Below are positions 1 through 63,527 of a stretch of DNA of 63,527 bases, in pieces. The stretch spans positions 1 to 63,527 of the forward strand of contig JAGVWA010000005.1 of NCBI GenBank assembly GCA_018304505.1, given 5' to 3'. Within the stretch, counting starts at the first letter, position 1. Each line of letters opens with the position of its first letter. Origin of the DNA: Nanobdellati archaeon (GTDB taxonomy: Archaea > B1Sed10-29 > JAGVWA01). The translations under genes and the position numbers were made by a program. Under the pieces are notes generated by a model. The model was given only the letters and a program-made list of their open reading frames with translations, made no database searches and was not told the DNA's origin.

Positions 1-50
1 CTACACGAATTCAATTATGGAGTGCAGACTGGGTTGCTCTCATCATGATT

Positions 51-299
51 TTAATGGTCTAGAGCCCCAATTGCGGAATCGTTTCTAAAAAGCGTTACTG
101 GATTCCATACAGATGACCAGCCTTCACCATTCCTGGTTTTTCTATCCCACTCATCTCCGCGAAGCCGGTACTCTCTACCCCCCCTCAATAAGTGTATGTG
201 GCCGTCTTCACCTGTAAAAACAGGTGGATTGCGACGTGTACTTCCGTTTCGTTCAATGCTATCTCTGCTCACTAATGTTGATTCTGCTGCTTCCCACAT
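51..299 (-). CDS. Met-Trp small orphan protein (82 aa)
   Basis: I recognise no family. The start is ATGTGG, preceded by a GGTGA ribosome-binding site 5 nt upstream and a TATA-like TTTTTATACTT near 331-341, so it looks like a real gene. The product is polar and Trp-rich in its second half (GDEWD, EGWSSVW), probably a small beta-rich soluble protein with no signal peptide. It is one of 15 genes in this window whose second residue is Trp. It lies just downstream of the damaged 3' end of aspS on the same strand. Function unknown. Confidence 0.6.
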   Translation of the reverse strand: MWEAAESTLVSRDSIERNGSTRRNPPVFTGEDGHIHLLRGGREYRLRGDEWDRKTRNGEGWSSVWNPVTLFRNDSAIGALDH

Positions 300-351
300 A
301 AAAACTCACCAATAAATTTCTGTCAAAAGAAGTATAAAAACTTTACGTGGC

Positions 352-446
352 TTACACGGGCTCATGATGAACGTGGCCGATGCTCAATTCCTTTAATTGG
401 TCCGCGTGTACTTCGCTAGGCGCGTCAAGCATCGTGTCTTGCGCAT
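352..446 (-). pseudogene. out-of-frame C-terminal tail of aspS
   Basis: Reading one base out of the aspS frame from about 446 gives NAQDTMLDAPSEV followed by HADQLKELSI and a stop at 352-354. This matches the usual C-terminus of bacterial AspRS (APSEVxxxQLKELxI). The shift coincides with loss of about a dozen codons that should encode SIRDxIAFPK. That looks more like a short deletion of a length not divisible by three than a single miscalled base. An assembly error cannot be excluded. Confidence 0.7.
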
Positions 447-1675
447 TCCTCGCGCGCCATCAACGCCACAAGCCTGTCTAGTCCGAAGGCGATGCCGCCA
501 TGCGGCGGAGCCCCGTGCTTAAGCGCACTGAGCAGGAAACCGAACTTCTCTTCAGCCTCTTTTTTAGACAAACCCAGGGTTTCCAACACCGACAACTGCA
601 ACTCTGGATCGTGAATCCTGATAGATCCTCCGCCGACCTCCCAGCCATTCAAAACCAAGTCGTAGGCCTTGGATCCCACCAGCTTTGGATTCTTGAAATC
701 AGTAGACGTGGGCATCGTAAACGGATGATGTGCTGCTTTCCACTTCTTGTCTTCATCTGAAAATTCGAACATCGGAAAGTCAGTTACCCAAAGGAACTTG
801 AATTCCTCTGGAGACTTTCTCAGGTCCGGCTTGTCAGTCTTGTATTTTTCGAAAGCTTCCCGATATGTCATCTTCTCAAATGGGATTTTCACATCAACGC
901 CGAGGCACTCCTTGAATAAGTGCTTCATTAGCCGCTCGTTCAATTCAATCAGGTCTTGTTGTTCCACAAAGCTCATTTCAAGATCAATTTGCGTGAATTC
1001 AGGCTGCCTGTCAGACCTTAAGTCCTCATCCCTGAAGCAGCGCACGATTTGGAAGTACTTGTCGTATCCTGAGATCATGAGCAGCTGCTTGAACAACTGC
1101 GGAGATTGGGGTAAAGCGTAGAACTTTTTCTTGTTCACGCGGCTCGGCACAAGGTAATCCCTGGCGCCTTCTGGCGTGGACTTGGCAAGAAAAGGCGTTT
1201 CGATTTCCAGGAAGCCTTCCTTGTCAAGGAAATCACGAGCTGCTTTTGTGACTTTGTGGCGCAGCTTTAGGTTGTTCTGCATCCTGGGTCGACGTAGGTC
1301 GATGTAGCGGTACTTCATCCTGTTTTCTTCTGTCGACTCAATTTTCTCATCCAATGAAATCGGCAGCTCTGAGGCCTTGTTTAACAATTCGATTTTCTCT
1401 GCCGAGACTTCGATGTCGCCCGTGTCAAGCTTGGGGTTGCCTTTGGGTTTCACCTTTACCACACCCGGGACTTTGATAACCGACTCCTTAGTTAGGTCTC
1501 TGACGCTATCTAGCAAATTCTGGGGAACGAAAACCTGCGTAGTGCCGTACCTGTCCCTGAGGTCGATGAAGGCCATCTTTGACTGAATTCTGATTGAGTC
1601 GAGCCATCCGCACAAGATGACATGTTCACCTTGGTTCTCCTTCCTGAGCTCGTTGCAAGTATGAGTGCGCATCAT
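425..1675 (-). CDS. aspS: aspartyl-tRNA synthetase, bacterial type, GAD-less, 3' frameshift
   Basis: Class II AspRS, which charges tRNA-Asp. The N-terminal OB fold begins MRTHTCNEL and reads CGWLDS, then FIDLRDRYGTTQVF, which is bacterial rather than archaeal in type. Motif 2 (FRDEDLRSDRQPEFTQID) and the motif 3 arginine (AFGLDRL) are present. Bacterial enzymes of about 590 aa carry a GAD insertion after the KPDLR motif. Here TDKPDLR runs straight into FLWVTDFP, so GAD is missing and the protein is only 416 aa. The conserved SIRDxIAFPK segment after motif 3 is also absent, and the frame ends early in ECARHDA. The expected tail (DAPSEVHADQLKELSI) is present in the next frame, down to 352. Transferred from bacteria and then trimmed; whether it is active is uncertain. 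Confidence 0.9.
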   Translation of the reverse strand: MMRTHTCNELRKENQGEHVILCGWLDSIRIQSKMAFIDLRDRYGTTQVFVPQNLLDSVRDLTKESVIKVPGVVKVKPKGNPKLDTGDIEVSAEKIELLNKASELPISLDEKIESTEENRMKYRYIDLRRPRMQNNLKLRHKVTKAARDFLDKEGFLEIETPFLAKSTPEGARDYLVPSRVNKKKFYALPQSPQLFKQLLMISGYDKYFQIVRCFRDEDLRSDRQPEFTQIDLEMSFVEQQDLIELNERLMKHLFKECLGVDVKIPFEKMTYREAFEKYKTDKPDLRKSPEEFKFLWVTDFPMFEFSDEDKKWKAAHHPFTMPTSTDFKNPKLVGSKAYDLVLNGWEVGGGSIRIHDPELQLSVLETLGLSKKEAEEKFGFLLSALKHGAPPHGGIAFGLDRLVALMAREECARHDA

Positions 1676-1734
1676 AATACTCGCTATGCTTATGCCATTT
1701 TGGTGTTTTAAAGCCTATCTATGATTCCCGCGGA

Positions 1735-1752
1735 TTGCAAAATCTATAAATA
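1735..1752 (+). promoter_or_regulatory. TTGCAAAA-TATA promoter unit (copy a)
   Basis: TTGCAAAA is directly followed by TCTATAAATA, and CCCGCGGA precedes it. The same arrangement recurs at 2155, 34277, 55486 and 60230. Here it drives the GTG-start gene at 1786, with a ribosome-binding site between. Confidence 0.6.
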
Positions 1753-1785
1753 CTACAGTTGCGCAATTATATTGGGGTGATTTGG

Positions 1786-2127
1786 GTGTGGGATAAGGTT
1801 CCACAAACTATCGAGCAAGTCAACGAAAATAAAACACGCACAGTGGAAACGCTTTTTGCTAACACATACCTGCTTGACGACGGCACCGTGCTGCAGGAAC
1901 ACTTCGATGACATGCATGACGGCAATGGCTTCATGAGCGGACCATACCGGCTTACTGGAGGCACGCTAAACACAAATGAGGATGCCCAACGGCTCATAAG
2001 CCGAGCCATAACTTTGAAGGCAGAAGAACTCCAGCGGCTCGAGTCCAAAATCGACTCGCTGCAGAATGAAAGTTCCGGCATTCAAGACACCTTAACAAGG
2101 TTAGGGGACTTCGGAGAAACGCAATAA
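1786..2127 (+). CDS. Met-Trp small protein with coiled-coil tail (113 aa)
   Basis: Family unknown. The start is GTGTGG, with GGGGTGA ending 5 nt upstream; longer in-frame starts would overlap the promoter. Residues 1-65 look beta-rich (YLLDDGTVLQEH, then GTLNTNED). Residues 70-113 form an amphipathic helix rich in Leu, Glu and Ser, probably a coiled coil. It is a clear paralogue of the gene at 2839: both share WDKxP, YLxxDGxVLxxH, GTLxTxE and a helical tail ending in LxxLxDx. Soluble; function unknown. Confidence 0.7.
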   Translation: MWDKVPQTIEQVNENKTRTVETLFANTYLLDDGTVLQEHFDDMHDGNGFMSGPYRLTGGTLNTNEDAQRLISRAITLKAEELQRLESKIDSLQNESSGIQDTLTRLGDFGETQ

Positions 2128-2136
2128 ACCAGCGTT

Positions 2137-2172
2137 GGTTTAAACCCACGGGTGTTGCAAAATCGATAAATA
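2137..2172 (+). promoter_or_regulatory. GGTTTAAACC + TTGCAAAA-TATA promoter (copy b)
   Basis: GGTTTAAACC (2137-2146), then eight more bases, then TTGCAAAA (2155-2162) and TCGATAAATA (2163-2172). The spacing from AAAC to TTGCAAAA is 9 nt, identical to the copies at 34259 and 55475. The start codon at 2198 lies about 28 nt after the TATA centre, so the transcript is probably leaderless. Confidence 0.65.
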
Positions 2173-2197
2173 CTAAGTCGGACATAAATGAAAGCAC

Positions 2198-2770
2198 ATG
2201 GCGAAATGTCAATTCTTCATCAAGAATGGCGTACAGGACGTGGGCTACAGGCTATTTATAATGCAAAAGATCCTGAACTCAACCCTAACAGGCGGAACAG
2301 CAATCAATACGCCTGATGGCCGGGTAAAAGTTCTGCTAGAAGGCGAACGCGAGGAGATAGAACAGCTGATCAAAGAATTAGAACAAGAGCACCCAGAATT
2401 AGCCAAAAATCCAACACGGACTTCAGCGGAATACAATCCCCTCCTACACGTGCCGGACATCATGCGCTCATCGCAAGCACTTCAACTTGGTCAGTTCCAA
2501 AAGAGCGTAGAATACCTTGCCAAGTCAACCCAGTCAACAAACCAAAAACTAGACCACCTCACAGAAACAACAAACCAAAAACTAGACCACCTCACAAAAA
2601 CAACAGAAACAACAAACCAAAAACTAGACCACCTCACAAAAACAACAGAAACAACAAACCAAAAACTAGACCAGCTACCAAAGGAGATCGCCAAGGAACT
2701 CTCTGGAAAATTCGACGCCTTGCCCCTAGCCATTGCAAAGGCCATCAAGGAAGAAAACGCGTTGGTTTAG
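2198..2770 (+). CDS. acylphosphatase-like domain fused to repeat coiled coil
   Basis: Residues 3-65 match the acylphosphatase fold. The phosphate-binding loop reads NGVQDVGYR with its Arg, the catalytic Asn is in NTPDGRV, and the closing strand-helix reads KVLLEGEREEIEQLI. These enzymes hydrolyse acyl phosphates, so a soluble phosphatase or binding role is expected. Residues 113-162 are repeats of TTNQKLDHL with KTTE spacers, predicted to form a long coiled coil, followed by an amphipathic C-terminal helix. Acylphosphatases are normally about 90 aa stand-alone proteins, so this 190 aa fusion is unusual and suggests an oligomeric or tethered sensor. Leaderless from promoter copy b. Confidence 0.75.
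   Translation: MAKCQFFIKNGVQDVGYRLFIMQKILNSTLTGGTAINTPDGRVKVLLEGEREEIEQLIKELEQEHPELAKNPTRTSAEYNPLLHVPDIMRSSQALQLGQFQKSVEYLAKSTQSTNQKLDHLTETTNQKLDHLTKTTETTNQKLDHLTKTTETTNQKLDQLPKEIAKELSGKFDALPLAIAKAIKEENALV
2534..2683 (+). repeat. in-frame tandem repeats encoding coiled coil
   Basis: Four units encode STNQKLDHLTE, two copies of TTNQKLDHLTKTTE (42 bp each) and TTNQKLDQLPK. The two 42-bp copies are nearly identical at DNA level, so copy number is likely to vary between strains by slippage. Confidence 0.85.
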
Positions 2771-2838
2771 ACACGGCAATTGTCGCGAAAATCATTATAA
2801 GCAACAACTACACAACAATGTGCAGGGGGTGAAAACTT

Positions 2839-3189
2839 ATGTGGGATAAAATACCACTAACAGCCAACAGGGCTGTTGAAATGCAGCAAACATCACAAGG
2901 CAGGCTACCCGGCGATGGGTTCAGATACCTTATGCCAGACGGAAGTGTGCTAGAGCAACACGTCGAGGACGCGTCATTGACAAGCTGGGACGAACGGCTC
3001 TTTGTAGCCTCAGGAACATTACACACCGACGAGGGTGCAGCGGCAATAAAAGGAAGAGCGCTACAAGCAGCCAAAGAAGTGCTTGCAATAGAAGAATCAA
3101 CCCTAGCGAATGAACGCGCCGCGATATCAAGCACCGAGGCAAGGATTTCAGAAACGCGTGACATGCTAGCGAAACTAAGCGATCTGTAG
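2839..3189 (+). CDS. Met-Trp small protein, paralogue of 1786 (116 aa)
   Basis: Starts ATGTGG, with GGGGGTGA 6 nt upstream and a TATA-like CATTATAAGC near 2792. It shares WDKIP, YLMPDGSVLEQH, GTLHTDEG and an Ala/Glu-rich helical tail (about residues 65-116) with the protein at 1786. The acylphosphatase fusion sits between the two paralogues. Probably a soluble beta-domain plus coiled-coil protein. Function unknown. Confidence 0.7.
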   Translation: MWDKIPLTANRAVEMQQTSQGRLPGDGFRYLMPDGSVLEQHVEDASLTSWDERLFVASGTLHTDEGAAAIKGRALQAAKEVLAIEESTLANERAAISSTEARISETRDMLAKLSDL

Positions 3190-3257
3190 GACAGCTAACT
3201 CCTTGGCAGGAGAATCGCCCGCAAAGCTTAAATATGAATTAAGTATGTAAAGTATGT

Positions 3258-3545
3258 ATGAAGTATGCATCGGGTGTTGTAATGGCTGGCACAGCGGTAA
3301 TCGGGGAACGGGGACAAGTGACGATCCCCAAAAACATTAGAGACCACCTTGGCCTAAAACCACATGACCCCCTCACTATAGAAATGGAAAATGACAAGGT
3401 AGTTATTGAAAAACCCATAAGCAAAAAAGAAACTGAACGGCTAATCAAGGAATACTACTCGGAGCACTACGATTTTGAAAAGAAAGTGGCCAAGGAATGG
3501 GCCCACGTAAGTAAAGAAGCAGATGCGATGCTCGATGAATATTAA
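3258..3545 (+). CDS. AbrB/MazE-type antitoxin
   Basis: SpoVT/AbrB swapped-hairpin DNA-binding domain: the GERGQVTIPKNIRDHLGLKPHD segment is classic and is followed by IEMENDKVVIEKP. The C-terminal acidic helix should bind the toxin. Its end overlaps the downstream MazF-like gene, as in a type II toxin-antitoxin operon. A TATA box (CTTAAATA, 3228) places the transcription start near 3258, which favours a leaderless start there. The ATG at 3282 (MAGTAVIG) is the alternative. Confidence 0.85.
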   Translation: MKYASGVVMAGTAVIGERGQVTIPKNIRDHLGLKPHDPLTIEMENDKVVIEKPISKKETERLIKEYYSEHYDFEKKVAKEWAHVSKEADAMLDEY

Positions 3546-3882
3546 AAGGGGTGACATTTATCTAGCTAGCCTAGAACCGGTTCTTGGTTCAGAACAAGGA
3601 AAAACAAGGCCATGCCTCATAGTACAAAACGATGTGTCAAACAAATACAGCCCCACCACCATAATTGCTCCATTGACCTCTTCTCTGCCTCGCAAGGAGT
3701 ACCCCACATTGGCTATTGTCACCCATGAAGAATCGGGCTTAGAAAAAACAAGCGCTGTACTATGCTCTCAGATCAGAACAATTTCCATGGAAGATCGGAT
3801 AATAAAAAAACTGGGCGCCCTAAAACCAGGAGCGATGAGACGGGTTGATGAAGCACTTCGAATCAGCCTGCAATTAAACTGA
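3535..3882 (+). CDS. MazF/PemK-family toxin
   Basis: A 115 aa protein of the MazF/PemK endoribonuclease family. Visible motifs are RGDIYLASL, GSEQGKTRPCLIVQND, APLTSSLPRKEYP and the C-terminal LGALKPGAMRRVDEAL helix. Members cut mRNA and are neutralised by the upstream AbrB-like partner. I chose the ATG at 3535 because the protein then begins MNIKRGDIYLA, as is usual. It overlaps the antitoxin gene by 11 nt, so the two are translationally coupled. Confidence 0.88.
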   Translation: MNIKRGDIYLASLEPVLGSEQGKTRPCLIVQNDVSNKYSPTTIIAPLTSSLPRKEYPTLAIVTHEESGLEKTSAVLCSQIRTISMEDRIIKKLGALKPGAMRRVDEALRISLQLN

Positions 3883-3926
3883 TTTTTCAAGAAACCTTAT
3901 ATATCCAGACGGTTTTAGTGAAAAAC

Positions 3927-4337
3927 ATGGCAGCAAAGAAAGCGCCAAAGGCGCGATTTGACACAATGAAGGTAGGCCACTACTCATTCGTGGCAGGCAT
4001 CGCCATTGCCGTGACTGCCGGAATCATCAACCAATTCCTGGGCGCAGGCCAAGTAAGCCTTGTGACACTTGCGCTGGTTTTGCTCGGGGTCATTGTCGGC
4101 TTCCTGAACATACAGACAAAAGAACGCGAACCATTTTTGATCGCGGCCATTGCGCTAGGCACTGGCAGCATCGCGACATACGCCCTTGATCCATTGAACC
4201 TGATCAGCATTGGCATCGGCAGCATCGGAATCGGCGCGCTGTTCATAGGCATGGTGGGCAACATCAGCATTTTCGTTGCCCCGGCAGCAATAATAGTGGC
4301 GATAAAAACCATTTGGGACTTGGGCAGCACGCGCTGA
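3927..4337 (+). CDS. small multi-pass membrane protein
   Basis: A 136 aa protein with a basic N-terminus (AAKKAPKARF) and about four hydrophobic segments, at roughly residues 20-40, 45-63, 72-92 and 105-128. The last segments are Gly/Ile-rich. I recognise no family. TATA box CTTATATATC at 3895-3904 puts the transcription start at about 3927, so the ATG is leaderless. Probably an integral cytoplasmic-membrane protein. Confidence 0.7.
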   Translation: MAAKKAPKARFDTMKVGHYSFVAGIAIAVTAGIINQFLGAGQVSLVTLALVLLGVIVGFLNIQTKEREPFLIAAIALGTGSIATYALDPLNLISIGIGSIGIGALFIGMVGNISIFVAPAAIIVAIKTIWDLGSTR

Positions 4338-4378
4338 ATCAATTCCCTGCTATCTTTTTTCAACAAATCCTAAACAGT

Positions 4379-4627
4379 CTAAACAGCGTCATCGCTCTCT
4401 GCTACCTGTGATGCGCGACTGGCCTCAAGGTCATGCAGCCTGCCAAGGTCATCAAGATCGCGCCCAGTAACCTGCACAACGTGATTGTCAGTGACCTGGA
4501 AAGCACAGTCGCCGTCTTTGCTAATGACATACTCAATACCGCCAATTGTGCGGGTCTGGCCCTCCGCAAGCTGCTTCCTGAACACGCGTTCTGCTTCAGT
4601 TCTTTCAAATGTATGCACGGCCCACAT
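4379..4627 (-). CDS. Met-Trp small orphan protein (82 aa)
   Basis: Start ATGTGG, with GGAGGTGA about 6 nt upstream. The N-terminal helix (residues 3-22) is followed by a beta-rich middle (IGGIEYVISKDGDCAFQV, then HVVQVTG) and an acidic tail ending AESDDAV. It lies first downstream of two other Met-Trp genes on the same strand (4659 and 5016). No family recognised. Confidence 0.6.
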   Translation of the reverse strand: MWAVHTFERTEAERVFRKQLAEGQTRTIGGIEYVISKDGDCAFQVTDNHVVQVTGRDLDDLGRLHDLEASRASQVAESDDAV

Positions 4628-4658
4628 TCACCACTCACCTCCAATTTCTGCAGATGCA

Positions 4659-4904
4659 TCACTCAACCCACATGGTGTCAAGATTATGGCCATTGATCCT
4701 CTCAAGGTTGTCCCACAATCCATTGAGCCCCCTGATTTGCCTGCGGGCCATGTCCTGTTCCGCGTCAGAACCACCTGCAGCGTCTTTCCTGAGTACTTCC
4801 AAGGTCCTGTTGAACTCCGCACGGGCACCCGGAACATTCCGACCACGATGCAAGTGCCTGATTTTCTCAAGCGACGAAGTCCACGCTTCTGATTGCATCC
4901 ACAT
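4659..4904 (-). CDS. Met-Trp small helical protein (81 aa)
   Basis: Start ATGTGGATG. A TATA-like TTATTTAT lies about 30 nt upstream (4930-4938), so it is probably leaderless; a longer in-frame start exists but lies inside the promoter. The product looks all-helical and Arg-rich (residues 8-70), with Trp near both ends (MWMQ and MWVE). Function unknown. Confidence 0.55.
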   Translation of the reverse strand: MWMQSEAWTSSLEKIRHLHRGRNVPGARAEFNRTLEVLRKDAAGGSDAEQDMARRQIRGLNGLWDNLERINGHNLDTMWVE

Positions 4905-5015
4905 GCCCAAAATTCTGGCGGGCATTCAATAAATAACTATGCCCGGCAATCCGCGACAACGCACTGTGCGCCCCAACTGCGGCTGTGTAATCGGTATTCA
5001 GAACACTGATAAAAT

Positions 5016-5291
5016 TTACTTATCCCCGTTGAGGATATCAAGCACCTCGACCTTCAAGCGCTCGCCCTCGTCAAATGTCTGCGAGTAATCCATGATGTAC
5101 TGTGCATCATCTAAGACGAGCCTCAGCAAGCCGCGCCTGTCGCTTTCAAACGTTGCACACTGCGACATTTCAAGCCCAATTCTGGCGCTCAGTAATGAAT
5201 CTTTCAAAAAACCGTCATTGCCGGCCCTAAGCCATGCTGTCACCTTCTCGGCGTCATCCAATGCCTTAAACGCGCCATCATAGCTCCACAT
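5016..5291 (-). CDS. Met-Trp small helical protein (91 aa)
   Basis: The ATGTGG start is preceded by TTGAGGT and by TATA GCTTTATATT at 5317-5326. The protein is predicted to be all-helical: residues 5-25, 30-48 and 53-72, then an acidic KVEVLDILNGDK end. It resembles in pattern, not in recognised family, the helical Met-Trp proteins at 59024 and 59328. Function unknown. Confidence 0.6.
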   Translation of the reverse strand: MWSYDGAFKALDDAEKVTAWLRAGNDGFLKDSLLSARIGLEMSQCATFESDRRGLLRLVLDDAQYIMDYSQTFDEGERLKVEVLDILNGDK

Positions 5292-5431
5292 GCAGACCTC
5301 AAGAATTGCAGCGTTTGCAAATATAAAGCTAAGCCCCGCATCGGGGGGCACAGCAAGCCTTTATATTAAAGTTGCGACCACAAGCAATACGAAAAGTGGT
5401 ACAGGGGCTAATAAGCACGGGGAGCACAAAC

Positions 5432-5566
5432 CTTTAAATACCCCAAAAACGCGAAATTTAGTGCTCAAGACGAGCATTCTCAAAAAACAATTTCAGGCGA
5501 GCCCTCAAGGGTGATGACCTCCAGAAAACCAATCCAAATTTTTCACGAAAAAAAGTGAAGCAAAAC
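5432..5566 (+). promoter_or_regulatory. promoter and ~105-nt leader of the uS13 operon
   Basis: A strong TATA box, CTTTAAATA (5432-5440), predicts transcription from about 5462, leaving a leader of about 105 nt before uS13. The leader contains a GCTC/GAGC hairpin and TTTTTCACGAAA. A near-identical TTTTCACGAAA occurs in the L7Ae leader at 14261, hinting at a shared signal. The region 5292-5431 upstream holds only this promoter and the opposing one for the gene ending at 5016. Confidence 0.65.
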
Positions 5567-6106
5567 ATGGCAGAACAGGCACAAACAGAATTCAGAGGCG
5601 TTGTTAGGCTAGCAACGAAAACAGTCAACGGCAGCCTCAGCTTGCCAATGGCGCTGCAACAAATCAAAGGCGTTGGAAACCCACTAGCAAACGCGTTATC
5701 AAAACACGCCGCGGTCACGTTCAAGATTTCCCCGAAGGAAAAAGTCGGCAACCTCTCAGACGCACAACTCGAACAGCTGGAAGGCCTTGTCAACGACCCA
5801 AGAAAAGCCGATCTCCCAATCTGGTTCCTGAACAGACAAAGGGCATACGACACAGGCAAGGACGAGCATAAGGTTATGGCCGAACTCGATTTCCAAAAGC
5901 AACTCGACATACAGTTTCACAAGACCATCAGGACATACCGCGGAGTCAGACACATGTTCGGCCTTACATCCAGAGGACAACGAACCAGAACCAGCGGCAG
6001 GAAGGGCACAACTGTCGGGGTGCAGAGAAAGAAGGAACAGCCCGCAAAGAAAAAAGCAGGACCTGCAAGCAGCGGCCCGGCAAAGGGTGGCGGAAAGAAA
6101 AAATAG
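5567..6106 (+). CDS. rps13: 30S ribosomal protein uS13
   Basis: Head protein of the small subunit, contacting tRNA and inter-subunit bridges. Hallmarks are FRGVVRLATKTVNG, IKGVGNPLANAL (helix-hairpin-helix), TYRGVRHMFGLTSRGQRT and SGRKGTTVGVQRK. The C-terminus has an extra Lys/Gly/Pro tail of about 25 residues. First gene of the ribosomal/RNAP operon. The ATG at 5567 gives MAEQAQTEF; a GTG 12 nt earlier is less likely. Confidence 0.96.
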   Translation: MAEQAQTEFRGVVRLATKTVNGSLSLPMALQQIKGVGNPLANALSKHAAVTFKISPKEKVGNLSDAQLEQLEGLVNDPRKADLPIWFLNRQRAYDTGKDEHKVMAELDFQKQLDIQFHKTIRTYRGVRHMFGLTSRGQRTRTSGRKGTTVGVQRKKEQPAKKKAGPASSGPAKGGGKKK

Positions 6107-6115
6107 AGTGATTGA

Positions 6116-6739
6116 ATGGGCGACCCAAGACGACTGAGGAAAAAGTACACCACCCCGGGACATCCCTGGGAGAAGCAGAGAATAGAAACTGAAAACAAAC
6201 TTAAACAAGATTATGGACTAAAGAACAAAAAGGAGATCTGGAAAGCCGAAACCGCAGTACGGAAGTACAGGCACCTTGCGCGAGGACTTGTCGGTATCAC
6301 GAGCGGAGATAGACAAGCAAAAGAAACAGTCCTAATAAATAAACTGAAAAAGACCGGCCTACTACCCCAAGACGGAAGCATCGATGACGTCCTGTCACTG
6401 AAATCAGAGGACCTGCTCGAACGCCGACTTCAGACGCTGGTGCTGAAGCAGGGCCTCGCGACAACAACCGACCAATCACGCCAGTTTATAACGCACGGCC
6501 ACATCGCACTAGACGGCAGGAAAGTAACCTCGCCAAGCATGATAATCAAGGTTGAGGAAACTGGAAAACTCGGGTGGTACGGCAAACCAATAGAATTCCA
6601 TAGAAAGGAAACCACCGTGCCGACAGAGGGCTCAAAAACAATCAGGCGAATCGACAAAGAAACCCAAAAGGCGGGAATCGAACTAGAAAAAACGGCAGCA
6701 GAAGAAATTCTTGCCGAAGCCAATGAAACAGCAGAGTGA
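6116..6739 (+). CDS. rps4: 30S ribosomal protein uS4
   Basis: A primary 16S rRNA binder. It begins [20 protein letters not shown], the archaeal S4 signature, and has an S4 RNA-binding domain in the middle ([35 protein letters not shown]). 207 aa, slightly longer than usual, with an acidic tail. Nine bases after uS13, same operon. Confidence 0.96.
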
Positions 6740-6744
6740 TAATA

Positions 6745-7134
6745 ATGGCAGACGGACAATGGGGCATAGCACACATATATTCAACAAAGAACAACACCAT
6801 CATCACACTTACAGACCTGACAGGCTCTGAAACAATAGCCAAGAGTTCAGGGGGCATGGTCGAAGACTCACAAAGAAAAGAAGGATCGCCAACCGCCGCC
6901 CTAAAAGCAGCACAAAGAGTTGCCACGACCGCATTGACGAAGGGCATCACAGGGGTACACATCCTCGTAAGGGCCCGCGGTGCACAGTACTCAAAAATCC
7001 CCGGCTCCGGGGCACAGGCAGCCATAAGGGCACTGTCAAGAACCCCACTACGGATCGGACGAATAGAAGACGCCACGCCAATACCGCACGGAATGATGCG
7101 AAAGAAAGGCGGAAAACGAGGCAGGAGAGTCTAA
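6745..7134 (+). CDS. rps11: 30S ribosomal protein uS11
   Basis: Platform protein of the small subunit. Motifs are [41 protein letters not shown] and the basic end [11 protein letters not shown]. The ATG at 6745 gives MADGQWG and sits 6 nt after the uS4 stop, which carries the GTGAT ribosome-binding site. 129 aa, normal length. Confidence 0.97.
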
Positions 7135-7160
7135 GGTCTAAGCATTTTACCGAGGTAATC

Positions 7161-7772
7161 ATGATGAAAATAAAATATTCAAAAAAAGGCGATGACAAAA
7201 TCGAGTTCACGCTCGAAGACACCAGTGTCGCGTACGCAAACGCGCTGCGAAGGACGCTGATGAACGACGTGCCTGTAATGGCCGCCAAAGATGTGGACAT
7301 TTACGAAAACACGAGCAGCATGTTCGACGAATTCATCGCCCACCGCATAGGGTTAATACCATTAACAACAGACCTGAAAACATACAAGGCCCGCGAATCG
7401 CAGGCAGAGGCGCTTGACAGCAAGAACTCGGTGCTGCTGACGCTGGACGCAAAAGGGCCAAAAATGGTCTACTCCGGCGACATGAAAACAAAAGACAAAA
7501 ACGTCGACGTTGTAGAGAAAAAAATCCCAATAATCAAACTCGGCAAGGATCAAAAGCTAAGGCTCGAGGCGCACGCAGTCCTGGGCTTTGGAAGAGACCA
7601 CGCGAAGTGGCAGCCTTGCCTGGCAACGTACACAGAAACCGAGACAGGCAAAACCAAGAAATACAATTTCATGATAGAATCATTCGGAAACCTCACAACC
7701 AAAGACCTGATGAAACAAGCGAGAACAATAATAGAAGACAAGGCAACCGCCCTCGAACAACAGCTCAAGTAA
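7161..7772 (+). CDS. rpoD: DNA-directed RNA polymerase subunit D
   Basis: Archaeal homologue of Rpb3/alpha that nucleates RNAP assembly with subunit L. YANALRRTLMNDVPVMAAKDVDIYENTS and HRIGLIPLTTD are diagnostic. At 203 aa it lacks the Cys-rich Fe-S domain found in many archaeal D subunits. GAGGTAATC precedes the ATGATG start. Confidence 0.95.
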   Translation: MMKIKYSKKGDDKIEFTLEDTSVAYANALRRTLMNDVPVMAAKDVDIYENTSSMFDEFIAHRIGLIPLTTDLKTYKARESQAEALDSKNSVLLTLDAKGPKMVYSGDMKTKDKNVDVVEKKIPIIKLGKDQKLRLEAHAVLGFGRDHAKWQPCLATYTETETGKTKKYNFMIESFGNLTTKDLMKQARTIIEDKATALEQQLK

Positions 7773-7786
7773 ATATTAGTGCTAAC

Positions 7787-7871
7787 GCGGGGGTGCCTGA
7801 GTCAGGAAAAAGGGCACGGTTGAGGGCCGTGTGGCTAAGTGCCTACGAGGGTTCAAATCCCTTCCTCCGCA
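7787..7871 (+). tRNA. tRNA-Leu (GAG)
   Basis: The 7-bp acceptor stem GCGGGGG/CCTCCGC and the anticodon stem CACGG/CCGTG close loop TTGAGGG, giving anticodon GAG. There is a long variable arm (GGC/GCC) and a T-arm GAGGG-TTCAAAT-CCCTT. The class II length of 85 nt fits Leu. CCA is not encoded. It sits between rpoD and rpl18e, a position known from some Euryarchaeota. Confidence 0.93.
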
Positions 7872-7876
7872 TCAGC

Positions 7877-7934
7877 CTTTTGCTGACGCAAAAGCTTGGG
7901 GAAAACGATGGGCCAGATCGCAAGCGATCGGGCT
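7877..7934 (+). other. two tandem hairpins after tRNA-Leu
   Basis: CTTTTGC-TGAC-GCAAAAG (7877-7894) and GGCCAGATCG-CAAG-CGATCGGGCT (7911-7934, one A-G mismatch). They lie between tRNA-Leu and a TATA-like CATTAAACC (7937) that may start eL18 transcription. They may act as a processing or termination signal, or as a leader structure. Confidence 0.45.
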
Positions 7935-7976
7935 GCATTAAACCACACTTACTAAAAAAACATAAAACCAAAAAAG

Positions 7977-8327
7977 ATGAAACAAATGCGAGAAAAGACA
8001 AATCCACAACTGGAAAAAGCAATAACTGAGCTAGAAAAAACAAAAAAGCCGATCTGGAGAGCCGTGGCTAAGAAACTCAAAAGCCCCACAAGAAACCGGG
8101 CAGCAGTCAACCTCTCAAAAATCGACAGGCACACCAAGGAAAACGACGTTGTCATAATCCCAGGCAAGCTCCTCAGCGACGGCGATTTAAAACATAAGGT
8201 AGCCATCGGCGCATTCAACGCGTCAAAAAAAGCCATTGAAAAAGTGATGCAACAAGGCAGCACGTACATGCCGCTCCTTGACATGGTGGAAAAAACGCCA
8301 AAAGGCAGAATCATGATAATGCAGTAA
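7977..8327 (+). CDS. rpl18e: 50S ribosomal protein eL18
   Basis: Archaeal/eukaryal L18e, 116 aa. It begins MKQMREKTNPQLEKAITELEK, with the conserved VNLSKIDRHTKENDVVIIPGKLL and the end GSTYMPLLDMVEKTPKGRIMIM. It starts a sub-operon with uL13, uS9 and RpoN. Confidence 0.95.
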   Translation: MKQMREKTNPQLEKAITELEKTKKPIWRAVAKKLKSPTRNRAAVNLSKIDRHTKENDVVIIPGKLLSDGDLKHKVAIGAFNASKKAIEKVMQQGSTYMPLLDMVEKTPKGRIMIMQ

Positions 8328-8348
8328 ACAATTTAGTGAGTGAAGCAC

Positions 8349-8756
8349 ATGATATACGACGGAGAAAACGCAATACTAGGCAGGCTCGCGACCAGGGTCG
8401 CAAAACAAGCCCTCAACGGCGAGTTCGTAGAAATAATTAACGCTGAAAAAATCGTCATCACAGGAAGCACAAAAACCACAATAGCAGAATACAAGGAACG
8501 CAGGGGCCGCAGGGACATCGCAAAACCCGTAAAGAGCCCAAAGACCCCGAGAAGGCCGGACATTATGGTACGAAGGGCCATCAGGGGCATGCTCCCATGG
8601 CAATCGCAAAGGGGAAAGGACGCGTACAAGCGCATAAAAGTATACATGGGGAATTTCGATAGCAAGGAAGGCGAGAAGATCGCACAGGCAAGGCAAGGCC
8701 AAAAAACAACCCAAGTACTCGAGGTATGCAAATCACTAGGATGGAGCGGACTATAA
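8349..8756 (+). CDS. rpl13: 50S ribosomal protein uL13
   Basis: 135 aa. The signature is IYDGENAILGRLATRVAKQAL, then VEIINAEKIVITGS and RRAIRGMLPWQSQRGKDAYKRIKVYMG. The ATG at 8349 fits GTGA upstream; an in-frame GTG at 8340 is less likely. The stop overlaps the next start by one base (TAATG). Confidence 0.96.
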   Translation: MIYDGENAILGRLATRVAKQALNGEFVEIINAEKIVITGSTKTTIAEYKERRGRRDIAKPVKSPKTPRRPDIMVRRAIRGMLPWQSQRGKDAYKRIKVYMGNFDSKEGEKIAQARQGQKTTQVLEVCKSLGWSGL

Positions 8757-9178
8757 TGGCAAAACAAACAGTAGTACAAACCAGCGGAAAAAAGAAAACC
8801 GCCGTGGCAAGACTAACATTGAAACCAGGAGTCGGCGACATAAAAATCAACGGCGTCCCATTGCAGCAACTTACGCCAAAAGCTGCACAGACAATCATCA
8901 ACGAACCGATAGTCATAGCCAAAGACATCCTAGGAGAAGACTTTGCAAAACAAATCGACGTGCAAATCAACACCAACGGCGGCGGAACAATGGGCCAGTC
9001 ATTCGCAGCGAGAACCGCCCTGGGAGCCGCACTCACAGAATATTCACAAAACGACGACTTAAAAAAGACATACAACGCCTACGACAGGACACTGCTGCAC
9101 AGCGACACAAGGGTCAAGGAATCAAAGAAATTCCTAAGAAAAGGCGCAAGAGCAAAACCAACCAAGTCATACCGATGA
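8756..9178 (+). CDS. rps9: 30S ribosomal protein uS9
   Basis: 140 aa. It begins MAKQTVVQTSGKKKTAVARLTLKPGVGDIKIN and ends RVKESKKFLRKGARAKPTKSYR; the C-terminal tail reaches the P-site tRNA. Coupled to uL13 by a one-base overlap. Confidence 0.97.
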   Translation: MAKQTVVQTSGKKKTAVARLTLKPGVGDIKINGVPLQQLTPKAAQTIINEPIVIAKDILGEDFAKQIDVQINTNGGGTMGQSFAARTALGAALTEYSQNDDLKKTYNAYDRTLLHSDTRVKESKKFLRKGARAKPTKSYR

Positions 9179-9200
9179 TTAAAAAAGGTGATACTGAAAA

Positions 9201-9401
9201 ATGATGATACCAATAAGGTGTTTTTCATGTGGCAAACCCGTTGGTCACTTATGGGAAGACTACGAAAAGGAAACCAAGAAAGGCACGAAAACCGACACCA
9301 TTTTCAAAAAAATGGGCCTTGACAGATACTGCTGCAGAAGAATGCTGCTCTCACACAGAGACTATATTGACCAAGTGATTGCATACGATGTAAAATCATA
9401 A
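9201..9401 (+). CDS. rpoN: DNA-directed RNA polymerase subunit N
   Basis: The 66-residue zinc-binding Rpb10 homologue. MIPIRCFSCGKPVGHLWEDY carries the CxxC knuckle, and DRYCCRRMLLSHRDYIDQV carries the second pair. GGTGATACTG gives the ribosome-binding site. Subunit K, which often follows rpoN in euryarchaea, is not found here; the tRNA comes next. Confidence 0.97.
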   Translation: MMIPIRCFSCGKPVGHLWEDYEKETKKGTKTDTIFKKMGLDRYCCRRMLLSHRDYIDQVIAYDVKS

Positions 9402-9417
9402 GCAAGCGCGAGGGAAC

Positions 9418-9525
9418 GGGGCCATAGGGTAGACTGGTCCATCCCTCCAGCTCGGGGCGTGCTTTCTTCGCAAGGGGATTGCTCAGGAAGAGCTGGCAAC
9501 CCGAGTTCAAATCTCGGTGGCCCCA
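9418..9525 (+). tRNA. tRNA-Pro-like, with ~33-nt intron in anticodon loop
   Basis: The acceptor stem GGGGCCA/TGGCCCC is perfect. D-arm GGGT..ATCC, anticodon stem CCAGC/GCTGG and T-arm CCGAG-TTCAAAT-CTCGG are clear. Between the anticodon-stem arms lie 40 nt instead of 7, so an intron of about 33 nt is present. The loop begins TCGGGG, compatible with a Pro anticodon (GGG or CGG). I could not fit a canonical bulge-helix-bulge, so the exact splice sites are open. No CCA is encoded. Confidence 0.8.
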
Positions 9526-9541
9526 GTATTGGTGGTAAATT

Positions 9542-10723
9542 TTGGAATACAAAATCAAACTTGAAACAATCAAGAACTCGAAAAACCAAGACACGATAAA
9601 GGCAACCTTCTACAGAAAAAAATCCAGGGCATGGGCTGCCGCGCCATCAGGAACCAGCGCCGGAAAACACGAAGCCGTGTCAATGCCAAAACCGCCGCAT
9701 TCACTTATAAAAAACGCCAACCGGCACCTCCACACCCTGGAAGGCATTGAATCTCAACAGGAATTCGACAGCACCTTAAGGCGGATTGACGGCACAAACA
9801 ACTTCTCCAACCTAGGCGCCTCGGTTTCCATTGCACTGTCACTGGCCTACGCCAAATTCAGTTCAGCGATAAAAAACAAAGAGCTGTTCCAAACCAGCAA
9901 GCGCCCAAGAATTCCGTGGCAACTGGGCCTGCTCATCGCCGGCGGAACTCATGGAAAACAAAGCATTGACATCCAGGAAATCCTCGCACTCCCAAAAACA
10001 AAAGACCCTATAGACTCCATACAGGCAAACCAACAACTATATGCAATCACACAACAGGCGATCAAAAAACGCGTGCCAGGATACAAACCCAGGCTCGACC
10101 TGGAAGGCGGGTACCTCGTAAACACGACAAACGAAAACGCCCTAGAGATTGCGCAGGAAGCGATCGACAAGTACATGGAAAACCACAACACTAAGATCCA
10201 CTTGGGCGTAGACGTGGCCGCAAGCGAACTGTGGAACGAGCGCACAAAAAAATACAAATATGCACACCAAAGCCTCACAACAATAGAACAGCTGCAATAC
10301 ATCCATGACCTGCAAAAGCAGCACAAGCTGTACTACATCGAAGACCCATTCAATGAAGAGGACTTCACAACGCATGCCAAGCTGACGAAAAGCATAGGCG
10401 CAAAGGCCATGGTGTGCGGAGACGACTTAACAACAACAAACACCGAAAGATTAAAAAAGGCCATAAAAGCAAAATCAATAAACGCAATCATAATCAAGCC
10501 AAACCAAATCGGCACGGTAACGCAGGCCCACGAGGCTGTTGAACTTGCCAAGAAACACAAAATCACGCCAGTGATGAGCCACAGGAGCGGAGAAACACGA
10601 GACCCGATAATTGCGCAGCTCTGCGTGGCGTGGGACATCCCAATAATCAAAATCAGCAACAAAGGCCCGACAAGGGAAGCAAAGCTGAACGAACTAAATC
10701 ACATAGCGAAAAAAATTAAATAA
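9542..10723 (+). CDS. eno: enolase
   Basis: Converts 2-phosphoglycerate to PEP. 393 aa, shorter than the usual ~420. Catalytic elements are intact: SGTSAGKHEA loop, His in GGTHGKQSID, Glu in DLEGGYLVN, metal ligands Asp (GVDVAASEL), Glu (YYIEDPFNEEDF) and Asp (VCGDDLTTT), Lys in KPNQIGT, MSHRSGET and a terminal Lys in IIKIS. The N-terminal GNPT loop is degenerate. The start is TTG with GGTGGT upstream, 16 nt after the tRNA, in the usual archaeal place before uS2. Confidence 0.93.
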   Translation: MEYKIKLETIKNSKNQDTIKATFYRKKSRAWAAAPSGTSAGKHEAVSMPKPPHSLIKNANRHLHTLEGIESQQEFDSTLRRIDGTNNFSNLGASVSIALSLAYAKFSSAIKNKELFQTSKRPRIPWQLGLLIAGGTHGKQSIDIQEILALPKTKDPIDSIQANQQLYAITQQAIKKRVPGYKPRLDLEGGYLVNTTNENALEIAQEAIDKYMENHNTKIHLGVDVAASELWNERTKKYKYAHQSLTTIEQLQYIHDLQKQHKLYYIEDPFNEEDFTTHAKLTKSIGAKAMVCGDDLTTTNTERLKKAIKAKSINAIIIKPNQIGTVTQAHEAVELAKKHKITPVMSHRSGETRDPIIAQLCVAWDIPIIKISNKGPTREAKLNELNHIAKKIK

Positions 10724-10767
10724 CCCCATTAAATTTTCTTGGGGGGTAAAAACAGGTGACATAAGAC

Positions 10768-11676
10768 ATGGACGAAAAGACGACAGAGGAGAAAACAGAA
10801 ACAACGAAGACAGAAGTAAAGAAAACTGAAACGAAGAAAAACAAAAAAACAGAAACATCAGATGCAAAGAAAAAAGAACCGGAAGAAACAACAGAAGATG
10901 CCCCTGAGACTGAAGAAGCCAAACCAAAAAGGCACATTGAAACAAGAGAAAGAGAAGCCTCTCAGAGCACAGGAACCAAACTAGTGCCACTGGAGAAATA
11001 CTTAGAAGCAGGCGCACACATCGGATCCAGATTCAGAAGCGGCCACATGAAACGCTTTATCTACAAGTACAGGCCTGATGGCCTCTGCATCCTAGACACA
11101 AACCAGTTGGATGAAAGAATCAATGTTGCAGCACAATTTCTGAGCAAATTCGAACCGCAGGAAATACTAATTGTAGCAGGAAGAATCTACGCGCAAAAAC
11201 CGGCGAAGATGCTCGCGGAAACGATAGGCGCAAAGTACATAATCAAGAGGTTCACCCCCGGCACGCTCACAAATCCCGGGAATGAAAACTTCATAGAGCC
11301 AAAAGTGCTGCTCGTCGCAGACGCGCCAATAGACCGGCAGGCCATCAAGGAAGCAACCCACGCACGCGTACCAGTAATCGCACTCTGCGACACCTCAAAC
11401 CTGCTCACAAACATTGACTTGGCAATGCCCAGCAACAACAAGGGCAAGAAAGCAATTGCACTGATATACTGGCTGCTCGCAAGGGAGTACCTGAAAAACA
11501 GGGGCCTAATAAAGAGCGACGCTGACTTCACGACAACGCCAGACGACTTCGAATCAAAAACAGAAATGAAAGAAAAGAAAGAGCCTGCAGGTGGAAGATT
11601 CGCCAGCTTCCGAGGACGTGGAAGACCAGGCCCTAGCAGGGGGCCTCAGCGTAGCGGGCCGAGGCAGGCATACTAA
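10768..11676 (+). CDS. rps2: 30S ribosomal protein uS2 with long N-terminal extension
   Basis: The S2 core starts near residue 72 (LVPLEKYLEAGAHIGSRF) and includes FIYKYRPDGLCILDTNQLDERI, FTPGTLTNPGN and PVIALCDTSN. It is preceded by about 70 residues made almost only of Lys, Glu and Thr, and ends in an Arg/Gly-rich tail (RFASFRGRGRPGPSRG). Total 302 aa, against about 200-230 usually. The extension is probably disordered. Confidence 0.94.
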   Translation: MDEKTTEEKTETTKTEVKKTETKKNKKTETSDAKKKEPEETTEDAPETEEAKPKRHIETREREASQSTGTKLVPLEKYLEAGAHIGSRFRSGHMKRFIYKYRPDGLCILDTNQLDERINVAAQFLSKFEPQEILIVAGRIYAQKPAKMLAETIGAKYIIKRFTPGTLTNPGNENFIEPKVLLVADAPIDRQAIKEATHARVPVIALCDTSNLLTNIDLAMPSNNKGKKAIALIYWLLAREYLKNRGLIKSDADFTTTPDDFESKTEMKEKKEPAGGRFASFRGRGRPGPSRGPQRSGPRQAY

Positions 11677-11737
11677 CCCCAAAGGCCCCGCCCTTCATTT
11701 ACCAACGTATAAATAGCCCAATCATCCAAAAGAGAAC

Positions 11738-12769
11738 ATGGCACAGCAATCCACTGGGCTAGACCCAATAGAGATCGTCCTGAATGAAAAGGTAGAAACA
11801 GACGAAACGTGGCTGGATCAGGTAGACTTAGTGCACAACGCCATACCTGAAATAAACTACCAGCACATCAGGACAAGCACTAACTTTCTTGGCAAGCACC
11901 TCGACCTGCCGCTAATGATTTCAGCTGTTACTGGAGGCATTAGGAATTCTCAGGCAATCCACCAGGATCTGGCAGAGGTCGCAGAAAAAAAGGGCATCGC
12001 CTACGGCCTGGGTTCACAAAGAACAATGATTGAATCAGTTGAGGACAAACACAACTTTGACGTGCGCCACAAGGCTCCAAAGACAATGGTGCTTGGAAAC
12101 CTAGGGCTGCTACAGATAAAGAAGCACACCATAGAAGACATCAAAAAGGCCATTGAGCCCCTGAAACTCGACGGCCTCTGCATTCACTTAAATCCGGCAC
12201 ATGAAATAATCAGAAACAAGGGCAACACCGATTTCTCCGATTCCCTAAGAACGCTAGACGGCTTCATCAAGCGAATCGGAATCCCTGTAATTGTTAAGGA
12301 AGTCGGCAACGGCATAAACAAGGACGTGGCATACAAGCTCAGGAAAATCGGCGCCAAGGGCATCGATGTTGGGGGCAAGGGTGGAACAAGCTGGACCATC
12401 ATAAACCGGCTCATGAAAAACGATAAAAAAGCATCTATATTCGACTCATGGGGCATACCAACAGCCGCCTCAATCCTAGAAGTCAAAAAGGAAAAACTCC
12501 CGGTTATTGCGACAGGCGGAATCCGCACCGGCCTTGACGTGGCAAAAGCAATAGCCCTCGGCGCAGACATCTGTGGAATCGCACTACCGATACTGAAAAT
12601 ATACAAGCGCAGGGGCAAAACCGGCGTTGAAGAATACCTAGACAGAATCGAAGAAGAACTCAAACAGGTCATGTTCCTCACAGGGTCAAGGTCAATAAAC
12701 GACTTGCGCAACACCGATTACATACTCTATGGAAAACTCAGGGAATGGCAAATACAGCGAGGCTTATAG
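11738..12769 (+). CDS. fni: isopentenyl-diphosphate delta-isomerase, type 2 (FMN)
   Basis: Interconverts IPP and DMAPP for archaeal lipids; an FMN/NADPH-dependent TIM barrel. Motifs are PLMISAVTGG, AYGLGSQRTMIE, HLNPAHEIIRNKGNTDF, VIVKEVGNGI, GIDVGGKGGTSW and VIATGGIRTGLDVAKAIALGAD. 343 aa, normal. TATA CGTATAAATAG at 11705 precedes it. A type 1 enzyme is also encoded at 52841. Confidence 0.94.
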   Translation: MAQQSTGLDPIEIVLNEKVETDETWLDQVDLVHNAIPEINYQHIRTSTNFLGKHLDLPLMISAVTGGIRNSQAIHQDLAEVAEKKGIAYGLGSQRTMIESVEDKHNFDVRHKAPKTMVLGNLGLLQIKKHTIEDIKKAIEPLKLDGLCIHLNPAHEIIRNKGNTDFSDSLRTLDGFIKRIGIPVIVKEVGNGINKDVAYKLRKIGAKGIDVGGKGGTSWTIINRLMKNDKKASIFDSWGIPTAASILEVKKEKLPVIATGGIRTGLDVAKAIALGADICGIALPILKIYKRRGKTGVEEYLDRIEEELKQVMFLTGSRSINDLRNTDYILYGKLREWQIQRGL

Positions 12770-12771
12770 GC

Positions 12772-13983
12772 ATGACAAACTACAAACCCACAATTCTAAA
12801 GCACGCGCTAAAGAACGCAGTAGAGCATGATGGGAAAGCACAGCAGGGAGCTGTAATAAACAAGGTCATCGGCGAGCACCCTGAGGCAAAAAGCGACATG
12901 GCGAACCTCGGAAAACAAACAGCAGAGGTCGTGAACGAAATCAATGCAATGACACAAGATCATCAGAAAGCCGAGTTACTGAGCCTGTGGCCCAACGCGC
13001 TGGAGAAGAAACCCGAACCAGAAAGGCAACTAAAGCCCCTGCCAGGGAACACAAGCCACGTCGTGGTGAGGTTCGCGCCAAACCCAAACGGGCCGCTGAC
13101 ACTTGGTGGCTCGCGCGTGCTGATTCTGAATGATGAGTACGCAAAGAAATACAACGGCACACTTCATTTAAGATTCGACGACACAGACCCACAGAACAAA
13201 AAACCACTGCCTGAAGCCTATACCTGGATACAGGAAGAAGCAAAATGGCTCGGCTGCAACGTTTCAAAAGTATACATTGCGTCAGACCACATGGAAGACT
13301 ACTACAAGATAGCCGAGCAGCTGCTCGAAAAAGGCGACATGTACATATGCACATGCCCCGCAGAAGAATTCAGCGAATTGAAAAACAACGGCAAGGCGTG
13401 CCCCTGTAGGCCTAATTCGATAGCCGCCAACAAGGCGCTTTGGAAACAAATGCACTCAGGCGAGGCTAAAAAGGGCGCGGCGGTGGCGAGGATAAAGACA
13501 GACATAAAGCTGAAAAACAACGCACTGCGCGACTGGCCAGCGTTCAGGATCGCGACAGAGCCGCACCCGCGCACGGGAACTAAGTACCGCGTGTGGCCAA
13601 TGCTTGATTTTGCAGGCGCAGTGCTCGACAAAATGAACGGGATTACACACATCATCAGGGGCAAGGACTTAATGAGCAGCACAGACCGGCAGACTATAAT
13701 GTACAAAATGCTTGGCTGGGCGTATCCTGAAACCATGTACGTCGGCCGCGTGGCGATTCACGAGTTCGGCAGGCTCAGTACAAGCGAAATCAAGCAGGGC
13801 ATTGCTGACGGCCGATTTACAGGCTGGGACGATCCCCGGCTGCCAACGCTGCAAGCACTCATCAAAGCTGGAGAAATAAAACCAGAAGCCCTAAGGGAAT
13901 TCTGGCTCGAATTCGGCATCAGCGAACGCGACATAAGTGCAGACCTGCAGATCCTGGAATCGATAAACAGGAAGCTGACCTAA
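12772..13983 (+). CDS. gltX: glutamyl-tRNA synthetase, lacking anticodon-binding domain
   Basis: Archaeal-type class I GluRS. The N-terminal region (HALKNAVEHDGKAQQGAVINKV), RFAPNPNGPLTLGG, LRFDDTDP, a zinc-binding CTCPAEEF..CPCR segment and GWDDPRLPTL are present. At 403 aa it stops where the C-terminal beta-barrel anticodon domain should begin; family members are about 550 aa. The HIGH-box equivalent reads TLGG, with neither His. I chose the ATG at 12772 (MTNYKP) just after fni. A Met-Trp gene on the other strand overlaps its stop codon by 4 bp. Confidence 0.92.
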   Translation: MTNYKPTILKHALKNAVEHDGKAQQGAVINKVIGEHPEAKSDMANLGKQTAEVVNEINAMTQDHQKAELLSLWPNALEKKPEPERQLKPLPGNTSHVVVRFAPNPNGPLTLGGSRVLILNDEYAKKYNGTLHLRFDDTDPQNKKPLPEAYTWIQEEAKWLGCNVSKVYIASDHMEDYYKIAEQLLEKGDMYICTCPAEEFSELKNNGKACPCRPNSIAANKALWKQMHSGEAKKGAAVARIKTDIKLKNNALRDWPAFRIATEPHPRTGTKYRVWPMLDFAGAVLDKMNGITHIIRGKDLMSSTDRQTIMYKMLGWAYPETMYVGRVAIHEFGRLSTSEIKQGIADGRFTGWDDPRLPTLQALIKAGEIKPEALREFWLEFGISERDISADLQILESINRKLT

Positions 13984-14156
13984 ATACCATCAAGCTTGTT
14001 GAGTAATTCCCCAACTTCACGATATGCAGCCGTGTCAACGGGGTTTCCCCAAAGGATCTCAAGATGTGTTCGCTGGACCTGATCCTGTAAAGCCCCCCGG
14101 ACATCTTCCGCAACGCGTTTTGCCTCCGTAAACTGCTGTTTATTCCCGTTCCACAC
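13980..14156 (-). CDS. Met-Trp small helical protein (58 aa), GTG start
   Basis: Start GTGTGG, with a very strong GGGGGTGA 5 nt upstream and TATA TTTTTTATAG at about 14193-14202. 58 residues, probably two or three helices (FTEAKRVAEDVRGALQDQV, then DTAAYREVGELLNKL). No family recognised. It ends against the truncated gltX gene, in the place where that gene's anticodon domain would be encoded. Confidence 0.6.
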   Translation of the reverse strand: MWNGNKQQFTEAKRVAEDVRGALQDQVQRTHLEILWGNPVDTAAYREVGELLNKLDGI

Positions 14157-14224
14157 AAATGTCACCCCCAAAAACATTAGGCAGCGCATCTATAAAAAAC
14201 TGGCGCATGTGTTGGAACAAAAGC

Positions 14225-14333
14225 TTTAAATACCCCAAAAAATGCAATAAAACAGACTAATTTTCACGAAATCCGATGAAATTAGCGAGCTCTCGTAACG
14301 GGGGCAGTGACCATAATTAAGGAGGAATCAAGA
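14225..14333 (+). promoter_or_regulatory. promoter and leader of the L7Ae operon
   Basis: TATA TTTAAATA (14225-14232) predicts transcription from about 14257, exactly where a 7-bp hairpin begins (CTAATTT 14257-14263 with AAATTAG 14279-14285). A leader of about 75 nt ends in AAGGAGG, 8 nt before the L7Ae start. L7Ae is known in some archaea to repress its own mRNA through a leader RNA motif. I see no canonical kink-turn here, so autoregulation is only a possibility. Confidence 0.55.
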
Positions 14334-14678
14334 ATGGCAGAAGGATTAGCTGAACAAGCATTTCAAGCTATTGAAAAAGCGCGGGATTCAGGCAAAATCA
14401 AACGCGGGGTCAACGAGGCAACCAAGGCCCTTGAACGCGGAACGGCAAAACTGATAGTGGTCGCAGATGACACACAACCGCCGGAAATCATTGCACACTT
14501 GCCCCTGCTCAGCAAGGAAAAAAACACACCTTTCGTTAACGTGCCTACAAAAAAGGAACTCGGCAGCGCAGCAGGCATCGGCGTGCCCACAAGTGCAGTC
14601 GCAATAATTGACGAAGGGCAGGCAAAAGACCTGATCAAGGAAATCGCGAGCAAACAAGGCGAAAAAGAAAAGGCATAA
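14334..14678 (+). CDS. rpl7ae: ribosomal protein L7Ae
   Basis: Kink-turn-binding protein of the 50S subunit, box C/D and H/ACA RNPs and RNase P. Diagnostic: GKIKRGVNEATKALERGTAKLIVVADD, PPEIIAHLPLL and VNVPTKKELGSAAGI. 114 aa. The ATG after AAGGAGGAATCAAG is chosen; the longer upstream frame has no ribosome-binding site. Confidence 0.96.
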   Translation: MAEGLAEQAFQAIEKARDSGKIKRGVNEATKALERGTAKLIVVADDTQPPEIIAHLPLLSKEKNTPFVNVPTKKELGSAAGIGVPTSAVAIIDEGQAKDLIKEIASKQGEKEKA

Positions 14679-14691
14679 ATCGTGATAATAA

Positions 14692-14997
14692 ATGGCAAAG
14701 AAGCAGGATACACCGAAGGCACCGCAGAAGGAACAGCAAAAACAAAAATATCAGCCAACAGAACGGCAAAGCGCTCCAAGGGACGAAGGGCGCGCTGACG
14801 CAGTTCAGGCGCAGGTAATGGAAATAATAGGCAAAACCGGCGTCAGGGGAGAGATAATGCAAGTCTTGGCCAAGGTGCTAGAGGGCAAGGACAGGGGCCG
14901 AATTATGAGACGAAACGTAAAAGGACCAATAAAATCAAACGACATCCTCCTCCTTCGAGACACGGAAACCGAAGCCAAGCCAATCAGAGGACGCTAA
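14692..14997 (+). CDS. rps28e: 30S ribosomal protein eS28, N-terminally extended
   Basis: The S28e core is residues 38-101 (QAQVMEIIGKTGVRGEIMQVLAKVLEGKD, RIMRRNVKGPIKSNDILLLRDTETEA). An additional 35-residue Gln/Lys/Pro-rich head makes it 101 aa rather than about 70. Follows L7Ae in the same operon, as is usual in archaea. Confidence 0.94.
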   Translation: MAKKQDTPKAPQKEQQKQKYQPTERQSAPRDEGRADAVQAQVMEIIGKTGVRGEIMQVLAKVLEGKDRGRIMRRNVKGPIKSNDILLLRDTETEAKPIRGR

Positions 14998-15012
14998 ACA
15001 AAGTGATGACCA

Positions 15013-15183
15013 ATGAAATGTTCATTCTGCAAAACAGAGATCCCCCCTGGAACGGGAAAGATATACTCAAGCAAAGCTGAAAAGCGCATGCACTTCTGCT
15101 CTGGAAAATGCGAAAAGAGCCACAACATGGGCCGAAACCCCCGGAAACTCAAGTGGATCACAAAGAACCCAAAGACAAAATAA
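15013..15183 (+). CDS. rpl24e: 50S ribosomal protein eL24
   Basis: A 56-residue zinc-binding protein: MKCSFCKTEIPPGTGKIYSS, then MHFCSGKCEKSHNMGRNPRKLKW. The CxxC and CxxxC pairs bind zinc. GTGATGACCA precedes the ATG. It lies between eS28 and NDK, the classic L7Ae-S28e-L24e-NDK order. Confidence 0.95.
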   Translation: MKCSFCKTEIPPGTGKIYSSKAEKRMHFCSGKCEKSHNMGRNPRKLKWITKNPKTK

Positions 15184-15211
15184 ATGACAATCAAATGTAA
15201 ATGATGATCAA

Positions 15212-15682
15212 ATGGCCATGGAACGAACCATCATAATCTTAAAACCAGATGCCGTAACGCGACAGGTCTGCGGCGAAATAATAGCAAGGTTCGAGAAACG
15301 CGGCCTCAAAATCGCCGGGCTCAAAATGCTAAAGCTCACCGACGAGACATTGAACATACATTACGCACACCATGTAACCAAACCGTTCTTTCCCAGATTG
15401 AGTAAATTCATGAAAAGCGCACCCGTAATCGCAGTCGTGCTAGAGGGCAACGACTCTGTCAACCAGGTCAGAAAGATGTGCGGAGCAACATACCCCCTAG
15501 AAGCAGCGGTAGGAACCATACGCGGCGACTACGGCATGAGCATGAACAACCTCATTCACGCTTCAGATTCAACAGAAGCAGCAGAAGCTGAAATCAAACG
15601 GTTCTTCAAACCAGAAGAACTCTTCAACTACACCGCAGCAAATTATGAGTGGGTGTACGCAGAAGAAGAACGAAAAGCCTAA
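15212..15682 (+). CDS. ndk: nucleoside diphosphate kinase
   Basis: Transfers the gamma phosphate between NTPs through a phosphohistidine. ERTIIILKPDAV, the catalytic His in NLIHASDS, GTIRGDYG and VRKMCGATYP are present. 156 aa, normal. Last gene of the L7Ae operon. Confidence 0.96.
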   Translation: MAMERTIIILKPDAVTRQVCGEIIARFEKRGLKIAGLKMLKLTDETLNIHYAHHVTKPFFPRLSKFMKSAPVIAVVLEGNDSVNQVRKMCGATYPLEAAVGTIRGDYGMSMNNLIHASDSTEAAEAEIKRFFKPEELFNYTAANYEWVYAEEERKA

Positions 15683-15692
15683 AAAGCAATCG

Positions 15693-15780
15693 AAAATAGT
15701 CCTCGGGCCTCCTAAAATCGGAGTAAGCACGCCCCAAATTAGGTGCGCGACAACTGAGGCAGCAACACAGGGACTATTTT
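15693..15780 (+). ncRNA. candidate structured RNA between ndk and infB
   Basis: A perfect 10-bp outer stem pairs AAAATAGTCC (15693-15702) with GGACTATTTT (15771-15780). A 5-bp inner stem pairs GCCTC (15707-15711) with GAGGC (15756-15760). A possible GCAC/GTGC helix (15727-15730 with 15743-15746) lies inside. The element fills most of the 132-bp gap. It could be a processed small RNA, an infB leader switch or an H/ACA-like RNA. No family recognised. Confidence 0.5.
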
Positions 15781-15814
15781 TCAAACGAAGCCAAAACAGA
15801 AACGGGCGATAAGA

Positions 15815-17557
15815 ATGACGACACGATCACCAATAATCTCAGTACTAGGTCACGTAGACCATGGCAAAACCACAGTACTTGATCACCTGCGTGGCTCAGG
15901 CATCGCAGCAAAGGAAGCAGGCCTAATAACGCAACACGTCGGCGCGAGCTTCATGCCCAAAGAAGTCATAGAGCAAAAAGCCGGAACCCTCTTGAAGAAG
16001 TACGGCTTCACACTCGAAATACCAGGGCTGCTGTTCATAGACACGCCGGGGCACGAAGCCTTCATCACACTAAGAAAACGAGGGGGATCAATAGCCGACC
16101 TCGCGATACTGGTAATCGACATAAACCAAGGCATACAGCCCCAAACCATTGAGAGCATCGAAATCCTCAAGAGCTACAAAACGCCGTTCATCATTGCCGC
16201 AAACAAAATCGACAAAATCCACGGCTGGCAAACACAAAAAAACGCAGCGTTCACAGACACGATCAAAAAACAAAGTGCTCAGGTGCAACAGATGCTCGAG
16301 GAAAAGGTATACGAAATCGTTGCAAAGCTCGGCGCACTCGGATTCAATTCAGAGCGCTTCGACCGGGTAAAGAGCCTCACAAACGAAATCCTCATAGTGC
16401 CGATAAGCGCAAAAACCGGCGAAGGCTTTCCGGAACTCACGATGTTCATTACGGGCCTGTCGCAGAAATTCATGCTACAAAAACTAAACATCCACATCAA
16501 CAAGCCAGCAAAAGGAACGGTGCTCGAGGTAAAGGAACTTCAAGGCCTTGGAAAAACAATTGACGCGATAATATACGAGGGCACGATAAAGCAGGGCGAC
16601 AAAATCGCTGTAATGAACGACGACTACGAAGTCCTGATAACAAAAGTACGCGCGCTCCTTGAACCTGCACCCCTGGAAGAGATCAGGGACACATCAAAAA
16701 AATTCAAAAGCGTGCCACGGGTCATCGCAGCTGCAGGCCTAAAAATCAGCGCCCCAAACCTCGAAAAAGTACTAAGCGGGTCGCCGCTACAGGTAGTCGA
16801 GGATGAAGAGGAAGCCATACACGACCTGACAAGGGAAATCGAGGAAATCAAGATAAAAACCGACCGCGAGGGGGCTATAATAAAAGCCGACGCGCTCGGG
16901 TCACTCGAAGCCCTAGTCACCATACTACGGGCAAAGAACCTCGAAATAAAGCGGGCAGATATTGGCCCAGTAACAAAGCAGGACGTGTTCGAGGCCGAGG
17001 CTATAAAAAAACAGAACCGATACCTTGGCGTAATATTCGCCTTTAACGTCAAAACACCGGAAGACATAAAAACAGAGGCAAAGAACAAGAATATACCCCT
17101 CTTCGAGTCAAACGTCATATACCACCTCGAGGAGAGTTATGAAAAGTGGGCAGAGCAAGAAAGAGACACAGAGAAACAGGAACAACTCCAGCACTACATC
17201 TTTCCAGCTGAACTCCGAGTGATTCCCGGTTTCATATTCAGGGCAACAAAACCGGCAGTGGTCGGCGTTGAAGTCAAAAGAGGCATAATCAAATCCAAGT
17301 ACCCCCTAATGAATGAAGAAGGAAAAGAGGTCGGGGTAATCCAGAGCATCCAGGAAAAAAGCAGATCAATAGACAAGGCCGAAGCAGGACAGCAAGTCGC
17401 GATATCGATACAAGGCGCCACTGTAGGGCGCAACCTGTTCGAGAGTGACATCCTTTACACGGCCATCCCGCTAAACCAAATATACGAACTACTAGGCAAA
17501 ATAAACGAAAAAGAGCTACTGATGACAATCAGGCAAATCAAGGAGGGTAACCGATGA
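15815..17557 (+). CDS. infB: translation initiation factor aIF5B
   Basis: GTPase that promotes subunit joining. G1 GHVDHGKTT (residues 11-19), G3 DTPGHEAF, G4 NKID and SAKTGEG are intact, followed by the beta-barrel, alpha-beta and C-terminal domains (KSKYPLMNEEGKEVG, AEAGQQVAISI). 580 aa, typical for archaea, no intein. Ends overlapping the eS6 start (ATGA). Confidence 0.96.
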   Translation: MTTRSPIISVLGHVDHGKTTVLDHLRGSGIAAKEAGLITQHVGASFMPKEVIEQKAGTLLKKYGFTLEIPGLLFIDTPGHEAFITLRKRGGSIADLAILVIDINQGIQPQTIESIEILKSYKTPFIIAANKIDKIHGWQTQKNAAFTDTIKKQSAQVQQMLEEKVYEIVAKLGALGFNSERFDRVKSLTNEILIVPISAKTGEGFPELTMFITGLSQKFMLQKLNIHINKPAKGTVLEVKELQGLGKTIDAIIYEGTIKQGDKIAVMNDDYEVLITKVRALLEPAPLEEIRDTSKKFKSVPRVIAAAGLKISAPNLEKVLSGSPLQVVEDEEEAIHDLTREIEEIKIKTDREGAIIKADALGSLEALVTILRAKNLEIKRADIGPVTKQDVFEAEAIKKQNRYLGVIFAFNVKTPEDIKTEAKNKNIPLFESNVIYHLEESYEKWAEQERDTEKQEQLQHYIFPAELRVIPGFIFRATKPAVVGVEVKRGIIKSKYPLMNEEGKEVGVIQSIQEKSRSIDKAEAGQQVAISIQGATVGRNLFESDILYTAIPLNQIYELLGKINEKELLMTIRQIKEGNR

Positions 17558-17991
17558 AACTAGTAATCTCAACCCCAAAAGACGGAAAAAGTTACCAAAT
17601 CGAGATAGACAATCAAAAGGCAAGGCCCTTACTAGGCACGAAAATTGGTAACGAGGTAGAAGGCAGCCCCCTCGGCTTAACCGGTTACACACTACAGGTA
17701 ACTGGAGGCACAGACAAAGACGGATTCCCAATGAGAAAAGACCTACACGGAACCGAACGAAAGCGCCTCCTGCTAACAAAAGGAACCGGCCTCAAAAAAG
17801 CAAAACATGGAGAACGCAGAAAGAAAACAATAAGAGGAAACATCATAGCAGAGGACCTAGCACAAATAAACCTAAAGGTGCTACAGGCAGGCCAGAAAGA
17901 AATACCCGAACTACTAGGGTTGACACCAGCAGAAGAAGCAAAACCAGAACAGGCAGAAACAAAGACCCAAGAAACGCAAGCAGGAGCATAA
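17554..17991 (+). CDS. rps6e: 30S ribosomal protein eS6
   Basis: MKLVISTPKDGKSYQIEID, LLGTKIGNEVEGSPLGL, VTGGTDKDGFPMRKDLHG and RKKTIRGNIIAEDLAQINLKVL are diagnostic. 145 aa with a Gln/Glu/Ala-rich tail. Four-base overlap with infB; aIF2-gamma follows after 3 nt. Confidence 0.95.
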   Translation: MKLVISTPKDGKSYQIEIDNQKARPLLGTKIGNEVEGSPLGLTGYTLQVTGGTDKDGFPMRKDLHGTERKRLLLTKGTGLKKAKHGERRKKTIRGNIIAEDLAQINLKVLQAGQKEIPELLGLTPAEEAKPEQAETKTQETQAGA

Positions 17992-17994
17992 ATA

Positions 17995-19179
17995 ATGAAA
18001 GAAGCAACGCAAGCCGAAGTCAACATCGGCGTCGTGGGCCACGTAGACCATGGCAAAACAAGCCTCACTAAGGCCCTGACTGGAGAATGGGCAGACAGGC
18101 ACAGCGAAGAAATCAAGAGAGGCATCACCATACGCCTAGGTTACGCAGACGCGACAATATACAAATACGACGACAAAAACGAGCCTTACGGCACACAAGA
18201 AACCAACAAGTCAGGAAAAAACGGCACCCTCGTAAGGAAAGTGAGCTTCGTAGACTGCCCTGGACATGAATCGCTAATGAGCGCCATGATTTCGGGCTCT
18301 GCACTAATGGACGGCGCACTGCTGGTCATTGCGGCAAATGAGCAATGCCCACAGGAGCAAACAAAAGAGCACCTCCGTGTACTGGAACTCATAGGCCTCA
18401 AGAACATAGTGATTGTCCAAAACAAAATCGACCTGGTGACAAAGGAACAGGCCCTAAGTAATTACAAGCAAATACAAGACTTCGTTAAAAACACGATCGC
18501 AGAAAACGCACCCATAATTCCGATAGCAGCGCACTACAACCTGAACATCGGCCCGCTGCTAGAGGCAATCGAAAGCACAATCAAGACGCCAACACGAAAG
18601 GCATCAAATGACCTGAAAATGCTAATAGCGAGATCGTTCGACATCAACAAACCCGGAATTCACAAAATCGACGACATAAACGGCGGCGTCATTGGAGGCT
18701 CAATAATATCAGGCAAACTCGCTGTAGGTGATGAGATAGAAATCGTGCCCGGGATAAACAACAAACCCCTCAGGACAAAGGTAATGAGCCTCTCAGTCAA
18801 AGGCGGCCAACTCAAGGAAGCAGTGAATGGCGGCCTCGTCGGCGTAGGAACCCTCCTGGACCCTGCAATGACAAAAGGCGACAGGCTCATAGGCAGCGTC
18901 CTAGGATACCCCGAAAAAACACCACCCGTAAAAGCCCTCCTGGAATTGGAAACCACGCTCATAAACAGGGAGCCAAAAGTCGACCCAATAAAACCCCAAG
19001 AACTACTAGTGCTCAACGTTGGCACATCGACAACAGTAGGCACATCAACAAGCATAGCAGGAAACAAAATCAAGATACTGCTCAAAAAACCAGTCTCAAT
19101 AAACAATGGCGACAGAACCGCCATATCCCGAAGGATAAATGGAAAATGGACCTTAATAGGAATAGGAACACAAGCATGA
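17995..19179 (+). CDS. eif2g: translation initiation factor aIF2 subunit gamma
   Basis: GTPase core of the factor that delivers initiator tRNA. NIGVVGHVDHGKTSLTKALTG, KRGITIRLGYAD, FVDCPGHESLMSAM, AANEQCPQEQTKEHL and NKIDLV are present. The zinc knuckle that usually follows switch 1 is replaced by a Cys-free KNEPYGTQETNKSGKNG loop. 394 aa, slightly short. Ends overlapping the PIN gene (ATGA). Confidence 0.95.
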   Translation: MKEATQAEVNIGVVGHVDHGKTSLTKALTGEWADRHSEEIKRGITIRLGYADATIYKYDDKNEPYGTQETNKSGKNGTLVRKVSFVDCPGHESLMSAMISGSALMDGALLVIAANEQCPQEQTKEHLRVLELIGLKNIVIVQNKIDLVTKEQALSNYKQIQDFVKNTIAENAPIIPIAAHYNLNIGPLLEAIESTIKTPTRKASNDLKMLIARSFDINKPGIHKIDDINGGVIGGSIISGKLAVGDEIEIVPGINNKPLRTKVMSLSVKGGQLKEAVNGGLVGVGTLLDPAMTKGDRLIGSVLGYPEKTPPVKALLELETTLINREPKVDPIKPQELLVLNVGTSTTVGTSTSIAGNKIKILLKKPVSINNGDRTAISRRINGKWTLIGIGTQA

Positions 19180-19532
19180 TAATACTACTAGACACAAACA
19201 TACTGGCAGCAATACACCAATTCAACATAGACATAATCACAAAAATCCAAGAAACGGAACCGGGAGCGCAGATACAAACAATCAGAAGCGTCATCAACGA
19301 ACTAAAAAACCTGAATGACAAACAGGCCGCGAAACTCGCGCTCGCCATCATAAAACAAAAAAAGATACCCGTGATCGAAAGCGAAGGAAGCGCAGACACA
19401 GAGCTAGTAAGAATCGCAAAGGAAAAAAACGCAGCAATTGCAACTAACGACAAAGACCTCAAGAAAAAAGCAAAACAACAGGGCATCCCTGTTTACGGGA
19501 TGAGGAAAAAACAAACCATACAACCGATATAA
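19176..19532 (+). CDS. PIN-domain RNase, Fcf1/Utp24-like
   Basis: 118 aa PIN domain: LLDTNILAA, then RSVINEL, ELVRIAKEKNAAIATNDKDLKKKAK and IPVYGMRKKQ. The acidic residues Asp, Glu, Asp and Asp for a metal-dependent nuclease are visible. Its place directly after aIF2-gamma matches the archaeal Fcf1-like rRNA-processing gene, not a toxin. The start overlaps the aIF2-gamma stop. Confidence 0.85.
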   Translation: MIILLDTNILAAIHQFNIDIITKIQETEPGAQIQTIRSVINELKNLNDKQAAKLALAIIKQKKIPVIESEGSADTELVRIAKEKNAAIATNDKDLKKKAKQQGIPVYGMRKKQTIQPI

Positions 19533-19639
19533 AAGCGACAAGAAACCGAAACAAAACATAAATGACAACGACAACATTAACAATCCAAGAAAAAGAATCC
19601 AAGAATTGCATTAAAAGACATGCCGGAGGCGAATAAACA

Positions 19640-20239
19640 ATGTATAATCTGGTAACCATAAAAGACACAATTAGAATACCACCAAACCTCTTTTCGAGCA
19701 ACATCGAAGAGTCCGTGCTATCCGCACTCAGACACCAATACGAGAACAGGCTCGACAAGAAACTCGGAGTCGTCATTACGGTGACGAACCCGAAAAACAT
19801 AAGCGACGGAAAAATAATACTAGGCGACGGCGCAAGTTATCACGACGTCGAATTTGACCTCGTAACATTCAAACCAGAACTCCACGAAGTCATACACGCA
19901 AAGGTCACAGACCTGCAAGAATTTGGGCCGTTCATACGCTTCGGCCCAATAGAAGGACTCGTTCACGTGTCTCAGGTAACAGACGACTTCATGAGCATGA
20001 ACCAACAAACAGGCGCGCTCTCAGGAAAGGAATCCAAAAGGGTTCTCAAGGTCGGGGACGAGGTATACGCGCGCGTCATTGCAGTGTCACTAAAAGACAA
20101 CGCGAGCGAGTCAAAGATCAACCTGACAATGAGACAAGCAGGACTAGGAAACCCTGAATGGGCAAAGCTCGCGGAAAAGAAAAAGGAAGCCAAAACGCAG
20201 GAACCAAAAGCGCCAAAAAAAGGGGCTAAAAAGAAGTGA
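19640..20239 (+). CDS. rpoE1: DNA-directed RNA polymerase subunit E' (Rpb7-like)
   Basis: The Rpb7 homologue of the RNAP stalk that binds nascent RNA. It has an N-terminal tip domain (IKDTIRIPPNLF, LGVVITVTNPKNI) and an S1 domain (VIHAKVTDLQEFGPFIRFGPIEGLVHVSQV, KSKRVLKVGD-like). Basic Lys/Ala tail. The 107-bp gap upstream holds a possible weak TATA (GCATTAAAAG) and a GGAGG ribosome-binding site. Confidence 0.95.
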   Translation: MYNLVTIKDTIRIPPNLFSSNIEESVLSALRHQYENRLDKKLGVVITVTNPKNISDGKIILGDGASYHDVEFDLVTFKPELHEVIHAKVTDLQEFGPFIRFGPIEGLVHVSQVTDDFMSMNQQTGALSGKESKRVLKVGDEVYARVIAVSLKDNASESKINLTMRQAGLGNPEWAKLAEKKKEAKTQEPKAPKKGAKKK

Positions 20240-20245
20240 TGAAAA

Positions 20246-20437
20246 ATGGCAGAAAAAGCATGTAAGAACTGCAGGCTCCTGGTTTCAGAGGGTGACATAT
20301 GCCCACTGTGCAAGGAGTCAAACCTGACAAAGAGCTGGAAAGGTTACGTTATCGTAATGAATCCAGAAAAATCAGAGATTGCACAAAAACTAGAGATCAA
20401 AGTACCAGGCAAATACGCAATACGGATAACAAAATAA
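20246..20437 (+). CDS. spt4: transcription elongation factor Spt4 (RpoE'')
   Basis: A 63 aa zinc-ribbon partner of Spt5: EKACKNCRLLV, DICPLCKES, WKGYVIVMNPEKSEIAQKL. Two CxxC pairs bind zinc. Six bases after rpoE1. Confidence 0.95.
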   Translation: MAEKACKNCRLLVSEGDICPLCKESNLTKSWKGYVIVMNPEKSEIAQKLEIKVPGKYAIRITK

Positions 20438-20454
20438 ACAAAAGGGTGAAATAA

Positions 20455-20787
20455 GTGAAAATCGAAATCATAAACGAGAAAAACAACCCTCTGCTTCACC
20501 GCAAGGAAATTCACGCGACAATAAAGGACTACAAAAAAACCCCAACAAGAAAGGAGATTATTGAATCAGTGACAGCGCAACTGAAAGCAAAGCAAGAACA
20601 AGTAGCTGTAGACCCAATACAGCAGGCCTACGGAAAAAACGAAGCAAGGGCGTACATAAAGATCTACGAAAACGAAGAAAAACGAAAAGCCATTGAAAAG
20701 GCGTACAAACTTAAACGGGTTGCAGAGGAAAAACCAGCAGAATCTCCGGCAGAAAAACCAAAGGAAACACAAGAAAAAACCGAATGA
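20455..20787 (+). CDS. rps24e: 30S ribosomal protein eS24
   Basis: 110 aa from a GTG start with GGGTGA upstream. KIEIINEKNNPLLHRKEIHA, PTRKEIIESVTAQL and KNEARAYIKIYENEEKRKAIE are the S24e pattern. Glu/Lys/Pro-rich tail. In operon with Spt4 and eS27. Confidence 0.95.
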   Translation: MKIEIINEKNNPLLHRKEIHATIKDYKKTPTRKEIIESVTAQLKAKQEQVAVDPIQQAYGKNEARAYIKIYENEEKRKAIEKAYKLKRVAEEKPAESPAEKPKETQEKTE

Positions 20788-20806
20788 CACGATGAGGTGA
20801 AACAAA

Positions 20807-20980
20807 ATGGGAAAGAAACCACAGAAAGAGAAAGCGCCAAAACCACAAATCGGCAAGCACTACCAAGAAGGCAAAAAGAAGGACTCAACTTGCCCTAAAT
20901 GCGGAGAAGGAAACTTCCTTGCAGAACACCATGATAGGTTGCACTGCGGCAAATGCGGATACACTAGGTGGAAAAAATAA
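20807..20980 (+). CDS. rps27ae: 30S ribosomal protein eS31 (S27ae)
   Basis: A 57-residue protein with a basic N-terminus ([18 protein letters not shown]) and zinc ribbon [33 protein letters not shown] precedes the ATG. Its stop overlaps the next start (TAATG). Confidence 0.93.
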
Positions 20981-21516
20981 TGTCCGCTGTGGCGTCTACG
21001 CTCATCCTGTATGCAGCAATGCTCATCGTCACATACATTAGCATAGGCAGACCCAAGTCAATCAAAGAAGCCCTGTCAAGGGTCGGCTTTAAAGACACAA
21101 ACATAGAAAAACAAATCGCGCTCGCCATCTACTATCTTGTTATCATGTTCATCGCGACCTTCGCAATTGAAGGCGCGCTTCATTATCTCGGTTTTGCAGA
21201 AGACCTCAGCATCGTGCCAAGGACCCTGCTGAAACAAAACCCACTCGATTTGCTCATCTTGGCAATGGCAGCTGGCTTTGTCGAAGAAATCTTTTTCAGG
21301 GGATACCTCCAGAGACAAACAAACATCATCTTTGCAAGCTTCATGTTCGCCCTTGCCCACCTTGGTTTTGGAAGCATCAGCGAAGTCATAGGTGTGTTCG
21401 TCCTGGGCATCATACTTGGCATAGAATACAAAAAATCAGGATCTCTCTTTGCCCCCGTACTCTCGCACTACCTGTACGACTTCATTGTTTTAACAGCAAT
21501 ATTCGGGATAGGATAG
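20980..21516 (+). CDS. CPBP-family intramembrane metalloprotease (CAAX-type)
   Basis: 178 aa with about six membrane segments. The three family motifs are visible: EEIFFRG (EExxxR), FALAHLGFG (FxxxH) and HYLYDF (HxxxD/N). Members cleave or process membrane and prenylated substrates; the substrate here is unknown. Coupled to eS31 by TAATG and to Kae1 by a 2-nt gap. Confidence 0.9.
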   Translation: MSAVASTLILYAAMLIVTYISIGRPKSIKEALSRVGFKDTNIEKQIALAIYYLVIMFIATFAIEGALHYLGFAEDLSIVPRTLLKQNPLDLLILAMAAGFVEEIFFRGYLQRQTNIIFASFMFALAHLGFGSISEVIGVFVLGIILGIEYKKSGSLFAPVLSHYLYDFIVLTAIFGIG

Positions 21517-21518
21517 TA

Positions 21519-22463
21519 ATGACCACCCTGGGAATTGAATGCACAGCCCATACATTCGGAATCGGCATAATCAAAGACAACAAGATCATTGCCAACGAAT
21601 TCGATATGTACAAGCCGGAAAAAGGGGGAATTGTTCCGGCAGACGCGGCGCAACACCACCGCAGCGTTGCGCAACAGGTTCTTGAAAACGCATTGCAGAA
21701 AGCCAACATTTCAATTAAAGACATCGACCAAATTGCACTGTCAACTGGGCCCGGTTTGCCGCCATGCCTCGTGGCAGGAATGGAATTCGCAAAATCATTA
21801 AGCAAGCCAATAATTCCAGTCAATCATTGCATAGCCCACATAGAAATCGGCAAGCAAACCCTCAAGTTCAAGGACCCCCTTATAGTTTACAGTTCCGGAG
21901 CAAATACGCAGATCATTGCACAGCAAGGCAACAGATACGCGATCTTCGGGGAATGCATTGACATCGGCATTGGAAACGCGATAGACAAGTTCGCGCGCTC
22001 AATAGGTTTGCCAATGCCTGGTGGACCAAAAATCGAGCAGCTGGCTTTACTTGGTAAGAAGTACATCGATTTGCCTTACACTGTCAAGGGCATGGACCTC
22101 GTGTTCTCGGGCCTCGTCACCGCTGCCAGCAAAAAGGCAAAAACCGAGAAGCTGGAAGACATGGCCTACAGTTTCCAGGAAACCATATTCGCAATGCTTA
22201 CCGAGGTTACAGAACGCGCCCTGGCGCATACTAAGAAAACCGAAGTCCTGCTAACTGGAGGGGTTGCCAAAAACCGCAGGCTGCAAACCATGCTGAGCGA
22301 AATGGCAAAACTCCACAACGCACAATTCGGCGTGCCGCAAGACGAGTACCTGGGGGACAACGGCGCCATGATCTCCCTCGTCGGGTCGCTATCAAAAAAC
22401 CCACAAAAAGACATTGACATAAACCCAAATTGGCGCACTGACCAGGTTGAACTTACGTGGTAA
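21519..22463 (+). CDS. kae1: Kae1, tRNA threonylcarbamoyladenosine synthase (KEOPS)
   Basis: Transfers threonylcarbamoyl to A37 of ANN-decoding tRNAs. TLGIECTAHTFGIG, PADAAQHHRS, STGPGLPPCLVAGMEFAKSL, VNHCIAHIEIG, LVYSSGANTQ-like and GDNGAMISL are present. The HxxxH metal site lies in NHCIAH. 314 aa; it is not fused to the Bud32 kinase, which is absent from the window. Confidence 0.95.
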   Translation: MTTLGIECTAHTFGIGIIKDNKIIANEFDMYKPEKGGIVPADAAQHHRSVAQQVLENALQKANISIKDIDQIALSTGPGLPPCLVAGMEFAKSLSKPIIPVNHCIAHIEIGKQTLKFKDPLIVYSSGANTQIIAQQGNRYAIFGECIDIGIGNAIDKFARSIGLPMPGGPKIEQLALLGKKYIDLPYTVKGMDLVFSGLVTAASKKAKTEKLEDMAYSFQETIFAMLTEVTERALAHTKKTEVLLTGGVAKNRRLQTMLSEMAKLHNAQFGVPQDEYLGDNGAMISLVGSLSKNPQKDIDINPNWRTDQVELTW

Positions 22464-22525
22464 GGCCCAGGGAAGACAAAGCTTTAAAGAACAAACTCCT
22501 CAAAATACAAAACGGTGATAAAACA

Positions 22526-23650
22526 ATGGAAGAAGCAATTAAAATGTTCGACGCATACGGACCCGCAAAAATCGTAGAAGTATACAACCCCCGCGTGGGC
22601 ATGCGAGGCATCCTCGTAATAGACTCTACTGCACTGGGCCCGGGCAAGGGTGGCATCAGAATGACGCCGACAGTCGACAAGGAAGAGGTCTTTCGTTTAG
22701 CGAGGACAATGACGCTAAAAAACGCCATGGCAGACTTGCCATTCGGAGGCGCAAAGTCAGGAATCATAGCCAACCCACACGACTTTTCAAACGAAAAAAA
22801 ACAGGAAATCGTGGCAGCGTTCGCCAAGGCACTACGGAACCTCTCGCCGTCCGAATACATCGCCGCTCCAGACATCAGCATGGCAGAAGAAGAAATGCGC
22901 ACATACGCAACCGCAAACGGAGACCTAAAATCATGCACAGGCAAGCCCGCAGATCTCGGAGGAATCCCGCACGAGCTCGGCAGCACAGGCTTTGGAGTTT
23001 ATCACGCAGCAAAGGTAGCGCTCGCCCACTATGGAATGGACATTTCAAAGACAACGTTCGCAGTAGAGGGCTTCGGCAATGTAGGCACCTTTGTCGTGAA
23101 ATACATTACTGAAAACGGTGGCAACGTCATCGCAGTCTCAGACAGCAAAGGCACGATCATAAACAGCAACGGCTTTGACTATGAGAAACTAATGAAAACC
23201 AAGCAGGAACAAAGAACCGTCACAGCATATGGCGAAGGTGAAGTCAAGCCACCACACGAAATCCTAAACGTGCAAGCAGACGTCCTAATAACAGCAGCTG
23301 TTCCTGATTTAATAAAACACACCGATGTGCCAAACATAAAATTCAAACTCATTGTCGAGGGTTCAAACATCGCGATGAAACATGACGTTGAAGAGGCTCT
23401 GGTAAAAAAAGGCGTGCACATCATTCCCGATTTTGTCGCAAATGCAGGGGGTGTCATTTCAAGCTACGTCGAACACATAGGCGGAACCCCAGAGCAGATG
23501 TTCAAACTCGTGGAAGACAAGATCATCAACAACACAAAACTTGTTTTTGAGCAGATGAAAAAAACAAAAACAGAGTGTGCAAGGTGCACAGCGACCGACA
23601 TCGCGCTAGCCCGCGTGAAGGAAAAATGTGACATCTGCTTAATTGAATAA
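22526..23650 (+). CDS. gdhA: Glu/Leu/Phe/Val dehydrogenase
   Basis: Oxidative deamination of an amino acid, most likely glutamate. GKGGIRMTPTV, LKNAMADLPFGGAKSGI (catalytic Lys), AAPDISMAEEEM, the Rossmann VEGFGNVGTF and VANAGGVISSYVEH are clear. 374 aa, somewhat shorter than the usual 410. TATA CTTTAAAG near 22482 and GGTGATAAAACA give the start at 22526. Specificity among the family is not certain. Confidence 0.9.
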   Translation: MEEAIKMFDAYGPAKIVEVYNPRVGMRGILVIDSTALGPGKGGIRMTPTVDKEEVFRLARTMTLKNAMADLPFGGAKSGIIANPHDFSNEKKQEIVAAFAKALRNLSPSEYIAAPDISMAEEEMRTYATANGDLKSCTGKPADLGGIPHELGSTGFGVYHAAKVALAHYGMDISKTTFAVEGFGNVGTFVVKYITENGGNVIAVSDSKGTIINSNGFDYEKLMKTKQEQRTVTAYGEGEVKPPHEILNVQADVLITAAVPDLIKHTDVPNIKFKLIVEGSNIAMKHDVEEALVKKGVHIIPDFVANAGGVISSYVEHIGGTPEQMFKLVEDKIINNTKLVFEQMKKTKTECARCTATDIALARVKEKCDICLIE

Positions 23651-23665
23651 CCGAACTGAGAAAAA

Positions 23666-23938
23666 ATGACGCTAAAAATAATCCACAACAGGCCCGGCTG
23701 TATCGGATGCGCAGCCTGCGCAGCAATCAAACCCGAATTCTGGGCAATGGAGTCTGACGGGAAATCACATCTTGTAGACTCTGACAAAATCAAGAACCAA
23801 GACAACCCACAGGGAGATGACTGGGAAGAACTTGAAATTGATCAACACGAACTAGACGATAATATGATGGCCGCGGAAGTATGCCCTGTAAATGTTATAC
23901 ACATCAGAGATGAGGACCGAAACGAAGACTTGATCTAA
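23666..23938 (+). CDS. single-cluster [4Fe-4S] ferredoxin
   Basis: 90 aa. CIGCAAC near residue 12 and the distal VCPVNVI provide four Cys for one [4Fe-4S] cluster. It resembles the small Thermococcus/Bacillus ferredoxins with an acidic insert. It follows gdhA closely and could accept its electrons or serve general metabolism. Confidence 0.9.
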   Translation: MTLKIIHNRPGCIGCAACAAIKPEFWAMESDGKSHLVDSDKIKNQDNPQGDDWEELEIDQHELDDNMMAAEVCPVNVIHIRDEDRNEDLI

Positions 23939-23969
23939 AAACCGCTCGAATACTCTTTACTAACTCCGC

Positions 23970-24176
23970 TCACTCAGTTTTATTCCGGAAATCTTCGAAT
24001 TCAAACTCCCCCTCGTCATCTTCATCAATATCTCCAAATTCTTTATCCCACGAATCAATATCCTCTAAGTCTTCAAGGCTAATACCATTGGCGTCAAGCC
24101 AAGTAAGAGAATCGGCGATCTGCTTCACTAACGCGCGCTTTTCTTTAATACTCAATTCCGTTTCATGAGTCCACAT
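23970..24176 (-). CDS. Met-Trp small acidic protein (68 aa)
   Basis: Start ATGTGG, with GGGGGAA about 12 nt upstream and TATA AGTAATATAT near 24220. N-terminal helix (LSIKEKRALVKQIADSLTWL), then a very acidic tail (residues 32-64, mainly Asp, Glu and Phe). No family recognised. It stands alone between two convergent or divergent metabolic genes. Confidence 0.6.
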   Translation of the reverse strand: MWTHETELSIKEKRALVKQIADSLTWLDANGISLEDLEDIDSWDKEFGDIDEDDEGEFEFEDFRNKTE

Positions 24177-24266
24177 ACCAATAATTCCCCCGTGCACAAA
24201 TAGAGTGCCCAAACCATATATTACTATGTGCGCAGCCTTTTATAGTCCCGCTGATTTTTGTAAACA

Positions 24267-24989
24267 ATGGCAAAACAAAAAGCTGTCACGCACATTAAAA
24301 ATCACGAGCGGCAAGGCGTAATCGCAAGGTATATTCGAAGCGCCAGCTTCGGATTCAATGATGGTTTAGTCTCTACGATTGTCTTTTTGGCGGGCATCAC
24401 AGGGGCAATCAAAAGCGGCCCCTTGATCTTATTTGTTGGCATTATCGCAGCGTTTGGGGCAGCCACATCAATGTTCCTAGGCGAATACATATCCACAAAG
24501 AGCCAACAGGAAACTTACCTTGCAGAGAAGAAACGCGAATCGCGTGAGGTCGAGGAAATGCCTGAAGAAGAGCGCGCGGAAATACGAAGCATCTACTCAA
24601 AAATGGGCTACAGCGGGAAAAAACTCGAAGACATAGTAAAAACGATAACAAGCGACAAGAAACTCTGGATCGACACCATGATGAAATACGAACTTGGGTT
24701 AACGTACGAAAGCGGCGCGCCGTGGAGAAAAGCAAGCGTGATGTTCGTAGTATTCATGATCGGCGCACTCATCCCCTTGACGCCCTTCGCGCTCATGCCA
24801 CCAATAACCGCGCTCGAAATTTCTATATCACTGTCGCTAATAATTGCGTTCATTGTCGGCGCAGCCAAAACCAGGGTAACAATGAAGAACCCGCTAACGT
24901 CAGGCTTAGAACTGTCCGCCATCGCCGGAATCGGCATCATAATAACATACTACATTGGCAGTGTTGTATCACAGCTAATCTCAATATAG
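24267..24989 (+). CDS. VIT1/CCC1-family metal transporter
   Basis: 240 aa. The N-terminal amphipathic segment, SASFGFNDGLVSTIVFLAGITGA (first transmembrane segment with its Asp), GAATSMFLGEYISTKSQQE and a Glu-rich cytosolic metal-binding region precede three C-terminal membrane segments. Family members export Fe2+ or Mn2+ from the cytosol by H+ exchange. Leaderless start likely (TATA TTTTATAGTC at 24237). Confidence 0.9.
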   Translation: MAKQKAVTHIKNHERQGVIARYIRSASFGFNDGLVSTIVFLAGITGAIKSGPLILFVGIIAAFGAATSMFLGEYISTKSQQETYLAEKKRESREVEEMPEEERAEIRSIYSKMGYSGKKLEDIVKTITSDKKLWIDTMMKYELGLTYESGAPWRKASVMFVVFMIGALIPLTPFALMPPITALEISISLSLIIAFIVGAAKTRVTMKNPLTSGLELSAIAGIGIIITYYIGSVVSQLISI

Positions 24990-25007
24990 TGGAGGAGATA
25001 AGAAATT

Positions 25008-26474
25008 ATGAAAACTTACGGAATACTCATAGACGGAAAATGGCAACCATCCTCAAGTGGAAAAACATTCGACTCAATCAACCCGAGCAGTGAAAAATCC
25101 ATCGGCAAGTTCCAGCAAGGCAACGAAAAAGATGTCGACAGGGCAGTCGCTGCAGCCAAGAAGGCATACGAATCATGGCGCTTGATGCCACCGACAGAAC
25201 GCGCAGACATACTGCTCGAAGCCGCACTCATCTTGCAACGAGACAAAACGCACTACGGCGAACTCGTTTCAATTGAAATGGGAAAACAACTCAAGGAAGG
25301 CCTTTCTGATGTGCAGGAAGCAATCGACACGTTCAAGTATTTCCACGGCGAAGGCAGGAGAATGTTCGGCCACACCACAACCAGTGAACTGCAAAACAAA
25401 GCAGCATACACAATAAGGATTCCAATAGGGGTCTGTGGACTCATTACGCCGTGGAACTTTCCAGTAGCGATTCCATCGTGGAAGCTCGGCCCAGCGCTGG
25501 TTTGCGGCAACACAGTAGTATTCAAACCAAGCAGCGACACCCCCCTCAATGCAATCGAACTAGTAAAAGTACTCGAAAAAGCAGGAATCCCAAAAGGCGT
25601 CATCAACCTCGTCACTGGCCCAGGGAGTACGGTAGGCAAGCGCCTCGTTGAGCATCCCGATGTGCGCATGATTAGTTTCACGGGCAGCAAGGCAACCGGG
25701 GAATGGATCACAAAAAACGCAGGCGTGAAAAAAATAGGTCTAGAGTTAGGAAGCAAGAACCCGATCATTGTAATGGATGACGCCAATCTTGATTTGGCAG
25801 TTGAAGGCACAGTATGGGCCGCCTTTGGGACAACCGGCCAAAGATGCACCGCCGCAAGCCGAGTAATAGTACACAAGAAAATCCAAAAAGCGTTCGAGAA
25901 AAAACTCGTCGCAGCTGCACAAAAACTAAAAATCGGGAATGCCCTGACCCATGAAATCGGGCCCCTTGTAAACAAGCGTGCGCAAGACAAGGTACAGAAC
26001 TACGTAGACATAGGAAAGAAACAAAAAGCCAAGCTGTTGTGTGGAGGCAAGCGCGGCCATGGGTTGTTTTATCCGCCGACAATCTTCACAGAAGTTACAC
26101 CGAAAATGACGATTGCGCAAGAAGAAATCTTCGGCCCGGTGACTGCAATCATGCCAGTAAATAACTTAACAGAAGCAATCAAGGTCGCGAACAGCGTCGA
26201 CTACGGTTTGTCTAGTTCAATTTTCACGCAAGACATCAACAACGCCATGACAGCAATTAGGGATCTGGATTTTGGCATCACCTACATTAACAGCTCGACA
26301 ATCGGCTCTGAGGTACACTTGCCCTTCGGCGGCACAAAAGGCACAGGCAATGGAACCCGGGAAGCTGGCTGGGCTGGCGTCGAAGAGTTCAGCGAAAACA
26401 AGACCGTGTACATTGACTATTCCGGAAAGTTGCAGAAGGCGCAGATGAAAGACTCCGGCCCGCGAAAAAAATAA
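25008..26474 (+). CDS. NAD(P)-dependent aldehyde dehydrogenase
   Basis: 488 aa. NPWNF-type ITPWNFPVAIPSWKLGPAL, FTGSKATGEWI, catalytic Glu in LELGSKNP and Cys in GQRCTAASR, then EEIFGPVTAI. Closest in style to succinate-semialdehyde or ketoglutarate-semialdehyde dehydrogenases; the substrate is not decidable from sequence. GGAGGAGATAAG gives a strong ribosome-binding site, so it may be cotranscribed with the transporter. Confidence 0.93.
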   Translation: MKTYGILIDGKWQPSSSGKTFDSINPSSEKSIGKFQQGNEKDVDRAVAAAKKAYESWRLMPPTERADILLEAALILQRDKTHYGELVSIEMGKQLKEGLSDVQEAIDTFKYFHGEGRRMFGHTTTSELQNKAAYTIRIPIGVCGLITPWNFPVAIPSWKLGPALVCGNTVVFKPSSDTPLNAIELVKVLEKAGIPKGVINLVTGPGSTVGKRLVEHPDVRMISFTGSKATGEWITKNAGVKKIGLELGSKNPIIVMDDANLDLAVEGTVWAAFGTTGQRCTAASRVIVHKKIQKAFEKKLVAAAQKLKIGNALTHEIGPLVNKRAQDKVQNYVDIGKKQKAKLLCGGKRGHGLFYPPTIFTEVTPKMTIAQEEIFGPVTAIMPVNNLTEAIKVANSVDYGLSSSIFTQDINNAMTAIRDLDFGITYINSSTIGSEVHLPFGGTKGTGNGTREAGWAGVEEFSENKTVYIDYSGKLQKAQMKDSGPRKK

Positions 26475-26476
26475 TT

Positions 26477-26665
26477 CTAACCAAACAGCAACACTGCAAT
26501 ACCAAAAAGAAAAACCGCCATCGCCAAGCGCCACATCCTAATGTGCTGAAAGGCCTCGACGTCCTGGAACTTTTTCTCCAACCTCAGGATTAACTGCCAG
26601 TAGTACAACGTAGCGCCAAGGCCCGTAACAATCAATATCCATGCAAGCGGATCAACCAAACCCAT
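26477..26665 (-). CDS. small two-helix membrane protein (62 aa)
   Basis: Hydrophobic segments at residues 5-24 and 45-62 are separated by a charged amphipathic stretch (RLEKKFQDVEAFQHIR). I recognise no family. Divergent from the endonuclease IV-like gene; 2 nt from the ALDH stop on the opposite strand. Confidence 0.6.
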   Translation of the reverse strand: MGLVDPLAWILIVTGLGATLYYWQLILRLEKKFQDVEAFQHIRMWRLAMAVFLFGIAVLLFG

Positions 26666-26718
26666 GATCCAAACAAGGAACCGCAGGTATATAAATCTTC
26701 AACCCCATAATAAGGCCG

Positions 26719-27552
26719 ATGAAAGAACTGCTCTTCGGCACAGCCGGAATCCCATTTTCCACAGAACCCAGAAACACCGTTAATGGCGTCATTACAGCCA
26801 GAAAACTTGGCCTTGGATGCATGGAACTCGAGTTTGTCAGGAACGTCAACGTGTCAAAGGAAGCCGCGCCAGAAGTGAAACAGGCTGCGAAGGAAAACAA
26901 AATCGAGCTATCGTGCCACTGTTCATACTACATTAACCTCGCAGCTATAGAAAAAGAAAAGCGTGGCGCGTCCAGGTCACGATTAGTTCAAGCAGCCACG
27001 CGCCTCGATGAATCAGGCGGAACGCGCGGAGCTGTGTTCCATCCTGGGTTCTACATGAAACGCGACGCGCCAACAGTGTACCCAATAGTGCTAGAACAGA
27101 TGAAAAAAGCACGTAAGGAACTTGATGACAAAGGCCACAACGTAACACTTCGGCCTGAGACATCCGGCAAACTCGCTGGCTGGGGCACACTAAAAGAAAC
27201 CCTTCGCGTTTGCAACGAAGTCGAGAATACCCTGCCATGCATTGACATATCACACTTGCACGCGATAACGCAGGGCGGCTACAACAAAAAAACAGAATTC
27301 GAAGACCTCTTTAACGATGTCGAGAAAGAGCTAGGAAAACAGGCACTGAGGGACATGCACTTCCACGCGCAAGGCATTGAGTATACAGAGCGCGGCGAAC
27401 GGAATCACTTGCCAATAGACGAAAGCGACTTCAACTACAGGGACTTCCTGCTCGTACTAAAGGAATACAAGATCGCTGGCACCGTGATTTGCGAAGCCCC
27501 TGACCCGGAAGCAGACGTGCTGAAGATGCACAAGATCTATCAGAAGTTATGA
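26719..27552 (+). CDS. nfo: endonuclease IV-like TIM-barrel protein
   Basis: AP endonuclease 2 family (zinc-dependent xylose-isomerase-like barrel), expected to cut at abasic sites. LLFGTAGIPFST, the strand SCHCSYYINLA, FHPGFYM, RPETSGKLAGWGTL, CIDISHLHA and MHFHAQGI carry the His, Glu and Asp zinc ligands. 277 aa. TATA GGTATATAAATC at 26682 makes it leaderless or nearly so. Confidence 0.88.
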   Translation: MKELLFGTAGIPFSTEPRNTVNGVITARKLGLGCMELEFVRNVNVSKEAAPEVKQAAKENKIELSCHCSYYINLAAIEKEKRGASRSRLVQAATRLDESGGTRGAVFHPGFYMKRDAPTVYPIVLEQMKKARKELDDKGHNVTLRPETSGKLAGWGTLKETLRVCNEVENTLPCIDISHLHAITQGGYNKKTEFEDLFNDVEKELGKQALRDMHFHAQGIEYTERGERNHLPIDESDFNYRDFLLVLKEYKIAGTVICEAPDPEADVLKMHKIYQKL

Positions 27553-27617
27553 CTGTTTTTCTCGGAAACCACTCACCACAATGTTTTTAAACAAACTTAC
27601 ACACAAATAAAATCATA

Positions 27618-30254
27618 ATGATAAGCTTCCAAGAGAAAGCTTACTCTGATTCTGAAATCTACAGTGAGCTTAATCCAATAGTTAGCAAGTGGTTCAAAAA
27701 CAAGTTCGGTAGCTTCAGCCCGCCGCAAACATACGCTATAATGAACATTCACAAGCGCGAAAACACGCTCGTGTCAGCGCCAACTGGGAGTGGCAAGACG
27801 TTATCTGCCTTTACAAGCATCTTGAACGAACTCATAACCATAAGCGAAAAGAAGAAGCTTGAAGACAAGATTTATTGTATCTACATTAGCCCATTAAAGG
27901 CACTGTCCAATGACATACACCGCAACCTGGAAGAGCCACTGCGCGAGATGCAAGAACGTGAAGGCCGGGACTTCGGCATACGCGTCTCAGTAAGAACTGG
28001 CGACACCACAACAAGCGAAAGACAAAAAATGGCAAGGGCGCCGCCTCACATACTCATAACAACGCCAGAATCGCTAGCCATAATACTCGCCTCGCCAAAG
28101 TTCAAGGAATCAGTAAAGGACGTAAAATGGGTAATCACAGACGAAATCCACAGCCTCGCAGAGAACAAGCGAGGCACGCACCACGCACTCACAATAGAGC
28201 GCCTTCAAAACCACGCTGGAGAATTCACTCGCATAGGGCTGAGTGCTACCGTTTCACCGCTAGAGAAAATCGCCGAGTTCCTAGTTGGCTACGACACTGA
28301 CGGCAAGCCACGGGACTGTAAAGTAGTCGACGTGCAGTTCATCAAAAACCTAGACCTAAAAGTCTTGAGCCCTGTTCCGGATATAATGCGAAGCGACTAC
28401 GAGACTATCCAAAATGAGACTTACAAACTAATCGACCAATTGATTCAGGCGCACAACACAACCCTAGTTTTCACAAACACGCGCAGCGCCACCGAAAGAG
28501 TAGTCCATCATCTAAAAGACAAGTTTCCAAAAAACTACATAGAACAAGGAGACAACAACACAGGTTACACCATCGGGGCACACCATTCCTCGCTCAGCCG
28601 AGAACACAGGCTCGACTTAGAAAAACGATTGAAGGAAGGGAAGCTGAAGGCTGTGGTTTGCAGCACATCGCTTGAACTCGGGATCGATATCGGAGACATA
28701 GACCTCGTCATTTTATTGGGATCACCAAGATCAATAGCCCGCGCACTACAACGAGTCGGCAGATCTGGACATCAGTTGCGCAGCACGATAAAGGGACGCT
28801 TCATAGTCCTCAACCGTGATGATTTAGTAGAATGTTCAGTAATACTGAAGAACGCGATGGACCACCACATCGACGAAATCCACATCCCAGAAAACGCCTT
28901 GGACGTACTGGCCCAGCAAATCTACGGCACCGCAATACAAGAATCAACACACATCGACACAATATACAGCACGGTAAAACGCGCATACCCGTACAGGAAC
29001 CTAGACAAGCAGGAGTTCAACAACGTAATCAAGTACCTGCAAGGTAACTATCACGGGCTTGAACACAGGCACGTATACGGAAAAATATGGTACGACGAAG
29101 AAACAGGACTGGTTGGCAAACGGGGAAAACTCGCAAGATTAATATACATGACCAACATTGGCACAATCCCGGACGAGTCATTCATTACTGTAAAAATCGG
29201 AGACCAAGCCATCGGAGCAGTTGATGAAGAGTTCTTGAATCGGCTCAAAAGCGGGGACATCTTCGTAATCGGGGGGAACACATACAAGTACAAATTCGCG
29301 CGGGGAATGACAATGCAGGTAGAAGCCGCGCCAGGAAAACGACCTACTGTGCCATCATGGTTTTCCGAAATGCTGCCACTTTCATTCGAGTTAGGAATGA
29401 GCATTCAAAGGCTGAGAAGGCTGCTGGAAGAAAAATTCAAGGCAGGGCAATCGAAAACATCCGTGATAAATTGGCTTAAGGAATTCCTGTACGCTGACGA
29501 CAAAGCCGCGAATTCGATTTACGAATATTTTCTCGAGCAATACAAGTACTCCATAATACCGCATGACAAAAGAATCGTGATTGAAGAAACCAGAATCGAT
29601 GACCGAAAATACGTGGCAGTACATACGACTTACGGCAGACGAACAAACGATGCACTGTCCAGGGCCGTGGCGTTCATGATCGGCAAGCTCAAAATAATCA
29701 ATGTTGGCATCAACTTATCAGACAACGGATTCGTCTTGGAATACAAAGGGCAAGCAAGCTGGGTCAAAGAAGCACTAGAGAGCTTCAGGGATCCTGATTC
29801 ATTGGACAAGTTTCTGCTCGCAGCTGTTGACAAAACTGAAGTGCTTAAACGAAGATTTAGGCACTGCGCCGGCCGGGCGCTCATGATTCTACGGACGTAC
29901 AAAGGCCAACGCAAGACTGCTGGAAGGCAACAAGTCAGTGCACAGATTCTCCTAAATGCAGCAAAGCAAATCGGCCCAGATTTCCCGGTGCTGAAAGAAG
30001 CGCGCCGCGAAGTAATGGAAGACCTAATGGACGTCGAACATGCGAAACTCATCTTGAACGAAATCAATAAGGGCAGCATCAAAATCAAGGAAACACAAAC
30101 CGTACTTCCGAGCCCATTCGCGCTCAACATGGTAATGCAAGGATACTCAGACATACTCAAAATGGAAGAAAAAGTAGAGTTTTTAAGAAGAATGCACGAG
30201 CAAGTACTAGTAAAGATCGCATTGAAGGAAAAACGCGGAGGCATTACAGCATGA
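27618..30254 (+). CDS. lhr: ATP-dependent DNA helicase Lhr-type (SF2)
   Basis: 878 aa. Motif I SAPTGSGKT, Ia ISPLKALSND, II DEIH, III GLSATV, IV TLVFTNTRSA, V STSLELGIDIG and VI QRVGRSGH are all visible, followed by the winged-helix and core Lhr domains. These enzymes unwind DNA or RNA-DNA hybrids in repair. Its TGA overlaps the next ATG; the HD and phosphoesterase genes make a three-gene repair operon. Confidence 0.95.
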   Translation: MISFQEKAYSDSEIYSELNPIVSKWFKNKFGSFSPPQTYAIMNIHKRENTLVSAPTGSGKTLSAFTSILNELITISEKKKLEDKIYCIYISPLKALSNDIHRNLEEPLREMQEREGRDFGIRVSVRTGDTTTSERQKMARAPPHILITTPESLAIILASPKFKESVKDVKWVITDEIHSLAENKRGTHHALTIERLQNHAGEFTRIGLSATVSPLEKIAEFLVGYDTDGKPRDCKVVDVQFIKNLDLKVLSPVPDIMRSDYETIQNETYKLIDQLIQAHNTTLVFTNTRSATERVVHHLKDKFPKNYIEQGDNNTGYTIGAHHSSLSREHRLDLEKRLKEGKLKAVVCSTSLELGIDIGDIDLVILLGSPRSIARALQRVGRSGHQLRSTIKGRFIVLNRDDLVECSVILKNAMDHHIDEIHIPENALDVLAQQIYGTAIQESTHIDTIYSTVKRAYPYRNLDKQEFNNVIKYLQGNYHGLEHRHVYGKIWYDEETGLVGKRGKLARLIYMTNIGTIPDESFITVKIGDQAIGAVDEEFLNRLKSGDIFVIGGNTYKYKFARGMTMQVEAAPGKRPTVPSWFSEMLPLSFELGMSIQRLRRLLEEKFKAGQSKTSVINWLKEFLYADDKAANSIYEYFLEQYKYSIIPHDKRIVIEETRIDDRKYVAVHTTYGRRTNDALSRAVAFMIGKLKIINVGINLSDNGFVLEYKGQASWVKEALESFRDPDSLDKFLLAAVDKTEVLKRRFRHCAGRALMILRTYKGQRKTAGRQQVSAQILLNAAKQIGPDFPVLKEARREVMEDLMDVEHAKLILNEINKGSIKIKETQTVLPSPFALNMVMQGYSDILKMEEKVEFLRRMHEQVLVKIALKEKRGGITA

Positions 30255-30877
30255 GACCTGAACTGGAATTCTTTTCAACAGTCGGAAAACTCAAAGACGT
30301 AGTCAGAACAGGCTGGCAGATTTACCAAATCAAAGACCCAGAAAAAGTCACGTGCCATTCGCATAGACTTGCGCTCATGAGTTACTACTACGCCAAAAAA
30401 CTGGGCTTAGATGAAAATAAGGCAATGAAAATCGCTATAATACATGACATTCCAGAAGCTCTTGCAGGTGATGTACCAATAAACTTGGAAAAAAAACCAA
30501 AAGAATACCCCCATAAAGGAGTCACCACCGAACAAAAACACGAAAAAGAAGTAGATGCACTAGAGAACATGATTTCACACTTGCCACAAGAAGACGCCCA
30601 GGACATCCGGGAAACTTGGGAAGAATACACATACAAAAAATCGCCAGAGGCAAAACTAGTAAAAGAGCTCGACAAACTAGAACTTGCATTGCAGGCCCTT
30701 GATTACGCGCGGGAAAAACGTGGGCCTTATGAACTAGACGAATTTTTGGGGCAGGGCATGAAATCAAGAATAACAATCCCCGAACTCGCAGAACTTTTTA
30801 ACGAAATACAACAAGAGTACAAAAAAGTGAAGGCTAATGGAAACTTTCAAACTTTCCTCGAAGATGGAAATAGTTGA
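30251..30877 (+). CDS. HD-domain phosphohydrolase (YfbR/HDDC2-like)
   Basis: 208 aa. Metal ligands are in CHSHRLALMSYYYAK (H..), IIHDIPEALAGDVP (HD) and LVKELDKLELALQALDY (distal Asp). Family members are 5'-deoxynucleotidases or related nucleotide hydrolases. Four-base overlap with lhr and about 40 nt with the next gene suggest tight coupling. Confidence 0.88.
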   Translation: MRPELEFFSTVGKLKDVVRTGWQIYQIKDPEKVTCHSHRLALMSYYYAKKLGLDENKAMKIAIIHDIPEALAGDVPINLEKKPKEYPHKGVTTEQKHEKEVDALENMISHLPQEDAQDIRETWEEYTYKKSPEAKLVKELDKLELALQALDYAREKRGPYELDEFLGQGMKSRITIPELAELFNEIQQEYKKVKANGNFQTFLEDGNS

Positions 30878-31568
30878 CCTCGCGCTCTACCTACCAAAAC
30901 ACAAAGCGCTAGTGATCGGAGACATTCACTTAGGATACGAAGACGCGCTTGCAGCGCAAGGAATAATGCTCCCAAAGACACAATACAAAAGAACCATTGG
31001 AAGAGCTGAACGCGTTTTCAAAACGCTTGGCAATGAAAAAAAACAAGTCGAAGAAATAATTCTCAACGGGGACATAAAGCACGAATTCGGCAGGATCAGT
31101 GAACAGGAATGGCAAGACGCGCTCAACTTCCTGGCTTTCCTTGAAAAGCACTGCAGCAAGCTCACCATTATCAAGGGCAACCACGACAAGATCATAGAAC
31201 CGATAGCAACAAAGCGTGGCCACACTGTTGAAACGCAGCGTGCGCTTGACGATGTGTTGGTGTGCCACGGCGACGTGGTCCCAGTTAATGCGCAAGCGTT
31301 TAAGACAATCGTTATTGGCGACGCGCACCCCGCTGTAACCATTAGTGATGGCATTGCGAGCGAAAAAGAGAAGTGCTTCCTCGTTGGGAAATACGGAAAA
31401 TCAGACTTGATTTGCATGCCCTCATTTAACGTGATGACAGAAGGCACAGACGTTTTAGAAGAGAAATTCCGATCCCCATTTTTGCAGCAAGATCTTGGAG
31501 AATTTGAGGTTTACGTTGCCAGCGAAGAAGAAACGATGCACTTTGGCAAGGTCAAGGGCCTTTTCTGA
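30837..31568 (+). CDS. calcineurin-like metallophosphoesterase, Lhr-associated
   Basis: 243 aa. The motifs GDIHLGYED, NGDIKHEFG, KGNHDKII, CHGD and GDAHP bind two metals. Lhr helicases often sit beside such phosphoesterases, which probably process DNA or RNA ends. GTGAAGG precedes the ATG at 30837; the ATG at 30867 is the alternative start. Confidence 0.88.
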   Translation: METFKLSSKMEIVDLALYLPKHKALVIGDIHLGYEDALAAQGIMLPKTQYKRTIGRAERVFKTLGNEKKQVEEIILNGDIKHEFGRISEQEWQDALNFLAFLEKHCSKLTIIKGNHDKIIEPIATKRGHTVETQRALDDVLVCHGDVVPVNAQAFKTIVIGDAHPAVTISDGIASEKEKCFLVGKYGKSDLICMPSFNVMTEGTDVLEEKFRSPFLQQDLGEFEVYVASEEETMHFGKVKGLF

Positions 31569-31791
31569 CCGGCTTCTTGCGCTGAGCTCTTAGTGCAGCC
31601 TCTGCCCTTAATGCAGCATCTGCCCTTTGCGCGAGCCCCGTTACCACACGCCGTTGAATTGCCGCGACCTTCGCTTTCTTTGCCCGGTCCATGAGTCCCT
31701 GTATGACCCGTTCTGCGGCGGCCTCTTCAGCCCCCGGTTTAGCCCTACGCCATAGCTTCCAGCGTCCCTTTGCAGCAGCTTCTTTTACCAT
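31552..31791 (-). CDS. small Ala/Arg/Lys-rich basic protein (79 aa)
   Basis: A predicted continuous helix rich in Ala, Arg and Lys (RRAKPGAEEAAAERVIQG, RADAALRAEAALRAQRKKP) with ALRAEAALRA repetition. Probably nucleic-acid binding. TATA TTTTATATTC about 25 nt upstream supports a leaderless start. It overlaps the phosphoesterase 3' end by 17 nt. No family recognised. Confidence 0.5.
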   Translation of the reverse strand: MVKEAAAKGRWKLWRRAKPGAEEAAAERVIQGLMDRAKKAKVAAIQRRVVTGLAQRADAALRAEAALRAQRKKPVRKGP

Positions 31792-31821
31792 ATTGTATTT
31801 AGGAATCCGGAATATAAAAAC

Positions 31822-32148
31822 TTAGACTTCTTCCAAATTCCTAACGTGCTGCATTGCTCTTTGGGCTTGCTGCATTGAATACCGGAATGATGAAGCTTCA
31901 CGTGCAAAGAACTGCTCAGCTTCCCTAACGCCAACGGCTCTGTGATCTCCAGAGTGCGCAGTTATGGTTCCTGCTCGTCCTTCTGAAAACTGCATGAAAA
32001 CCTTGTCTGGCGTGCTGACGTATTTCACGTACCCGCTAGGGGTTTTGTAGAACACAGACTCGTCAATGTGCTGCCTGCCCATCTCAGTCAATAACTGCAT
32101 GTAATCTTGCCGGCTTTCTTGCCAGCTTGCTTCTTCAATCTGCCACAT
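31822..32148 (-). CDS. Met-Trp protein, third gene of a Met-Trp operon (108 aa)
   Basis: ATGTGG directly follows the stop of the gene upstream (TGAATGTGG), with GGAGGTGG placed inside that gene's last codons. N-terminal helix, a beta middle (ESVFYKTPSGYVKYVSTPDKV, then GTITAHSGDH), and a C-terminal Ala/Gln-rich helix (residues 70-104). The plan matches the proteins at 1786 and 2839: a beta domain with G-T-aliphatic-T, then a coiled coil. Function unknown. Confidence 0.65.
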   Translation of the reverse strand: MWQIEEASWQESRQDYMQLLTEMGRQHIDESVFYKTPSGYVKYVSTPDKVFMQFSEGRAGTITAHSGDHRAVGVREAEQFFAREASSFRYSMQQAQRAMQHVRNLEEV

Positions 32149-32454
32149 TCAACCACCTCCATGAAAAATAATCTGATCTATAGAAGACTCAAATTCTTTC
32201 TTAGCATTAGCAATTGCCTGCTCGCTACTTTTTATAGTCCTATTAATAGCCTCATTACCAACAATACAGGCTGTCCTCAATTTATCACCATCTTCACCAA
32301 TGGCAACTGTGTATTCTGTTAGACTACTACAGTTCTCCACTATCACATCTTCCCCCATATCAAAAACGCTAGTGTCCAATATTCTTGTCCCAACCATATC
32401 CCTGGTTCTTTCCTGTGCATCCCGATTATATCCCAAATTGAAAATTTCCCACAT
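32149..32454 (-). CDS. Met-Trp protein, second gene of a Met-Trp operon (101 aa)
   Basis: ATGTGG, with GGGGGCGA 7 nt upstream, inside the 3' end of the preceding gene. Beta region with VFDMGEDVIVENC and EYTVAIGEDGDKL, then a helix (RTIKSSEQAIANAKKEFESS) and a terminal HGGG that also encodes the next gene's ribosome-binding site. More AT-rich than its neighbours, which hints at separate origin. Function unknown. Confidence 0.65.
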   Translation of the reverse strand: MWEIFNLGYNRDAQERTRDMVGTRILDTSVFDMGEDVIVENCSSLTEYTVAIGEDGDKLRTACIVGNEAINRTIKSSEQAIANAKKEFESSIDQIIFHGGG

Positions 32455-32456
32455 TA

Positions 32457-32807
32457 TTATTCGCCCCCTAATTCGGCTAGGGCACGTGATCGCACTTCCA
32501 GCGCATCAGTCTCCCTAATCCGTAAGTCTGCGATTTCTACCCTAAGATTTTCTTTGTATGCTGTTACATCATTCGCTCCTGTAATGAGTATTGTTACCGG
32601 TGTTTCCGACACCCGGCGTGGGTCTATTGTCCTGTAATGGACAGCATGATTGCCATTATTGAAAAACGTTCCCATTCCGTTACCTAGATTGACTCCATCG
32701 CCTTTTTCAACTATCTCACGAACTTGTGGAGGTAGCAATTCGTCATATTTCCCCCCCCTCTCCACAGACCATCTATCTGGTGATACATCATATTGCGGCA
32801 TCCACAT
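32457..32807 (-). CDS. Met-Trp protein, first gene of a Met-Trp operon (116 aa)
   Basis: ATGTGGATG, with AGGAGGATGA upstream and TATA ACTATAAT near 32834. An Arg/Trp-containing head, a middle with NLGNGMGTFFNNGNHAVHYR, a strand VTILITG, and a C-terminal helix (residues 78-114). Divergent from a winged-helix regulator across a region with two dyads, so regulation by that protein is plausible. Function unknown. Confidence 0.65.
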   Translation of the reverse strand: MWMPQYDVSPDRWSVERGGKYDELLPPQVREIVEKGDGVNLGNGMGTFFNNGNHAVHYRTIDPRRVSETPVTILITGANDVTAYKENLRVEIADLRIRETDALEVRSRALAELGGE

Positions 32808-32835
32808 TCCCCATCATCCTCCTTTTACTGCATTA

Positions 32836-32862
32836 TAGTAGTGTTTACTACTAAACTATAGT
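32836..32862. promoter_or_regulatory. paired dyads in divergent promoter region
   Basis: TAGTAGT-GTTT-ACTACTA (32836-32853) and the palindrome ACTATAGT (32855-32862) lie between the Met-Trp operon and the winged-helix gene. They overlap the likely TATA element of the Met-Trp operon, so a bound regulator would block it. This is an operator candidate. Confidence 0.5.
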
Positions 32863-32938
32863 GTTTTAACTAATTTAAGATTGCGTTTTAATTTTTTATG
32901 ATATAGTTTTAAAAATGTGGCTTGCGTATCTACAGGTA

Positions 32939-33778
32939 ATGGCACTGAGAGATTCGCAGATACCACAAATCGTGGAGTTCGTAAAGCAGGAACCGTGCAC
33001 AATACAAGACATTTCCAAGCGCATCAAGAAGAGTTGGGTCACCACGGACAGTTACGTTAAGGAAATCGCAGACAGGACAGGCCTTATCGCTGTAAAGACA
33101 TTCCGCCAGGGCACCCGCGGCGCGCTGAAGCTTGTCTACTATGTAAACGTTGAAGCGGTGCTAAGCGACACGCTGAAAGATGACCTGTACAACCAGATCA
33201 AAACCAAAAGACGGAAAAGCGATTTCGACTTCATGGACATCTACCAATTCGTTCAAAAAAATGGAAAGCGGAGTTTCGTGGACCAGCAGGAAGAAAACAG
33301 CGCCCATGTCCGCAAGCAACTTGTTCCATTATTCCGGAAGACAAAACACAACCTGTACTGCTTTTCAGGCAACCTGTCATTCCTCAACGTAAAGGCTGGA
33401 AAAACAAGGGTGCTTGATGTGTTTGAAGAGTTGCTCAAAAGAAAAGTAAGGATACACATTCTCTGCCGCGTCAATATTGCGTCTCTGAACAACATTTCCA
33501 AGTTGAATAGCTTGATGAAGAGATACCCTGACTTGATTGAAATAAAACACGCATATCAGCCCTTACGGGGCTTTGTTGCAGACGATGACATTGCGCGCTT
33601 TACTGACGAGGAGCAACTGAAGGACTACAAGCCTGACGAATTAAACAGGAACACGCGCATCATTTACGAAATCACTGACATGGAGTGGGTTTCATGGCTG
33701 CAGAAAGTGTTCTGGAACCTCTACAGGGGATCGATGGACTACACGCAAAGGTTAAAAGAACTTGAGGGTATAATGTAA
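32939..33778 (+). CDS. winged-helix transcriptional regulator, TrmB-like
   Basis: 279 aa. N-terminal wHTH (IPQIVEFVKQEPCTIQDISKRIKKSWVTTDSYVKEI), then a linker and an alpha/beta C-terminal domain with HNLYCFSGNLSF, RKVRIHILCRV, IEIKHAYQPLRGFVADD and the ending EWVSWLQKVFWNLY. This layout is common in archaeal TrmB-like regulators. TATA-like TTTTAAAA at 32905 makes the ATG at 32939 leaderless. The in-frame ATGTGG at 32915 would lie upstream of the transcript. Confidence 0.8.
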   Translation: MALRDSQIPQIVEFVKQEPCTIQDISKRIKKSWVTTDSYVKEIADRTGLIAVKTFRQGTRGALKLVYYVNVEAVLSDTLKDDLYNQIKTKRRKSDFDFMDIYQFVQKNGKRSFVDQQEENSAHVRKQLVPLFRKTKHNLYCFSGNLSFLNVKAGKTRVLDVFEELLKRKVRIHILCRVNIASLNNISKLNSLMKRYPDLIEIKHAYQPLRGFVADDDIARFTDEEQLKDYKPDELNRNTRIIYEITDMEWVSWLQKVFWNLYRGSMDYTQRLKELEGIM

Positions 33779-33781
33779 ACC

Positions 33782-34249
33782 ATGTATCCCAAAGTTGGGG
33801 GTAAGGCGCCAGAATTTACATTGAAAAACCAAGACCACAAACCCGCGTTTTTGAAGGACTTTGCCGGAAAATGGCTCGTGCTCTACTTCTATCCAAAGGA
33901 CAACACTAGCGGCTGCACAGCCGAGGCGATTGATTTCACCAATGAGCTGACGAAAATCAATAGCATTGGAGCCAATGTACTTGGGGTCTCCCCAGATTCA
34001 GAGGATTCGCACTGCAAGTTCAGGGACAGGCACAGTCTTAAAGTGACGCTGCTTAGCGATCCTGACAAAACAGTTCTGGAAAAGTACGGCGTGTGGCAAG
34101 AGAAATCAATGTACGGCAGGAAATACATGGGCGTCGTCAGGACAACGTTTCTCATTGATCCGCAGGGCAAAGTTGCTCATGTTTGGGAAAAGGTCAAGGT
34201 TCCGGGGCATGTGCAGGACGTAATTGACACGCTAGCCAAACTAAAGTAA
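33782..34249 (+). CDS. bcp: peroxiredoxin, Bcp/PrxQ type, 1-Cys
   Basis: 155 aa thioredoxin-fold thiol peroxidase. KAPEFTLKNQD, FYPKDNTSGCTAEAIDF, LSDPDKTVLEKYGV and RTTFLIDPQGKVAHVWEKV are diagnostic. The peroxidatic Cys is in SGCTAEA; the usual resolving Cys five residues on is Ile, so it works as a 1-Cys enzyme needing an external thiol. Confidence 0.93.
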   Translation: MYPKVGGKAPEFTLKNQDHKPAFLKDFAGKWLVLYFYPKDNTSGCTAEAIDFTNELTKINSIGANVLGVSPDSEDSHCKFRDRHSLKVTLLSDPDKTVLEKYGVWQEKSMYGRKYMGVVRTTFLIDPQGKVAHVWEKVKVPGHVQDVIDTLAKLK

Positions 34250-34258
34250 ACCGACCCT

Positions 34259-34294
34259 GGTTTAAACTCGCGACGGTTGCAAAATCGATATATA
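34259..34294 (+). promoter_or_regulatory. GGTTTAAAC + TTGCAAAA-TATA promoter (copy c)
   Basis: GGTTTAAAC (34259-34267), 9 nt, TTGCAAAA (34277-34284) and TCGATATATA (34285-34294). Element order and spacing are the same as copy b at 2137. The start codon at 34317 is about 27 nt past the TATA centre, so the mRNA is leaderless. Confidence 0.65.
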
Positions 34295-34316
34295 TTTCAA
34301 ACGTTGCAATCTAGGC

Positions 34317-35168
34317 ATGCGCTGGCTTATCATATTGATTCTGGCAAACCTCGCCTTAGTGTACCTGTACTTACCAGATGCAGCACAGCAGCAAAACAAA
34401 CCCGAACTCTGTAGTGTAAGACTGCAAGACCAAGTAAGTGAAGTAAACGGCACACTGGCCGTTGAATTCATCAACGTGGGCCAGGGGGATTCCACCATAA
34501 TAAAATCGGGGGATGAAACGATGCTCGTAGATTGCGGCCCAAAAGGCGCTTCAGAGAGCGTGCTAAAAACGCTAGCTGAAAATAACATTTCAAGACTACA
34601 AAAATTACTAATGACCCACTCCGACGCAGACCATATCGGAGCATGCAAAGGCATACTCACAAAAACCCGCGTTGATAAAATTATCATCAATGGTGTGAAG
34701 GGGGATACAAAGACATACACGGAGCTCGAGAAAGAACTCAAGTACAGGAACATCAAGGTTGCAGAGCTGTGCGCTATTGACAGCATTGGAGAATCGCAAT
34801 ACCAAATCCTGAACACTGGAAGAGGAAAAAAGAAACACAACGACAACTCAATCGTAATGCTGCTGAAACACGGCCTGACACAATTTCTCTTTATGGCGGA
34901 CTGCGATGGAGACTGCGAAAAACAACTGCCCGCTACAGACATTGACGTGCTAAAAGTTGGTCACCACTGCGGCGCAAGAAGTTCATCCACTGAATTTTTA
35001 GAAAAAACCACCCCCACGATAGCTGTAATCCATGTCGGGAAAAACGGCTATGGTTTCCCGTCCGGCGAGTGCCTTGACCGGCTAAACAAAGCCGATGCGG
35101 AGATTCACAGGACGGACAAGAATGGAAATATAATCGTGACAAGCAACGGCATCAGTATTGAGACTTAA
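34317..35168 (+). CDS. secreted/anchored ComEC-type metallo-beta-lactamase
   Basis: 283 aa. Residues 1-20 form a signal anchor (WLIILILANLALVYLYL). The hydrolase domain has FINVGQGDSTII, LVDCGPKG, MTHSDADHIGA (HxDxDH zinc motif), FLFMADCDGD and VLKVGHHCGARSS, as in ComEC/Rec2 C-terminal domains that degrade DNA strands. No channel domain is attached, so it may act as an extracellular nuclease. Confidence 0.88.
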   Translation: MRWLIILILANLALVYLYLPDAAQQQNKPELCSVRLQDQVSEVNGTLAVEFINVGQGDSTIIKSGDETMLVDCGPKGASESVLKTLAENNISRLQKLLMTHSDADHIGACKGILTKTRVDKIIINGVKGDTKTYTELEKELKYRNIKVAELCAIDSIGESQYQILNTGRGKKKHNDNSIVMLLKHGLTQFLFMADCDGDCEKQLPATDIDVLKVGHHCGARSSSTEFLEKTTPTIAVIHVGKNGYGFPSGECLDRLNKADAEIHRTDKNGNIIVTSNGISIET

Positions 35169-35199
35169 CCTTAAATACAATGGCAGAGGAAGATTAACT

Positions 35200-35412
35200 G
35201 TGTGGTCTGAAAAAGACAAGAAAGATGGTGAGCAGAAAAAAGACGAGAAGACCACTGACACAAAACCACTCGAAATAAAACCCGACGAAAAAAGCTCCTC
35301 AGCAGAAACTGTTACAGAAGCAAGCAAGCACCATGGGTCAGAACTCCTGACATTCATGTTGGTGGCGATTCTAATCATGATACTATTCGACATGCTAATG
35401 AGAAGTATCTAG
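35200..35412 (+). CDS. Met-Trp tail-anchored membrane protein (70 aa), GTG start
   Basis: GTGTGG, with AGAGGAAG upstream; TATA CTTAAATAC at 35169 lies about 26 nt before it. Residues 2-48 are highly charged (Lys, Asp, Glu). Residues 49-66 are one hydrophobic helix (LLTFMLVAILIMILFDML), so it is a C-tail-anchored protein with the Trp2 end in the cytosol. The only Met-Trp member here with a membrane segment. Confidence 0.6.
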   Translation: MWSEKDKKDGEQKKDEKTTDTKPLEIKPDEKSSSAETVTEASKHHGSELLTFMLVAILIMILFDMLMRSI

Positions 35413-35523
35413 ATTTTCCTCAACTGTGCAAGCATCGCTTTTTTCCATATATAAAGCTTTCGATATTCTTCGAAACCGAATGCGTGAATAAACCTTAAAT
35501 TCAAGCGTCTCCTTTTCAAGGTA

Positions 35524-36144
35524 ATGTTCAAAGACCGCGTAGAAGCCGGAAGGATACTTGCTGACAAATTGTCAAAATACAAAGGCAACAAAGACGTTGT
35601 AATCCTGGGCATACCGCGAGGAGGCATCATCACGGCAAAAGAAGTCGCCAACGTGCTAGAAGCGCCGCTTGATGTTGTTGTCATAAAGAAAATCGGCTTC
35701 CCTGGCAACGAAGAATTTGCTCTTGGCGCAGCAAGCAAGGACGACTACTACATCGACGAGTCAATCCACAGCAGCTACGGCGTCCCAGACAGCTACATTG
35801 AGAAAGAATCCAAAATCAAGCAGCTGGAGGCCAAGGAACGATATGAAACACTTCGGGGCGCCAAGAAACCAGAGCCCCTGCAAGGAAAAATCGTGATCAT
35901 TATCGACGACGGCGTTGCTACGGGATCTACTATGATCATGGCTGCCCGCGTTATCAAAAAGCAGAAGCCCCAAAAGGTAATTATCGCCGTGCCTGTTGGC
36001 CCACCAGAAACAATCCAACGGCTAAACCAAGAAGCTAATGAAGTGATTTGCCTTGATACCCCACAGGGTTTCATGGCCATCGGGCAATTCTACATGAACT
36101 TTGAACAAACCACGGACGAGGAAGCAAAACAGTTACTGGAATGA
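35524..36144 (+). CDS. phosphoribosyltransferase
   Basis: 206 aa PRTase fold. VILGIPRGGIITAKEVAN, VVIKKIGFPGNEEFALGA and the PRPP motif IIIDDGVATGSTM are clear. The acceptor base is unknown; the family often sits with PRPP synthase, as here. Confidence 0.9.
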   Translation: MFKDRVEAGRILADKLSKYKGNKDVVILGIPRGGIITAKEVANVLEAPLDVVVIKKIGFPGNEEFALGAASKDDYYIDESIHSSYGVPDSYIEKESKIKQLEAKERYETLRGAKKPEPLQGKIVIIIDDGVATGSTMIMAARVIKKQKPQKVIIAVPVGPPETIQRLNQEANEVICLDTPQGFMAIGQFYMNFEQTTDEEAKQLLE

Positions 36145-36154
36145 GGACACTTAT

Positions 36155-36964
36155 ATGAAATACCTAACAACGGAATCTGTAAAGCACTTGAAAATCAAGT
36201 CAGTCAAGGTCGACATGACTCATTTTCCAGAGGGCGAACTGTACTTGCGCATCAAGGAAGATCCCCGGGGAAAAGCTGTAACGATAATTAGCAACATAAC
36301 AAAGGACAACTTGCTTGAGTTGCTGCTGCTTGTCGACGCTGCAAAACACGCAGGCGCAAAAATCAAAAGGCTCATTATTCCATACATGAGCTACGCGCGG
36401 CAAGATCGGATCTACACTTCAGGGGAACCGATATCAGGCGGCGTGATTTGCACAGTGCTGAAGAATCTGAAGATTCCCGTAACGATTTATGACATTCATT
36501 CAGAGGCACTGAAGAGATATCTAAAGTTCAAGCCAGAATCAGTGCTTCCGTTGCTAGCGAAAAAACTCCAACGGAAGAAGTTCCTTGTCGTTACACCTGA
36601 CGTTGGCGGAAGGGGGCGCGCTGAACGCATTGCCAACTTACTAAGATTGCCATTGTCTGTGATAAAGAAAACCAGGCGCGGGCAAAACATCTCCATGCAA
36701 TTCAGCAAGGACGTTTCTGGCAGGGACATTCTGCTCGTCGAGGACATGATTAGCACAGGCACTACCTTAATTAAGGCATCACGCTTGCTGAAACAGCACG
36801 GCGCGCGAGACATCTACTGCATTAGCGCGCACGGTTTGTTTGTTGGAAATGCGCGAGAGAAACTGAAAACTGCACCTGTGAAGAAAATCATTGTGAGCAA
36901 CAGCTTGCCGAACAAAAAATCGGCGCAGATAGAGGTTGTCGATATATCAAGCTACTTGCGCTGA
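36155..36964 (+). CDS. prs: ribose-phosphate pyrophosphokinase
   Basis: Makes PRPP from ribose 5-phosphate and ATP. THFPEGELYLRI, SNITKDNLLELLLLVDAAKHAGA, IPYMSYARQDRIY, YDIHSEAL, VTPDVGGRGRAE and PRPP motif LLVEDMISTGTTL. 269 aa, slightly short for archaea. The ATG at 36155 has GAGGACACTTAT upstream, just after the PRTase. Confidence 0.94.
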   Translation: MKYLTTESVKHLKIKSVKVDMTHFPEGELYLRIKEDPRGKAVTIISNITKDNLLELLLLVDAAKHAGAKIKRLIIPYMSYARQDRIYTSGEPISGGVICTVLKNLKIPVTIYDIHSEALKRYLKFKPESVLPLLAKKLQRKKFLVVTPDVGGRGRAERIANLLRLPLSVIKKTRRGQNISMQFSKDVSGRDILLVEDMISTGTTLIKASRLLKQHGARDIYCISAHGLFVGNAREKLKTAPVKKIIVSNSLPNKKSAQIEVVDISSYLR

Positions 36965-37278
36965 TGATCGCTTTTCCAGAACAAGTTGCACCAGCACTCA
37001 CCACGCTCCCGCCACGTCTTCTGAACCTGGAAGTTGCACGGGCACAGTAACTTGATGTCTTCTTCCATGTCGCCTGTCTTGACGCGGCACGGGCAGTACT
37101 TAAGGCCGTGGTTCTTTTCATTATCCAGTACGCCTTTGGCGAGCTGATGAACAACTGGAACGTTCGGGTTTAGAATAAATGGTTTTGCCCCCTCGCCAAG
37201 TTGCTGCCTGTCAACATATTCTTCCCAAACATGAACAAGGCCATCGATTTCCTTTTCAGTTACTTGCCCATTGCCCAT
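36952..37278 (-). CDS. ftrB: ferredoxin:thioredoxin reductase, catalytic subunit
   Basis: 108 aa. The three Cys motifs CPCR, LLCPCNF and ECWC provide the [4Fe-4S] cluster and redox disulfide of FTR-beta. It reduces thioredoxin-like partners with ferredoxin electrons. Last gene of the redox operon; overlaps the thioredoxin-like gene by 19 nt. It ends overlapping prs on the other strand. Confidence 0.93.
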   Translation of the reverse strand: MGNGQVTEKEIDGLVHVWEEYVDRQQLGEGAKPFILNPNVPVVHQLAKGVLDNEKNHGLKYCPCRVKTGDMEEDIKLLCPCNFQVQKTWRERGECWCNLFWKSDHQRK

Positions 37279-37547
37279 GCTTCCAAATCCTCATAACTGG
37301 TCTCGCCGACAAGGGCCTTGCCTGTATCGAGATTAATGAAGGTCGGCGTAGGCAAGCCTTCTTCCCCGTACTCCTTCTTTATCGCTTCGCGGTACTGCTT
37401 CATCGTCTCCACATTTTCCGGGTGGTGCCACACCTCAAGCCTCTGGATTTCCATGTCTTGGTGCTCTTTTTCCAGTCTGTCTACAAGAGGAAACATTACA
37501 TGGCAGTGGTTGCACTCTTGCCCAAGGAAGAAAATTATTTTCGTCAT
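37260..37547 (-). CDS. thioredoxin/glutaredoxin-like protein (CNHC)
   Basis: 95 aa thioredoxin fold with active site QECNHCHVMFP and the cis-Pro region LPTPTFINL. Probably the substrate of the adjacent FTR. Start overlaps the previous stop (ATGA). Confidence 0.9.
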   Translation of the reverse strand: MTKIIFFLGQECNHCHVMFPLVDRLEKEHQDMEIQRLEVWHHPENVETMKQYREAIKKEYGEEGLPTPTFINLDTGKALVGETSYEDLEAWAMGK

Positions 37548-37801
37548 AGTCCTATCACCATTTTTAGTTCTTGTTCATTTATTTCAACGTAAGCGTCAAT
37601 AGAGCCGCAAGTGGGGCACTCTTCTGGAGGTTCCATTCCAATGTGCATGTCATTACAAACTGTGCAGCGCCAGAGCTTCATTACACCTAGATTAGCGATG
37701 GCTGTTGCTACGTCTTCTTTCGTCGCAGCTATGAAGCCTTCTGGTGCATTTCTCCCGTAATGTATGCTTCCATTCTCGTTTTTGAACAGCGTTTTAACCA
37801 T
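37544..37801 (-). CDS. rubredoxin-like zinc-ribbon protein
   Basis: 85 aa. C-terminal WRCTVCNDMHIGMEPPEECPTCGS gives two CxxC knuckles, as in rubrerythrin C-terminal domains, so Fe or Zn is bound. The N-terminal part resembles no known domain. Start at ATG 37801 after AAGGTGATTTCA. Third gene of the redox operon. Confidence 0.82.
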   Translation of the reverse strand: MVKTLFKNENGSIHYGRNAPEGFIAATKEDVATAIANLGVMKLWRCTVCNDMHIGMEPPEECPTCGSIDAYVEINEQELKMVIGL

Positions 37802-37816
37802 TGAAATCACCTTACC

Positions 37817-38410
37817 TCATGACCCTTCAACTATTATTGTGCCCTTGTTGCCCACCTGCTTGTGGTCGTGGTACTGCCACGTGCCGACTTCATTGAAAGT
37901 AAATGAATATGACTCACCCGGAGAAATGTCCCCGCATGCATCGAATATCATTGAGGTGTCGCCGCCTGAGAAGCACTTTTGTATTCCCGAGCCGGGATAG
38001 GCGTTGTGGACGGGATGAACTTCAGACGCGGGCCAAATGCCTCTTGAGCCCGTGTTAGTAAACGTGACGGTGTCCCCCTTTTTGACAGTCAACACCCCTG
38101 GAGAAAAACCACTGTTGCTCATGTCGATGTTGTGCGTTTGTGGGCCCATCATCGTGCCCTCCATTGCGTCACCCATCGCATCAGTCGCACCTTCCATTGC
38201 ACCCTCTATCATTGGGTCTTCCATAGCTTCGCCTGTGCCTTCCATCATGCCGTCATCTATAGTGTCTTCAACTATCATTTCCGGCGCGTCCTCAAAACCG
38301 GGAGCTGGAACAGCCTGTGATGTCGTTGCGGGCGCAGTTTCACCACCAACGCAAGCGCTAAGCAATACAATAAAAATCAGCAATGTTCCTATTCCAACTT
38401 TCCTGAACAT
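37817..38410 (-). CDS. cupredoxin-domain lipoprotein with Met/Asp-rich linker
   Basis: 197 aa. Signal peptide with lipobox LLSAC (Cys about 21), a Gly/Met/Asp/Glu-rich linker (residues 45-90, EGAMEGATDAM repeats), then a cupredoxin fold (FSPGVLTVKKGDTVTFTNTGS, EVHPVHNAYP, GTWQYHDHKQ, GTIIVE). The position of the Cu-binding Cys before the last His is Asp (YHDH). Acts outside the membrane, probably as copper or electron carrier. Confidence 0.85.
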   Translation of the reverse strand: MFRKVGIGTLLIFIVLLSACVGGETAPATTSQAVPAPGFEDAPEMIVEDTIDDGMMEGTGEAMEDPMIEGAMEGATDAMGDAMEGTMMGPQTHNIDMSNSGFSPGVLTVKKGDTVTFTNTGSRGIWPASEVHPVHNAYPGSGIQKCFSGGDTSMIFDACGDISPGESYSFTFNEVGTWQYHDHKQVGNKGTIIVEGS

Positions 38411-38411
38411 T

Positions 38412-39275
38412 TTATCCTGTCACCTCAACCTTTCCTGAAGCTTTGGCCCTGTCAGTCGCCGGCCAGTAACCTGTATAAATAAATGTCTTGTTGGCAGTGA
38501 ACTCCACAGTCCTTGTCTTGTTCGCAGAGCCGTGTCTGTATTTTACTGTGTCCCAGTAGCCGCTCTTTACATCAAGGCCGCCGAAATAAATTTCATCATC
38601 GTTAAAATGAAAGTTGATCCTGACAGTGTCTCCCGTTGTTACATTGATCGTGCCGGGCTCCACTGAATTGTCGTCTATCATCACGTCAAACTGCATTACC
38701 CCGTCGGGCATCGCGGTTCCAGTTTCGTTTGAAGCCATTGCTTCTTCCGCTGCGGTATCCCTTTGCGGCGCCTCAATTTCTACTGGTTCTGCCACGATGT
38801 TCAAGGCACTGAATGGCACGTTTAGGATGCTATCATCAACCAACACTGGCACGTCATCTCCTGGGAATTCATAAACATCGTGCTCGCCAGCATCAACGTG
38901 CAACATGGCGTGTAATACTGGCGTTGCTTTTGCTTCATCAATATTCACTATAACGTTTGCATTGTCTCCCTTCTCAACATGCGTTTGCCCAATAACTTCA
39001 CCAGGGCCCCCGCCCGCCTTGTCCGCGTGGATCACGATAAAACCAGATTGCGCTGCCCTCGCCATTCCGATTGTGACCGTGCCTGAAACAACGTTCTGGT
39101 TATCCACTGTTACACCTGGCGTGATTTCTTCCATCACCTCAACGGCATCTGCAACGGTGCCTGCTGATTTTTCCTCCATCGCATCGGCGGGAATTTGGTC
39201 CCCTGTAGATACAGGTTGAACACAACCCGCCACTACGGCAATTAATGCCAATAAGATAACTATTGCCTTGCTCAT
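38412..39275 (-). CDS. lipoprotein with DUF7282-like and cupredoxin-like domains
   Basis: 287 aa. Lipobox VVAGC near residue 18. Residues 45-155 carry repeats such as VVSGTVTIGMARAAQSGFIVIHAD and VLHAMLHVDAGEHDVYEFPG, the pattern of extracellular DUF7282-type domains. Residues 195-287 look like a cupredoxin fold (FDVMIDDNSVEPGTINVTTGD, FNDDEIYFGGLDV). First gene of the redox operon; acts on the outer face of the membrane. Confidence 0.75.
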   Translation of the reverse strand: MSKAIVILLALIAVVAGCVQPVSTGDQIPADAMEEKSAGTVADAVEVMEEITPGVTVDNQNVVSGTVTIGMARAAQSGFIVIHADKAGGGPGEVIGQTHVEKGDNANVIVNIDEAKATPVLHAMLHVDAGEHDVYEFPGDDVPVLVDDSILNVPFSALNIVAEPVEIEAPQRDTAAEEAMASNETGTAMPDGVMQFDVMIDDNSVEPGTINVTTGDTVRINFHFNDDEIYFGGLDVKSGYWDTVKYRHGSANKTRTVEFTANKTFIYTGYWPATDRAKASGKVEVTG

Positions 39276-39303
39276 TGAATCATCTTGTTATTGAAAATGA
39301 CGT

Positions 39304-39321
39304 GCAACTATTTAAAGTTGC
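39304..39321. promoter_or_regulatory. palindromic TATA box shared by divergent genes
   Basis: GCAACT-ATTTAA-AGTTGC is a perfect palindrome with the TATA core in its centre. It lies 28 nt before the start at 39339 and about 36 nt before the start at 39275, so one symmetric box could serve both directions. Confidence 0.6.
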
Positions 39322-39338
39322 CCCATCTATATTATAGT

Positions 39339-39524
39339 ATGGAGAAAAGATCGCTGCACAAATACACCCTCGAGCCAAAGGAAACAAAATTGGAAACGCA
39401 TCAAACGAAGTACTACATGGTCGACTCCAAAACATTCGTGCTGATGATGCTCGGCGTCATCGCAATTTCGGTGATCTTCATTTTCGGAATCATTGCAGTG
39501 TTCTCTCCGCAAGTGCTCTCGTAA
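39339..39524 (+). CDS. small single-span membrane protein (61 aa)
   Basis: Charged N-terminal half (EKRSLHKYTLEPKETKLETH), then a membrane helix at residues 31-57 (FVLMMLGVIAISVIFIFGIIAVF). No family recognised. Leaderless from the palindromic TATA box. Confidence 0.65.
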   Translation: MEKRSLHKYTLEPKETKLETHQTKYYMVDSKTFVLMMLGVIAISVIFIFGIIAVFSPQVLS

Positions 39525-39549
39525 TTTATTTTCACGCTGGTGATTTTTC

Positions 39550-40197
39550 ATGAAAAAATTCATAAAGATCCTCGACACCTTGGAGGATAACCAAGACACG
39601 ACAATGCTGGGCAAGATGCAGAAAAAACATGACGCATTCAAGATCCTCATTGCTACAATGCTGTCCGCCAGAACGCGGGATGAGCAATCGGAACCGGCAG
39701 CAGAGAGGCTCTTCGCTGTTTATGACACGCCCATGAAGATTGCTAACGCGCCCCTTCCTAAGTTGGAGGTGCTTGTCAAGTCCACTGGTTTTTACAAGGA
39801 AAAAGCCAAGAGGATCAGGATGGCCAGCCAACAAATACTGGATCGCCATTACGGCGAGGTGCCAGACAACATGACAGACCTCGTTGCGCTTGAAGGCGTT
39901 GGTCGCAAGACAGCGGGCTGCGTCATGGTCTATGCATTTGGAAAGCACGCGATTCCTGTTGACACGCATGTGCACCGGATTTCGAATCGCCTTGGAGTCG
40001 TGAGTACCAAAACGCCTGAGCAAACCGAGATGGCACTTGAGAAAATCACGCCAAAAAACTGGTGGCTGCGCGTCAACGAACTCCTAGTGAGGCACGGCAA
40101 GACAATCTGTTTTCCGCGCAACCCGAATTGCCCAGCGTGCCCTGTAAAAAAGTACTGCGACTACTACGGTGACGTGTACAAGCCAGCGCACAAGTAG
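39550..40197 (+). CDS. nth: endonuclease III
   Basis: DNA glycosylase/AP lyase of base-excision repair, 215 aa. Helix-hairpin-helix LVALEGVGRKTAGCV with catalytic Lys, Asp in VDTHVHRISNRLG, and the iron-sulfur loop CFPRNPNCPACPVKKYC (C-x6-C-x2-C-x5-C). Confidence 0.95.
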   Translation: MKKFIKILDTLEDNQDTTMLGKMQKKHDAFKILIATMLSARTRDEQSEPAAERLFAVYDTPMKIANAPLPKLEVLVKSTGFYKEKAKRIRMASQQILDRHYGEVPDNMTDLVALEGVGRKTAGCVMVYAFGKHAIPVDTHVHRISNRLGVVSTKTPEQTEMALEKITPKNWWLRVNELLVRHGKTICFPRNPNCPACPVKKYCDYYGDVYKPAHK

Positions 40198-40234
40198 CTA
40201 TAGTTACATATACTAGATGCGCTTTTTTTAATTT

Positions 40235-41137
40235 ATGTTCGGGATGGAACGATGGAAAGACTCGCTTGACATGATACAACGGACAATCCAACTTGCATCT
40301 ACAAACCGCGAGATATTGAAACCGACGATAGCAGAGGCCAAGGTTTTCCTTGCAGCAATCGGCATCCCTTTGCTATTGATTCCACTATCGATTTTAGTTC
40401 CAGCGCTCGGCGTGCTGATGATACTCTCATGGATTCTCTCCCTGCTCTTCCTCATCCTGGTTTTCCCGTTCATCAAGACCTATTACAGGGCAGCACAAAC
40501 GTGGATTGTTTACAAGACCTTCAAAGGCGAGGCCTGCAGTTATCGCGATGGGCTTGACCGGGCAGACATAAACAAGGGCGACATAATAGGCCTCACTATA
40601 CTAGAGAAAGTCGCCAGCATGATGGCCGCCAGGATAAGGGGGGGCCAGAGAAAGGGCGCGGGAGTTATGACATTGATACTGAACATCATTCTCTCGCTGA
40701 TTGCGCGCGGCATTGAAGAAGCCTGGGACCTTGTAGGCAACTACCTCTTGCCAAGCTCGATAATACAGGAAAAAAACTTCATCGAGTCAGCCAAGGAGTT
40801 GGGGAACTTGAAGAACAACGTGCCTGCAGGCCTTGTAGGCATTTTCGGGATTGAGTTTGTCGGCAGCCTCATCATGAGCTTTGTGAACTTAGGTCTTGTC
40901 TTATTCGTCATCCTGTCATTTTTCATCGCAGCCACCACTGGCTTCTGGCCCATCTTCCTTTTCGCGCTAATAATACTTGTTGTGGGCAACGTCGCAGGGG
41001 GCATGATAATAAGCATGGTCAAGACCATCTACTTTACAGTGTTCTTCATGGCAATCACAATGCCTAACGAGATACCCAAGCAATACAAGGAAAGCCTCAC
41101 TTCATACCTGAAAGGCGGAACAACGGGAAAGCCTTAA
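40235..41137 (+). CDS. multi-pass membrane protein, DUF6159-like
   Basis: 300 aa with about six membrane segments, at roughly residues 42-60, 62-80, 130-150, 195-215, 220-242 and 245-270. IGIPLLLIPLSIL, a TYYRAAQTWIVYKTFKGE loop and TVFFMAITMPNE at the end resemble an uncharacterised archaeal/bacterial membrane family. Function unknown. Confidence 0.7.
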   Translation: MFGMERWKDSLDMIQRTIQLASTNREILKPTIAEAKVFLAAIGIPLLLIPLSILVPALGVLMILSWILSLLFLILVFPFIKTYYRAAQTWIVYKTFKGEACSYRDGLDRADINKGDIIGLTILEKVASMMAARIRGGQRKGAGVMTLILNIILSLIARGIEEAWDLVGNYLLPSSIIQEKNFIESAKELGNLKNNVPAGLVGIFGIEFVGSLIMSFVNLGLVLFVILSFFIAATTGFWPIFLFALIILVVGNVAGGMIISMVKTIYFTVFFMAITMPNEIPKQYKESLTSYLKGGTTGKP

Positions 41138-41164
41138 TAAGTTAAAAGGGCCCTATTTGCTTAC

Positions 41165-41869
41165 ATGAAAGACACAACGGTACTGCGCAAGAAAAGCGGC
41201 GTAACAGGATTCGACGAATTGATCGAAGGCGGCTTTCCAGAAAACTCCGTTATCCTGCTGTCGGGCACTTGCGGCACAGGAAAAACTATTTTCGGCTTGC
41301 AATACTTAATTAACGGAACTGAAAACGGCGAACGTGGACTGTACTTGAGCCTCGAGGAACCCGAATCGCGCATAATCCGTGATGCAGAACTGTTTGGCTG
41401 GGACATGGACACCATGACAAAAGATAAAGGCTTATTGATTAAAAGATCTGAAATCGAAGACTGGCAAAACTTTGTAGCAGAGCTTGAAGACATCATAAAA
41501 AGCAACAAGATAACCCGCATTGTTGTTGACTCGATTTCCTTGCTGGCAACGTACTTCAGGGACAAGTACGACGCGCGCAGAAACGTCTTTGAACTTATAG
41601 AGCTGCTAAAAAGCCTAAACACTACTGCAATCCTGATTTCTGAAGTTGACGAGGAACACCTCGGACTGTCCAACCAGGGCATTGCCGAATTCATTACCGA
41701 CGGCGTTGTAGTACTATATTATTGGAAGCAGCGCGACCACTACCTGCGCGGCATTTCAGTGAGGAAAATGCGAAGCACAGACCACAGCCAGCGCATTCAC
41801 CCGCTGAAAATCAAAAAATCAAAAGGCGTACAAGTATTTCCGGGCGAAGAACTCTTTGGCGAAGCCTGA
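41165..41869 (+). CDS. KaiC/RadA-like ATPase
   Basis: 234 aa RecA-fold ATPase: VTGFDELIEGGFPENSVILLSGTCGTGKT (Walker A), LYLSLEEPE, IVVDSISLLATY (Walker B), FITDGVVVLYY and the terminal RKMRSTDHSQRIHPLKI. Stand-alone single-domain form, usually of signalling role. Compare the degenerate relatives at 46513-48822. Confidence 0.88.
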   Translation: MKDTTVLRKKSGVTGFDELIEGGFPENSVILLSGTCGTGKTIFGLQYLINGTENGERGLYLSLEEPESRIIRDAELFGWDMDTMTKDKGLLIKRSEIEDWQNFVAELEDIIKSNKITRIVVDSISLLATYFRDKYDARRNVFELIELLKSLNTTAILISEVDEEHLGLSNQGIAEFITDGVVVLYYWKQRDHYLRGISVRKMRSTDHSQRIHPLKIKKSKGVQVFPGEELFGEA

Positions 41870-41954
41870 AAAACAATCCATGAATAAGCCAAAAATCAAC
41901 GTACTTGCCAAAAATCAACATATCTATTTATTCTCTTAGAACATTGAGTAATGC

Positions 41955-44360
41955 ATGAAGCGCGGCCAGGTTGCACTCGAATACCTAATCATTATTGGCG
42001 TTGTTCTAGCATTCCTTATCCCTATTGTACAACAGTCATTCACGACAACAAAGGCCACTATCCGGCTAGAAAAAACACAATCAAGCTTGCAGGGCCTCGA
42101 GGACGCCATCAACAGCGTTTACGTTTCAGGCCCAGGCAACAAGAAAACAGTCAAGGTGTACATTCCAGAATCGACAATATCCTCGAATGTGGCAAACAAC
42201 ACAATAATCTTGACAGTCAATGAACTTGGCGCAGAGTCTGACATCCTTCTAATAACCAAGACACTGCTCACCGGAAACCTGCCTCAAGAGCCAGGGGAAT
42301 ACAAGATCACTGTAGAGGCACTAGAAAACGGCACGGTCGCGCTCAATTACGTGTCCAGCTTACAGATTTCACCAGAGTACGCAGAAATAACAGTGCTGCC
42401 ACTGATACCTAAAATATACAACTTCTTGCTATACAACCCCTCAGCAGACCAAAGGGCAATCACTAACGTTACAATAACAGGCGAGATAGCTCCATTAGTG
42501 CAAGTCATTTCATTCCCGGAAACAATCGCGCCCGGGGCAACAGAGACCCTGACAATAGAAGTGCTTGCCCCAATAACCGCACCGCCCGGGCAATACAGCG
42601 GAGAGGTTTACGTGACCGGCAACCCGGACTCATTAATGGCCAACATTGCCATAATCGTGCTGCAGACCATCGGCAACATCAGCTTGCAAACCACCGACCC
42701 ATTAAGACAACCAAAATCTAATTTTACACAGGGCGAACTATTGGCGTACAACGTAAACGTGCTAGACCAAACAGGCCAGCCCATGCTTACAAACCAGATC
42801 GACGTGGAAATCCTGGATCCTGCCGGAACCTTAATGTACACAGTGCAAAACGAGACAATTGTCTACGGCGTTTACGAGAACTCTTACTTGATCAGTCAAA
42901 CAGGAACCCCGGGGTACTGGAGTATAACAGCAATAGCCCACGACGCAAACAGCAACATGCAAGCCATGCAAACGTTCTATGTAAACCCAGCAGGCAGCTC
43001 CAACGCGACACTCACATGCAACGACATGTATCCCTATCAAGCACTCGACTTCATGGGCAACGACTTACTAGCTGCAGTTCAAGTATCAGATGACAACCGC
43101 GCACTAATCGACCGCGTTCGTAAAGAGTACACTGGGCTCGAAATTGATCACCCTAACAACTATTTCGCATACTTTGGGGTATCAACTTCATTACAACCGC
43201 AAATGGGCGCAATCGATGCCGACATTTACACCGTCCTAGAGCCACAGATATTCAACAACCTCAGCTACTATGATTTAGTCATTCTGGAAAACCCGGGATT
43301 GTTCGACAGTGAACGGATTCAGGTTGAAAATTTCGTCGCCATGGGCGGCACTATAATAATGTCATCGTACCTCTTGCAAGCAAATATGGCCCCTGTACTT
43401 GGCATTGATTACGACGGCACTGGCGCTCAGACAGCCAGCGTGCTTGAGGTAATGCAGCCAGACCAGTACTTCAACTTCACTGTCGGCTCTACGTACACTG
43501 CAATGAGGGTCGCCAAGGTCACGGACACTTACATCCCTTCTAATGGGACCCTTGATGCACAGAACTTCCGGCAAATCGCCAGATCGCAATCAGGAAACGA
43601 CAACCTCATTGCACGTTGGAACTACGGCAACGGCACGGTGTATTACTTTTCCGAATTCGGCAACCCCGGCGCAGAGTTCAGGGAAAAAACCAAAAACGGC
43701 ATACTGAACATCCTAGGAAAGCTGTACAACAACGGCAAGACCAGGAACATGCAGGCCATGTTTGCCTCTCAAAACCAGGATTTGCTCGTAAACCTAACGC
43801 TCAGAGTAGAGCACCTTGAATCAAACGCGGGCGTTTCACTAAATGCACAGGTTGTCAACAAGACCGCGTCATGCGTATTACCCGGATCAACAACAGAAAC
43901 CACAGCACAGTGCACCCTTGCAGGATTGACTAGCCAAGACCTCGCGAACCTCAAACTGAATTTGTCATTCCCAACGACCATAGCAACAAAACAGTCTGCA
44001 CAAGTTGACAAAGTTTACATTACGGCGTGCAGCCAGCCCCTACTTTTACAAAATTCAGACATACAAAGCATCGGCATAAGCACCAACAGCGACACTTACG
44101 CAGTTGGAGGAACCGTGTTCTACAGCCTGTGGACCCTTGACGAAAATGAAGACCTTGATGATGGCAACCCGATACTCATTGAATTCAAAGACCCCGTGGG
44201 GGTTATTGCGCATAGTAAAATCGTCAACACGACCAACGGCCAATATTCAAGCTCATTCACACTGCCGATAACAGCCCATGTTGGAAAATGGGAAATTAAA
44301 GCCACAACATACAACAACCAGGAAGTGCTAATCGCACAAAGGAAATTCAACGTCAAGTAG
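41955..44360 (+). CDS. large surface protein with class III (pilin-type) signal
   Basis: 801 aa. KRGQVALEYLIIIGVVLAFLIP is a class III signal peptide cut by archaeal prepilin peptidase. It is followed by extracellular beta-sandwich repeats (residues 100-345). Residues about 345-560 form an alpha/beta domain like class I glutamine-amidotransferase/ThuA folds (YYDLVILENPGLFDSERIQVENFVAMGGTIIMSS). More beta domains follow. Far larger than normal pilins (100-200 aa); perhaps a pilus-tip or adhesin subunit. Confidence 0.82.
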   Translation: MKRGQVALEYLIIIGVVLAFLIPIVQQSFTTTKATIRLEKTQSSLQGLEDAINSVYVSGPGNKKTVKVYIPESTISSNVANNTIILTVNELGAESDILLITKTLLTGNLPQEPGEYKITVEALENGTVALNYVSSLQISPEYAEITVLPLIPKIYNFLLYNPSADQRAITNVTITGEIAPLVQVISFPETIAPGATETLTIEVLAPITAPPGQYSGEVYVTGNPDSLMANIAIIVLQTIGNISLQTTDPLRQPKSNFTQGELLAYNVNVLDQTGQPMLTNQIDVEILDPAGTLMYTVQNETIVYGVYENSYLISQTGTPGYWSITAIAHDANSNMQAMQTFYVNPAGSSNATLTCNDMYPYQALDFMGNDLLAAVQVSDDNRALIDRVRKEYTGLEIDHPNNYFAYFGVSTSLQPQMGAIDADIYTVLEPQIFNNLSYYDLVILENPGLFDSERIQVENFVAMGGTIIMSSYLLQANMAPVLGIDYDGTGAQTASVLEVMQPDQYFNFTVGSTYTAMRVAKVTDTYIPSNGTLDAQNFRQIARSQSGNDNLIARWNYGNGTVYYFSEFGNPGAEFREKTKNGILNILGKLYNNGKTRNMQAMFASQNQDLLVNLTLRVEHLESNAGVSLNAQVVNKTASCVLPGSTTETTAQCTLAGLTSQDLANLKLNLSFPTTIATKQSAQVDKVYITACSQPLLLQNSDIQSIGISTNSDTYAVGGTVFYSLWTLDENEDLDDGNPILIEFKDPVGVIAHSKIVNTTNGQYSSSFTLPITAHVGKWEIKATTYNNQEVLIAQRKFNVK

Positions 44361-44371
44361 AAGTGCTAAAA

Positions 44372-44806
44372 ATGCGTGCCATTAAAGGACAGGCAAGCGT
44401 GGAGATACTAGTAATAATCTCACTGTTATCCCTGATTTTCCTACTAATGACAAACCACGGGATACAAATGAAAAACGAGGTTCAACAAACCCGAAACCTA
44501 ATCACGTTTGAAAAGAAGTGCATTGTTTTAAGTGAAATCATCACGAGTCTCATGAACGCGCAGGAAAACACCAGCCTCATTACCGTAATGACAGGCCACA
44601 CTGACATATATCCCAATGGCGAATCGAAAATTGGGGATGAAGAGTGCAATGTGCCAGGAGTATTCAATGCAACGTACACCCTGCTAGAAGGAAGCCACGC
44701 CAAATTCCAAAAGTCGAACGACAAAATCATCATTAGCGTGCTAAACGCTGGCCAGGAAGACATCGGCCTTGGTGATGGCATTGAGAGAGGATACCATGAA
44801 ATCTAA
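44372..44806 (+). CDS. minor pilin-like protein
   Basis: 144 aa with class III signal IKGQASVEILVIISLLSLIFLLM and a beta-rich extracellular part containing two Cys. Start at ATG 44372, 11 nt after the 801-aa gene. Likely a minor pilus subunit. Confidence 0.8.
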   Translation: MRAIKGQASVEILVIISLLSLIFLLMTNHGIQMKNEVQQTRNLITFEKKCIVLSEIITSLMNAQENTSLITVMTGHTDIYPNGESKIGDEECNVPGVFNATYTLLEGSHAKFQKSNDKIIISVLNAGQEDIGLGDGIERGYHEI

Positions 44807-45281
44807 AGGGCAGGCCCTGTCAGTAGAACTCACAGCCACGAGTTTAATATTCATTTTTCTGCTATCAGCAATCTACGTTTCGTGGAACAATACAGCCCTG
44901 TCGCTGGACGAACGGTACCTTGAAACCAAGTTCCTGTCAATATCAAACCAGGTTGCTGAACAGCTCATCAGCAATCAGGGACTCCCCACTGATTGGCAAG
45001 ACAATCCAGAAAACGCAACCCTCATCGGCTTGAACAAGAACTTTCAAGAAATCTCAAGAGAAAAACTCCTCGCGCTCATAGCGTTTGCAAACAATGACTA
45101 CCCGGCTACAAAGGAATTGCTGAATACGCAAGGCTTCGACTACATTCTCACTGTTAGGCGCCAGGGCGCAATAATCGCACAGGCAGGGCGACCAGCGGGC
45201 CATGACATCATCGTTACAAGGAGGACCATAATATATGAAAACGCGACCGCGACACTCGATGTCGGGATACACTCATCGTAA
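44796..45281 (+). CDS. minor pilin-like protein
   Basis: 161 aa with KSKGQALSVELTATSLIFIFLLSAIYV, a class III-like signal. Overlaps the previous gene by 11 nt. The C-terminal part is beta-rich. Confidence 0.78.
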   Translation: MKSKGQALSVELTATSLIFIFLLSAIYVSWNNTALSLDERYLETKFLSISNQVAEQLISNQGLPTDWQDNPENATLIGLNKNFQEISREKLLALIAFANNDYPATKELLNTQGFDYILTVRRQGAIIAQAGRPAGHDIIVTRRTIIYENATATLDVGIHSS

Positions 45282-45708
45282 AACAAGGGGGTTCGTGCTG
45301 TCCCTGGACGTGCTCCTAGCCTTCATTATAGTACTGACTATACTCTCATCCACCAATCAGATGATGCAAGATAGCGACCTCACCAAAACGCGTGAGGCCG
45401 TCGCCATGTCAAACAAGGCCAACGATGCAATGTCCATACTGCTGAAAAAAGGCACCCTCGAGACATTAAACCAGGGGATGCTTAATCAGGAGCTTCAAGG
45501 CATAATGGACAGCTCAGACAACTGGAGACTAATCATTTCACAGCACCAGCCCCCTAACTTCGAGGCGTCCTTCAGGCTTGAAACTGGACAGGCCACCACC
45601 CCACCATCAACATCCGCATCAGCAACAAGAACGTTCATCATCACGACAAACACGACAGACACGTACTACACCGCCCAGTTACGGGTATGGAAAACGGAGA
45701 TACAATGA
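45235..45708 (+). CDS. minor pilin-like protein
   Basis: 157 aa. KTRGFVLSLDVLLAFIIVLTILS is a pilin-like hydrophobic N-helix after a basic, Arg/Lys-rich head. GGAGGACC gives the ribosome-binding site. Thr/Ser-rich C-terminal half. Overlaps its upstream neighbour by 47 nt. Confidence 0.75.
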   Translation: MKTRPRHSMSGYTHRKTRGFVLSLDVLLAFIIVLTILSSTNQMMQDSDLTKTREAVAMSNKANDAMSILLKKGTLETLNQGMLNQELQGIMDSSDNWRLIISQHQPPNFEASFRLETGQATTPPSTSASATRTFIITTNTTDTYYTAQLRVWKTEIQ

Positions 45709-46502
45709 AACGCGGCGTGCTTTATTCACTGTCATTGGCCATAATCGGCACCATCCTAATTAGCCTCGCAGCCACGTCCAATGGGCTCACCACAAACAAA
45801 AGCCACGCCAGTGAACTGCTACAGAAAATAAACCAGGAACACGCCAACATACAACTTGACTTCGAAACCATGCTCAAGAACAATTACTATCACAGCATCA
45901 CGAATCGAAACAACCTCCTAACAATAGAAGAGGAATTCAACTCCAGGTCAATGCCAAGCCAAAATTTACGAAACCGGCTGGATGCTTACAACAGCTTCCT
46001 GCAAACCACATCACAGGTGAACACGTCAATCGACACAACAACCATGACGAGCCCCGCAACATTCCAAATAGCGCCATACGGAATGATGTATACACGCAAT
46101 AGTTCATCAACGAAAATAAAAAACATCGAAAACATATCCGCGATATGGCTGGGAATCAACTTCGACAACAACACTGTAACTGGAATCGAAAACTCGACAA
46201 ACCCGGGCAGCATGGCCTTTACCCTAACAGTGGCCGAAAAATATAACGTCATAGCGGAACTGAACTTCAACATAGACCCAGACATGAACAACAACATCAC
46301 GATAAACCTCAACAACGGCTACGTTAGGATATACATAAAAACAATGGAACTAGAAATCACAGACTTAAAACCAGGAACCAGGACGCTGATTCAGCTCACC
46401 CCAACGTTGTTTCAGGGAATAATTATAAAGTCAGAAGCCGTGACAAACGCACAACACGAGAACATAAACATGTCCACAGTGCTCTGGACTGAAATCACCT
46501 GA
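45705..46502 (+). CDS. minor pilin-like / secreted protein
   Basis: 265 aa. KRGVLYSLSLAIIGTILISLAA forms the N-terminal hydrophobic helix; the rest is Asn/Thr-rich and beta-structured, suited to the cell surface. Four-base overlap with the previous gene. Family not recognised. Confidence 0.72.
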   Translation: MKRGVLYSLSLAIIGTILISLAATSNGLTTNKSHASELLQKINQEHANIQLDFETMLKNNYYHSITNRNNLLTIEEEFNSRSMPSQNLRNRLDAYNSFLQTTSQVNTSIDTTTMTSPATFQIAPYGMMYTRNSSSTKIKNIENISAIWLGINFDNNTVTGIENSTNPGSMAFTLTVAEKYNVIAELNFNIDPDMNNNITINLNNGYVRIYIKTMELEITDLKPGTRTLIQLTPTLFQGIIIKSEAVTNAQHENINMSTVLWTEIT

Positions 46503-46512
46503 GTGAATTAAA

Positions 46513-47370
46513 ATGAAGGACAACCTCATCGAAGAAATACTACACAAGATCGGCATCGGGAAGGCCACAAAAAAGGAAACTGAGCAGCTTACGCTTGTTT
46601 ATGGACTCCCGACAAAAATAATGAGGCAGAGAAAAAAACTCAGAATGTCGCGGCGTGAACTCGCCAACAAGATCGGCACACTAGAAAGCGTAATAAGGGG
46701 GCTGGAGGAAGCACGTATAATCCCCGAAAAAGACGCAGTCCTAGACCTAGAAAAAGCCCTGGGAATTCCGCTCTACACCGAACACAAGCACGTCATACAG
46801 AAAATGAAAAGGCACCATGCGAAAGTCCAAAAGAAAATCCTAACCACCAAATACATGGACAAGCTCGAAACCAAGTTCTTTCCCAAAATCCGGGAAAAAT
46901 ACAAGGAAAAAGCCCGCCGGGCAAACACCCGTACCAAGACAGAGCCAACCAAAAAAACTGAAAAGAAAAAAACCCCAGCAAGAAAGGGCACAGCAAAACG
47001 GGCCAAACCGAAATCCCTGGCAGTCAAAAAAACTACACGCAAAAAACGAGTGCCTCACGCGCCCGCACCGAAACAGAACGCAGACATACAAAAGAAGCTC
47101 ATAAAAGGCATTCATGACACACTCGACATGCTGGCTGAACGCAACGCCGCAACTTCTTTAAAAAACGTGGCTTCTGCACTCGATGTCACTCAACAAGAAG
47201 TGATAGAAGAAATTGGGAACGTCATAACGCAAGATGACTTTAAAATGCCAAAAGGAACCAGCATCCTAATCGAAGGACCCATAGAATCACAAAAAGAAAC
47301 CTTCACACAAGAAATCATACAACACCACCTAGCCCGTAATAAACCGATTTTTGTCAGGCGAAGAACGTGA
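46513..47370 (+). CDS. HTH protein with degenerate KaiC-like N-lobe (first frame of a broken gene)
   Basis: 285 aa. Xre-type helix-turn-helix at residues 35-85 (MRQRKKLRMSRRELANKIGTLES), like MBF1 C-terminal domains; a Lys/Arg/Thr/Pro-rich linker (135-185); then SILIEGPIESQKETFTQEIIQHHLA. This last part has the shape of a KaiC Walker A strand-loop-helix but with GxxxSQKE, so ATP binding is probably lost. The frame ends soon after a TTTTT run at 47348-47352. Dropping one T joins it to the next frame. Confidence 0.75.
   Translation: MKDNLIEEILHKIGIGKATKKETEQLTLVYGLPTKIMRQRKKLRMSRRELANKIGTLESVIRGLEEARIIPEKDAVLDLEKALGIPLYTEHKHVIQKMKRHHAKVQKKILTTKYMDKLETKFFPKIREKYKEKARRANTRTKTEPTKKTEKKKTPARKGTAKRAKPKSLAVKKTTRKKRVPHAPAPKQNADIQKKLIKGIHDTLDMLAERNAATSLKNVASALDVTQQEVIEEIGNVITQDDFKMPKGTSILIEGPIESQKETFTQEIIQHHLARNKPIFVRRRT
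47224..47334 (+). repeat. R1 direct repeat, copy A (copy B at 47939-48049)
   Basis: About 111 bp encoding ITQDDFKMPKGTSILIEGP and the next 17 residues is repeated 715 bp downstream with only one or two base differences. Both copies are followed within 20 bp by a break of reading frame. Confidence 0.9.
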
Positions 47371-48109
47371 TGAAGCAGTCCGATTCATTAGCGCGAACAT
47401 CGACAAAATGAAAAGGAAAAACACAACGTCAATATTTTTGCTCCATTCCTCGATCGTTGACTCCAGACAACTAGCGTCAATAGAAACGCTTTTCGACGCA
47501 GTCATAACTTTCGAAACAAAACAGAATACGCGCGGCGAAGTCGAAAGCTACTACAAAATCAAAAGATTCAAAGGCCTAAACATCAAACCCCAACTGAAAA
47601 AATACAAGCCGCGGATTCTGCAAAAACAGACCGAACAAAAAATGCAGGAAACACCGCACGAAAATATTGTAACCCCCCCCAAACCGATTCAGAAAGCACG
47701 AGAAAAAGCGCCTCCACTAGAGATCCCCATACAAAGTTACACGTCCGGGGGAATACCAAAAGACATACCAAACGGCCTACAATCAGTTGATGACCAAGTC
47801 AGGGAAATACGCCAAGAAATCAGGGAAGAAAAACTCGTCGGCAACATAGACAAACTCCTCTCCGTCCTATCCCAAAAATCAGAAATCAACCTCAGCAAGA
47901 GCACGGAACAGGAGATCGTTGAGGAAATCGGAAACCTGATAACGCAAGACGACTTTAAAATGCCAAAAGGAACCAGCATCCTAATCGAAGGACCCATAGA
48001 ATCACAAAAAGAAACCTTCACACAAGAAATCATACAACACCACCTAGCCAAACCGAAACGTACAACATCAAAGACAACGGTCTCGTGCTGGCCCCCGCAG
48101 GCGAGATAA
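47351..48109 (+). CDS. KaiC-like C-lobe plus second N-lobe (middle frame of a broken gene)
   Basis: The frame opens with no convincing start codon (first possible TTG). It reads a KaiC-like C-lobe (TTSIFLLHSS, IETLFDAVITFETK, YYKIKRFKGLNIK), a Gln/Pro/Lys linker, a helical segment, then the R1 copy (SILIEGPIESQKETFTQEI), and ends shortly after. Adding one A at 48050-48052 joins it to the next frame. The distance between lobes is only 32 codons, too short for an intact domain. Best viewed as part of one gene spanning 46513-48822. Confidence 0.6.
   Translation: MSGEERDEAVRFISANIDKMKRKNTTSIFLLHSSIVDSRQLASIETLFDAVITFETKQNTRGEVESYYKIKRFKGLNIKPQLKKYKPRILQKQTEQKMQETPHENIVTPPKPIQKAREKAPPLEIPIQSYTSGGIPKDIPNGLQSVDDQVREIRQEIREEKLVGNIDKLLSVLSQKSEINLSKSTEQEIVEEIGNLITQDDFKMPKGTSILIEGPIESQKETFTQEIIQHHLAKPKRTTSKTTVSCWPPQAR
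47510..47612 (+). repeat. R2 direct repeat, copy A (copy B at 48346-48448)
   Basis: About 103 bp encoding FETKQN(T/A)RGEVESYYKIKR and GLNIKPQLKKYKP is repeated 836 bp downstream almost identically. The R1-to-R2 interval is 121 bp shorter in the first unit than in the second, so the units carry deletions of different size. Confidence 0.9.
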
Positions 48110-48822
48110 ACGAAACTAACCTGACAATATCAGAGCAAGTCTCTGAAGACCCTGTGCTCTTAGTGGCGAACGTTCTCAACGTCTTGCTCCCTAAGTACAA
48201 CATAGAGGAAATAACAAAATTCACGTCCTACAACTTAAGCAAGCTAAAAAAGTCCGCGATAACTTCCATCTTCACCCTAGATGACGAAATAACTTCGGTA
48301 GGCGAAAAGAGCGCACTCGAGACCTTGTTTGATGCGATCATCAGCTTCGAAACAAAACAAAATGCGCGCGGCGAAGTCGAAAGCTACTACAAAATCAAAA
48401 GATTCAAAGGCCTAAACATCAAACCCCAACTGAAAAAATACAAGCCGCAAACCCATATGGCCAAGACTAAAAAGGACGCCGAAAAACCACTAGAAGCCCC
48501 TTTAGTTGTTGAGGGCCTCGCGCCAGAATCAGCATCGATATCCCCAACACTCATGATGAAACTTCCGGCAAAAATCAGGAAAGAACCAGAAGAAAAAAAG
48601 CAATACCCGCAGGAAGTAGAAACAATTAAAATAACAACCGGGTTAGACCAACTATACCAGGTTATCCGAGACAAAAAGACAATCAGGATAGACGCCGCAG
48701 CAAAGGCACTGCAAGTTGATGAGGGCACGATCGAAACCTGGGCAAACATACTGGAAAAGCAAAACCTCGTCAAAATAAGGTACCCATCGTTTGGGAAAAC
48801 TATAATAAGCGTGATAAGATGA
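48085..48822 (+). CDS. KaiC-like C-lobe with C-terminal winged helix (last frame of a broken gene)
   Basis: Read from before the first in-frame start, it gives ETYNIKDNGLVLAPAGEINE, SKLKKSAITSIFTLDDEIT, LETLFDAIISFETK and YYKIKRFKGLNIK, a KaiC-like C-lobe. This is followed by a linker and a winged helix (TGLDQLYQVIRDKKTIRIDAAAKALQVDEGTIETWANILEKQNLV) of the type found before archaeal pilus ATPases. Overlaps tadA by 4 nt. If expressed alone it would be a wHTH protein. Confidence 0.65.
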   Translation: MLAPAGEINETNLTISEQVSEDPVLLVANVLNVLLPKYNIEEITKFTSYNLSKLKKSAITSIFTLDDEITSVGEKSALETLFDAIISFETKQNARGEVESYYKIKRFKGLNIKPQLKKYKPQTHMAKTKKDAEKPLEAPLVVEGLAPESASISPTLMMKLPAKIRKEPEEKKQYPQEVETIKITTGLDQLYQVIRDKKTIRIDAAAKALQVDEGTIETWANILEKQNLVKIRYPSFGKTIISVIR

Positions 48823-50378
48823 CTGTAATAGATGCATATGAAATACAAGATGGTGAACTAAAAAGCCGCGTAGAGATAACAGAAAACGAGGACTTCGTAA
48901 AACGATACAATCTATCGGCCCTCCGGATCGACATCGGAACCAGGGCCCTGCTTGACGAAATTAAGGGAGAACTCATCTCTACCGTAACGTTGCAATCCGT
49001 AGAAATAATAGATCCAAACAAGCTGCAGGAAATCAAAAACAAATTCTATGACCAAATAGTCGCAATGCTGCAGCGAAAGGTCCCGGGCCTTCCAGAAAAA
49101 GAAACGTCCCTCCTTGTACGCTTCTTGCTCAATGAAATGCTCGGCCTCGGAGAACTGGAACTCCTACTGAAAGATGACTACCTCGAAGACATCGCCATAA
49201 ATACCTCCACAGAGCCCGTCTGGGCATACCACAGAAAACACGGCTGGCTCAAGACCAACATTGTGGTGCCTACTGAAGAGGACATCAAAAACTATGCAGG
49301 CATAATCGCTAGACGAGTAGGCAGGCAGATCACGAACCTCAACCCCTTGTTAGATGCTCATTTAGTGACACAGGAAAGGGCCAACGCCGTCCTTAACCCT
49401 ATTTCGAGCAAGGGCAACCTAATCACCATTAGGAAGTTCGCAAAGGAACCATGGACAATAACAGACTTCATTAACAACCGTACGCTGAATTCAGAAGTAG
49501 CAGCACTCCTATGGCAGGCAATCCAATACGAACTCAACATACTCGTCAGTGGAGGCACGGGCTCTGGAAAGACGTCAATGCTCAGCGTACTGTTGCCATT
49601 CATTCAGCCAAACCAACGCATCGTTTCAATTGAAGACACACGCGAAATCCAGCTGCCAAAATTCCTGTTCTGGTCGCCACTAACGACAAGGCCACCGAAT
49701 ATTGACAAGCGCGGCGAGATCACGATGCTTGACTTAATGATCAACTCCCTTAGAATGCGGCCAGACAGGATCGTTGTTGGAGAAATAAGAAGAGAACGGG
49801 AAGCAGAAACACTGTTCGAGGCCATGCATACTGGCCACGCGGTATACGCCACACTGCACGCAGACACCATAGACCAAACAATAAATCGGCTGAAGAACCC
49901 ACCAATCAATATACACCCCTCGCTCCTTGGTGCCATCGACCTAAACCTTGTCATGTTCAGGGACAGGCGAAGCGGCATACGCAGACTGCTACAACTCGGC
50001 ACTTACAACGTTTCTGAAAGAACCGACGTATCACAAGTGAGGGCCAATGTGCTGTACAAATGGAATCCAACAGACGATGCACTTGAACCCACAATAAAAG
50101 CAAAATCAACAGCCATACAAAACAAAATCAGGACATATACAAGCCTGACAGAACAAGAGCTTAACGACGACCTAGCGCAAAAACAGGCGATCCTCAACTG
50201 GCTAGTGAAAAACAACACGCGAAAAGTGGATGACATTGGAAGGCTAATAGCGGAGTATTATCTGGACCCCTCCGTAATCGAAACAGCTGCAAACAAAAAT
50301 AAGCCCCCTGAAGAGCTCTTGACACAAACTGGCAGAGTGGAGACTGGAGAAAAGCCCATGGGAGCGAAGAAGAAATGA
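48819..50378 (+). CDS. tadA: type IV pilus assembly ATPase (TadA/FlaI/VirB11-like)
   Basis: 519 aa secretion ATPase. LVRFLLNEMLGLGELELLL, Walker A SGGTGSGKTSML, Asp box SIEDTREIQLP, Walker B RPDRIVVGEIRREREAETLFEAMHTGH and the His box ATLHADTIDQT. Powers pilin polymerisation from the cytosolic face. Four-base overlaps both ways show an operon with TadC proteins. Confidence 0.95.
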   Translation: MTVIDAYEIQDGELKSRVEITENEDFVKRYNLSALRIDIGTRALLDEIKGELISTVTLQSVEIIDPNKLQEIKNKFYDQIVAMLQRKVPGLPEKETSLLVRFLLNEMLGLGELELLLKDDYLEDIAINTSTEPVWAYHRKHGWLKTNIVVPTEEDIKNYAGIIARRVGRQITNLNPLLDAHLVTQERANAVLNPISSKGNLITIRKFAKEPWTITDFINNRTLNSEVAALLWQAIQYELNILVSGGTGSGKTSMLSVLLPFIQPNQRIVSIEDTREIQLPKFLFWSPLTTRPPNIDKRGEITMLDLMINSLRMRPDRIVVGEIRREREAETLFEAMHTGHAVYATLHADTIDQTINRLKNPPINIHPSLLGAIDLNLVMFRDRRSGIRRLLQLGTYNVSERTDVSQVRANVLYKWNPTDDALEPTIKAKSTAIQNKIRTYTSLTEQELNDDLAQKQAILNWLVKNNTRKVDDIGRLIAEYYLDPSVIETAANKNKPPEELLTQTGRVETGEKPMGAKKK

Positions 50379-51256
50379 TAATGATTCCATTCCTGCCGCT
50401 GCCATACAAGGTAACATTGGAACTCTCCAGGTTCCTGAGGCCAGCAGCGCAACGAATAGCATTTCTTTTTCCGGGCCTCGGAATGCAACTCAAACAAGCC
50501 GAGGTCGACATTCCAGCAACATCGTACCTGTCGATCGTTGTGTTCTCGTTCAGTGCCTTTAGCATTTTCTTTGCCGCTTTTTTTCTCCTGGTAGGATACT
50601 TCGCAGCATCACGCCAACTCTTACAACTGAGCCCACTGCTCGGTATAGGCATAGGCATTCTTGTGAGCCTCCAGCAGCTCGCATATCCCAAGATAATCAT
50701 TATACGCAAAGGACGCGGTGTTGACAGGAACTTAGTGTTTGCGCTGCGCAACCTGCTAATACAAATGAAGAGCGGCGTGCCCATGTTCGACGGCATCAAT
50801 GACATTGCAAAAGCAGACCACGGAGAACTATCAACAGAATTCGCCAAAGCTGTAAAAAAAATCGCTACTGGGGAACCCCCAGAAATGGTTTTTGAAGACC
50901 TAAGCAAAAACAACCCAAGTCCTTATTTGAGAAAGGTGCTGTGGCAACTATCAGACAGCCTCAAATCAGGCGGCGACATAACAACAACACTAGAGGAGAT
51001 AGTCGATAACCTGACAAAAGAACAATCAATACAAGTGAAAAAGTTTTCGTCTGTGCTAAACCCGATTATACTGATGTACATGATGATCGCCGTCATCGTC
51101 CCCTCCCTTGGAGTGAGCTTCCTTGTTGTGTTTTCCAGCTTTCCCGCCCTGAACATCACGGAATTCACGTTCACGGTACTCCTAGGCGTCATTACATTAA
51201 TTCAATTCATGTTCCTCGGTTCAGTGAGGTCGGCCACGCCGAAACTGTTAAGGTGA
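50375..51256 (+). CDS. tadC: pilus assembly membrane protein TadC/FlaJ-like (1)
   Basis: 293 aa. Membrane segments near 45-75 and 80-100, then the T2SSF domain (VFALRNLLIQMKSGVPMFDGINDIA, LRKVLWQLSDSLKSGGDITTTLEEI) and two C-terminal membrane segments. Platform protein for the pilus ATPase. Confidence 0.92.
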   Translation: MIMIPFLPLPYKVTLELSRFLRPAAQRIAFLFPGLGMQLKQAEVDIPATSYLSIVVFSFSAFSIFFAAFFLLVGYFAASRQLLQLSPLLGIGIGILVSLQQLAYPKIIIIRKGRGVDRNLVFALRNLLIQMKSGVPMFDGINDIAKADHGELSTEFAKAVKKIATGEPPEMVFEDLSKNNPSPYLRKVLWQLSDSLKSGGDITTTLEEIVDNLTKEQSIQVKKFSSVLNPIILMYMMIAVIVPSLGVSFLVVFSSFPALNITEFTFTVLLGVITLIQFMFLGSVRSATPKLLR

Positions 51257-51261
51257 AACCA

Positions 51262-52230
51262 ATGGATGTATTCGAAAAAATCGGGAGCATTTTCCCTGGA
51301 AAACTCAAGGACCTTTACGCCTTAAACCTCAAGCAGTCATACATCAAAAGCACCGCCGAAAAATACCTGGGAATCTCAATTGTGGGCAGCATTGGGCTCA
51401 CCGCAATCGTGACAGCATACCTCAGCCTGTTCAGCACACTAACGATTTACCACGCACTCGGCGCATTCCTTGTAATGAACGGCGTGTTCTACTTCAACCT
51501 CTCATTGTCAGTCGACAAGAAAACGCGCGACGTAAACACGTCTCTCCCGGACGCACTGCAGCTCATGGCAACCAACCTGCGGGCAGGCTTTACACCTGAC
51601 AAGGCCCTGTTCCTCAGCGCAAAAGAAGAATTTGGGCCACTGGAAGAAATCCTAAAGCAAGCTGGCAAAGAAATCTTGTCGGGGACAACAATGGAAGCGG
51701 CACTTAAAAATATGAACAACCAAGTAAGCTCTGAAAAGCTTGAAACGGTAACGCAACTAATAACGCAAGGCATCAAAGCAGGCGGAGAACTTTCAGAACT
51801 CCTAGACCATACAGCGATTGACATACAAGACGAAGCAATACGTGAAAAAGAACTCAAGGCAAGCATACTGCTCTACAGCATACTTATTTTTATTGCCATC
51901 GCGTTTGGAGGCCCATTCCTGTTTGGTGTCTCTTCATTACTGACACAAACACTAAAAGGCCTCCTAGGAACACCACAAGGGCCAGCAGTTATTTCCAATC
52001 TCCCTGTGAGCATGGGCGAGATAAAAATATCAGAGCAATTCATGCTCGACTTTTCAATAGCCGCCCTGCTGATAAGTTCAATATCAGGCAGCCTCATCAT
52101 TGGGCTTATACAAGGCGGCAAAGAAAAGCAGGGCCTGAAACTCCTCCCAATCATTTTGGCCATTTCCATGATAGTTTTCTATGGAACCCGCGTTTTACTA
52201 GCAGGCATGCTTAGCAATGTGTTTGCATAA
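51262..52230 (+). CDS. tadC: pilus assembly membrane protein TadC/FlaJ-like (2)
   Basis: 322 aa. T2SSF domain LPDALQLMATNLRAGFTPDKALFLSA and LITQGIKAGGELSELLDHTAID flanked by membrane helices. AAGGTGAAACC before the ATG favours 51262; a GTG at 51253 overlaps the previous stop. Two TadC subunits are usual beside an archaeal TadA. Confidence 0.92.
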   Translation: MDVFEKIGSIFPGKLKDLYALNLKQSYIKSTAEKYLGISIVGSIGLTAIVTAYLSLFSTLTIYHALGAFLVMNGVFYFNLSLSVDKKTRDVNTSLPDALQLMATNLRAGFTPDKALFLSAKEEFGPLEEILKQAGKEILSGTTMEAALKNMNNQVSSEKLETVTQLITQGIKAGGELSELLDHTAIDIQDEAIREKELKASILLYSILIFIAIAFGGPFLFGVSSLLTQTLKGLLGTPQGPAVISNLPVSMGEIKISEQFMLDFSIAALLISSISGSLIIGLIQGGKEKQGLKLLPIILAISMIVFYGTRVLLAGMLSNVFA

Positions 52231-52270
52231 CTCGTTGCAAAACCCGTCTCCAGCACAAAAACTGGCAAAC

Positions 52271-52280
52271 CTTTATAAAT
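52271..52280 (+). promoter_or_regulatory. strong promoter of the major pilin
   Basis: CTTTATAAAT lies about 34 nt before the pilin ATG, in an otherwise gene-free 79-bp gap, so the pilin has its own promoter apart from the assembly operon. A TTGCAAAA at 52235 is not at the spacing seen in the other copies. Confidence 0.6.
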
Positions 52281-52309
52281 AGACCCTGAATGAGTAATAA
52301 CGTGAGTAT

Positions 52310-52762
52310 ATGAAGGGACAGAGTGCACTAGAGTACCTAACAACCTATGGCTGGGCAATAGGTATAATAGTGATTGTCGTAGCAGCAATGTTCGCACTAG
52401 GCATCCTGAACCCAAGCACCTACACCAGTGACTCTTGTGTCGGTTTCGGCAAGCTGCCTTACCAGGAACACAAGGTAGACACAGATGGCATACTGACGCT
52501 GGTGCTCAAAAACGGGGTCGGCAGAAGCATATCAATAACAACAATGACAGTTACGCCGCAAGGTGGAACAGAGCAAACAGTGTTTACTAGCAACACGACC
52601 GTAGCACCACTAGCAGACATAACACTGGTAGCAGAAACAGGCGCAACAGGCTGGACAGGCACTGCTGGCGAAGCATACCAAGGAACAGTATCCGTGCTCT
52701 ACGACACAGCATCAATAACGGCAAACAGGGAAAGCGGCAGTTGCACAGGCGCGCTAGAATAA
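52310..52762 (+). CDS. major pilin, class III signal peptide
   Basis: 150 aa. MKGQSALEYLTTYGWAIGIIVIVVAAMFALGIL is the archetypal DUF361-type archaeal pilin start; cleavage follows KG. A beta-rich Thr/Gly domain with two Cys (SCVGFG and SCTG) follows. Likely the main subunit of the pilus assembled by TadA/TadC. Confidence 0.93.
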   Translation: MKGQSALEYLTTYGWAIGIIVIVVAAMFALGILNPSTYTSDSCVGFGKLPYQEHKVDTDGILTLVLKNGVGRSISITTMTVTPQGGTEQTVFTSNTTVAPLADITLVAETGATGWTGTAGEAYQGTVSVLYDTASITANRESGSCTGALE

Positions 52763-52840
52763 ATCGCGCTTGTCAAACCAATTCTTTTTCTACTGCCTTT
52801 TTATTCACAAATGGGTTTAATAAAAAGCAGTGAAACAAAA

Positions 52841-53425
52841 ATGACGCAAGAAGAAGTACTACTCGTAGACGACTCAGACACGCCCATAGGCAGGATGGAA
52901 AAAATCCGCGCTCATGAGGAAGGACAACTGCACAGGGCCTTTTCAATCTTCATCTACAACGACAAAAACGAGATGCTGCTCCAGAGACGCGCGCACTCCA
53001 AGTACCACTCTCCGGGCTTATGGACAAACACCTGCTGCAGCCATCCACGGCCTCACGAGGACACAAAAGACGCGGCGCACAGAAAACTACAGCAAGAGAT
53101 GGGCTTTGACACAAAGCTACATGAAGTATTCTCATTCATTTACAAGGCCCCATTTGATAATGGCCTTACAGAACACGAATTTGACCATGTTTTCATGGGG
53201 CTCTACAACGAAAACCCTCAAATAAATCCAGAAGAGGCCTCGGAATACAAGTGGATTTCAATCCCGGACCTCAAGAGCGACATGAAACAAAACCCGCAAA
53301 ACTACACTGCATGGTTCAAAATCGCAATCGAAAGCCACCCCGAAACGCTTCTGGGAAAAAACCACGCAGAATCTGATTTTCAAGCATCATCCGAGAGCGG
53401 GAATAAAGAAATAATAGAGCTCTAG
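52841..53425 (+). CDS. idi: isopentenyl-diphosphate delta-isomerase, type 1 (Nudix)
   Basis: 194 aa. EEVLLVDDSDTPIG, LHRAFSIFIYNDKNEMLLQRRA, LWTNTCCSHPRPHE (catalytic Cys), Nudix-like helix AHRKLQQEMGF and EHEFDHVFMG (metal Glu). TATA GTTTAATAAA at 52815 makes the ATG at 52841 leaderless; an in-frame ATG at 52811 lies upstream. Duplicates the step of the type 2 enzyme at 11738. The last 13 codons overlap the PAP2 gene tail to tail. Confidence 0.93.
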   Translation: MTQEEVLLVDDSDTPIGRMEKIRAHEEGQLHRAFSIFIYNDKNEMLLQRRAHSKYHSPGLWTNTCCSHPRPHEDTKDAAHRKLQQEMGFDTKLHEVFSFIYKAPFDNGLTEHEFDHVFMGLYNENPQINPEEASEYKWISIPDLKSDMKQNPQNYTAWFKIAIESHPETLLGKNHAESDFQASSESGNKEIIEL

Positions 53426-53980
53426 CCACGTCAACACAAAGCCTAGCAGCGTCCCAAGAGCAATCTGTGCACCAGTGTGTGCCTTCAATGCATAGCGCGC
53501 CCAGGCCACGAGTGCAACCACTGGCAAGAGCCACAAAGCTGCTAGACCAAAAACATGATACAACACCACTAAAGGTCCAGCTGTGCCGATCATGTGCACG
53601 CTCGATTTGTATTTCAAGTTAATCAGGAACATGAAAAAAGTGTTGACGAAGTAAATCAGCAACAGCGACGTTACGAGAAATGGCGCCTTCAGGTTCAACA
53701 GAAAAACGCCGCCAAGCAAGTAACTCAGGCCGCCGTAGGCGAAAATCCGATTTCTCTTTTTCTGGTCAAACACATGGAAATCCGGAATCCTGCCTAGCTT
53801 GAACTCGCGCCATATTACGAGCGCGGGGCCAACAAAACCAAAAACCAAATAAACAATGAAGTAAACCCACCAATCCGGCATCCCGTAGCCAAACAACAGC
53901 ACTGCTAGGAAGACATACAGGCTAACGAACAATGCGTTGAACGCCCACGAAATGAACCTCGCCAGGTTTTTGACCTTCAT
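53387..53980 (-). CDS. PAP2-superfamily membrane phosphatase-like protein
   Basis: 197 aa with about five membrane segments. SSVHMIGTAGPLVVLYHVFG and ARYALKAHTGAQIALGTLLGF carry the His-containing PAP2 motifs, while the first (KXXXXXXRP) motif is weak. May dephosphorylate isoprenyl or lipid phosphates. The start is set by TATA CTTTAAATAT at 54003-54012, shared back to back with the agmatinase gene. Confidence 0.75.
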   Translation of the reverse strand: MKVKNLARFISWAFNALFVSLYVFLAVLLFGYGMPDWWVYFIVYLVFGFVGPALVIWREFKLGRIPDFHVFDQKKRNRIFAYGGLSYLLGGVFLLNLKAPFLVTSLLLIYFVNTFFMFLINLKYKSSVHMIGTAGPLVVLYHVFGLAALWLLPVVALVAWARYALKAHTGAQIALGTLLGFVLTWLELYYFFIPALG

Positions 53981-54034
53981 CATAGTCATTAAGAGAATTA
54001 CATATTTAAAGCCTAAAGGGCACATACACCAAAG

Positions 54035-54928
54035 ATGGAAGATCTGCAATACTACATAGATGACCCGTTCACATTCTCGGGTAAACAAGACCTCTTTAGC
54101 GAAGCCAAAGTAGTTTTCTTTGGGGTTCCGCTGGACGTAACCGCGAGTTTCAAAAAGGGCACGCATCAAGGCCCCAACGCGATCCGCGAAGCAAGCAAGG
54201 AAATCGAGTCATATAATCAAATGACTGAACGCGATCCCGTCGAAGAAACCAAGATTCACGACCTGGGCAACCTGTGGATTACTCCAGGCAACCTAAAGGA
54301 AACACTAGATAGGATAAAAGGCTTCACAAGCAAACTACTAGCGAAAAACAAAATCCCGTTCATGCTCGGCGGAGAACACACCTCTTCACTGCCAGTCATC
54401 AAGGCACTGCACGAAAAACACCCTGACTTGGTTGTGGTGCACTTCGATGCGCACGCCGACCTCAAAGACGAGTACAAGGGCGACAAAACAATGCACGCGA
54501 GCTTTATGCGCCGCGTTCTGGAGTTTCTTCCAAAAGACCAACTTATGCAGATAGGTGTCCGATCCTTAGACACGGAAGAAAATGAATTCATTAAATCAAA
54601 TGACATAAACACATTTTTCATCGACGTGGCCAAGCAAACAGACCTCGACACGCTGCTAGATGAAGTAAAGCGCGATGTAGAGGGATTCACGCAAAACAAG
54701 CCAACATACATCACGTTCGACATCGACTGCCTAGATGCATCGATTGCGCCAGGAACAGGAACGCCAGAACCCAACGGTTTAACCTATAATCAAGCAGCAG
54801 GCTTGATAAAATCAATCAGGGGCAACGTTGTCGGGTGCGACATGATGGAAGTCTGCCGCGATAAAGAAATGCTGACGCCGACCGTCGCCACGAAACTCAT
54901 TTTCAAAATGCTCGAGCTGATAAAATGA
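54035..54928 (+). CDS. speB: agmatinase-family ureohydrolase
   Basis: 297 aa. Mn-binding motifs GGEHTSS, HFDAHADLKDEY and TFDIDCLDASIAPGTGTPEP are complete. Probably converts agmatine to putrescine and urea, an early polyamine step; an arginase-like or guanidino activity is possible. TATA CATATTTAAA at 54001 gives a short leader. Overlaps the acetyltransferase gene (ATGA). Confidence 0.92.
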   Translation: MEDLQYYIDDPFTFSGKQDLFSEAKVVFFGVPLDVTASFKKGTHQGPNAIREASKEIESYNQMTERDPVEETKIHDLGNLWITPGNLKETLDRIKGFTSKLLAKNKIPFMLGGEHTSSLPVIKALHEKHPDLVVVHFDAHADLKDEYKGDKTMHASFMRRVLEFLPKDQLMQIGVRSLDTEENEFIKSNDINTFFIDVAKQTDLDTLLDEVKRDVEGFTQNKPTYITFDIDCLDASIAPGTGTPEPNGLTYNQAAGLIKSIRGNVVGCDMMEVCRDKEMLTPTVATKLIFKMLELIK

Positions 54929-55467
54929 TCACTGGCACGAAAGTCAACATGCGGCGTGTCGAAGAGCGCGACATCCCAACAGTGACGAACTGGCTCAACG
55001 ACCCAGGGTTTACTGGGCCGCATGCTGATTTTCCGACGCAGATTACGGAATTAGATTTGGCGAAACGCGTCTTGGGCCCTGTCAATGTCCTGGAGTGGAC
55101 CGACTACGTAATCGAAAACCAAAACCGCGAGGCTGTGGGCTGGGCATGCCATTACATCGACTCCTTGAATTTTAACTGGCACGAAATCGCATACGCAGTC
55201 CTGCCAAAGCACAGAAAACAGGGTTACGCGACAGAAGCGGCTCAGCTCTTAATTGATTATTTGTTCATGACAAAGGACATTCCCAGGATACAAGCGAAAA
55301 CCAACTCCACAAATGACTGGTCAATAAAGGTTTTGGAAAACGCTAACATGAAACGCGAAGGCGCACTAAGGAAAGCGATTTGGGTAAAGCCGGGCAAGTG
55401 GGCAGATGGCCTGATTTACGGAATTACCCGGGAAGACTGGGCAAAGCCACGACTTCTAAAAGCTTAA
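54925..55467 (+). CDS. GNAT-family N-acetyltransferase (RimJ/RimL type)
   Basis: 180 aa. EIAYAVLPKHRKQGYATEAAQLLIDYLF is the acetyl-CoA pyrophosphate loop, followed by RIQAKTNSTNDWSIKVLENANMKREGALRK. Acceptor unknown; the operon with agmatinase makes a polyamine or arginine derivative possible. Confidence 0.88.
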   Translation: MITGTKVNMRRVEERDIPTVTNWLNDPGFTGPHADFPTQITELDLAKRVLGPVNVLEWTDYVIENQNREAVGWACHYIDSLNFNWHEIAYAVLPKHRKQGYATEAAQLLIDYLFMTKDIPRIQAKTNSTNDWSIKVLENANMKREGALRKAIWVKPGKWADGLIYGITREDWAKPRLLKA

Positions 55468-55780
55468 GAAATAAACCCGCAGGGGTTGCAAAAGCATTAA
55501 ATACATTGTTTACCATAAGCATATGCGAGTGCGCGTTGTCATCTATCCTGTCATGCTGATAACCGGCACGCTGCGGCACTAATTCACGAAGCTTATTGAT
55601 GATGTCCTGCTTCAAGCCGGGCTCGTCTTCATTGATAATGATTCCGGTAGTGGCGTGCGGCGTGAAAACATTCACTAGGCCATTTTTTATTTTTGATTCA
55701 GTTAAGTGCTTTTGAATCTCAGCCGTGATGTTAACAAGCTCAAGGTGCTCCGTTGTATACAATTTGATAGTTTGTGCCAT
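55424..55780 (-). pseudogene. YjbQ-family protein, C-terminally truncated
   Basis: Residues 1-85 match YjbQ/UPF0047 (thiamin phosphate synthase-like): TPHATTGIIINEDEPGLKQDI, RAGYQHDRIDDNAHSHM. The normal continuation (SLLGPS, GTWQxIxLxEFDGPR; about 40 residues) is missing. After HSHM the frame runs 31 residues through an opposing promoter-like element (55486-55503) and into the end of the GNAT gene. The catalytic C-terminal part is lost, so it is probably inactive. Confidence 0.75.
55471..55503 (+). promoter_or_regulatory. TTGCAAAA-TATA promoter unit (copy d), orphaned
   Basis: ATAAAC, 9 nt, TTGCAAAA (55486-55493) and GCATTAAATA (55494-55503), with the same AAAC-to-TTGCAAAA spacing as copies b and c. 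An ATG follows at 55523 at leaderless distance, but the frame closes after 19 codons antisense to yjbQ. The gene it once drove appears deleted. Confidence 0.6.
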
Positions 55781-55838
55781 GCATTCATTTTGGAACTCGG
55801 GGTATTTAACAAATGCGCATCTTTGTTTAGTCGCTCTT

Positions 55839-56387
55839 TTAAATTTTCAAAAAGTTCTCGATGATTTCCTTGTGCCTTGATTCGGGGTGGAACAAGACGC
55901 CGTAAAACGTTTTTGTTTTGTGTTTTATCGCATGCACTGTTCCGGTGTCTGATTTCGCCAGAATTTTGAAATCGCTTGATGGTTTCACAACGCGCTTGTG
56001 AAACTGATAAACGCTCGCCCTCTCGTTGTCAAAAAGCACATCCTTGTCGCTTATGTTGATATACTCTATGCCAATTTCGGTTTTCTCAACAAATTCTGAG
56101 CCATATATCTTCGCGATGATCTGCATGCCAGCACAGATCCCTAGCACCGGTTTTTCAAAGTCTTTCAAGAAAGAGAACTTTTCAATGCCCCCTAAGTACT
56201 GAGTGTCTTTGAGGGCATTTCCACAAATTATTAATTTATCTGCTTTGATGGCATCGCTTTTTGTTAGTTGAGAGTAGTGCTTTGTAGTAAAATCTTTTTC
56301 AACATCTTTTTCGACTATATCTTCTATTGGTTTTACGAACTCCAATTCCGACAGCTTTTCTTCACAGGTGCTAATTATGAGAATCAT
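55839..56387 (-). CDS. guaAA: GMP synthase, glutamine amidotransferase subunit
   Basis: 182 aa class I amidotransferase. VLGICAGMQIIAKIYG holds the catalytic Cys, and LFHPESRHKEIIENF holds the His-x-Glu. It supplies ammonia to the separate GuaAB subunit in archaea. Overlaps dph6 by 4 nt. Confidence 0.9.
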   Translation of the reverse strand: MILIISTCEEKLSELEFVKPIEDIVEKDVEKDFTTKHYSQLTKSDAIKADKLIICGNALKDTQYLGGIEKFSFLKDFEKPVLGICAGMQIIAKIYGSEFVEKTEIGIEYINISDKDVLFDNERASVYQFHKRVVKPSSDFKILAKSDTGTVHAIKHKTKTFYGVLFHPESRHKEIIENFLKI

Positions 56388-57067
56388 TTTTCCACCAACC
56401 CTGCACCTTCAATATCGTAAGTTCCTGACTTCCCTTTGAAGTTCTTTGTGGCTTTCTTTATCTCGATTTTTTTCCTGAAAAATGGGGCGTCTGTAACAAA
56501 TGTTTCTATCTCTCCCCCTTCACCCGCTGGATTTATGTGAAACTCTTCTTCCAGTCTTATAAGTTCCTTGACCGCTTCCGTGTCGAGCTTTCTTCCAAGC
56601 CATTCCCCATCTAATGGCGGGGCGAAAACCCCGCCAATGATTACTTCGAATTTGTTTTCCAGCAATTCCTGTAGTAATTTCTTCTGATCTTTCAGCCACA
56701 GTGGATTGAAGCACCATAAATCCAGCTCATGGCAAATTCGCTGTACGCGCGAGGCCTGGTATATTGATTCCACTGCCCCAGTGACGACACCTTCGATTCC
56801 ATACTGCTCTTTTGCAGTGTACATCGCAGCCTTTAGGTCTTGCAGTTCTCGTTCTTTTTCTCCCTTCGAGATCCATGTCAGCAGTGGAATTTCTATTGCT
56901 TGCGCTTGTAATTCTGTTAAGTGAATGTTCGGCGTGTGGAACATGTAGCTCTCTGGGTTCTGGGACACGACGCTTATGAGTACTGAAATTTTGTGCCCGT
57001 ATTGCTGTGCTTTGTACATTGCGTAAGTCGAGTCCTTGCCGCCACTGAAGAGCGCTGCGAGTTTCAT
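56384..57067 (-). CDS. dph6: diphthine--ammonia ligase
   Basis: 227 aa ATP-grasp-like PP-loop enzyme, last step of diphthamide on EF2. KLAALFSGGKDSTYAMY (PP-loop), GIEGVVTGAVESIYQASRVQRIC, NPLWLKDQ and GEGGEIETFVTDAPFF are diagnostic. Confidence 0.93.
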   Translation of the reverse strand: MKLAALFSGGKDSTYAMYKAQQYGHKISVLISVVSQNPESYMFHTPNIHLTELQAQAIEIPLLTWISKGEKERELQDLKAAMYTAKEQYGIEGVVTGAVESIYQASRVQRICHELDLWCFNPLWLKDQKKLLQELLENKFEVIIGGVFAPPLDGEWLGRKLDTEAVKELIRLEEEFHINPAGEGGEIETFVTDAPFFRKKIEIKKATKNFKGKSGTYDIEGAGLVEK

Positions 57068-57120
57068 GGTTAGATTCTGTGAAAGATCATTAATAAATCC
57101 TCTTGATGTTTCATTAAATC

Positions 57121-57792
57121 ATGTTCGGAAAATACCCTGGCCGGATCATCATTATCGGCCGATCATCAGATGATCTGCATGACATTATTGCCTATGGTTT
57201 GACGGGAAGAAGCCCTTCAAGTCAAGCGAGAGAACTTGAGCAGAAGGATAGTGATTTTTTTGTCAAGCCGACTTCAGACGCGATCAATGATGGGGATCCA
57301 GAATTACTGATTTACCCGTGCATTCTTTTTGGCGAAGGCGGGGTCGCTGTCAGTAACGGCAAGCAGACGACAACAGTTCGTGAATGCCTTTCAGAAATTG
57401 ATCCGATTAATGTTCTCAAAAAAGCGCACGGGCAATCGATGTACGAACACGACGAGCCGATTTACACGCCGAGAATTAGCGGTTGTATTACTAAAAGGGG
57501 CGCGGCGCTTGCTATTATTAAAAAAGCAAGCGATGGTTCAACCATAAGGGCGTATTATAACATTCCGCTAGCTACTGGCAAAGGAAAAATGATCTCAAGC
57601 TATAACGGAGAAAATACCGATCCTGTGCCGAGTTTTGAGGGAGAGCCAAGAAATATAATTATTGGCAAACAGAATCCTGAAGAACTTGCAAAACAAATTT
57701 ATAACGAATTGGGGGAATTCAAAATAGCTGTGGTTGCTTTATTTCAAAACATTAAAACCCGTGAAATTAAAACATTTATCAAACAAAGATAA
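57121..57792 (+). CDS. purO: IMP cyclohydrolase (PurO-like)
   Basis: 223 aa. KYPGRIIIIGRSSDDLHDIIAYGLTGRSPSSQARE, YPCILFGEGGVAVSNG and YTPRISGCITKRGAALAII match the IMP cyclohydrolase family, which closes FAICAR to IMP. Divergent from dph6-guaAA; with guaAA it covers the IMP to GMP branch. Confidence 0.87.
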   Translation: MFGKYPGRIIIIGRSSDDLHDIIAYGLTGRSPSSQARELEQKDSDFFVKPTSDAINDGDPELLIYPCILFGEGGVAVSNGKQTTTVRECLSEIDPINVLKKAHGQSMYEHDEPIYTPRISGCITKRGAALAIIKKASDGSTIRAYYNIPLATGKGKMISSYNGENTDPVPSFEGEPRNIIIGKQNPEELAKQIYNELGEFKIAVVALFQNIKTREIKTFIKQR

Positions 57793-57836
57793 ATTTTGTC
57801 CTTTGCGCTAGATAAATGCAACTGGATACTCCAAAA

Positions 57837-58232
57837 TCAGTTGACGACGCTAACTAAACCATTAAAACCAGCGTCGTATGTCATTATATGAGTTATTCCG
57901 TGGTTTTCCATGAGCGCTATATTTGTGCAGTCTGTAAAACTTAGCTTCTTGTGTTTCTTGAAGAGTTTCCAAGATTTTTCAAACGTCTCAGAGTCTACAA
58001 ATATCATCTCAAGTTTATCTAGAATTTTTTGGCCAAAGGCCGTTATCTTCTCATGATTCTTAAAACGTCGAAATGCGAAAGTCACGGTCTCATCAAAAAT
58101 ATAGTCTGAAACAAAAACTGCGCCGAATTTACCGCCCAAGACCTCTTTCATTTTCTCATAAACTGTCGCGTGTGATTTCTCCTCCTTACTGAGATATGCG
58201 ATAAAGGCAGATGTGTCAATCAAAATAGACAT
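57837..58232 (-). CDS. VapC-like PIN-domain toxin
   Basis: 131 aa. ILIDTSAFIAYL, a mid Glu/Asp (YIFDETVTF), KLSFTDCTNIALMENHGI and MTYDAGF give the PIN acidic quartet. Lies 3 nt after a ribbon-type antitoxin gene, as in VapBC. Predicted RNase. Confidence 0.88.
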   Translation of the reverse strand: MSILIDTSAFIAYLSKEEKSHATVYEKMKEVLGGKFGAVFVSDYIFDETVTFAFRRFKNHEKITAFGQKILDKLEMIFVDSETFEKSWKLFKKHKKLSFTDCTNIALMENHGITHIMTYDAGFNGLVSVVN

Positions 58233-58235
58233 TTT

Positions 58236-58478
58236 TCATCCCTCATAAAGGACTTTGTCTATCTCAGATATTGCGTCTGTAGAACCGATATGAAAATTTA
58301 TGGGCTTAAACTCAAGAAATTCTTTTGGATTCTTACGCGGTTTTTCTTCCTTCGCCCATTTTTCGAGCGCTCTGTTTACGGCGATTCCTAAACTAATCCC
58401 CAACTCAGCACTTCTTGCCTTGGCCATCATATACACACCCGTTTCTATTCCGCGAATGCACACTGTTGTACTTGTCAT
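58236..58478 (-). CDS. VapB-like antitoxin
   Basis: 80 aa. TTVCIRGIETGVYMMAKARSAELGISLGIAVNRALEKW has the ribbon-helix-helix pattern; the C-terminal part (residues 50-80) would bind the toxin. TATA TTTTTATAGG near 58500 is on the same strand. Confidence 0.82.
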   Translation of the reverse strand: MTSTTVCIRGIETGVYMMAKARSAELGISLGIAVNRALEKWAKEEKPRKNPKEFLEFKPINFHIGSTDAISEIDKVLYEG

Positions 58479-58534
58479 ACATGTTTTACATGTTTAACCT
58501 ATAAAAACTTTTTGGTATAAGAAAAAAAAGGGTT

Positions 58535-58666
58535 TTAAGCCGTCACTTGCATGACGTGCTTTGGAACAACTAGGTCTGTTGAGAGGAAGGCGAAGTGCTT
58601 TCTCTCGATCTTGAGGTTCCAGTCCAAGCCCCTGGCTTGCTCAATTAGGTCTTTTAGTCTCATCAT
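58535..58666 (-). CDS. small protein (43 aa)
   Basis: Begins MMRLKDLIEQARGLDWNLKI, then ERKHFAFLSTDLVVPKHVMQ. TATA ACTATAAAC at 58693-58701 places transcription near 58670, so the start is leaderless or has a GTGAAC leader. One amphipathic helix plus a short beta segment. No family recognised. Confidence 0.5.
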   Translation of the reverse strand: MMRLKDLIEQARGLDWNLKIERKHFAFLSTDLVVPKHVMQVTA

Positions 58667-58707
58667 TTTTGTTCACGTCCTGACCAATGTATGTTTATAG
58701 TGGTTTT

Positions 58708-58851
58708 GTAGTGATCATGGTGGCTGCATGACAAGCCCCCCTTGGCCGAGGGGGCTTGTTATGCATTAAACTACGAGCTCAAATAACGCAGGGGTTTTTG
58801 TGCTCAGTGCGAATTTTCTGGAGGAAACGGAGGTGACGTTCCTATCACTAC
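58708..58851 (-). ncRNA. candidate structured RNA with 16-bp hairpin
   Basis: The 357-bp gap 58667-59023 has no good gene. It holds a 16-bp stem with one G-U pair (58725-58740 with 58750-58765, 9-nt loop). This lies within an 8-bp outer stem GTAGTGAT/ATCACTAC (58708-58715 with 58844-58851). On the minus strand a TATA box (58866-58873) predicts transcription from about 58844, and CTTTCCGAGAA is repeated upstream at 58891 and 58923. The outer stem is only partly inside that predicted transcript. Alternatively the hairpin terminates the Met-Trp genes ending at 59024. Confidence 0.45.
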
Positions 58852-59023
58852 TTACCGTACGTTTGTTTATATACCAAAACTAGTAAGCAACTTTCCGAGA
58901 ACTTCCCGGGTAACGGTTTTTGCTTTCCGAGAATTTAGGTACTCACTGAAATCACAAAGTACGAGCGCCCATGTTTGGAATTAAAACCGGAACTTGACTG
59001 CACTCAACACGAAGTAACGGGGT

Positions 59024-59311
59024 TCAGATTTCGTCAGGATCAACGAAATCGTCATCGAGATTTTTGGCTGCGCATTCAAAATCATGGCGCTGCAATCCAG
59101 CGTCGTCAATTCTTCCCGCGAGATAATGCACTAGCCCGTCTCTTCTAACTTCTCTTGCCCTGCCGATCATTGATTCCCTGCGGTCGATTTCCTTGTCAAT
59201 GTTATCCATCGCGGCACTGAGTAGTTTCCTTGCCAATTCCTGGTGGCCTGTTTCGGACAGTAGTTCTGCGGCCCCCATCACTGAATCTGCACAATCGCTG
59301 TTCATCCACAT
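59024..59311 (-). CDS. Met-Trp small helical protein (95 aa)
   Basis: ATGTGGATG, with TTTGGAGG upstream. Predicted all-helical (residues 8-75) with an acidic end (DDDFVDPDEI). It aligns loosely with the next gene upstream, at 59328: MW..D..D....A..L...G..E.A..LL. Third in a run of three same-strand Met-Trp genes. Function unknown. Confidence 0.65.
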   Translation of the reverse strand: MWMNSDCADSVMGAAELLSETGHQELARKLLSAAMDNIDKEIDRRESMIGRAREVRRDGLVHYLAGRIDDAGLQRHDFECAAKNLDDDFVDPDEI

Positions 59312-59327
59312 AACAAAACCTCCAAAG

Positions 59328-59582
59328 TTACTTTTTTAATTGCTGAGCAAGTTCGTTTGACTGTGCAGCCAACTGCTCCTGCTGTTGCCAGCATTCTCCT
59401 GCTTTTGCCATGTCTCCCATGGCTTGTGCCAGTGTCTCATCTGTTATCAGGAGCGAGCGCTCTTCAACTATTTGCTCCAGGCCGCCCCAGAGTAATTCAT
59501 GCGCTTCGCTTTTTCCCCCAACTTTCCTGAGTTGTGCTGCTGTTTCTATTATCGCGTCTTTAAAATCATCAGTTATCCACAT
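59328..59582 (-). CDS. Met-Trp small helical protein (84 aa)
   Basis: ATGTGG, with GGGGGATGAA 5 nt upstream; earlier in-frame ATGs lie before this ribosome-binding site. All-helical, Gln/Glu/Ala-rich (WQQQEQLAAQSNELAQQL end), likely coiled coil or TPR-like. Distant paralogue of the gene at 59024. Function unknown. Confidence 0.65.
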   Translation of the reverse strand: MWITDDFKDAIIETAAQLRKVGGKSEAHELLWGGLEQIVEERSLLITDETLAQAMGDMAKAGECWQQQEQLAAQSNELAQQLKK

Positions 59583-59662
59583 GCGTTCATCCCCCATATG
59601 TATTGTTGCCATAACGTTTGGGCAATGAAGTATAAAAAACATCTGTATGCACCTTGGGTTGC

Positions 59663-60064
59663 CTATTCATCCCAGCTTACCGTGCCTGTTTTTGGTTTGG
59701 TTGGGTCTGTAGATGCGGTTGGGTGTGCCACGGGAATGGCTGGTTTTGAGGCCTCCCTTGTAGGCGCCTCAGGCACATGCTCCTCTGCAAGTGTTTTCGG
59801 TAATGTGTCAAGGTCCTCGAGCTCCTTGATGGCGAGTTTACCCAGGTTACGGAAGCGCTGTCTTTTGCTGTTCAATACTGCACCTTCGAGAAATCGCGAG
59901 GCTCCATAGACGTCAATTGTTGCTGTGTGCGCTACACCACGCTCTTGCTCAACTCCACCGAGGTGGTTCCAGGCCTGCTGCAGGTTTTGCCTTGCAACTG
60001 GCTCTACAAGCAGCATGGCACCCATTTTTCTCATCGCCACCTTGGCTTCCTCAACGCTCCACAT
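59663..60064 (-). CDS. Met-Trp protein (133 aa) with Pro/Thr-rich tail
   Basis: ATGTGG start. Helical residues 3-40, a mixed middle (TATIDVYGASRFLEGAVLNSK), helix, then a disordered Pro/Ala/Thr tail ending TVSWDE. A second ATGTGG 19 nt upstream (60083) opens a 10-codon frame that stops just inside this gene, so translational coupling is possible. TATA CTTTAAATAC is at about 60160. Function unknown. Confidence 0.6.
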   Translation of the reverse strand: MWSVEEAKVAMRKMGAMLLVEPVARQNLQQAWNHLGGVEQERGVAHTATIDVYGASRFLEGAVLNSKRQRFRNLGKLAIKELEDLDTLPKTLAEEHVPEAPTREASKPAIPVAHPTASTDPTKPKTGTVSWDE

Positions 60065-60190
60065 ATTCATCAATGTTCCACATGTTCTTATCACACCATT
60101 ATGCCACTTCTATTTTCCGCGTCCTGCGCTCACACACGAACATATTTGCATTTTGGATGTATTTAAAGCTTCACACGAATTCACCAAGCC

Positions 60191-60248
60191 TGGTTTGAAC
60201 TGGTTTGAACAAGTTGCAACCAGCTAACGTTGCAAAATTGACTTAAAT
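60191..60248 (+). promoter_or_regulatory. TTGCAAAA-TATA promoter unit (copy e)
   Basis: Two direct TGGTTTGAAC repeats (60191 and 60201), a GTTGCAAC, then TTGCAAAA (60230-60237) and ACTTAAAT (60241-60248). The PIN start at 60270 is about 26 nt past the TATA centre, so it is leaderless. Confidence 0.55.
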
Positions 60249-60269
60249 GCACTTCGCTATAACTATAAC

Positions 60270-60683
60270 ATGTACTACATCGACACGTGCGTTTACATGG
60301 ACCTGTGGCGAAAAGACGCCGATCCAAAAAGACAGGACGCAGCAAAGCAGTTTATTGAAAAATGCATCGATGACCAAAGCACGATCTATTACTCAGGCTT
60401 TGTGTTGAAAGAGCTGTGGTATAACCTTGAGCATGCTGATTTCGCCAACGCGCGCGCGTTGTTCAATACTATAAACTTTGAGAAGTTAATCGCCACAAAA
60501 CAAGACCGTACCAAAGGCATGATCCTCAGGTGGGACGCGAGCCCGGACTTGAGCTTTTTCGACTGCATGCACATTGTTCTGAGCAGAAACACCAAGTCAA
60601 TGCTTGTAACACAAGACAAGCCCCTGATAAGACATGCCAAGTGGAATAACTGCCGGGCATCCAAACCTGAGGGCTTGCTATAA
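60270..60683 (+). CDS. PIN-domain ribonuclease
   Basis: 137 aa. MYYIDTCVYMDLW, FVLKELWYNL, DLSFFDCMHIVLSRN and LVTQDKPLIRHA hold the acidic residues. Toxin-like, but its partner candidate lies downstream in convergent orientation instead of upstream in an operon. Confidence 0.85.
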   Translation: MYYIDTCVYMDLWRKDADPKRQDAAKQFIEKCIDDQSTIYYSGFVLKELWYNLEHADFANARALFNTINFEKLIATKQDRTKGMILRWDASPDLSFFDCMHIVLSRNTKSMLVTQDKPLIRHAKWNNCRASKPEGLL

Positions 60684-60935
60684 GCTGTTTATCTCATTAA
60701 GATCTATAGCCTGACTAGATAATTTTTTTCTCGTTTGCCTGATAATCTCAACAGAGTCTCGATTATCCCTTAGATTCATAGTCCCTATCGATGCTTCCCA
60801 GTCTTTCCATGACGCGCGGCGCAACGAATCCCTCACTGCGTCAGACCTGCTGGCGTAAATGCCCTTCTTTACGCCTCTGTCTAGCTGCTTTACCATCACA
60901 GTTGGCAGTCTAATCTGGATCGTCTGCATTACCAT
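60678..60935 (-). CDS. ribbon-helix-helix (CopG-like) protein
   Basis: 85 aa. TIQIRLPTVMVKQLDRGVKKGIYASRSDAVRDSLR is the RHH domain; the tail (residues 45-85) is the kind that binds a toxin. TATA CCTTAAATAC near 60960 makes it leaderless. The stop codon region overlaps that of the PIN gene, so the two mRNAs are antisense at their ends. Confidence 0.85.
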   Translation of the reverse strand: MVMQTIQIRLPTVMVKQLDRGVKKGIYASRSDAVRDSLRRASWKDWEASIGTMNLRDNRDSVEIIRQTRKKLSSQAIDLNEINSL

Positions 60936-61030
60936 GGTAATTGATATGCATTACGTTGTATTTAAGGGTTTGGCCTCCCGGGGCTACAAAAACCCAACAC
61001 TTTTTTAACACCGCAGCATGGAAATAATCC

Positions 61031-62143
61031 ATGCTAAGCAAAACGGCTAGGGACGAGCTAGAAAAACAGCACTACCGCATAGTCGGCGACCACAGCGCAG
61101 TAAAGACCTGCGGCTGGACCAAGAAGATGCTCAAGGGCGAAGGCGGCTGCTACAAACTAAAGTTCTACGGCATCATGAGTCACCAGTGCATGCAAATGAC
61201 TACATCAATCAGCTGCGCCAACCGCTGCACGTTCTGCTGGCGAGGCTACAAGGCCCCGGTTTCGAAAGAATGGAAGTGGCAAGTCAACGACCCTGAAATG
61301 ATTTTTGAGGAATCGAAAAAGGCGCACGAGAAACTCCTGCTTGGATACGGGGGCAACGCCAAGGTAACAAAAAGCATGTACACGCAGTCAAAGGACATAA
61401 AACACGTGGCTCTGTCCCTTACCGGGGAACCCATAATCTATCCGCGCATGAACGAGCTCATCGGCATGTTCAACCGCGATGGAATATCAACGTTCCTTGT
61501 AACCAATGCACAGTACGCCGAGCAGATACGGGACTTGAAACCCATTACTCAATTATACATCAGCGTTGACGCGCCAAACAAAGAATTACTAAAACAAGTC
61601 GACGTGCCCTTGTTTCCTGACTACTGGGAGCGCCTAAACCAGAGCCTGGATTACATGCGCCAAAAAAAACAGAGGACATGTATACGATTGACGTGCATCA
61701 GGGGCATCAACATGGTAGAGCCAGAAAACTATGCCGCGCTGATTGAACGCGGGAACCCGGACTTCCTTGAGGTCAAGGCGTACATGTTCGTCGGCGCGTC
61801 GCGCGAAAGGCTGTCGATGGACAACATGCCAAGCCACGCAGATGTTCTCGCGTTTACAAAGCAGCTCACCAAATACCTGCCTGACTACGAAATCGTTTCA
61901 GAACACAAGCCGTCACGGGTGTTCATGCTGGCGAAAAAGAAGTTCAAGCGCAACGGCAAGTGGTTTACGTGGATCGACTTTCCAAAATACCACGAACTGG
62001 CATTGCAAGGCGACGATTTCACTACTGAGGATTACCTGAAGGTGACCCCAAAGACAGGCATCGACGACTCCGAAATAAAAGTTGACGAAAAGACTGAGGA
62101 ATTGGAGTTCTGGAAAGCGCAGGAAAATCAGGTAACGATCTAA
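61031..62143 (+). CDS. taw1: tRNA 4-demethylwyosine synthase
   Basis: 370 aa radical SAM enzyme acting at G37 of tRNA-Phe. TTSISCANRCTFCWRGYKAP holds the SAM cluster CxxxCxxC. VALSLTGEPIIYPRMNELIGMF, FLVTNAQYAEQ, QLYISVDAPN and LEVKAYMFVGASRERL are family motifs. A second N-terminal Cys set (KTCGWT, GGCYKLKFYG, QCMQM) probably binds the auxiliary cluster. Confidence 0.95.
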   Translation: MLSKTARDELEKQHYRIVGDHSAVKTCGWTKKMLKGEGGCYKLKFYGIMSHQCMQMTTSISCANRCTFCWRGYKAPVSKEWKWQVNDPEMIFEESKKAHEKLLLGYGGNAKVTKSMYTQSKDIKHVALSLTGEPIIYPRMNELIGMFNRDGISTFLVTNAQYAEQIRDLKPITQLYISVDAPNKELLKQVDVPLFPDYWERLNQSLDYMRQKKQRTCIRLTCIRGINMVEPENYAALIERGNPDFLEVKAYMFVGASRERLSMDNMPSHADVLAFTKQLTKYLPDYEIVSEHKPSRVFMLAKKKFKRNGKWFTWIDFPKYHELALQGDDFTTEDYLKVTPKTGIDDSEIKVDEKTEELEFWKAQENQVTI

Positions 62144-62195
62144 CCTAGCGCCAATACACAAAATCATTAAAAACACCAATAACATAAAGAACACC

Positions 62196-63527
62196 ATGGA
62201 GCATAGTTCCACAACCCGAGCAGCAAAGACCAAGAAGAAACCAACCCTAAACCAACAACAAGAAGCCGCACGCAGAGCAACACTAGCGAGACTACAAACG
62301 CTCCAAAAAAAAGCACATGCTAAAGAAATCAAGCTCGGCGCACTCAAAAGATTAGCGCTAGCCCGACGCATCAAACAACTGCAAAGAGAAAAGATAACGC
62401 TGCGAACTCTTGCACAAGCAGAAAAAGCCGAACCACGACTAGCCGCAGCAGCAAAGCCAACATCAAGACCAATGCCTAAGCCAAGAAAAATAAGGACTCC
62501 ACAAACAACAAGATCAAGAACAATCGCCCCCGTAGCCAAGCCAGCGCCAACAGCAACTAAACCTGCTGCAAGACCAACCAGTCCAATAGCAATAAAACCA
62601 AGACACCCACCCACAAGACTAACACGATTTTTCAGAGAACCAACACCCCCTACAGGGGGGGGTATAACGCCAAGCGCGGCAAGACCACAACTCCCCGGGG
62701 GAAGGGTTCCGCTGCGCCTCGACACGCGAGCAGAATTACGACTAGGACCATTAGAAAAAGCAGCTGAAAAGGAAAAAGCAGAAACCGCAAAGGCAATAAA
62801 AGAAAAACAAGAAGCAGAAAAAGCATTAGATGACCTACTCGCAAAAGCAGAAGTCGAACTAAAGCCAGAATACAAGCAGGCCCTCACAACAAAAGAAGTC
62901 ATGGACTTCGCACAACAACTCACAACAGACACTGCAAGGCAATACTTCGACGCAATCGCGCGACACGGAACAGAAAAACTCACCACCAAAGAATTCATGG
63001 ACTTCACCCAACAACTCCCACCAAACACTGCAGAACAATACTTCAACGCAATCGCGCGACACGGAACAGAAAAACTCACAACAAAAGAAGTCATGGACTT
63101 CGCCCAACAACTCACAACAGACACTGCAAGGCAATACTTCAACGCAATCGCGCGACACGGAACAGAAAAACTCACAACCAAAGAAGTTCTAACCACAGAA
63201 GTAGCAAAATTCGCACAACAACTAGACTACGGTGCAAGGTATTACTTCAACGCAATCGCGCGACACGGAACAGAAAAACTCACAACCAAAGAAATCATGG
63301 ACTTCACCCAACAACTCCCACCAAACACTACATGGCAATACTTCAACGCAATCGCAAAACACGGGGTGGAGCGACTAGTAAGCAAAGGATTTGTTACTGG
63401 CGTTGGTCGTGTTTTTGATGGCTTTGTGACGACAGAAGCCATGAGAAGCACATTTATGGATAATTTACTCACCATTGATGACAGGATTTCTGAACGAGTC
63501 ATGAGCCAAACCGAAAGCGCCAGCAGA
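62196..63527 (+). CDS. repeat protein with basic disordered head (partial, runs off window)
   Basis: 444 codons are open to the window edge. Residues 1-185 are Lys/Arg/Ala/Pro-rich and low in complexity. A helix (LEKAAEKEKAETAKAIKEKQEAEKAL) follows at 188-215, then five near-identical repeats of 32 or 35 residues (230-393, TTKEVMDFAQQL..QYFNAIARHG), then a unique part. The repeats look like helical hairpins, as in armadillo/TPR-type scaffolds. GAACACC precedes the ATG. I do not recognise the family. Confidence 0.7.
   Translation, partial: MEHSSTTRAAKTKKKPTLNQQQEAARRATLARLQTLQKKAHAKEIKLGALKRLALARRIKQLQREKITLRTLAQAEKAEPRLAAAAKPTSRPMPKPRKIRTPQTTRSRTIAPVAKPAPTATKPAARPTSPIAIKPRHPPTRLTRFFREPTPPTGGGITPSAARPQLPGGRVPLRLDTRAELRLGPLEKAAEKEKAETAKAIKEKQEAEKALDDLLAKAEVELKPEYKQALTTKEVMDFAQQLTTDTARQYFDAIARHGTEKLTTKEFMDFTQQLPPNTAEQYFNAIARHGTEKLTTKEVMDFAQQLTTDTARQYFNAIARHGTEKLTTKEVLTTEVAKFAQQLDYGARYYFNAIARHGTEKLTTKEIMDFTQQLPPNTTWQYFNAIAKHGVERLVSKGFVTGVGRVFDGFVTTEAMRSTFMDNLLTIDDRISERVMSQTESASR
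62886..63374 (+). repeat. five in-frame tandem repeats (96/105 bp)
   Basis: Units at 62886, 62982, 63078, 63174 (105 bp, with a 3-residue insertion) and 63279. Alternate units share more: 1 and 3 carry AQQLTTDTARQ, while 2 and 5 carry TQQLPPNT. This suggests expansion by two-unit duplication. Coding constraint is clear, so this is not a CRISPR. Confidence 0.9.

Follow-up and report, generated by a model that had tools for sequence, protein, structure and literature searches.

Small archaeal proteins that begin with Met-Trp: a distinct class and a possible N-terminal tag

The window analysed here, a stretch of 63,527 nucleotides of archaeal DNA, raises the question of why 15 dispersed small genes should all specify tryptophan as the second residue (Trp2) of their products. 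The original prediction offered three options: a common N-terminal tag, a common translational signal, or gene cassettes joined at a fixed ATGTGG site. All 15 listed starts indeed read ATGTGG or GTGTGG, with open frames of 58-133 aa, and most are preceded by a G-rich Shine-Dalgarno-like site, the exceptions being 4904(-) and 60064(-).

51..299, minus strand: MW-start orphan, 82 aa; ATGTGG start, TTGGTGAG upstream; one Lys, Arg-rich
1786..2127, plus strand: MW-start orphan, 113 aa; GTG start, GGGGTGA upstream; beta plus long helix class
2839..3189, plus strand: MW-start orphan, 116 aa; GGGGGTGA upstream; predicted beta-alpha-beta-beta-beta plus 52-residue helix
4379..4627, minus strand: MW-start orphan, 82 aa; GGAGGTGA upstream; no Pfam match
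4659..4904, minus strand: MW-start orphan, 81 aa; without Shine-Dalgarno site
5016..5291, minus strand: MW-start orphan, 91 aa; helical class
13980..14156, minus strand: MW-start orphan, 58 aa; GTG start, GGGGGTGA upstream
23970..24176, minus strand: MW-start orphan, 68 aa; GGGGGA upstream; acidic tail
31822..32148, minus strand: MW-start orphan, 108 aa; GGAGG upstream; beta plus helix class; in alignments A1/A2
32149..32454, minus strand: MW-start orphan, 101 aa; GGGGGCGA upstream; tandem array 31822-32807
32457..32807, minus strand: MW-start orphan, 116 aa; GGAGGA upstream; tandem array 31822-32807
35200..35412, plus strand: GTGTGG-start gene, 70 aa; Lys-rich, C-terminal membrane segment (tail-anchored)
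59024..59311, minus strand: MW-start orphan, 95 aa; GGAGG upstream; helical; tandem array 59024-60064
59328..59582, minus strand: MW-start orphan, 84 aa; GGGGGA upstream; helical; tandem array 59024-60064
59663..60064, minus strand: MW-start orphan, 133 aa; helical class, Pro-rich tail; without Shine-Dalgarno site; tandem array 59024-60064

The genes 1786..2127 and 2839..3189 are paralogues (33% identity), and no relative of 2839..3189 was found in its order or its class. The array at 31822-32807 consists of three MW-start genes (31822..32148, 32149..32454 and 32457..32807). Weak similarity links the product of 59328..59582 to that of 59311(-) (E 0.03), and the product of 4659..4904 to the MW protein C14_446 (E 0.0097). 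Judging from its sequence, 35200..35412 probably has a chance Met-Trp start and is not a class member; it was excluded from the class statistics. The claim that none of about 75 other genes in the window has Trp2 is nearly right, because the only additional MW frame, 32915(+) (287 aa, 'MWLAYLQVMALRDSQ...'), may have its true start at Met10.

Met-Trp starts across the genome

The archaeal genome is 917 kb long, and the 626 kb sampled are stretches covering 68% of it. Genes were called with a home-made hexamer gene caller in a first sample of 447 kb, and a held-out second sample of 179 kb was scored with the hexamer model of the first. Since the model takes in codons 1-2 of genes, the choice of start is slightly biased to starts common in the training set. 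About 20 extra Trp2 frames, uncalled by the model, were added solely for having a Shine-Dalgarno site and lie outside the enrichment counts.

The genome-wide count by gene length suggested by the original prediction bears out an excess in small genes. In the pooled 626 kb, 45 of the 225 genes called below 150 aa have Trp2, where 1.7 were expected, as do 3 of 382 genes above 150 aa (small vs long, P = 1e-17, pooled test). In the 447-kb sample, in which the overall Trp frequency is 0.77%, Trp2 occurs in 3/9 genes of 30-60 aa, 8/46 of 60-90, 18/55 of 90-120 and 4/54 of 120-150, followed by 0/56 (150-200 aa), 1/97 (200-300) and 0/129 (>300). The held-out 179-kb sample gives 12 of 61 genes below 150 aa vs 2 of 100 above (P = 2e-4). 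Thus, about one in five small proteins of this small-genome archaeon start with Met-Trp. The small-vs-long counts and the held-out replication reject chance as the source of the excess. Mis-called starts are unlikely, because Shine-Dalgarno spacing suits ATGTGG and two wrong calls were corrected toward Trp2. Contamination is rejected as well, the Met-Trp genes sharing contigs with ribosomal and tRNA-synthetase genes.

In ten other archaeal genomes Trp2 is nearly absent (1 of 115 small genes). The pattern GGTGA-N2-9-ATGTGG occurs 21 times in 0.92 Mb, against 2 for the control, which is the highest density among the matches listed from 297 archaeal genomes, as read by eye. A tree places the window, weakly, with its own order and class near Micrarchaeota records; a genome scan with the translation factor aIF2-gamma matched only distant archaea, and an eIF5B scan found nothing. 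The archaeon is a small-genome lineage with DPANN traits; its taxon and its presumed symbiotic lifestyle are inferred. Protein nanotubes have been seen bridging a DPANN archaeon and its host (PMC11329633). No report of Met-Trp starts as a protein class was found in the open literature searched.

Composition and predicted folds of the class

The Met-Trp proteins are a real, size-limited and compositionally distinct class, comprising roughly 90 lineage-specific proteins of about 40-155 aa. Body composition alone (residues 9 to the end) tells them apart from the other small proteins, the AUC being 0.962. Their bodies are Lys-poor, Arg/Asp-rich and acidic, with K/(K+R) of 0.36 vs 0.68 in other small proteins (P = 1e-20). 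Two top-scoring non-Trp2 calls of the composition model (C8 42781 and C8 14243) proved to be missed Met-Trp starts, with ATGTGG in frame just upstream. Residue 3 is Asn, Gln, Asp or Glu in 34 of 61 members vs 15 expected (P = 2e-7), and there is little position preference beyond residue 8. The preference at positions 3-8 may come simply from the strand or helix with which each of the two folds begins (N-cap or beta residues). A common C-terminal signal was looked for among class members and none was found.

The class spans at least two predicted folds, in line with the beta-plus-coiled-coil and all-helical bodies that had been proposed. The AlphaFold2 model of 2839..3189 is a beta sheet plus a long helix (mean pLDDT 86.9), and the second fold with a Met-Trp start is a predicted four-helix bundle (pLDDT 82.8). 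Both models are confident and fold from residue 4, but they were built from alignments of 6-7 sequences that mostly share only 12-35% identity. Apart from C1_32232, which is RNA polymerase subunit P (RPO12) with a chance Met-Trp start, no Pfam match above cut-off was obtained for the 15 window and 49 other Met-Trp proteins, nor any NCBIfam match for the 49 from outside the window. PADLOC gave no significant match for 17 beta-type members (best E 0.008, one member). A PDB fold search gave no match with E < 0.001, and no relatives turned up in the archaeon's order or class. With VIA-align, only the coiled-coil helix of the beta model rose above Z 5, which is within noise. AcrIF25 was the top match of the helical model, but its E of 0.16 is not evidence of relationship.

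What keeps the N-terminus constant

Among the three options, the N-terminal tag is the one supported; the cassette option is rejected, and the translational one does not pass its chief test. We lean towards the view that Met-Trp is a protein-level tag on about 90 lineage-specific small proteins, one that a shared sorting, delivery or docking partner would read, and consider this somewhat probable; its reader and purpose are inferred. Met-Trp would be followed directly by the folded body, with residue 3 usually Asn, Gln, Asp or Glu and the signal ending by residue 8. Selection acting on the protein would keep the N-terminus, the rest being free to diverge, because Met-Trp is what a common receptor, carrier or exporter recognises. 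Methionine aminopeptidase should be unable to act before so bulky a second residue, which would leave Met-Trp in place and exposed. The genome encodes a peptidase M24, a member of the methionine aminopeptidase family, whose specificity is known in general.

The class may alternatively be one very fast-evolving paralogous superfamily, in which an ancestral Trp2, structural or binding, has been kept by descent and no tag-reading machine is needed; we regard this as possible but unlikely. In its favor, the Met-Trp genes are arranged singly or in short tandem arrays; they occupy 42 loci of up to 4 genes, and of 22 adjacent pairs 20 share a strand. Many have a TATA box and a Shine-Dalgarno leader of their own, and the non-class genes interleaved in the arrays are not Trp2. 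Part of the class arose by descent, as the tandem paralogues show, and this counts against the tag. The term 'family' used originally holds for two clear paralogue pairs, C13_11462/12003 (E 3e-12) and 1786/2839 (E 3e-9, all-against-all). Otherwise body similarity, with the first 3 residues trimmed, is barely above shuffled sequences (29 vs 14-20 pairs), a slight excess that still favors descent, as does the layout common to several beta-type bodies, a DG-hairpin followed by a C-terminal helix. However, two unlike predicted folds bear Met-Trp, most of the 64 members have no recognisable relative inside the class, and the position preference ends by residue 8; no common fold or sequence profile was detected for the class as a whole. 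Expansions of fast-evolving orphan paralogues in symbiont genomes likewise show tandem arrays, orphan status and rapid divergence, but differ in that here the Met-Trp start is found on at least two unlike predicted folds.

A lasting Met-Trp, free or N-acetylated, could instead mark short-lived regulators for the archaeal proteasome, or protect them, which we consider improbable. Met followed by a bulky residue is an N-degron in eukaryotes. Eukaryotic NatC acetylates Met-Phe/Trp starts (PMC7608589). The low Lys content would limit Lys-linked modification, and, as in the bacterial ClpS N-end rule and the eukaryotic Met-hydrophobic and N-acetyl pathways, the first one or two bulky hydrophobic residues would be recognised. 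However, the ClpS adaptor (PF02617) is absent from the 93%-complete genome, we know of no archaeal Met-aromatic degron pathway, and nothing in this reading explains why the start is limited to a single compositional class below about 155 aa; Met-Trp is tied to that class of small proteins rather than to unstable proteins in general.

Cassettes joined at ATGTGG are rejected because DNA conservation ends there: information content drops to background directly outside ATGTGG, the Shine-Dalgarno region excepted, and the Met-Trp genes have no upstream k-mer in common, nor any upstream motif beyond TATA and Shine-Dalgarno. It is very improbable that the genes are co-regulated through AUGUGG, either as the binding site of an RNA regulator or as a sequence tuned for initiation. 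The class is enriched in leadered genes: a Shine-Dalgarno site precedes 58% of the Trp2 genes called, against 22-30% of the others, and the TATA boxes of the class lie further upstream than elsewhere. But Trp2 is not tied to Shine-Dalgarno and a translational signal is unlikely, because none of 77 long Shine-Dalgarno-led genes has Trp2, yet 20 of 155 small genes without a site do. GTG is no rarer as a start codon (7/64, against 9/200 in other small genes), the preference at residue 3 is for amino acids whose codons vary in their first base, and composition of the whole body tracks Trp2.

It is equally hard to believe that these are remnants of viruses or mobile elements with a common Met-Trp start, now scattered. 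Their codon usage departs from that of the resident genes (more NNT codons, and a correlation of 0.89, against 0.995 for other small genes), archaeal viruses typically encode small acidic orphans, and the beta model very weakly matches AFV1 ORF-99 and SIRV3 AcrID1, at Z 3.5-3.6, below noise level. Against this, PHROGs gave no significant match for 17 beta-type members (best E only 0.003, one member), a BFVD fold search gave none, no relatives were found in three viral-contig scans or in phages, members are dispersed among housekeeping genes with no hallmark viral genes in the arrays inspected, and fixation of Trp2 is left unexplained.

Possible uses of a Met-Trp tag

If Met-Trp is a tag, its likeliest single use, speculatively and at something short of an even chance, would be to deliver or sort a repertoire of fast-evolving proteins, for example to the host cell of a symbiotic archaeon; attachment to an intracellular scaffold that the members share would come next, also speculatively. 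More specifically, we tentatively suggest, as a minority possibility, a new archaeal sorting or delivery system that recognises the Met-Trp dipeptide on about 90 fast-evolving small proteins, possibly effectors that the symbiont passes to its host.

Oomycete RXLR and Plasmodium PEXEL are short fixed motifs on effector repertoires, located after a secretion signal peptide. The likeness is that many small orphans, fast-evolving and otherwise unrelated, bear one short fixed motif at the N-terminus; the Met-Trp motif differs in that it occupies residues 2-3 of an archaeal protein and the fold follows immediately, and no signal peptide or hydrophobic leader was seen in the Met-Trp protein sequences. 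N-terminal cargo tags are also found as encapsulin or microcompartment cargo peptides and contractile-injection cargo leaders, in which diverse proteins enter one carrier by means of a short terminal peptide, but to our knowledge these are longer than two or three residues, and no carrier of this kind was found here. Neither the contractile tail sheath (PF04984) nor the VirB4-type ATPase (PF12846) of type IV secretion is present in the genome; the window does encode a pilus-type T2SSE/T2SSF pair.

If true, Met-Trp would rank among the shortest N-terminal addresses recognised on unrelated folds and would give a handle on the roles of many orphan genes in small-genome archaea. We know of almost no archaeal effectors; should the tag direct proteins into a partner cell, effector sets would become predictable in archaea.

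Tryptophan at residue 2 among small and long genes

The original observation was of 15 small window genes with tryptophan at residue 2 (Trp2), more than chance would give; reading each start in place verified all 15, with their coordinates and lengths of 58-133 aa. It is also evident from a genome-wide count by gene length that the excess is limited to small genes. In 447 kb of the genome, taken in stretches and with genes called by a hexamer model, Trp2 is found in 33 of the 164 genes shorter than 150 aa versus 1 of the 282 longer genes, and the overall Trp frequency is 0.77%. A held-out sample of 179 kb, scored by the model from the first sample, gave 12/61 versus 2/100 (P = 2×10−4 alone), and the pooled samples give an odds ratio of 32 (P = 1×10−17). 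The three long exceptions are a 153-aa tandem paralogue of a class member, an AAA ATPase, and one window gene with a doubtful start:

32915-33778 (+), 287 aa, no Pfam match, longest frame opening Met-Trp

The true start of this gene may be Met10 (MALRDSQ); if not, it is the sole long Trp2 gene of the window. About 20 more ATGTGG frames, with a strong Shine-Dalgarno site and a weak hexamer score, were excluded from the enrichment test. The count of about 63 members for the 626 kb sampled extrapolates to roughly 90 in the whole genome.

Ten other archaeal genomes, some of them from the same order and class, were sampled in stretches and called by the same procedure; Trp2 occurs in 1 of their 115 small genes. 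In a scan of 297 archaeal genomes for GGTGA-N2-9-ATGTGG, the window's genome has 21 matches (reversed control, 2) and, in the table read by eye, the top density per megabase among those listed, followed by genome G240 (25 matches in 1.4 Mb). Matches to GGTGA-N-ATGTGG in two further genomes, G285 and G268, fall almost entirely on a single strand (0 vs 14; 1 vs 10), perhaps reflecting a repeated element.

Composition and relatedness of the class

The Met-Trp proteins are a coherent class by a measure independent of Trp2. A cross-validated classifier, using only the composition from residue 9 to the end, distinguishes members from other small proteins with an AUC of 0.962; members are acidic, poor in Lys and rich in Arg and Asp, with a median K/(K+R) of 0.36 versus 0.68. 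Few proteins without Trp2 scored as members; two of these, on contig 8 (42781 and 14243), have in-frame upstream ATGTGG starts overlooked by the caller, and several others resemble conserved proteins, e.g., ferredoxin and lipoprotein. Codon choice is also unlike that of resident genes: NNT codons are commoner, yet the first two codon positions are richer in GC, and a simple GC effect therefore does not account for the amino-acid shift. AT skew is very strong (up to +0.48) in window segments 6001-21000 and 45001-48000, with coding strands rich in A and poor in T, a bias of which the class is partly free in its codon choice.

Only two pairs of members are clear paralogues; after trimming of the first three residues, 29 weak similarities were found, versus 14-20 in shuffles. 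Searches of the order, the class, viral contigs and phages detected no relatives, and profile libraries assigned a family only to RPO12, whose Met-Trp start is due to chance. AlphaFold2 models show a sheet plus a 52-residue helix for one window member (pLDDT 86.9) and a four-helix bundle for a contig 8 member (pLDDT 82.8), with no credible fold match in the PDB or among viral models:

2839-3189 (+), 116-aa Met-Trp protein with the sheet-plus-helix model

Level of the apparent constraint on the Met-Trp start

Among 61 members, 34 have Asn, Gln, Asp or Glu as residue 3 (15 expected), encoded by codons with A, C or G as first base, a preference that resembles a peptide-level constraint. Position preferences dwindle by residue 8, with the caveat that residues 4-8 also open the first strand or helix in the two modelled folds. 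The best-supported reading, one of those proposed originally, is an N-terminal tag acting at the protein level, in which Met-Trp and a polar residue after it would be read by a putative common partner. Searches of the 93%-complete genome detected no ClpS, no contractile sheath and no VirB4-type ATPase. We favor a fast-evolving repertoire that would be delivered to a partner cell; docking onto a scaffold inside the cell, regulated turnover and simple descent from a very fast-evolving superfamily are each possible. Among known systems, effector sets tagged by a motif, cargo peptides and N-degrons all miss a tested defining feature or lack matching machinery here, and no description of such a Met-Trp class was found among open-access papers.

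A translational signal, also proposed originally, is disfavored: Trp2 is uncoupled from the Shine-Dalgarno site (0/77 long Shine-Dalgarno-led genes; 20/155 small genes without one), and GTG starts are not depleted among members. Cassettes joined at ATGTGG were rejected because information per position outside ATGTGG is at background, the Shine-Dalgarno region excepted, and no upstream k-mer is common to members.

Arrangement and genomic setting

Across the sampled DNA, members occupy 42 loci, either alone or in runs of at most four genes that are almost always same-stranded, and fill the spaces between housekeeping genes. For half, a TATA box lies within 70 bp, further upstream than for leaderless neighbors. 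Non-class genes inside arrays have no Trp2; thus, the signature tracks the class of protein rather than the operon. On contig 13 (stretch L076, 11025-12315), three tandem genes start MWDIT, MWDIR and MWDIQ, the third with a long Asp-rich tail, possibly diversification in action.

The window is contig 19 of 21 in a 917-kb archaeal genome. It encodes ordinary archaeal genes (e.g., an aspartyl/lysyl/asparaginyl-type tRNA synthetase, enolase, ribosomal S2 and S13) and likewise aIF2-gamma and eIF5B-type GTPases. Other features are:

12745-13983 (+), Glu/Gln-tRNA synthetase catalytic domain, ending 3 residues short of the stop
41955-52762 (+), pilus-type cluster with class III signal peptides, an 801-aa MG2-domain protein, T2SSE ATPase and T2SSF
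57837-58478 (-), PIN-domain protein and small upstream gene
59024-60064 (-), array of three Met-Trp genes
60678-60935 (-), ribbon-helix-helix protein

The anticodon-binding domain PF03950 is absent throughout the 93%-complete genome and present in controls, including four archaea; the synthetase is a truncated, split or highly diverged GluRS. The genes flanking the three-gene array on either side are toxin-antitoxin-like.

Follow-up and report, generated by a model that had tools for sequence, protein, structure and literature searches.

A tandem KaiC-like gene beside an archaeal pilus ATPase, almost certainly broken twice by short-read assembly

Gene layout and repeats of the locus

The window analyzed here is the whole of contig C19 (63,527 nucleotides), taken from a 917-kb, 21-contig metagenome-assembled archaeal genome labelled G000. 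At positions 46513-48822, three open reading frames, which occupy frame 1, then 2, then 1 again (position mod 3), jointly encode an HTH_3 domain and a lysine-rich linker, followed by a pair of KaiC-like domains and a winged helix. Two repeated blocks, R1 and R2, accompany this arrangement. The features are as follows.

46513-47370, plus strand: ORF fragment 1, with HTH_3 (E=9.8e-6), Lys-rich linker, small helical segment and the N-terminal part of KaiC-like domain 1
47236-47334, plus strand: R1 copy 1, exact over 99 bp, a length equal to the contig-end overlap of the assembly; the frame breaks directly after it
47335-47352, plus strand: break 1, probably a join lacking about 52 residues of coding sequence; frame 1 to 2 (mod 3)
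47348-48058, plus strand: coding stretch 2, with the C-terminal part of domain 1, a linker and the N-terminal part of domain 2
47529-47612, plus strand: R2 copy 1, exact over 84 bp, under the word limit; frame uninterrupted
47951-48049, plus strand: R1 copy 2, exact over 99 bp
48050-48062, plus strand: break 2, probably a join lacking about 13 residues; frame 2 to 1 (mod 3)
48055-48822, plus strand: coding stretch 3, with the remainder of KaiC-like domain 2 and the C-terminal winged helix
48365-48448, plus strand: R2 copy 2, exact over 84 bp; frame uninterrupted
48819-50378, plus strand: TadA/GspE-like secretion ATPase, intact (T2SSE, E=5.5e-35); its start overlaps the end of the broken gene

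The domain order (HTH, KaiC-like, KaiC-like, winged HTH) and the position directly before TadA agree with those of the initial annotation of this DNA. Its spacings of 715 and 836 bp between the copies of R1 and R2 were likewise measured here, and the 121-bp shortfall of the unit 1 interval follows from them. The repeat lengths it gave (111 and 103 bp) required correction: 47236-47334 is identical to 47951-48049 and 47529-47612 to 48365-48448, giving exact lengths of 99 bp for R1 and 84 bp for R2. With mismatches allowed, R1 reaches 148 bp at 91% and R2 135 bp at 89%. As had been noticed, each R1 copy is followed in less than 20 bp by a frame break, the first next to TTTTT (~47349) and the second next to AAA (~48056). 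Coding signal is kept up to and past both breaks, free of further stops, and the pilin-like and Tad-like genes surrounding the broken gene are intact. The motif GPIESQKE, a degenerate Walker A, occurs twice in the window, once per KaiC-like domain, so that both domains depart from the consensus as first proposed.

The two domain units were compared over the 16 codons adjoining R1 and the 16 adjoining R2. In these flanks 22 codons are changed, 15 synonymously and 7 non-synonymously. The predominance of synonymous changes argues that both units are under constraint as coding sequence. Synonymous differences fall to zero within R1 (33 codons) and within R2 (27-28 codons), and these identical blocks probably reflect recent gene conversion between the domain units.

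Elsewhere in the window, an intergenic motif, TAAACC...TGGTTTAAACC ... GTTGCAAAATCGATAAATA, is dispersed at 2125-2172, 34247-34294 and 55456-55503, and a similar sequence, TGGTTTAAACCAGTTG, is present in another contig (L068, ~6141).

An intact homologue in a related genome

A homologue was found in G014 (JAFGGZ010000056.1), a separate assembly of a Candidatus Diapherotrites archaeon of the same class. It is a single frame of 825 aa with both domains complete, and it occupies the same operon slot before a TadA-like ATPase with which the window's ATPase shares 53% identity. Along this protein, a Lys-rich segment is followed by two C2H2 zinc fingers, then by the pair of KaiC-like domains and lastly by a winged helix; the Walker A positions read GSVESAKT and GPGDSMKY. 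Pfam KaiC matched the whole G014 protein with E=6e-10, and no KaiC match above cut-off was obtained with the broken window fragments.

Alignment to domain 1 of the G014 protein indicates what the assembled locus lacks: unit 1 is short of 52 consecutive residues and unit 2 of about 13, both gaps beginning right after R1. A model of G014 domain 1 (pLDDT 74.5) superimposes on KaiC (8dba) with a Z score of 18.5 over 183 residues at an rmsd of 2.9. The segment missing from unit 1 spans two central strands of this model, and for that reason unit 1 as assembled could hardly fold. The initial annotation had suggested that mending one base in each unit would restore a single protein. Such mending does open the frame, but the product would not be a normal protein, as it would continue to lack these residues, which the intact homologue has.

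The initial annotation had also proposed an examination of homologues in relatives, and had named independent reads with one continuous frame and full-length domains, indicating assembly collapse, as the outcome that would speak against its reading. The G014 protein largely supplies that outcome, the evidence coming from a related genome rather than from reads of this organism.

Searches of the bin with the window DNA and the intact homologue returned this locus and more distant KaiC/RecA relatives only, and the missing pieces were not found there. A scan of GTDB r220 contigs returned the G014 record only, and a search of the PDB by sequence gave nothing significant. Among the 19 genomes of the class, the tandem KaiC-like pair was found in two, G000 and G014. 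A further gene of the G014 genome (C32, L033 1468-2685) encodes 406 aa, in which a probable membrane segment precedes a degenerate KaiC-like domain (GPPESEKH); an HSP20-like gene is its neighbour.

Repeat lengths, contig ends and the origin of the breaks

Exact repeats were surveyed over 758 kb of the 917-kb genome. None exceeds 100 bp, two measure 100 bp and eleven measure exactly 99 bp. Seven of these eleven are a contig end overlapping another contig end (C18 end/C19 start, C19 end/C7 end, C16/C4, C14/C2, C13/C5, C11/C9 and C11/C13). Because of this ceiling and these shared ends, we take 99 bp to be the word-length overlap of the assembler; overlaps of this length are what a de Bruijn assembly leaves when its largest word is about 99-100. 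Chen et al. (2020, PMC7111523) described scaffold ends that overlap by n or n-1, n being the largest k-mer, together with local assembly errors that yield wrong protein sequences.

The remaining four 99-bp repeats are internal: R1 itself and those of C5, C12 and C17. In geometry R1 matches the C11/C9 and C19/C7 ends, where a one-base difference between similar sequences is followed by exactly 99 identical bp. All six internal pairs of 99 or 100 bp show a frame or gene break at the edge of at least one copy, with both copies broken at R1 and at C7:39590. The edge of the C5 repeat cuts a PIN-like gene (identified by eye from its translation), the coding frame changes at the edge of the C17 repeat, the C7:29647 pair is also broken, and the C12 repeat involves a stray copy of a gene tail. 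Coding repeats under the limit remain in frame through both copies; these are R2 (84 bp), C3:117507 (78 bp), C7:40687 (77 bp) and C19:63135 (51 bp). Little can be read from several other short repeats, which either do not code or overlap a disturbed part of C7.

Other likely assembly errors in this genome lie at C5:34668/35371, C12:6060/7232, C17:4451/6168, C7:29647/30889 and C7:39590/39948. At 62136-63527 of the window, an ORF rich in repeats continues past the end of the contig; its final 99 bp are identical to the end of C7, and there too a similar repeat gene is disturbed.

Taken with the relative that carries the same two-domain pilus-operon protein intact, these observations indicate that the doubly broken look of the gene is almost certainly a short-read assembly artefact. 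We consider it very probable that the locus holds one intact gene of about 830 aa, encoding an HTH, two degenerate KaiC/RecA-like domains and a winged helix within a Tad-like type IV pilus operon, that was mis-assembled twice. The two domain repeats would share, from 47236 and 47951, a stretch whose identity extends over the word length of the assembler (99-100 bp) or more, and the likely reason that the assembler met a repeat here is that recent gene conversion had made the blocks identical. The assembly graph would have been ambiguous at the end of R1, where the pieces were probably joined onward rather than ending as they do at contig ends, and the joins would have lost about 52 codons from unit 1 and about 13 from unit 2. 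That the two missing stretches differ in length speaks against an artefact. We infer the intactness of this organism's own gene from the assembly limit, the other broken repeats and the homologue.

The breaks could instead be genuine, the gene being a recently inactivated pseudogene with two real internal deletions that each begin just after R1. At each junction a short overlap is possible, as slippage would leave, and neither junction is contradicted by reads. This reading nevertheless calls for two independent deletions that both start exactly at the 99-bp limit common to the contig ends, while the other 99/100-bp repeats break alike. A gene decaying in this way would also have to be reconciled with the freedom from other stops, the mostly synonymous unit-to-unit changes and the intact pilus genes around it, and we regard a pseudogene as quite unlikely. 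The initial annotation had considered the breaks too alike for random base errors, and in this it was right, the common break point being the word-overlap limit. Its preference for nested deletions or switching finds no support, given that limit and the like breakage of other loci that reach it.

Programmed frameshifting or split proteins, in which the cell reads across real breaks, is highly improbable. Short homopolymer runs do adjoin the breaks, but the shifts needed run in opposite directions, so one recoding signal cannot serve both, and recoding was rejected on this ground; a joined product would moreover still lack both missing segments, RecA-fold core strands included. A phase-variable or copy-number switch through R1/R2 recombination is exceedingly unlikely and was likewise rejected: the absence of synonymous changes within the blocks suggests that exchange between units probably occurred, but R1 x R1 recombination would delete a whole unit where these breaks take out parts of domains, an inverted arrangement was looked for and not found, and the homologue is without such variation.

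The assembly error favored here resembles those reported by Chen et al. (2020, PMC7111523) in that the scaffold-end overlap equals the word limit and genes are broken at repeats, and differs in having been deduced from the assembled sequence. A repeat lying right at the short-read word limit can thus imitate striking biology, here two breaks at the same place, and a simple test, needing only sequence, is to ask whether the repeat is as long as the stretch shared by contig ends. Other genes at 99/100-bp repeats of this genome call for the same caution.

The predicted protein and its relation to known systems

What is real beyond the breaks is a protein, encoded next to a pilus ATPase, in which two putatively inactive KaiC-like domains are fused to a winged helix. 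The structural comparison and the Pfam match of the G014 protein place it within the KaiC/RecA-like fold. The Walker A consensus of active ATPases, GxxxxGK[ST], is absent from all four domains inspected (two in the window, two in G014). A FlaH/ArlH protein would carry one KaiC-like domain and a functional Walker A; here there are two domains and both are degenerate. Correctly read, the protein is a modest curiosity that may serve a pilus ATPase as an inactive partner.

In the archaellum, FlaH supports FlaI. By analogy, the likeliest role of the present protein would be to scaffold or regulate the pilus ATPase without hydrolysing ATP itself. We put forward more tentatively, as a possibility we would not favor, that the tandem inactive KaiC-like domains and winged helix constitute a lineage-specific, non-hydrolysing FlaH counterpart that regulates or scaffolds the Tad-like pilus ATPase in Diapherotrites-type archaea.

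Elsewhere in the class (G003, G004 and G005), the position upstream of TadA is taken by a winged-helix protein that often also contains a coiled coil; the slot is the same and the winged helix similar, but KaiC-like domains are lacking. G000 itself encodes a second TadA-like ATPase (C5:8390-10653, L111; one in-frame TAG inside the match), with a similar winged-helix protein, lacking KaiC domains, directly upstream.

Comparison with FlaH/ArlH, the KaiC-like partner of the archaellum ATPase FlaI, reveals a shared KaiC-like fold (Foldseek matches include FlaH 4wia and 4yds) and a shared position next to a motor ATPase. The protein differs in its two domains instead of one, its degenerate Walker A, its additional HTH and winged helix, and its setting in a Tad-like pilus operon and not, as far as seen, an archaellum operon. 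The presence of two KaiC domains per chain is a feature of KaiC itself. KaiC-family ATPases have been linked to archaeal type IV pili (Makarova et al. 2016, PMC4858521), and the present protein resembles those families in being KaiC-like and encoded near a T4P operon. Since such proteins near archaeal pili are already described, we regard it as a variant and not a new kind. Those families are termed ATPases, whereas here none of the four domains seen keeps an intact Walker A, and a winged helix ends the chain.
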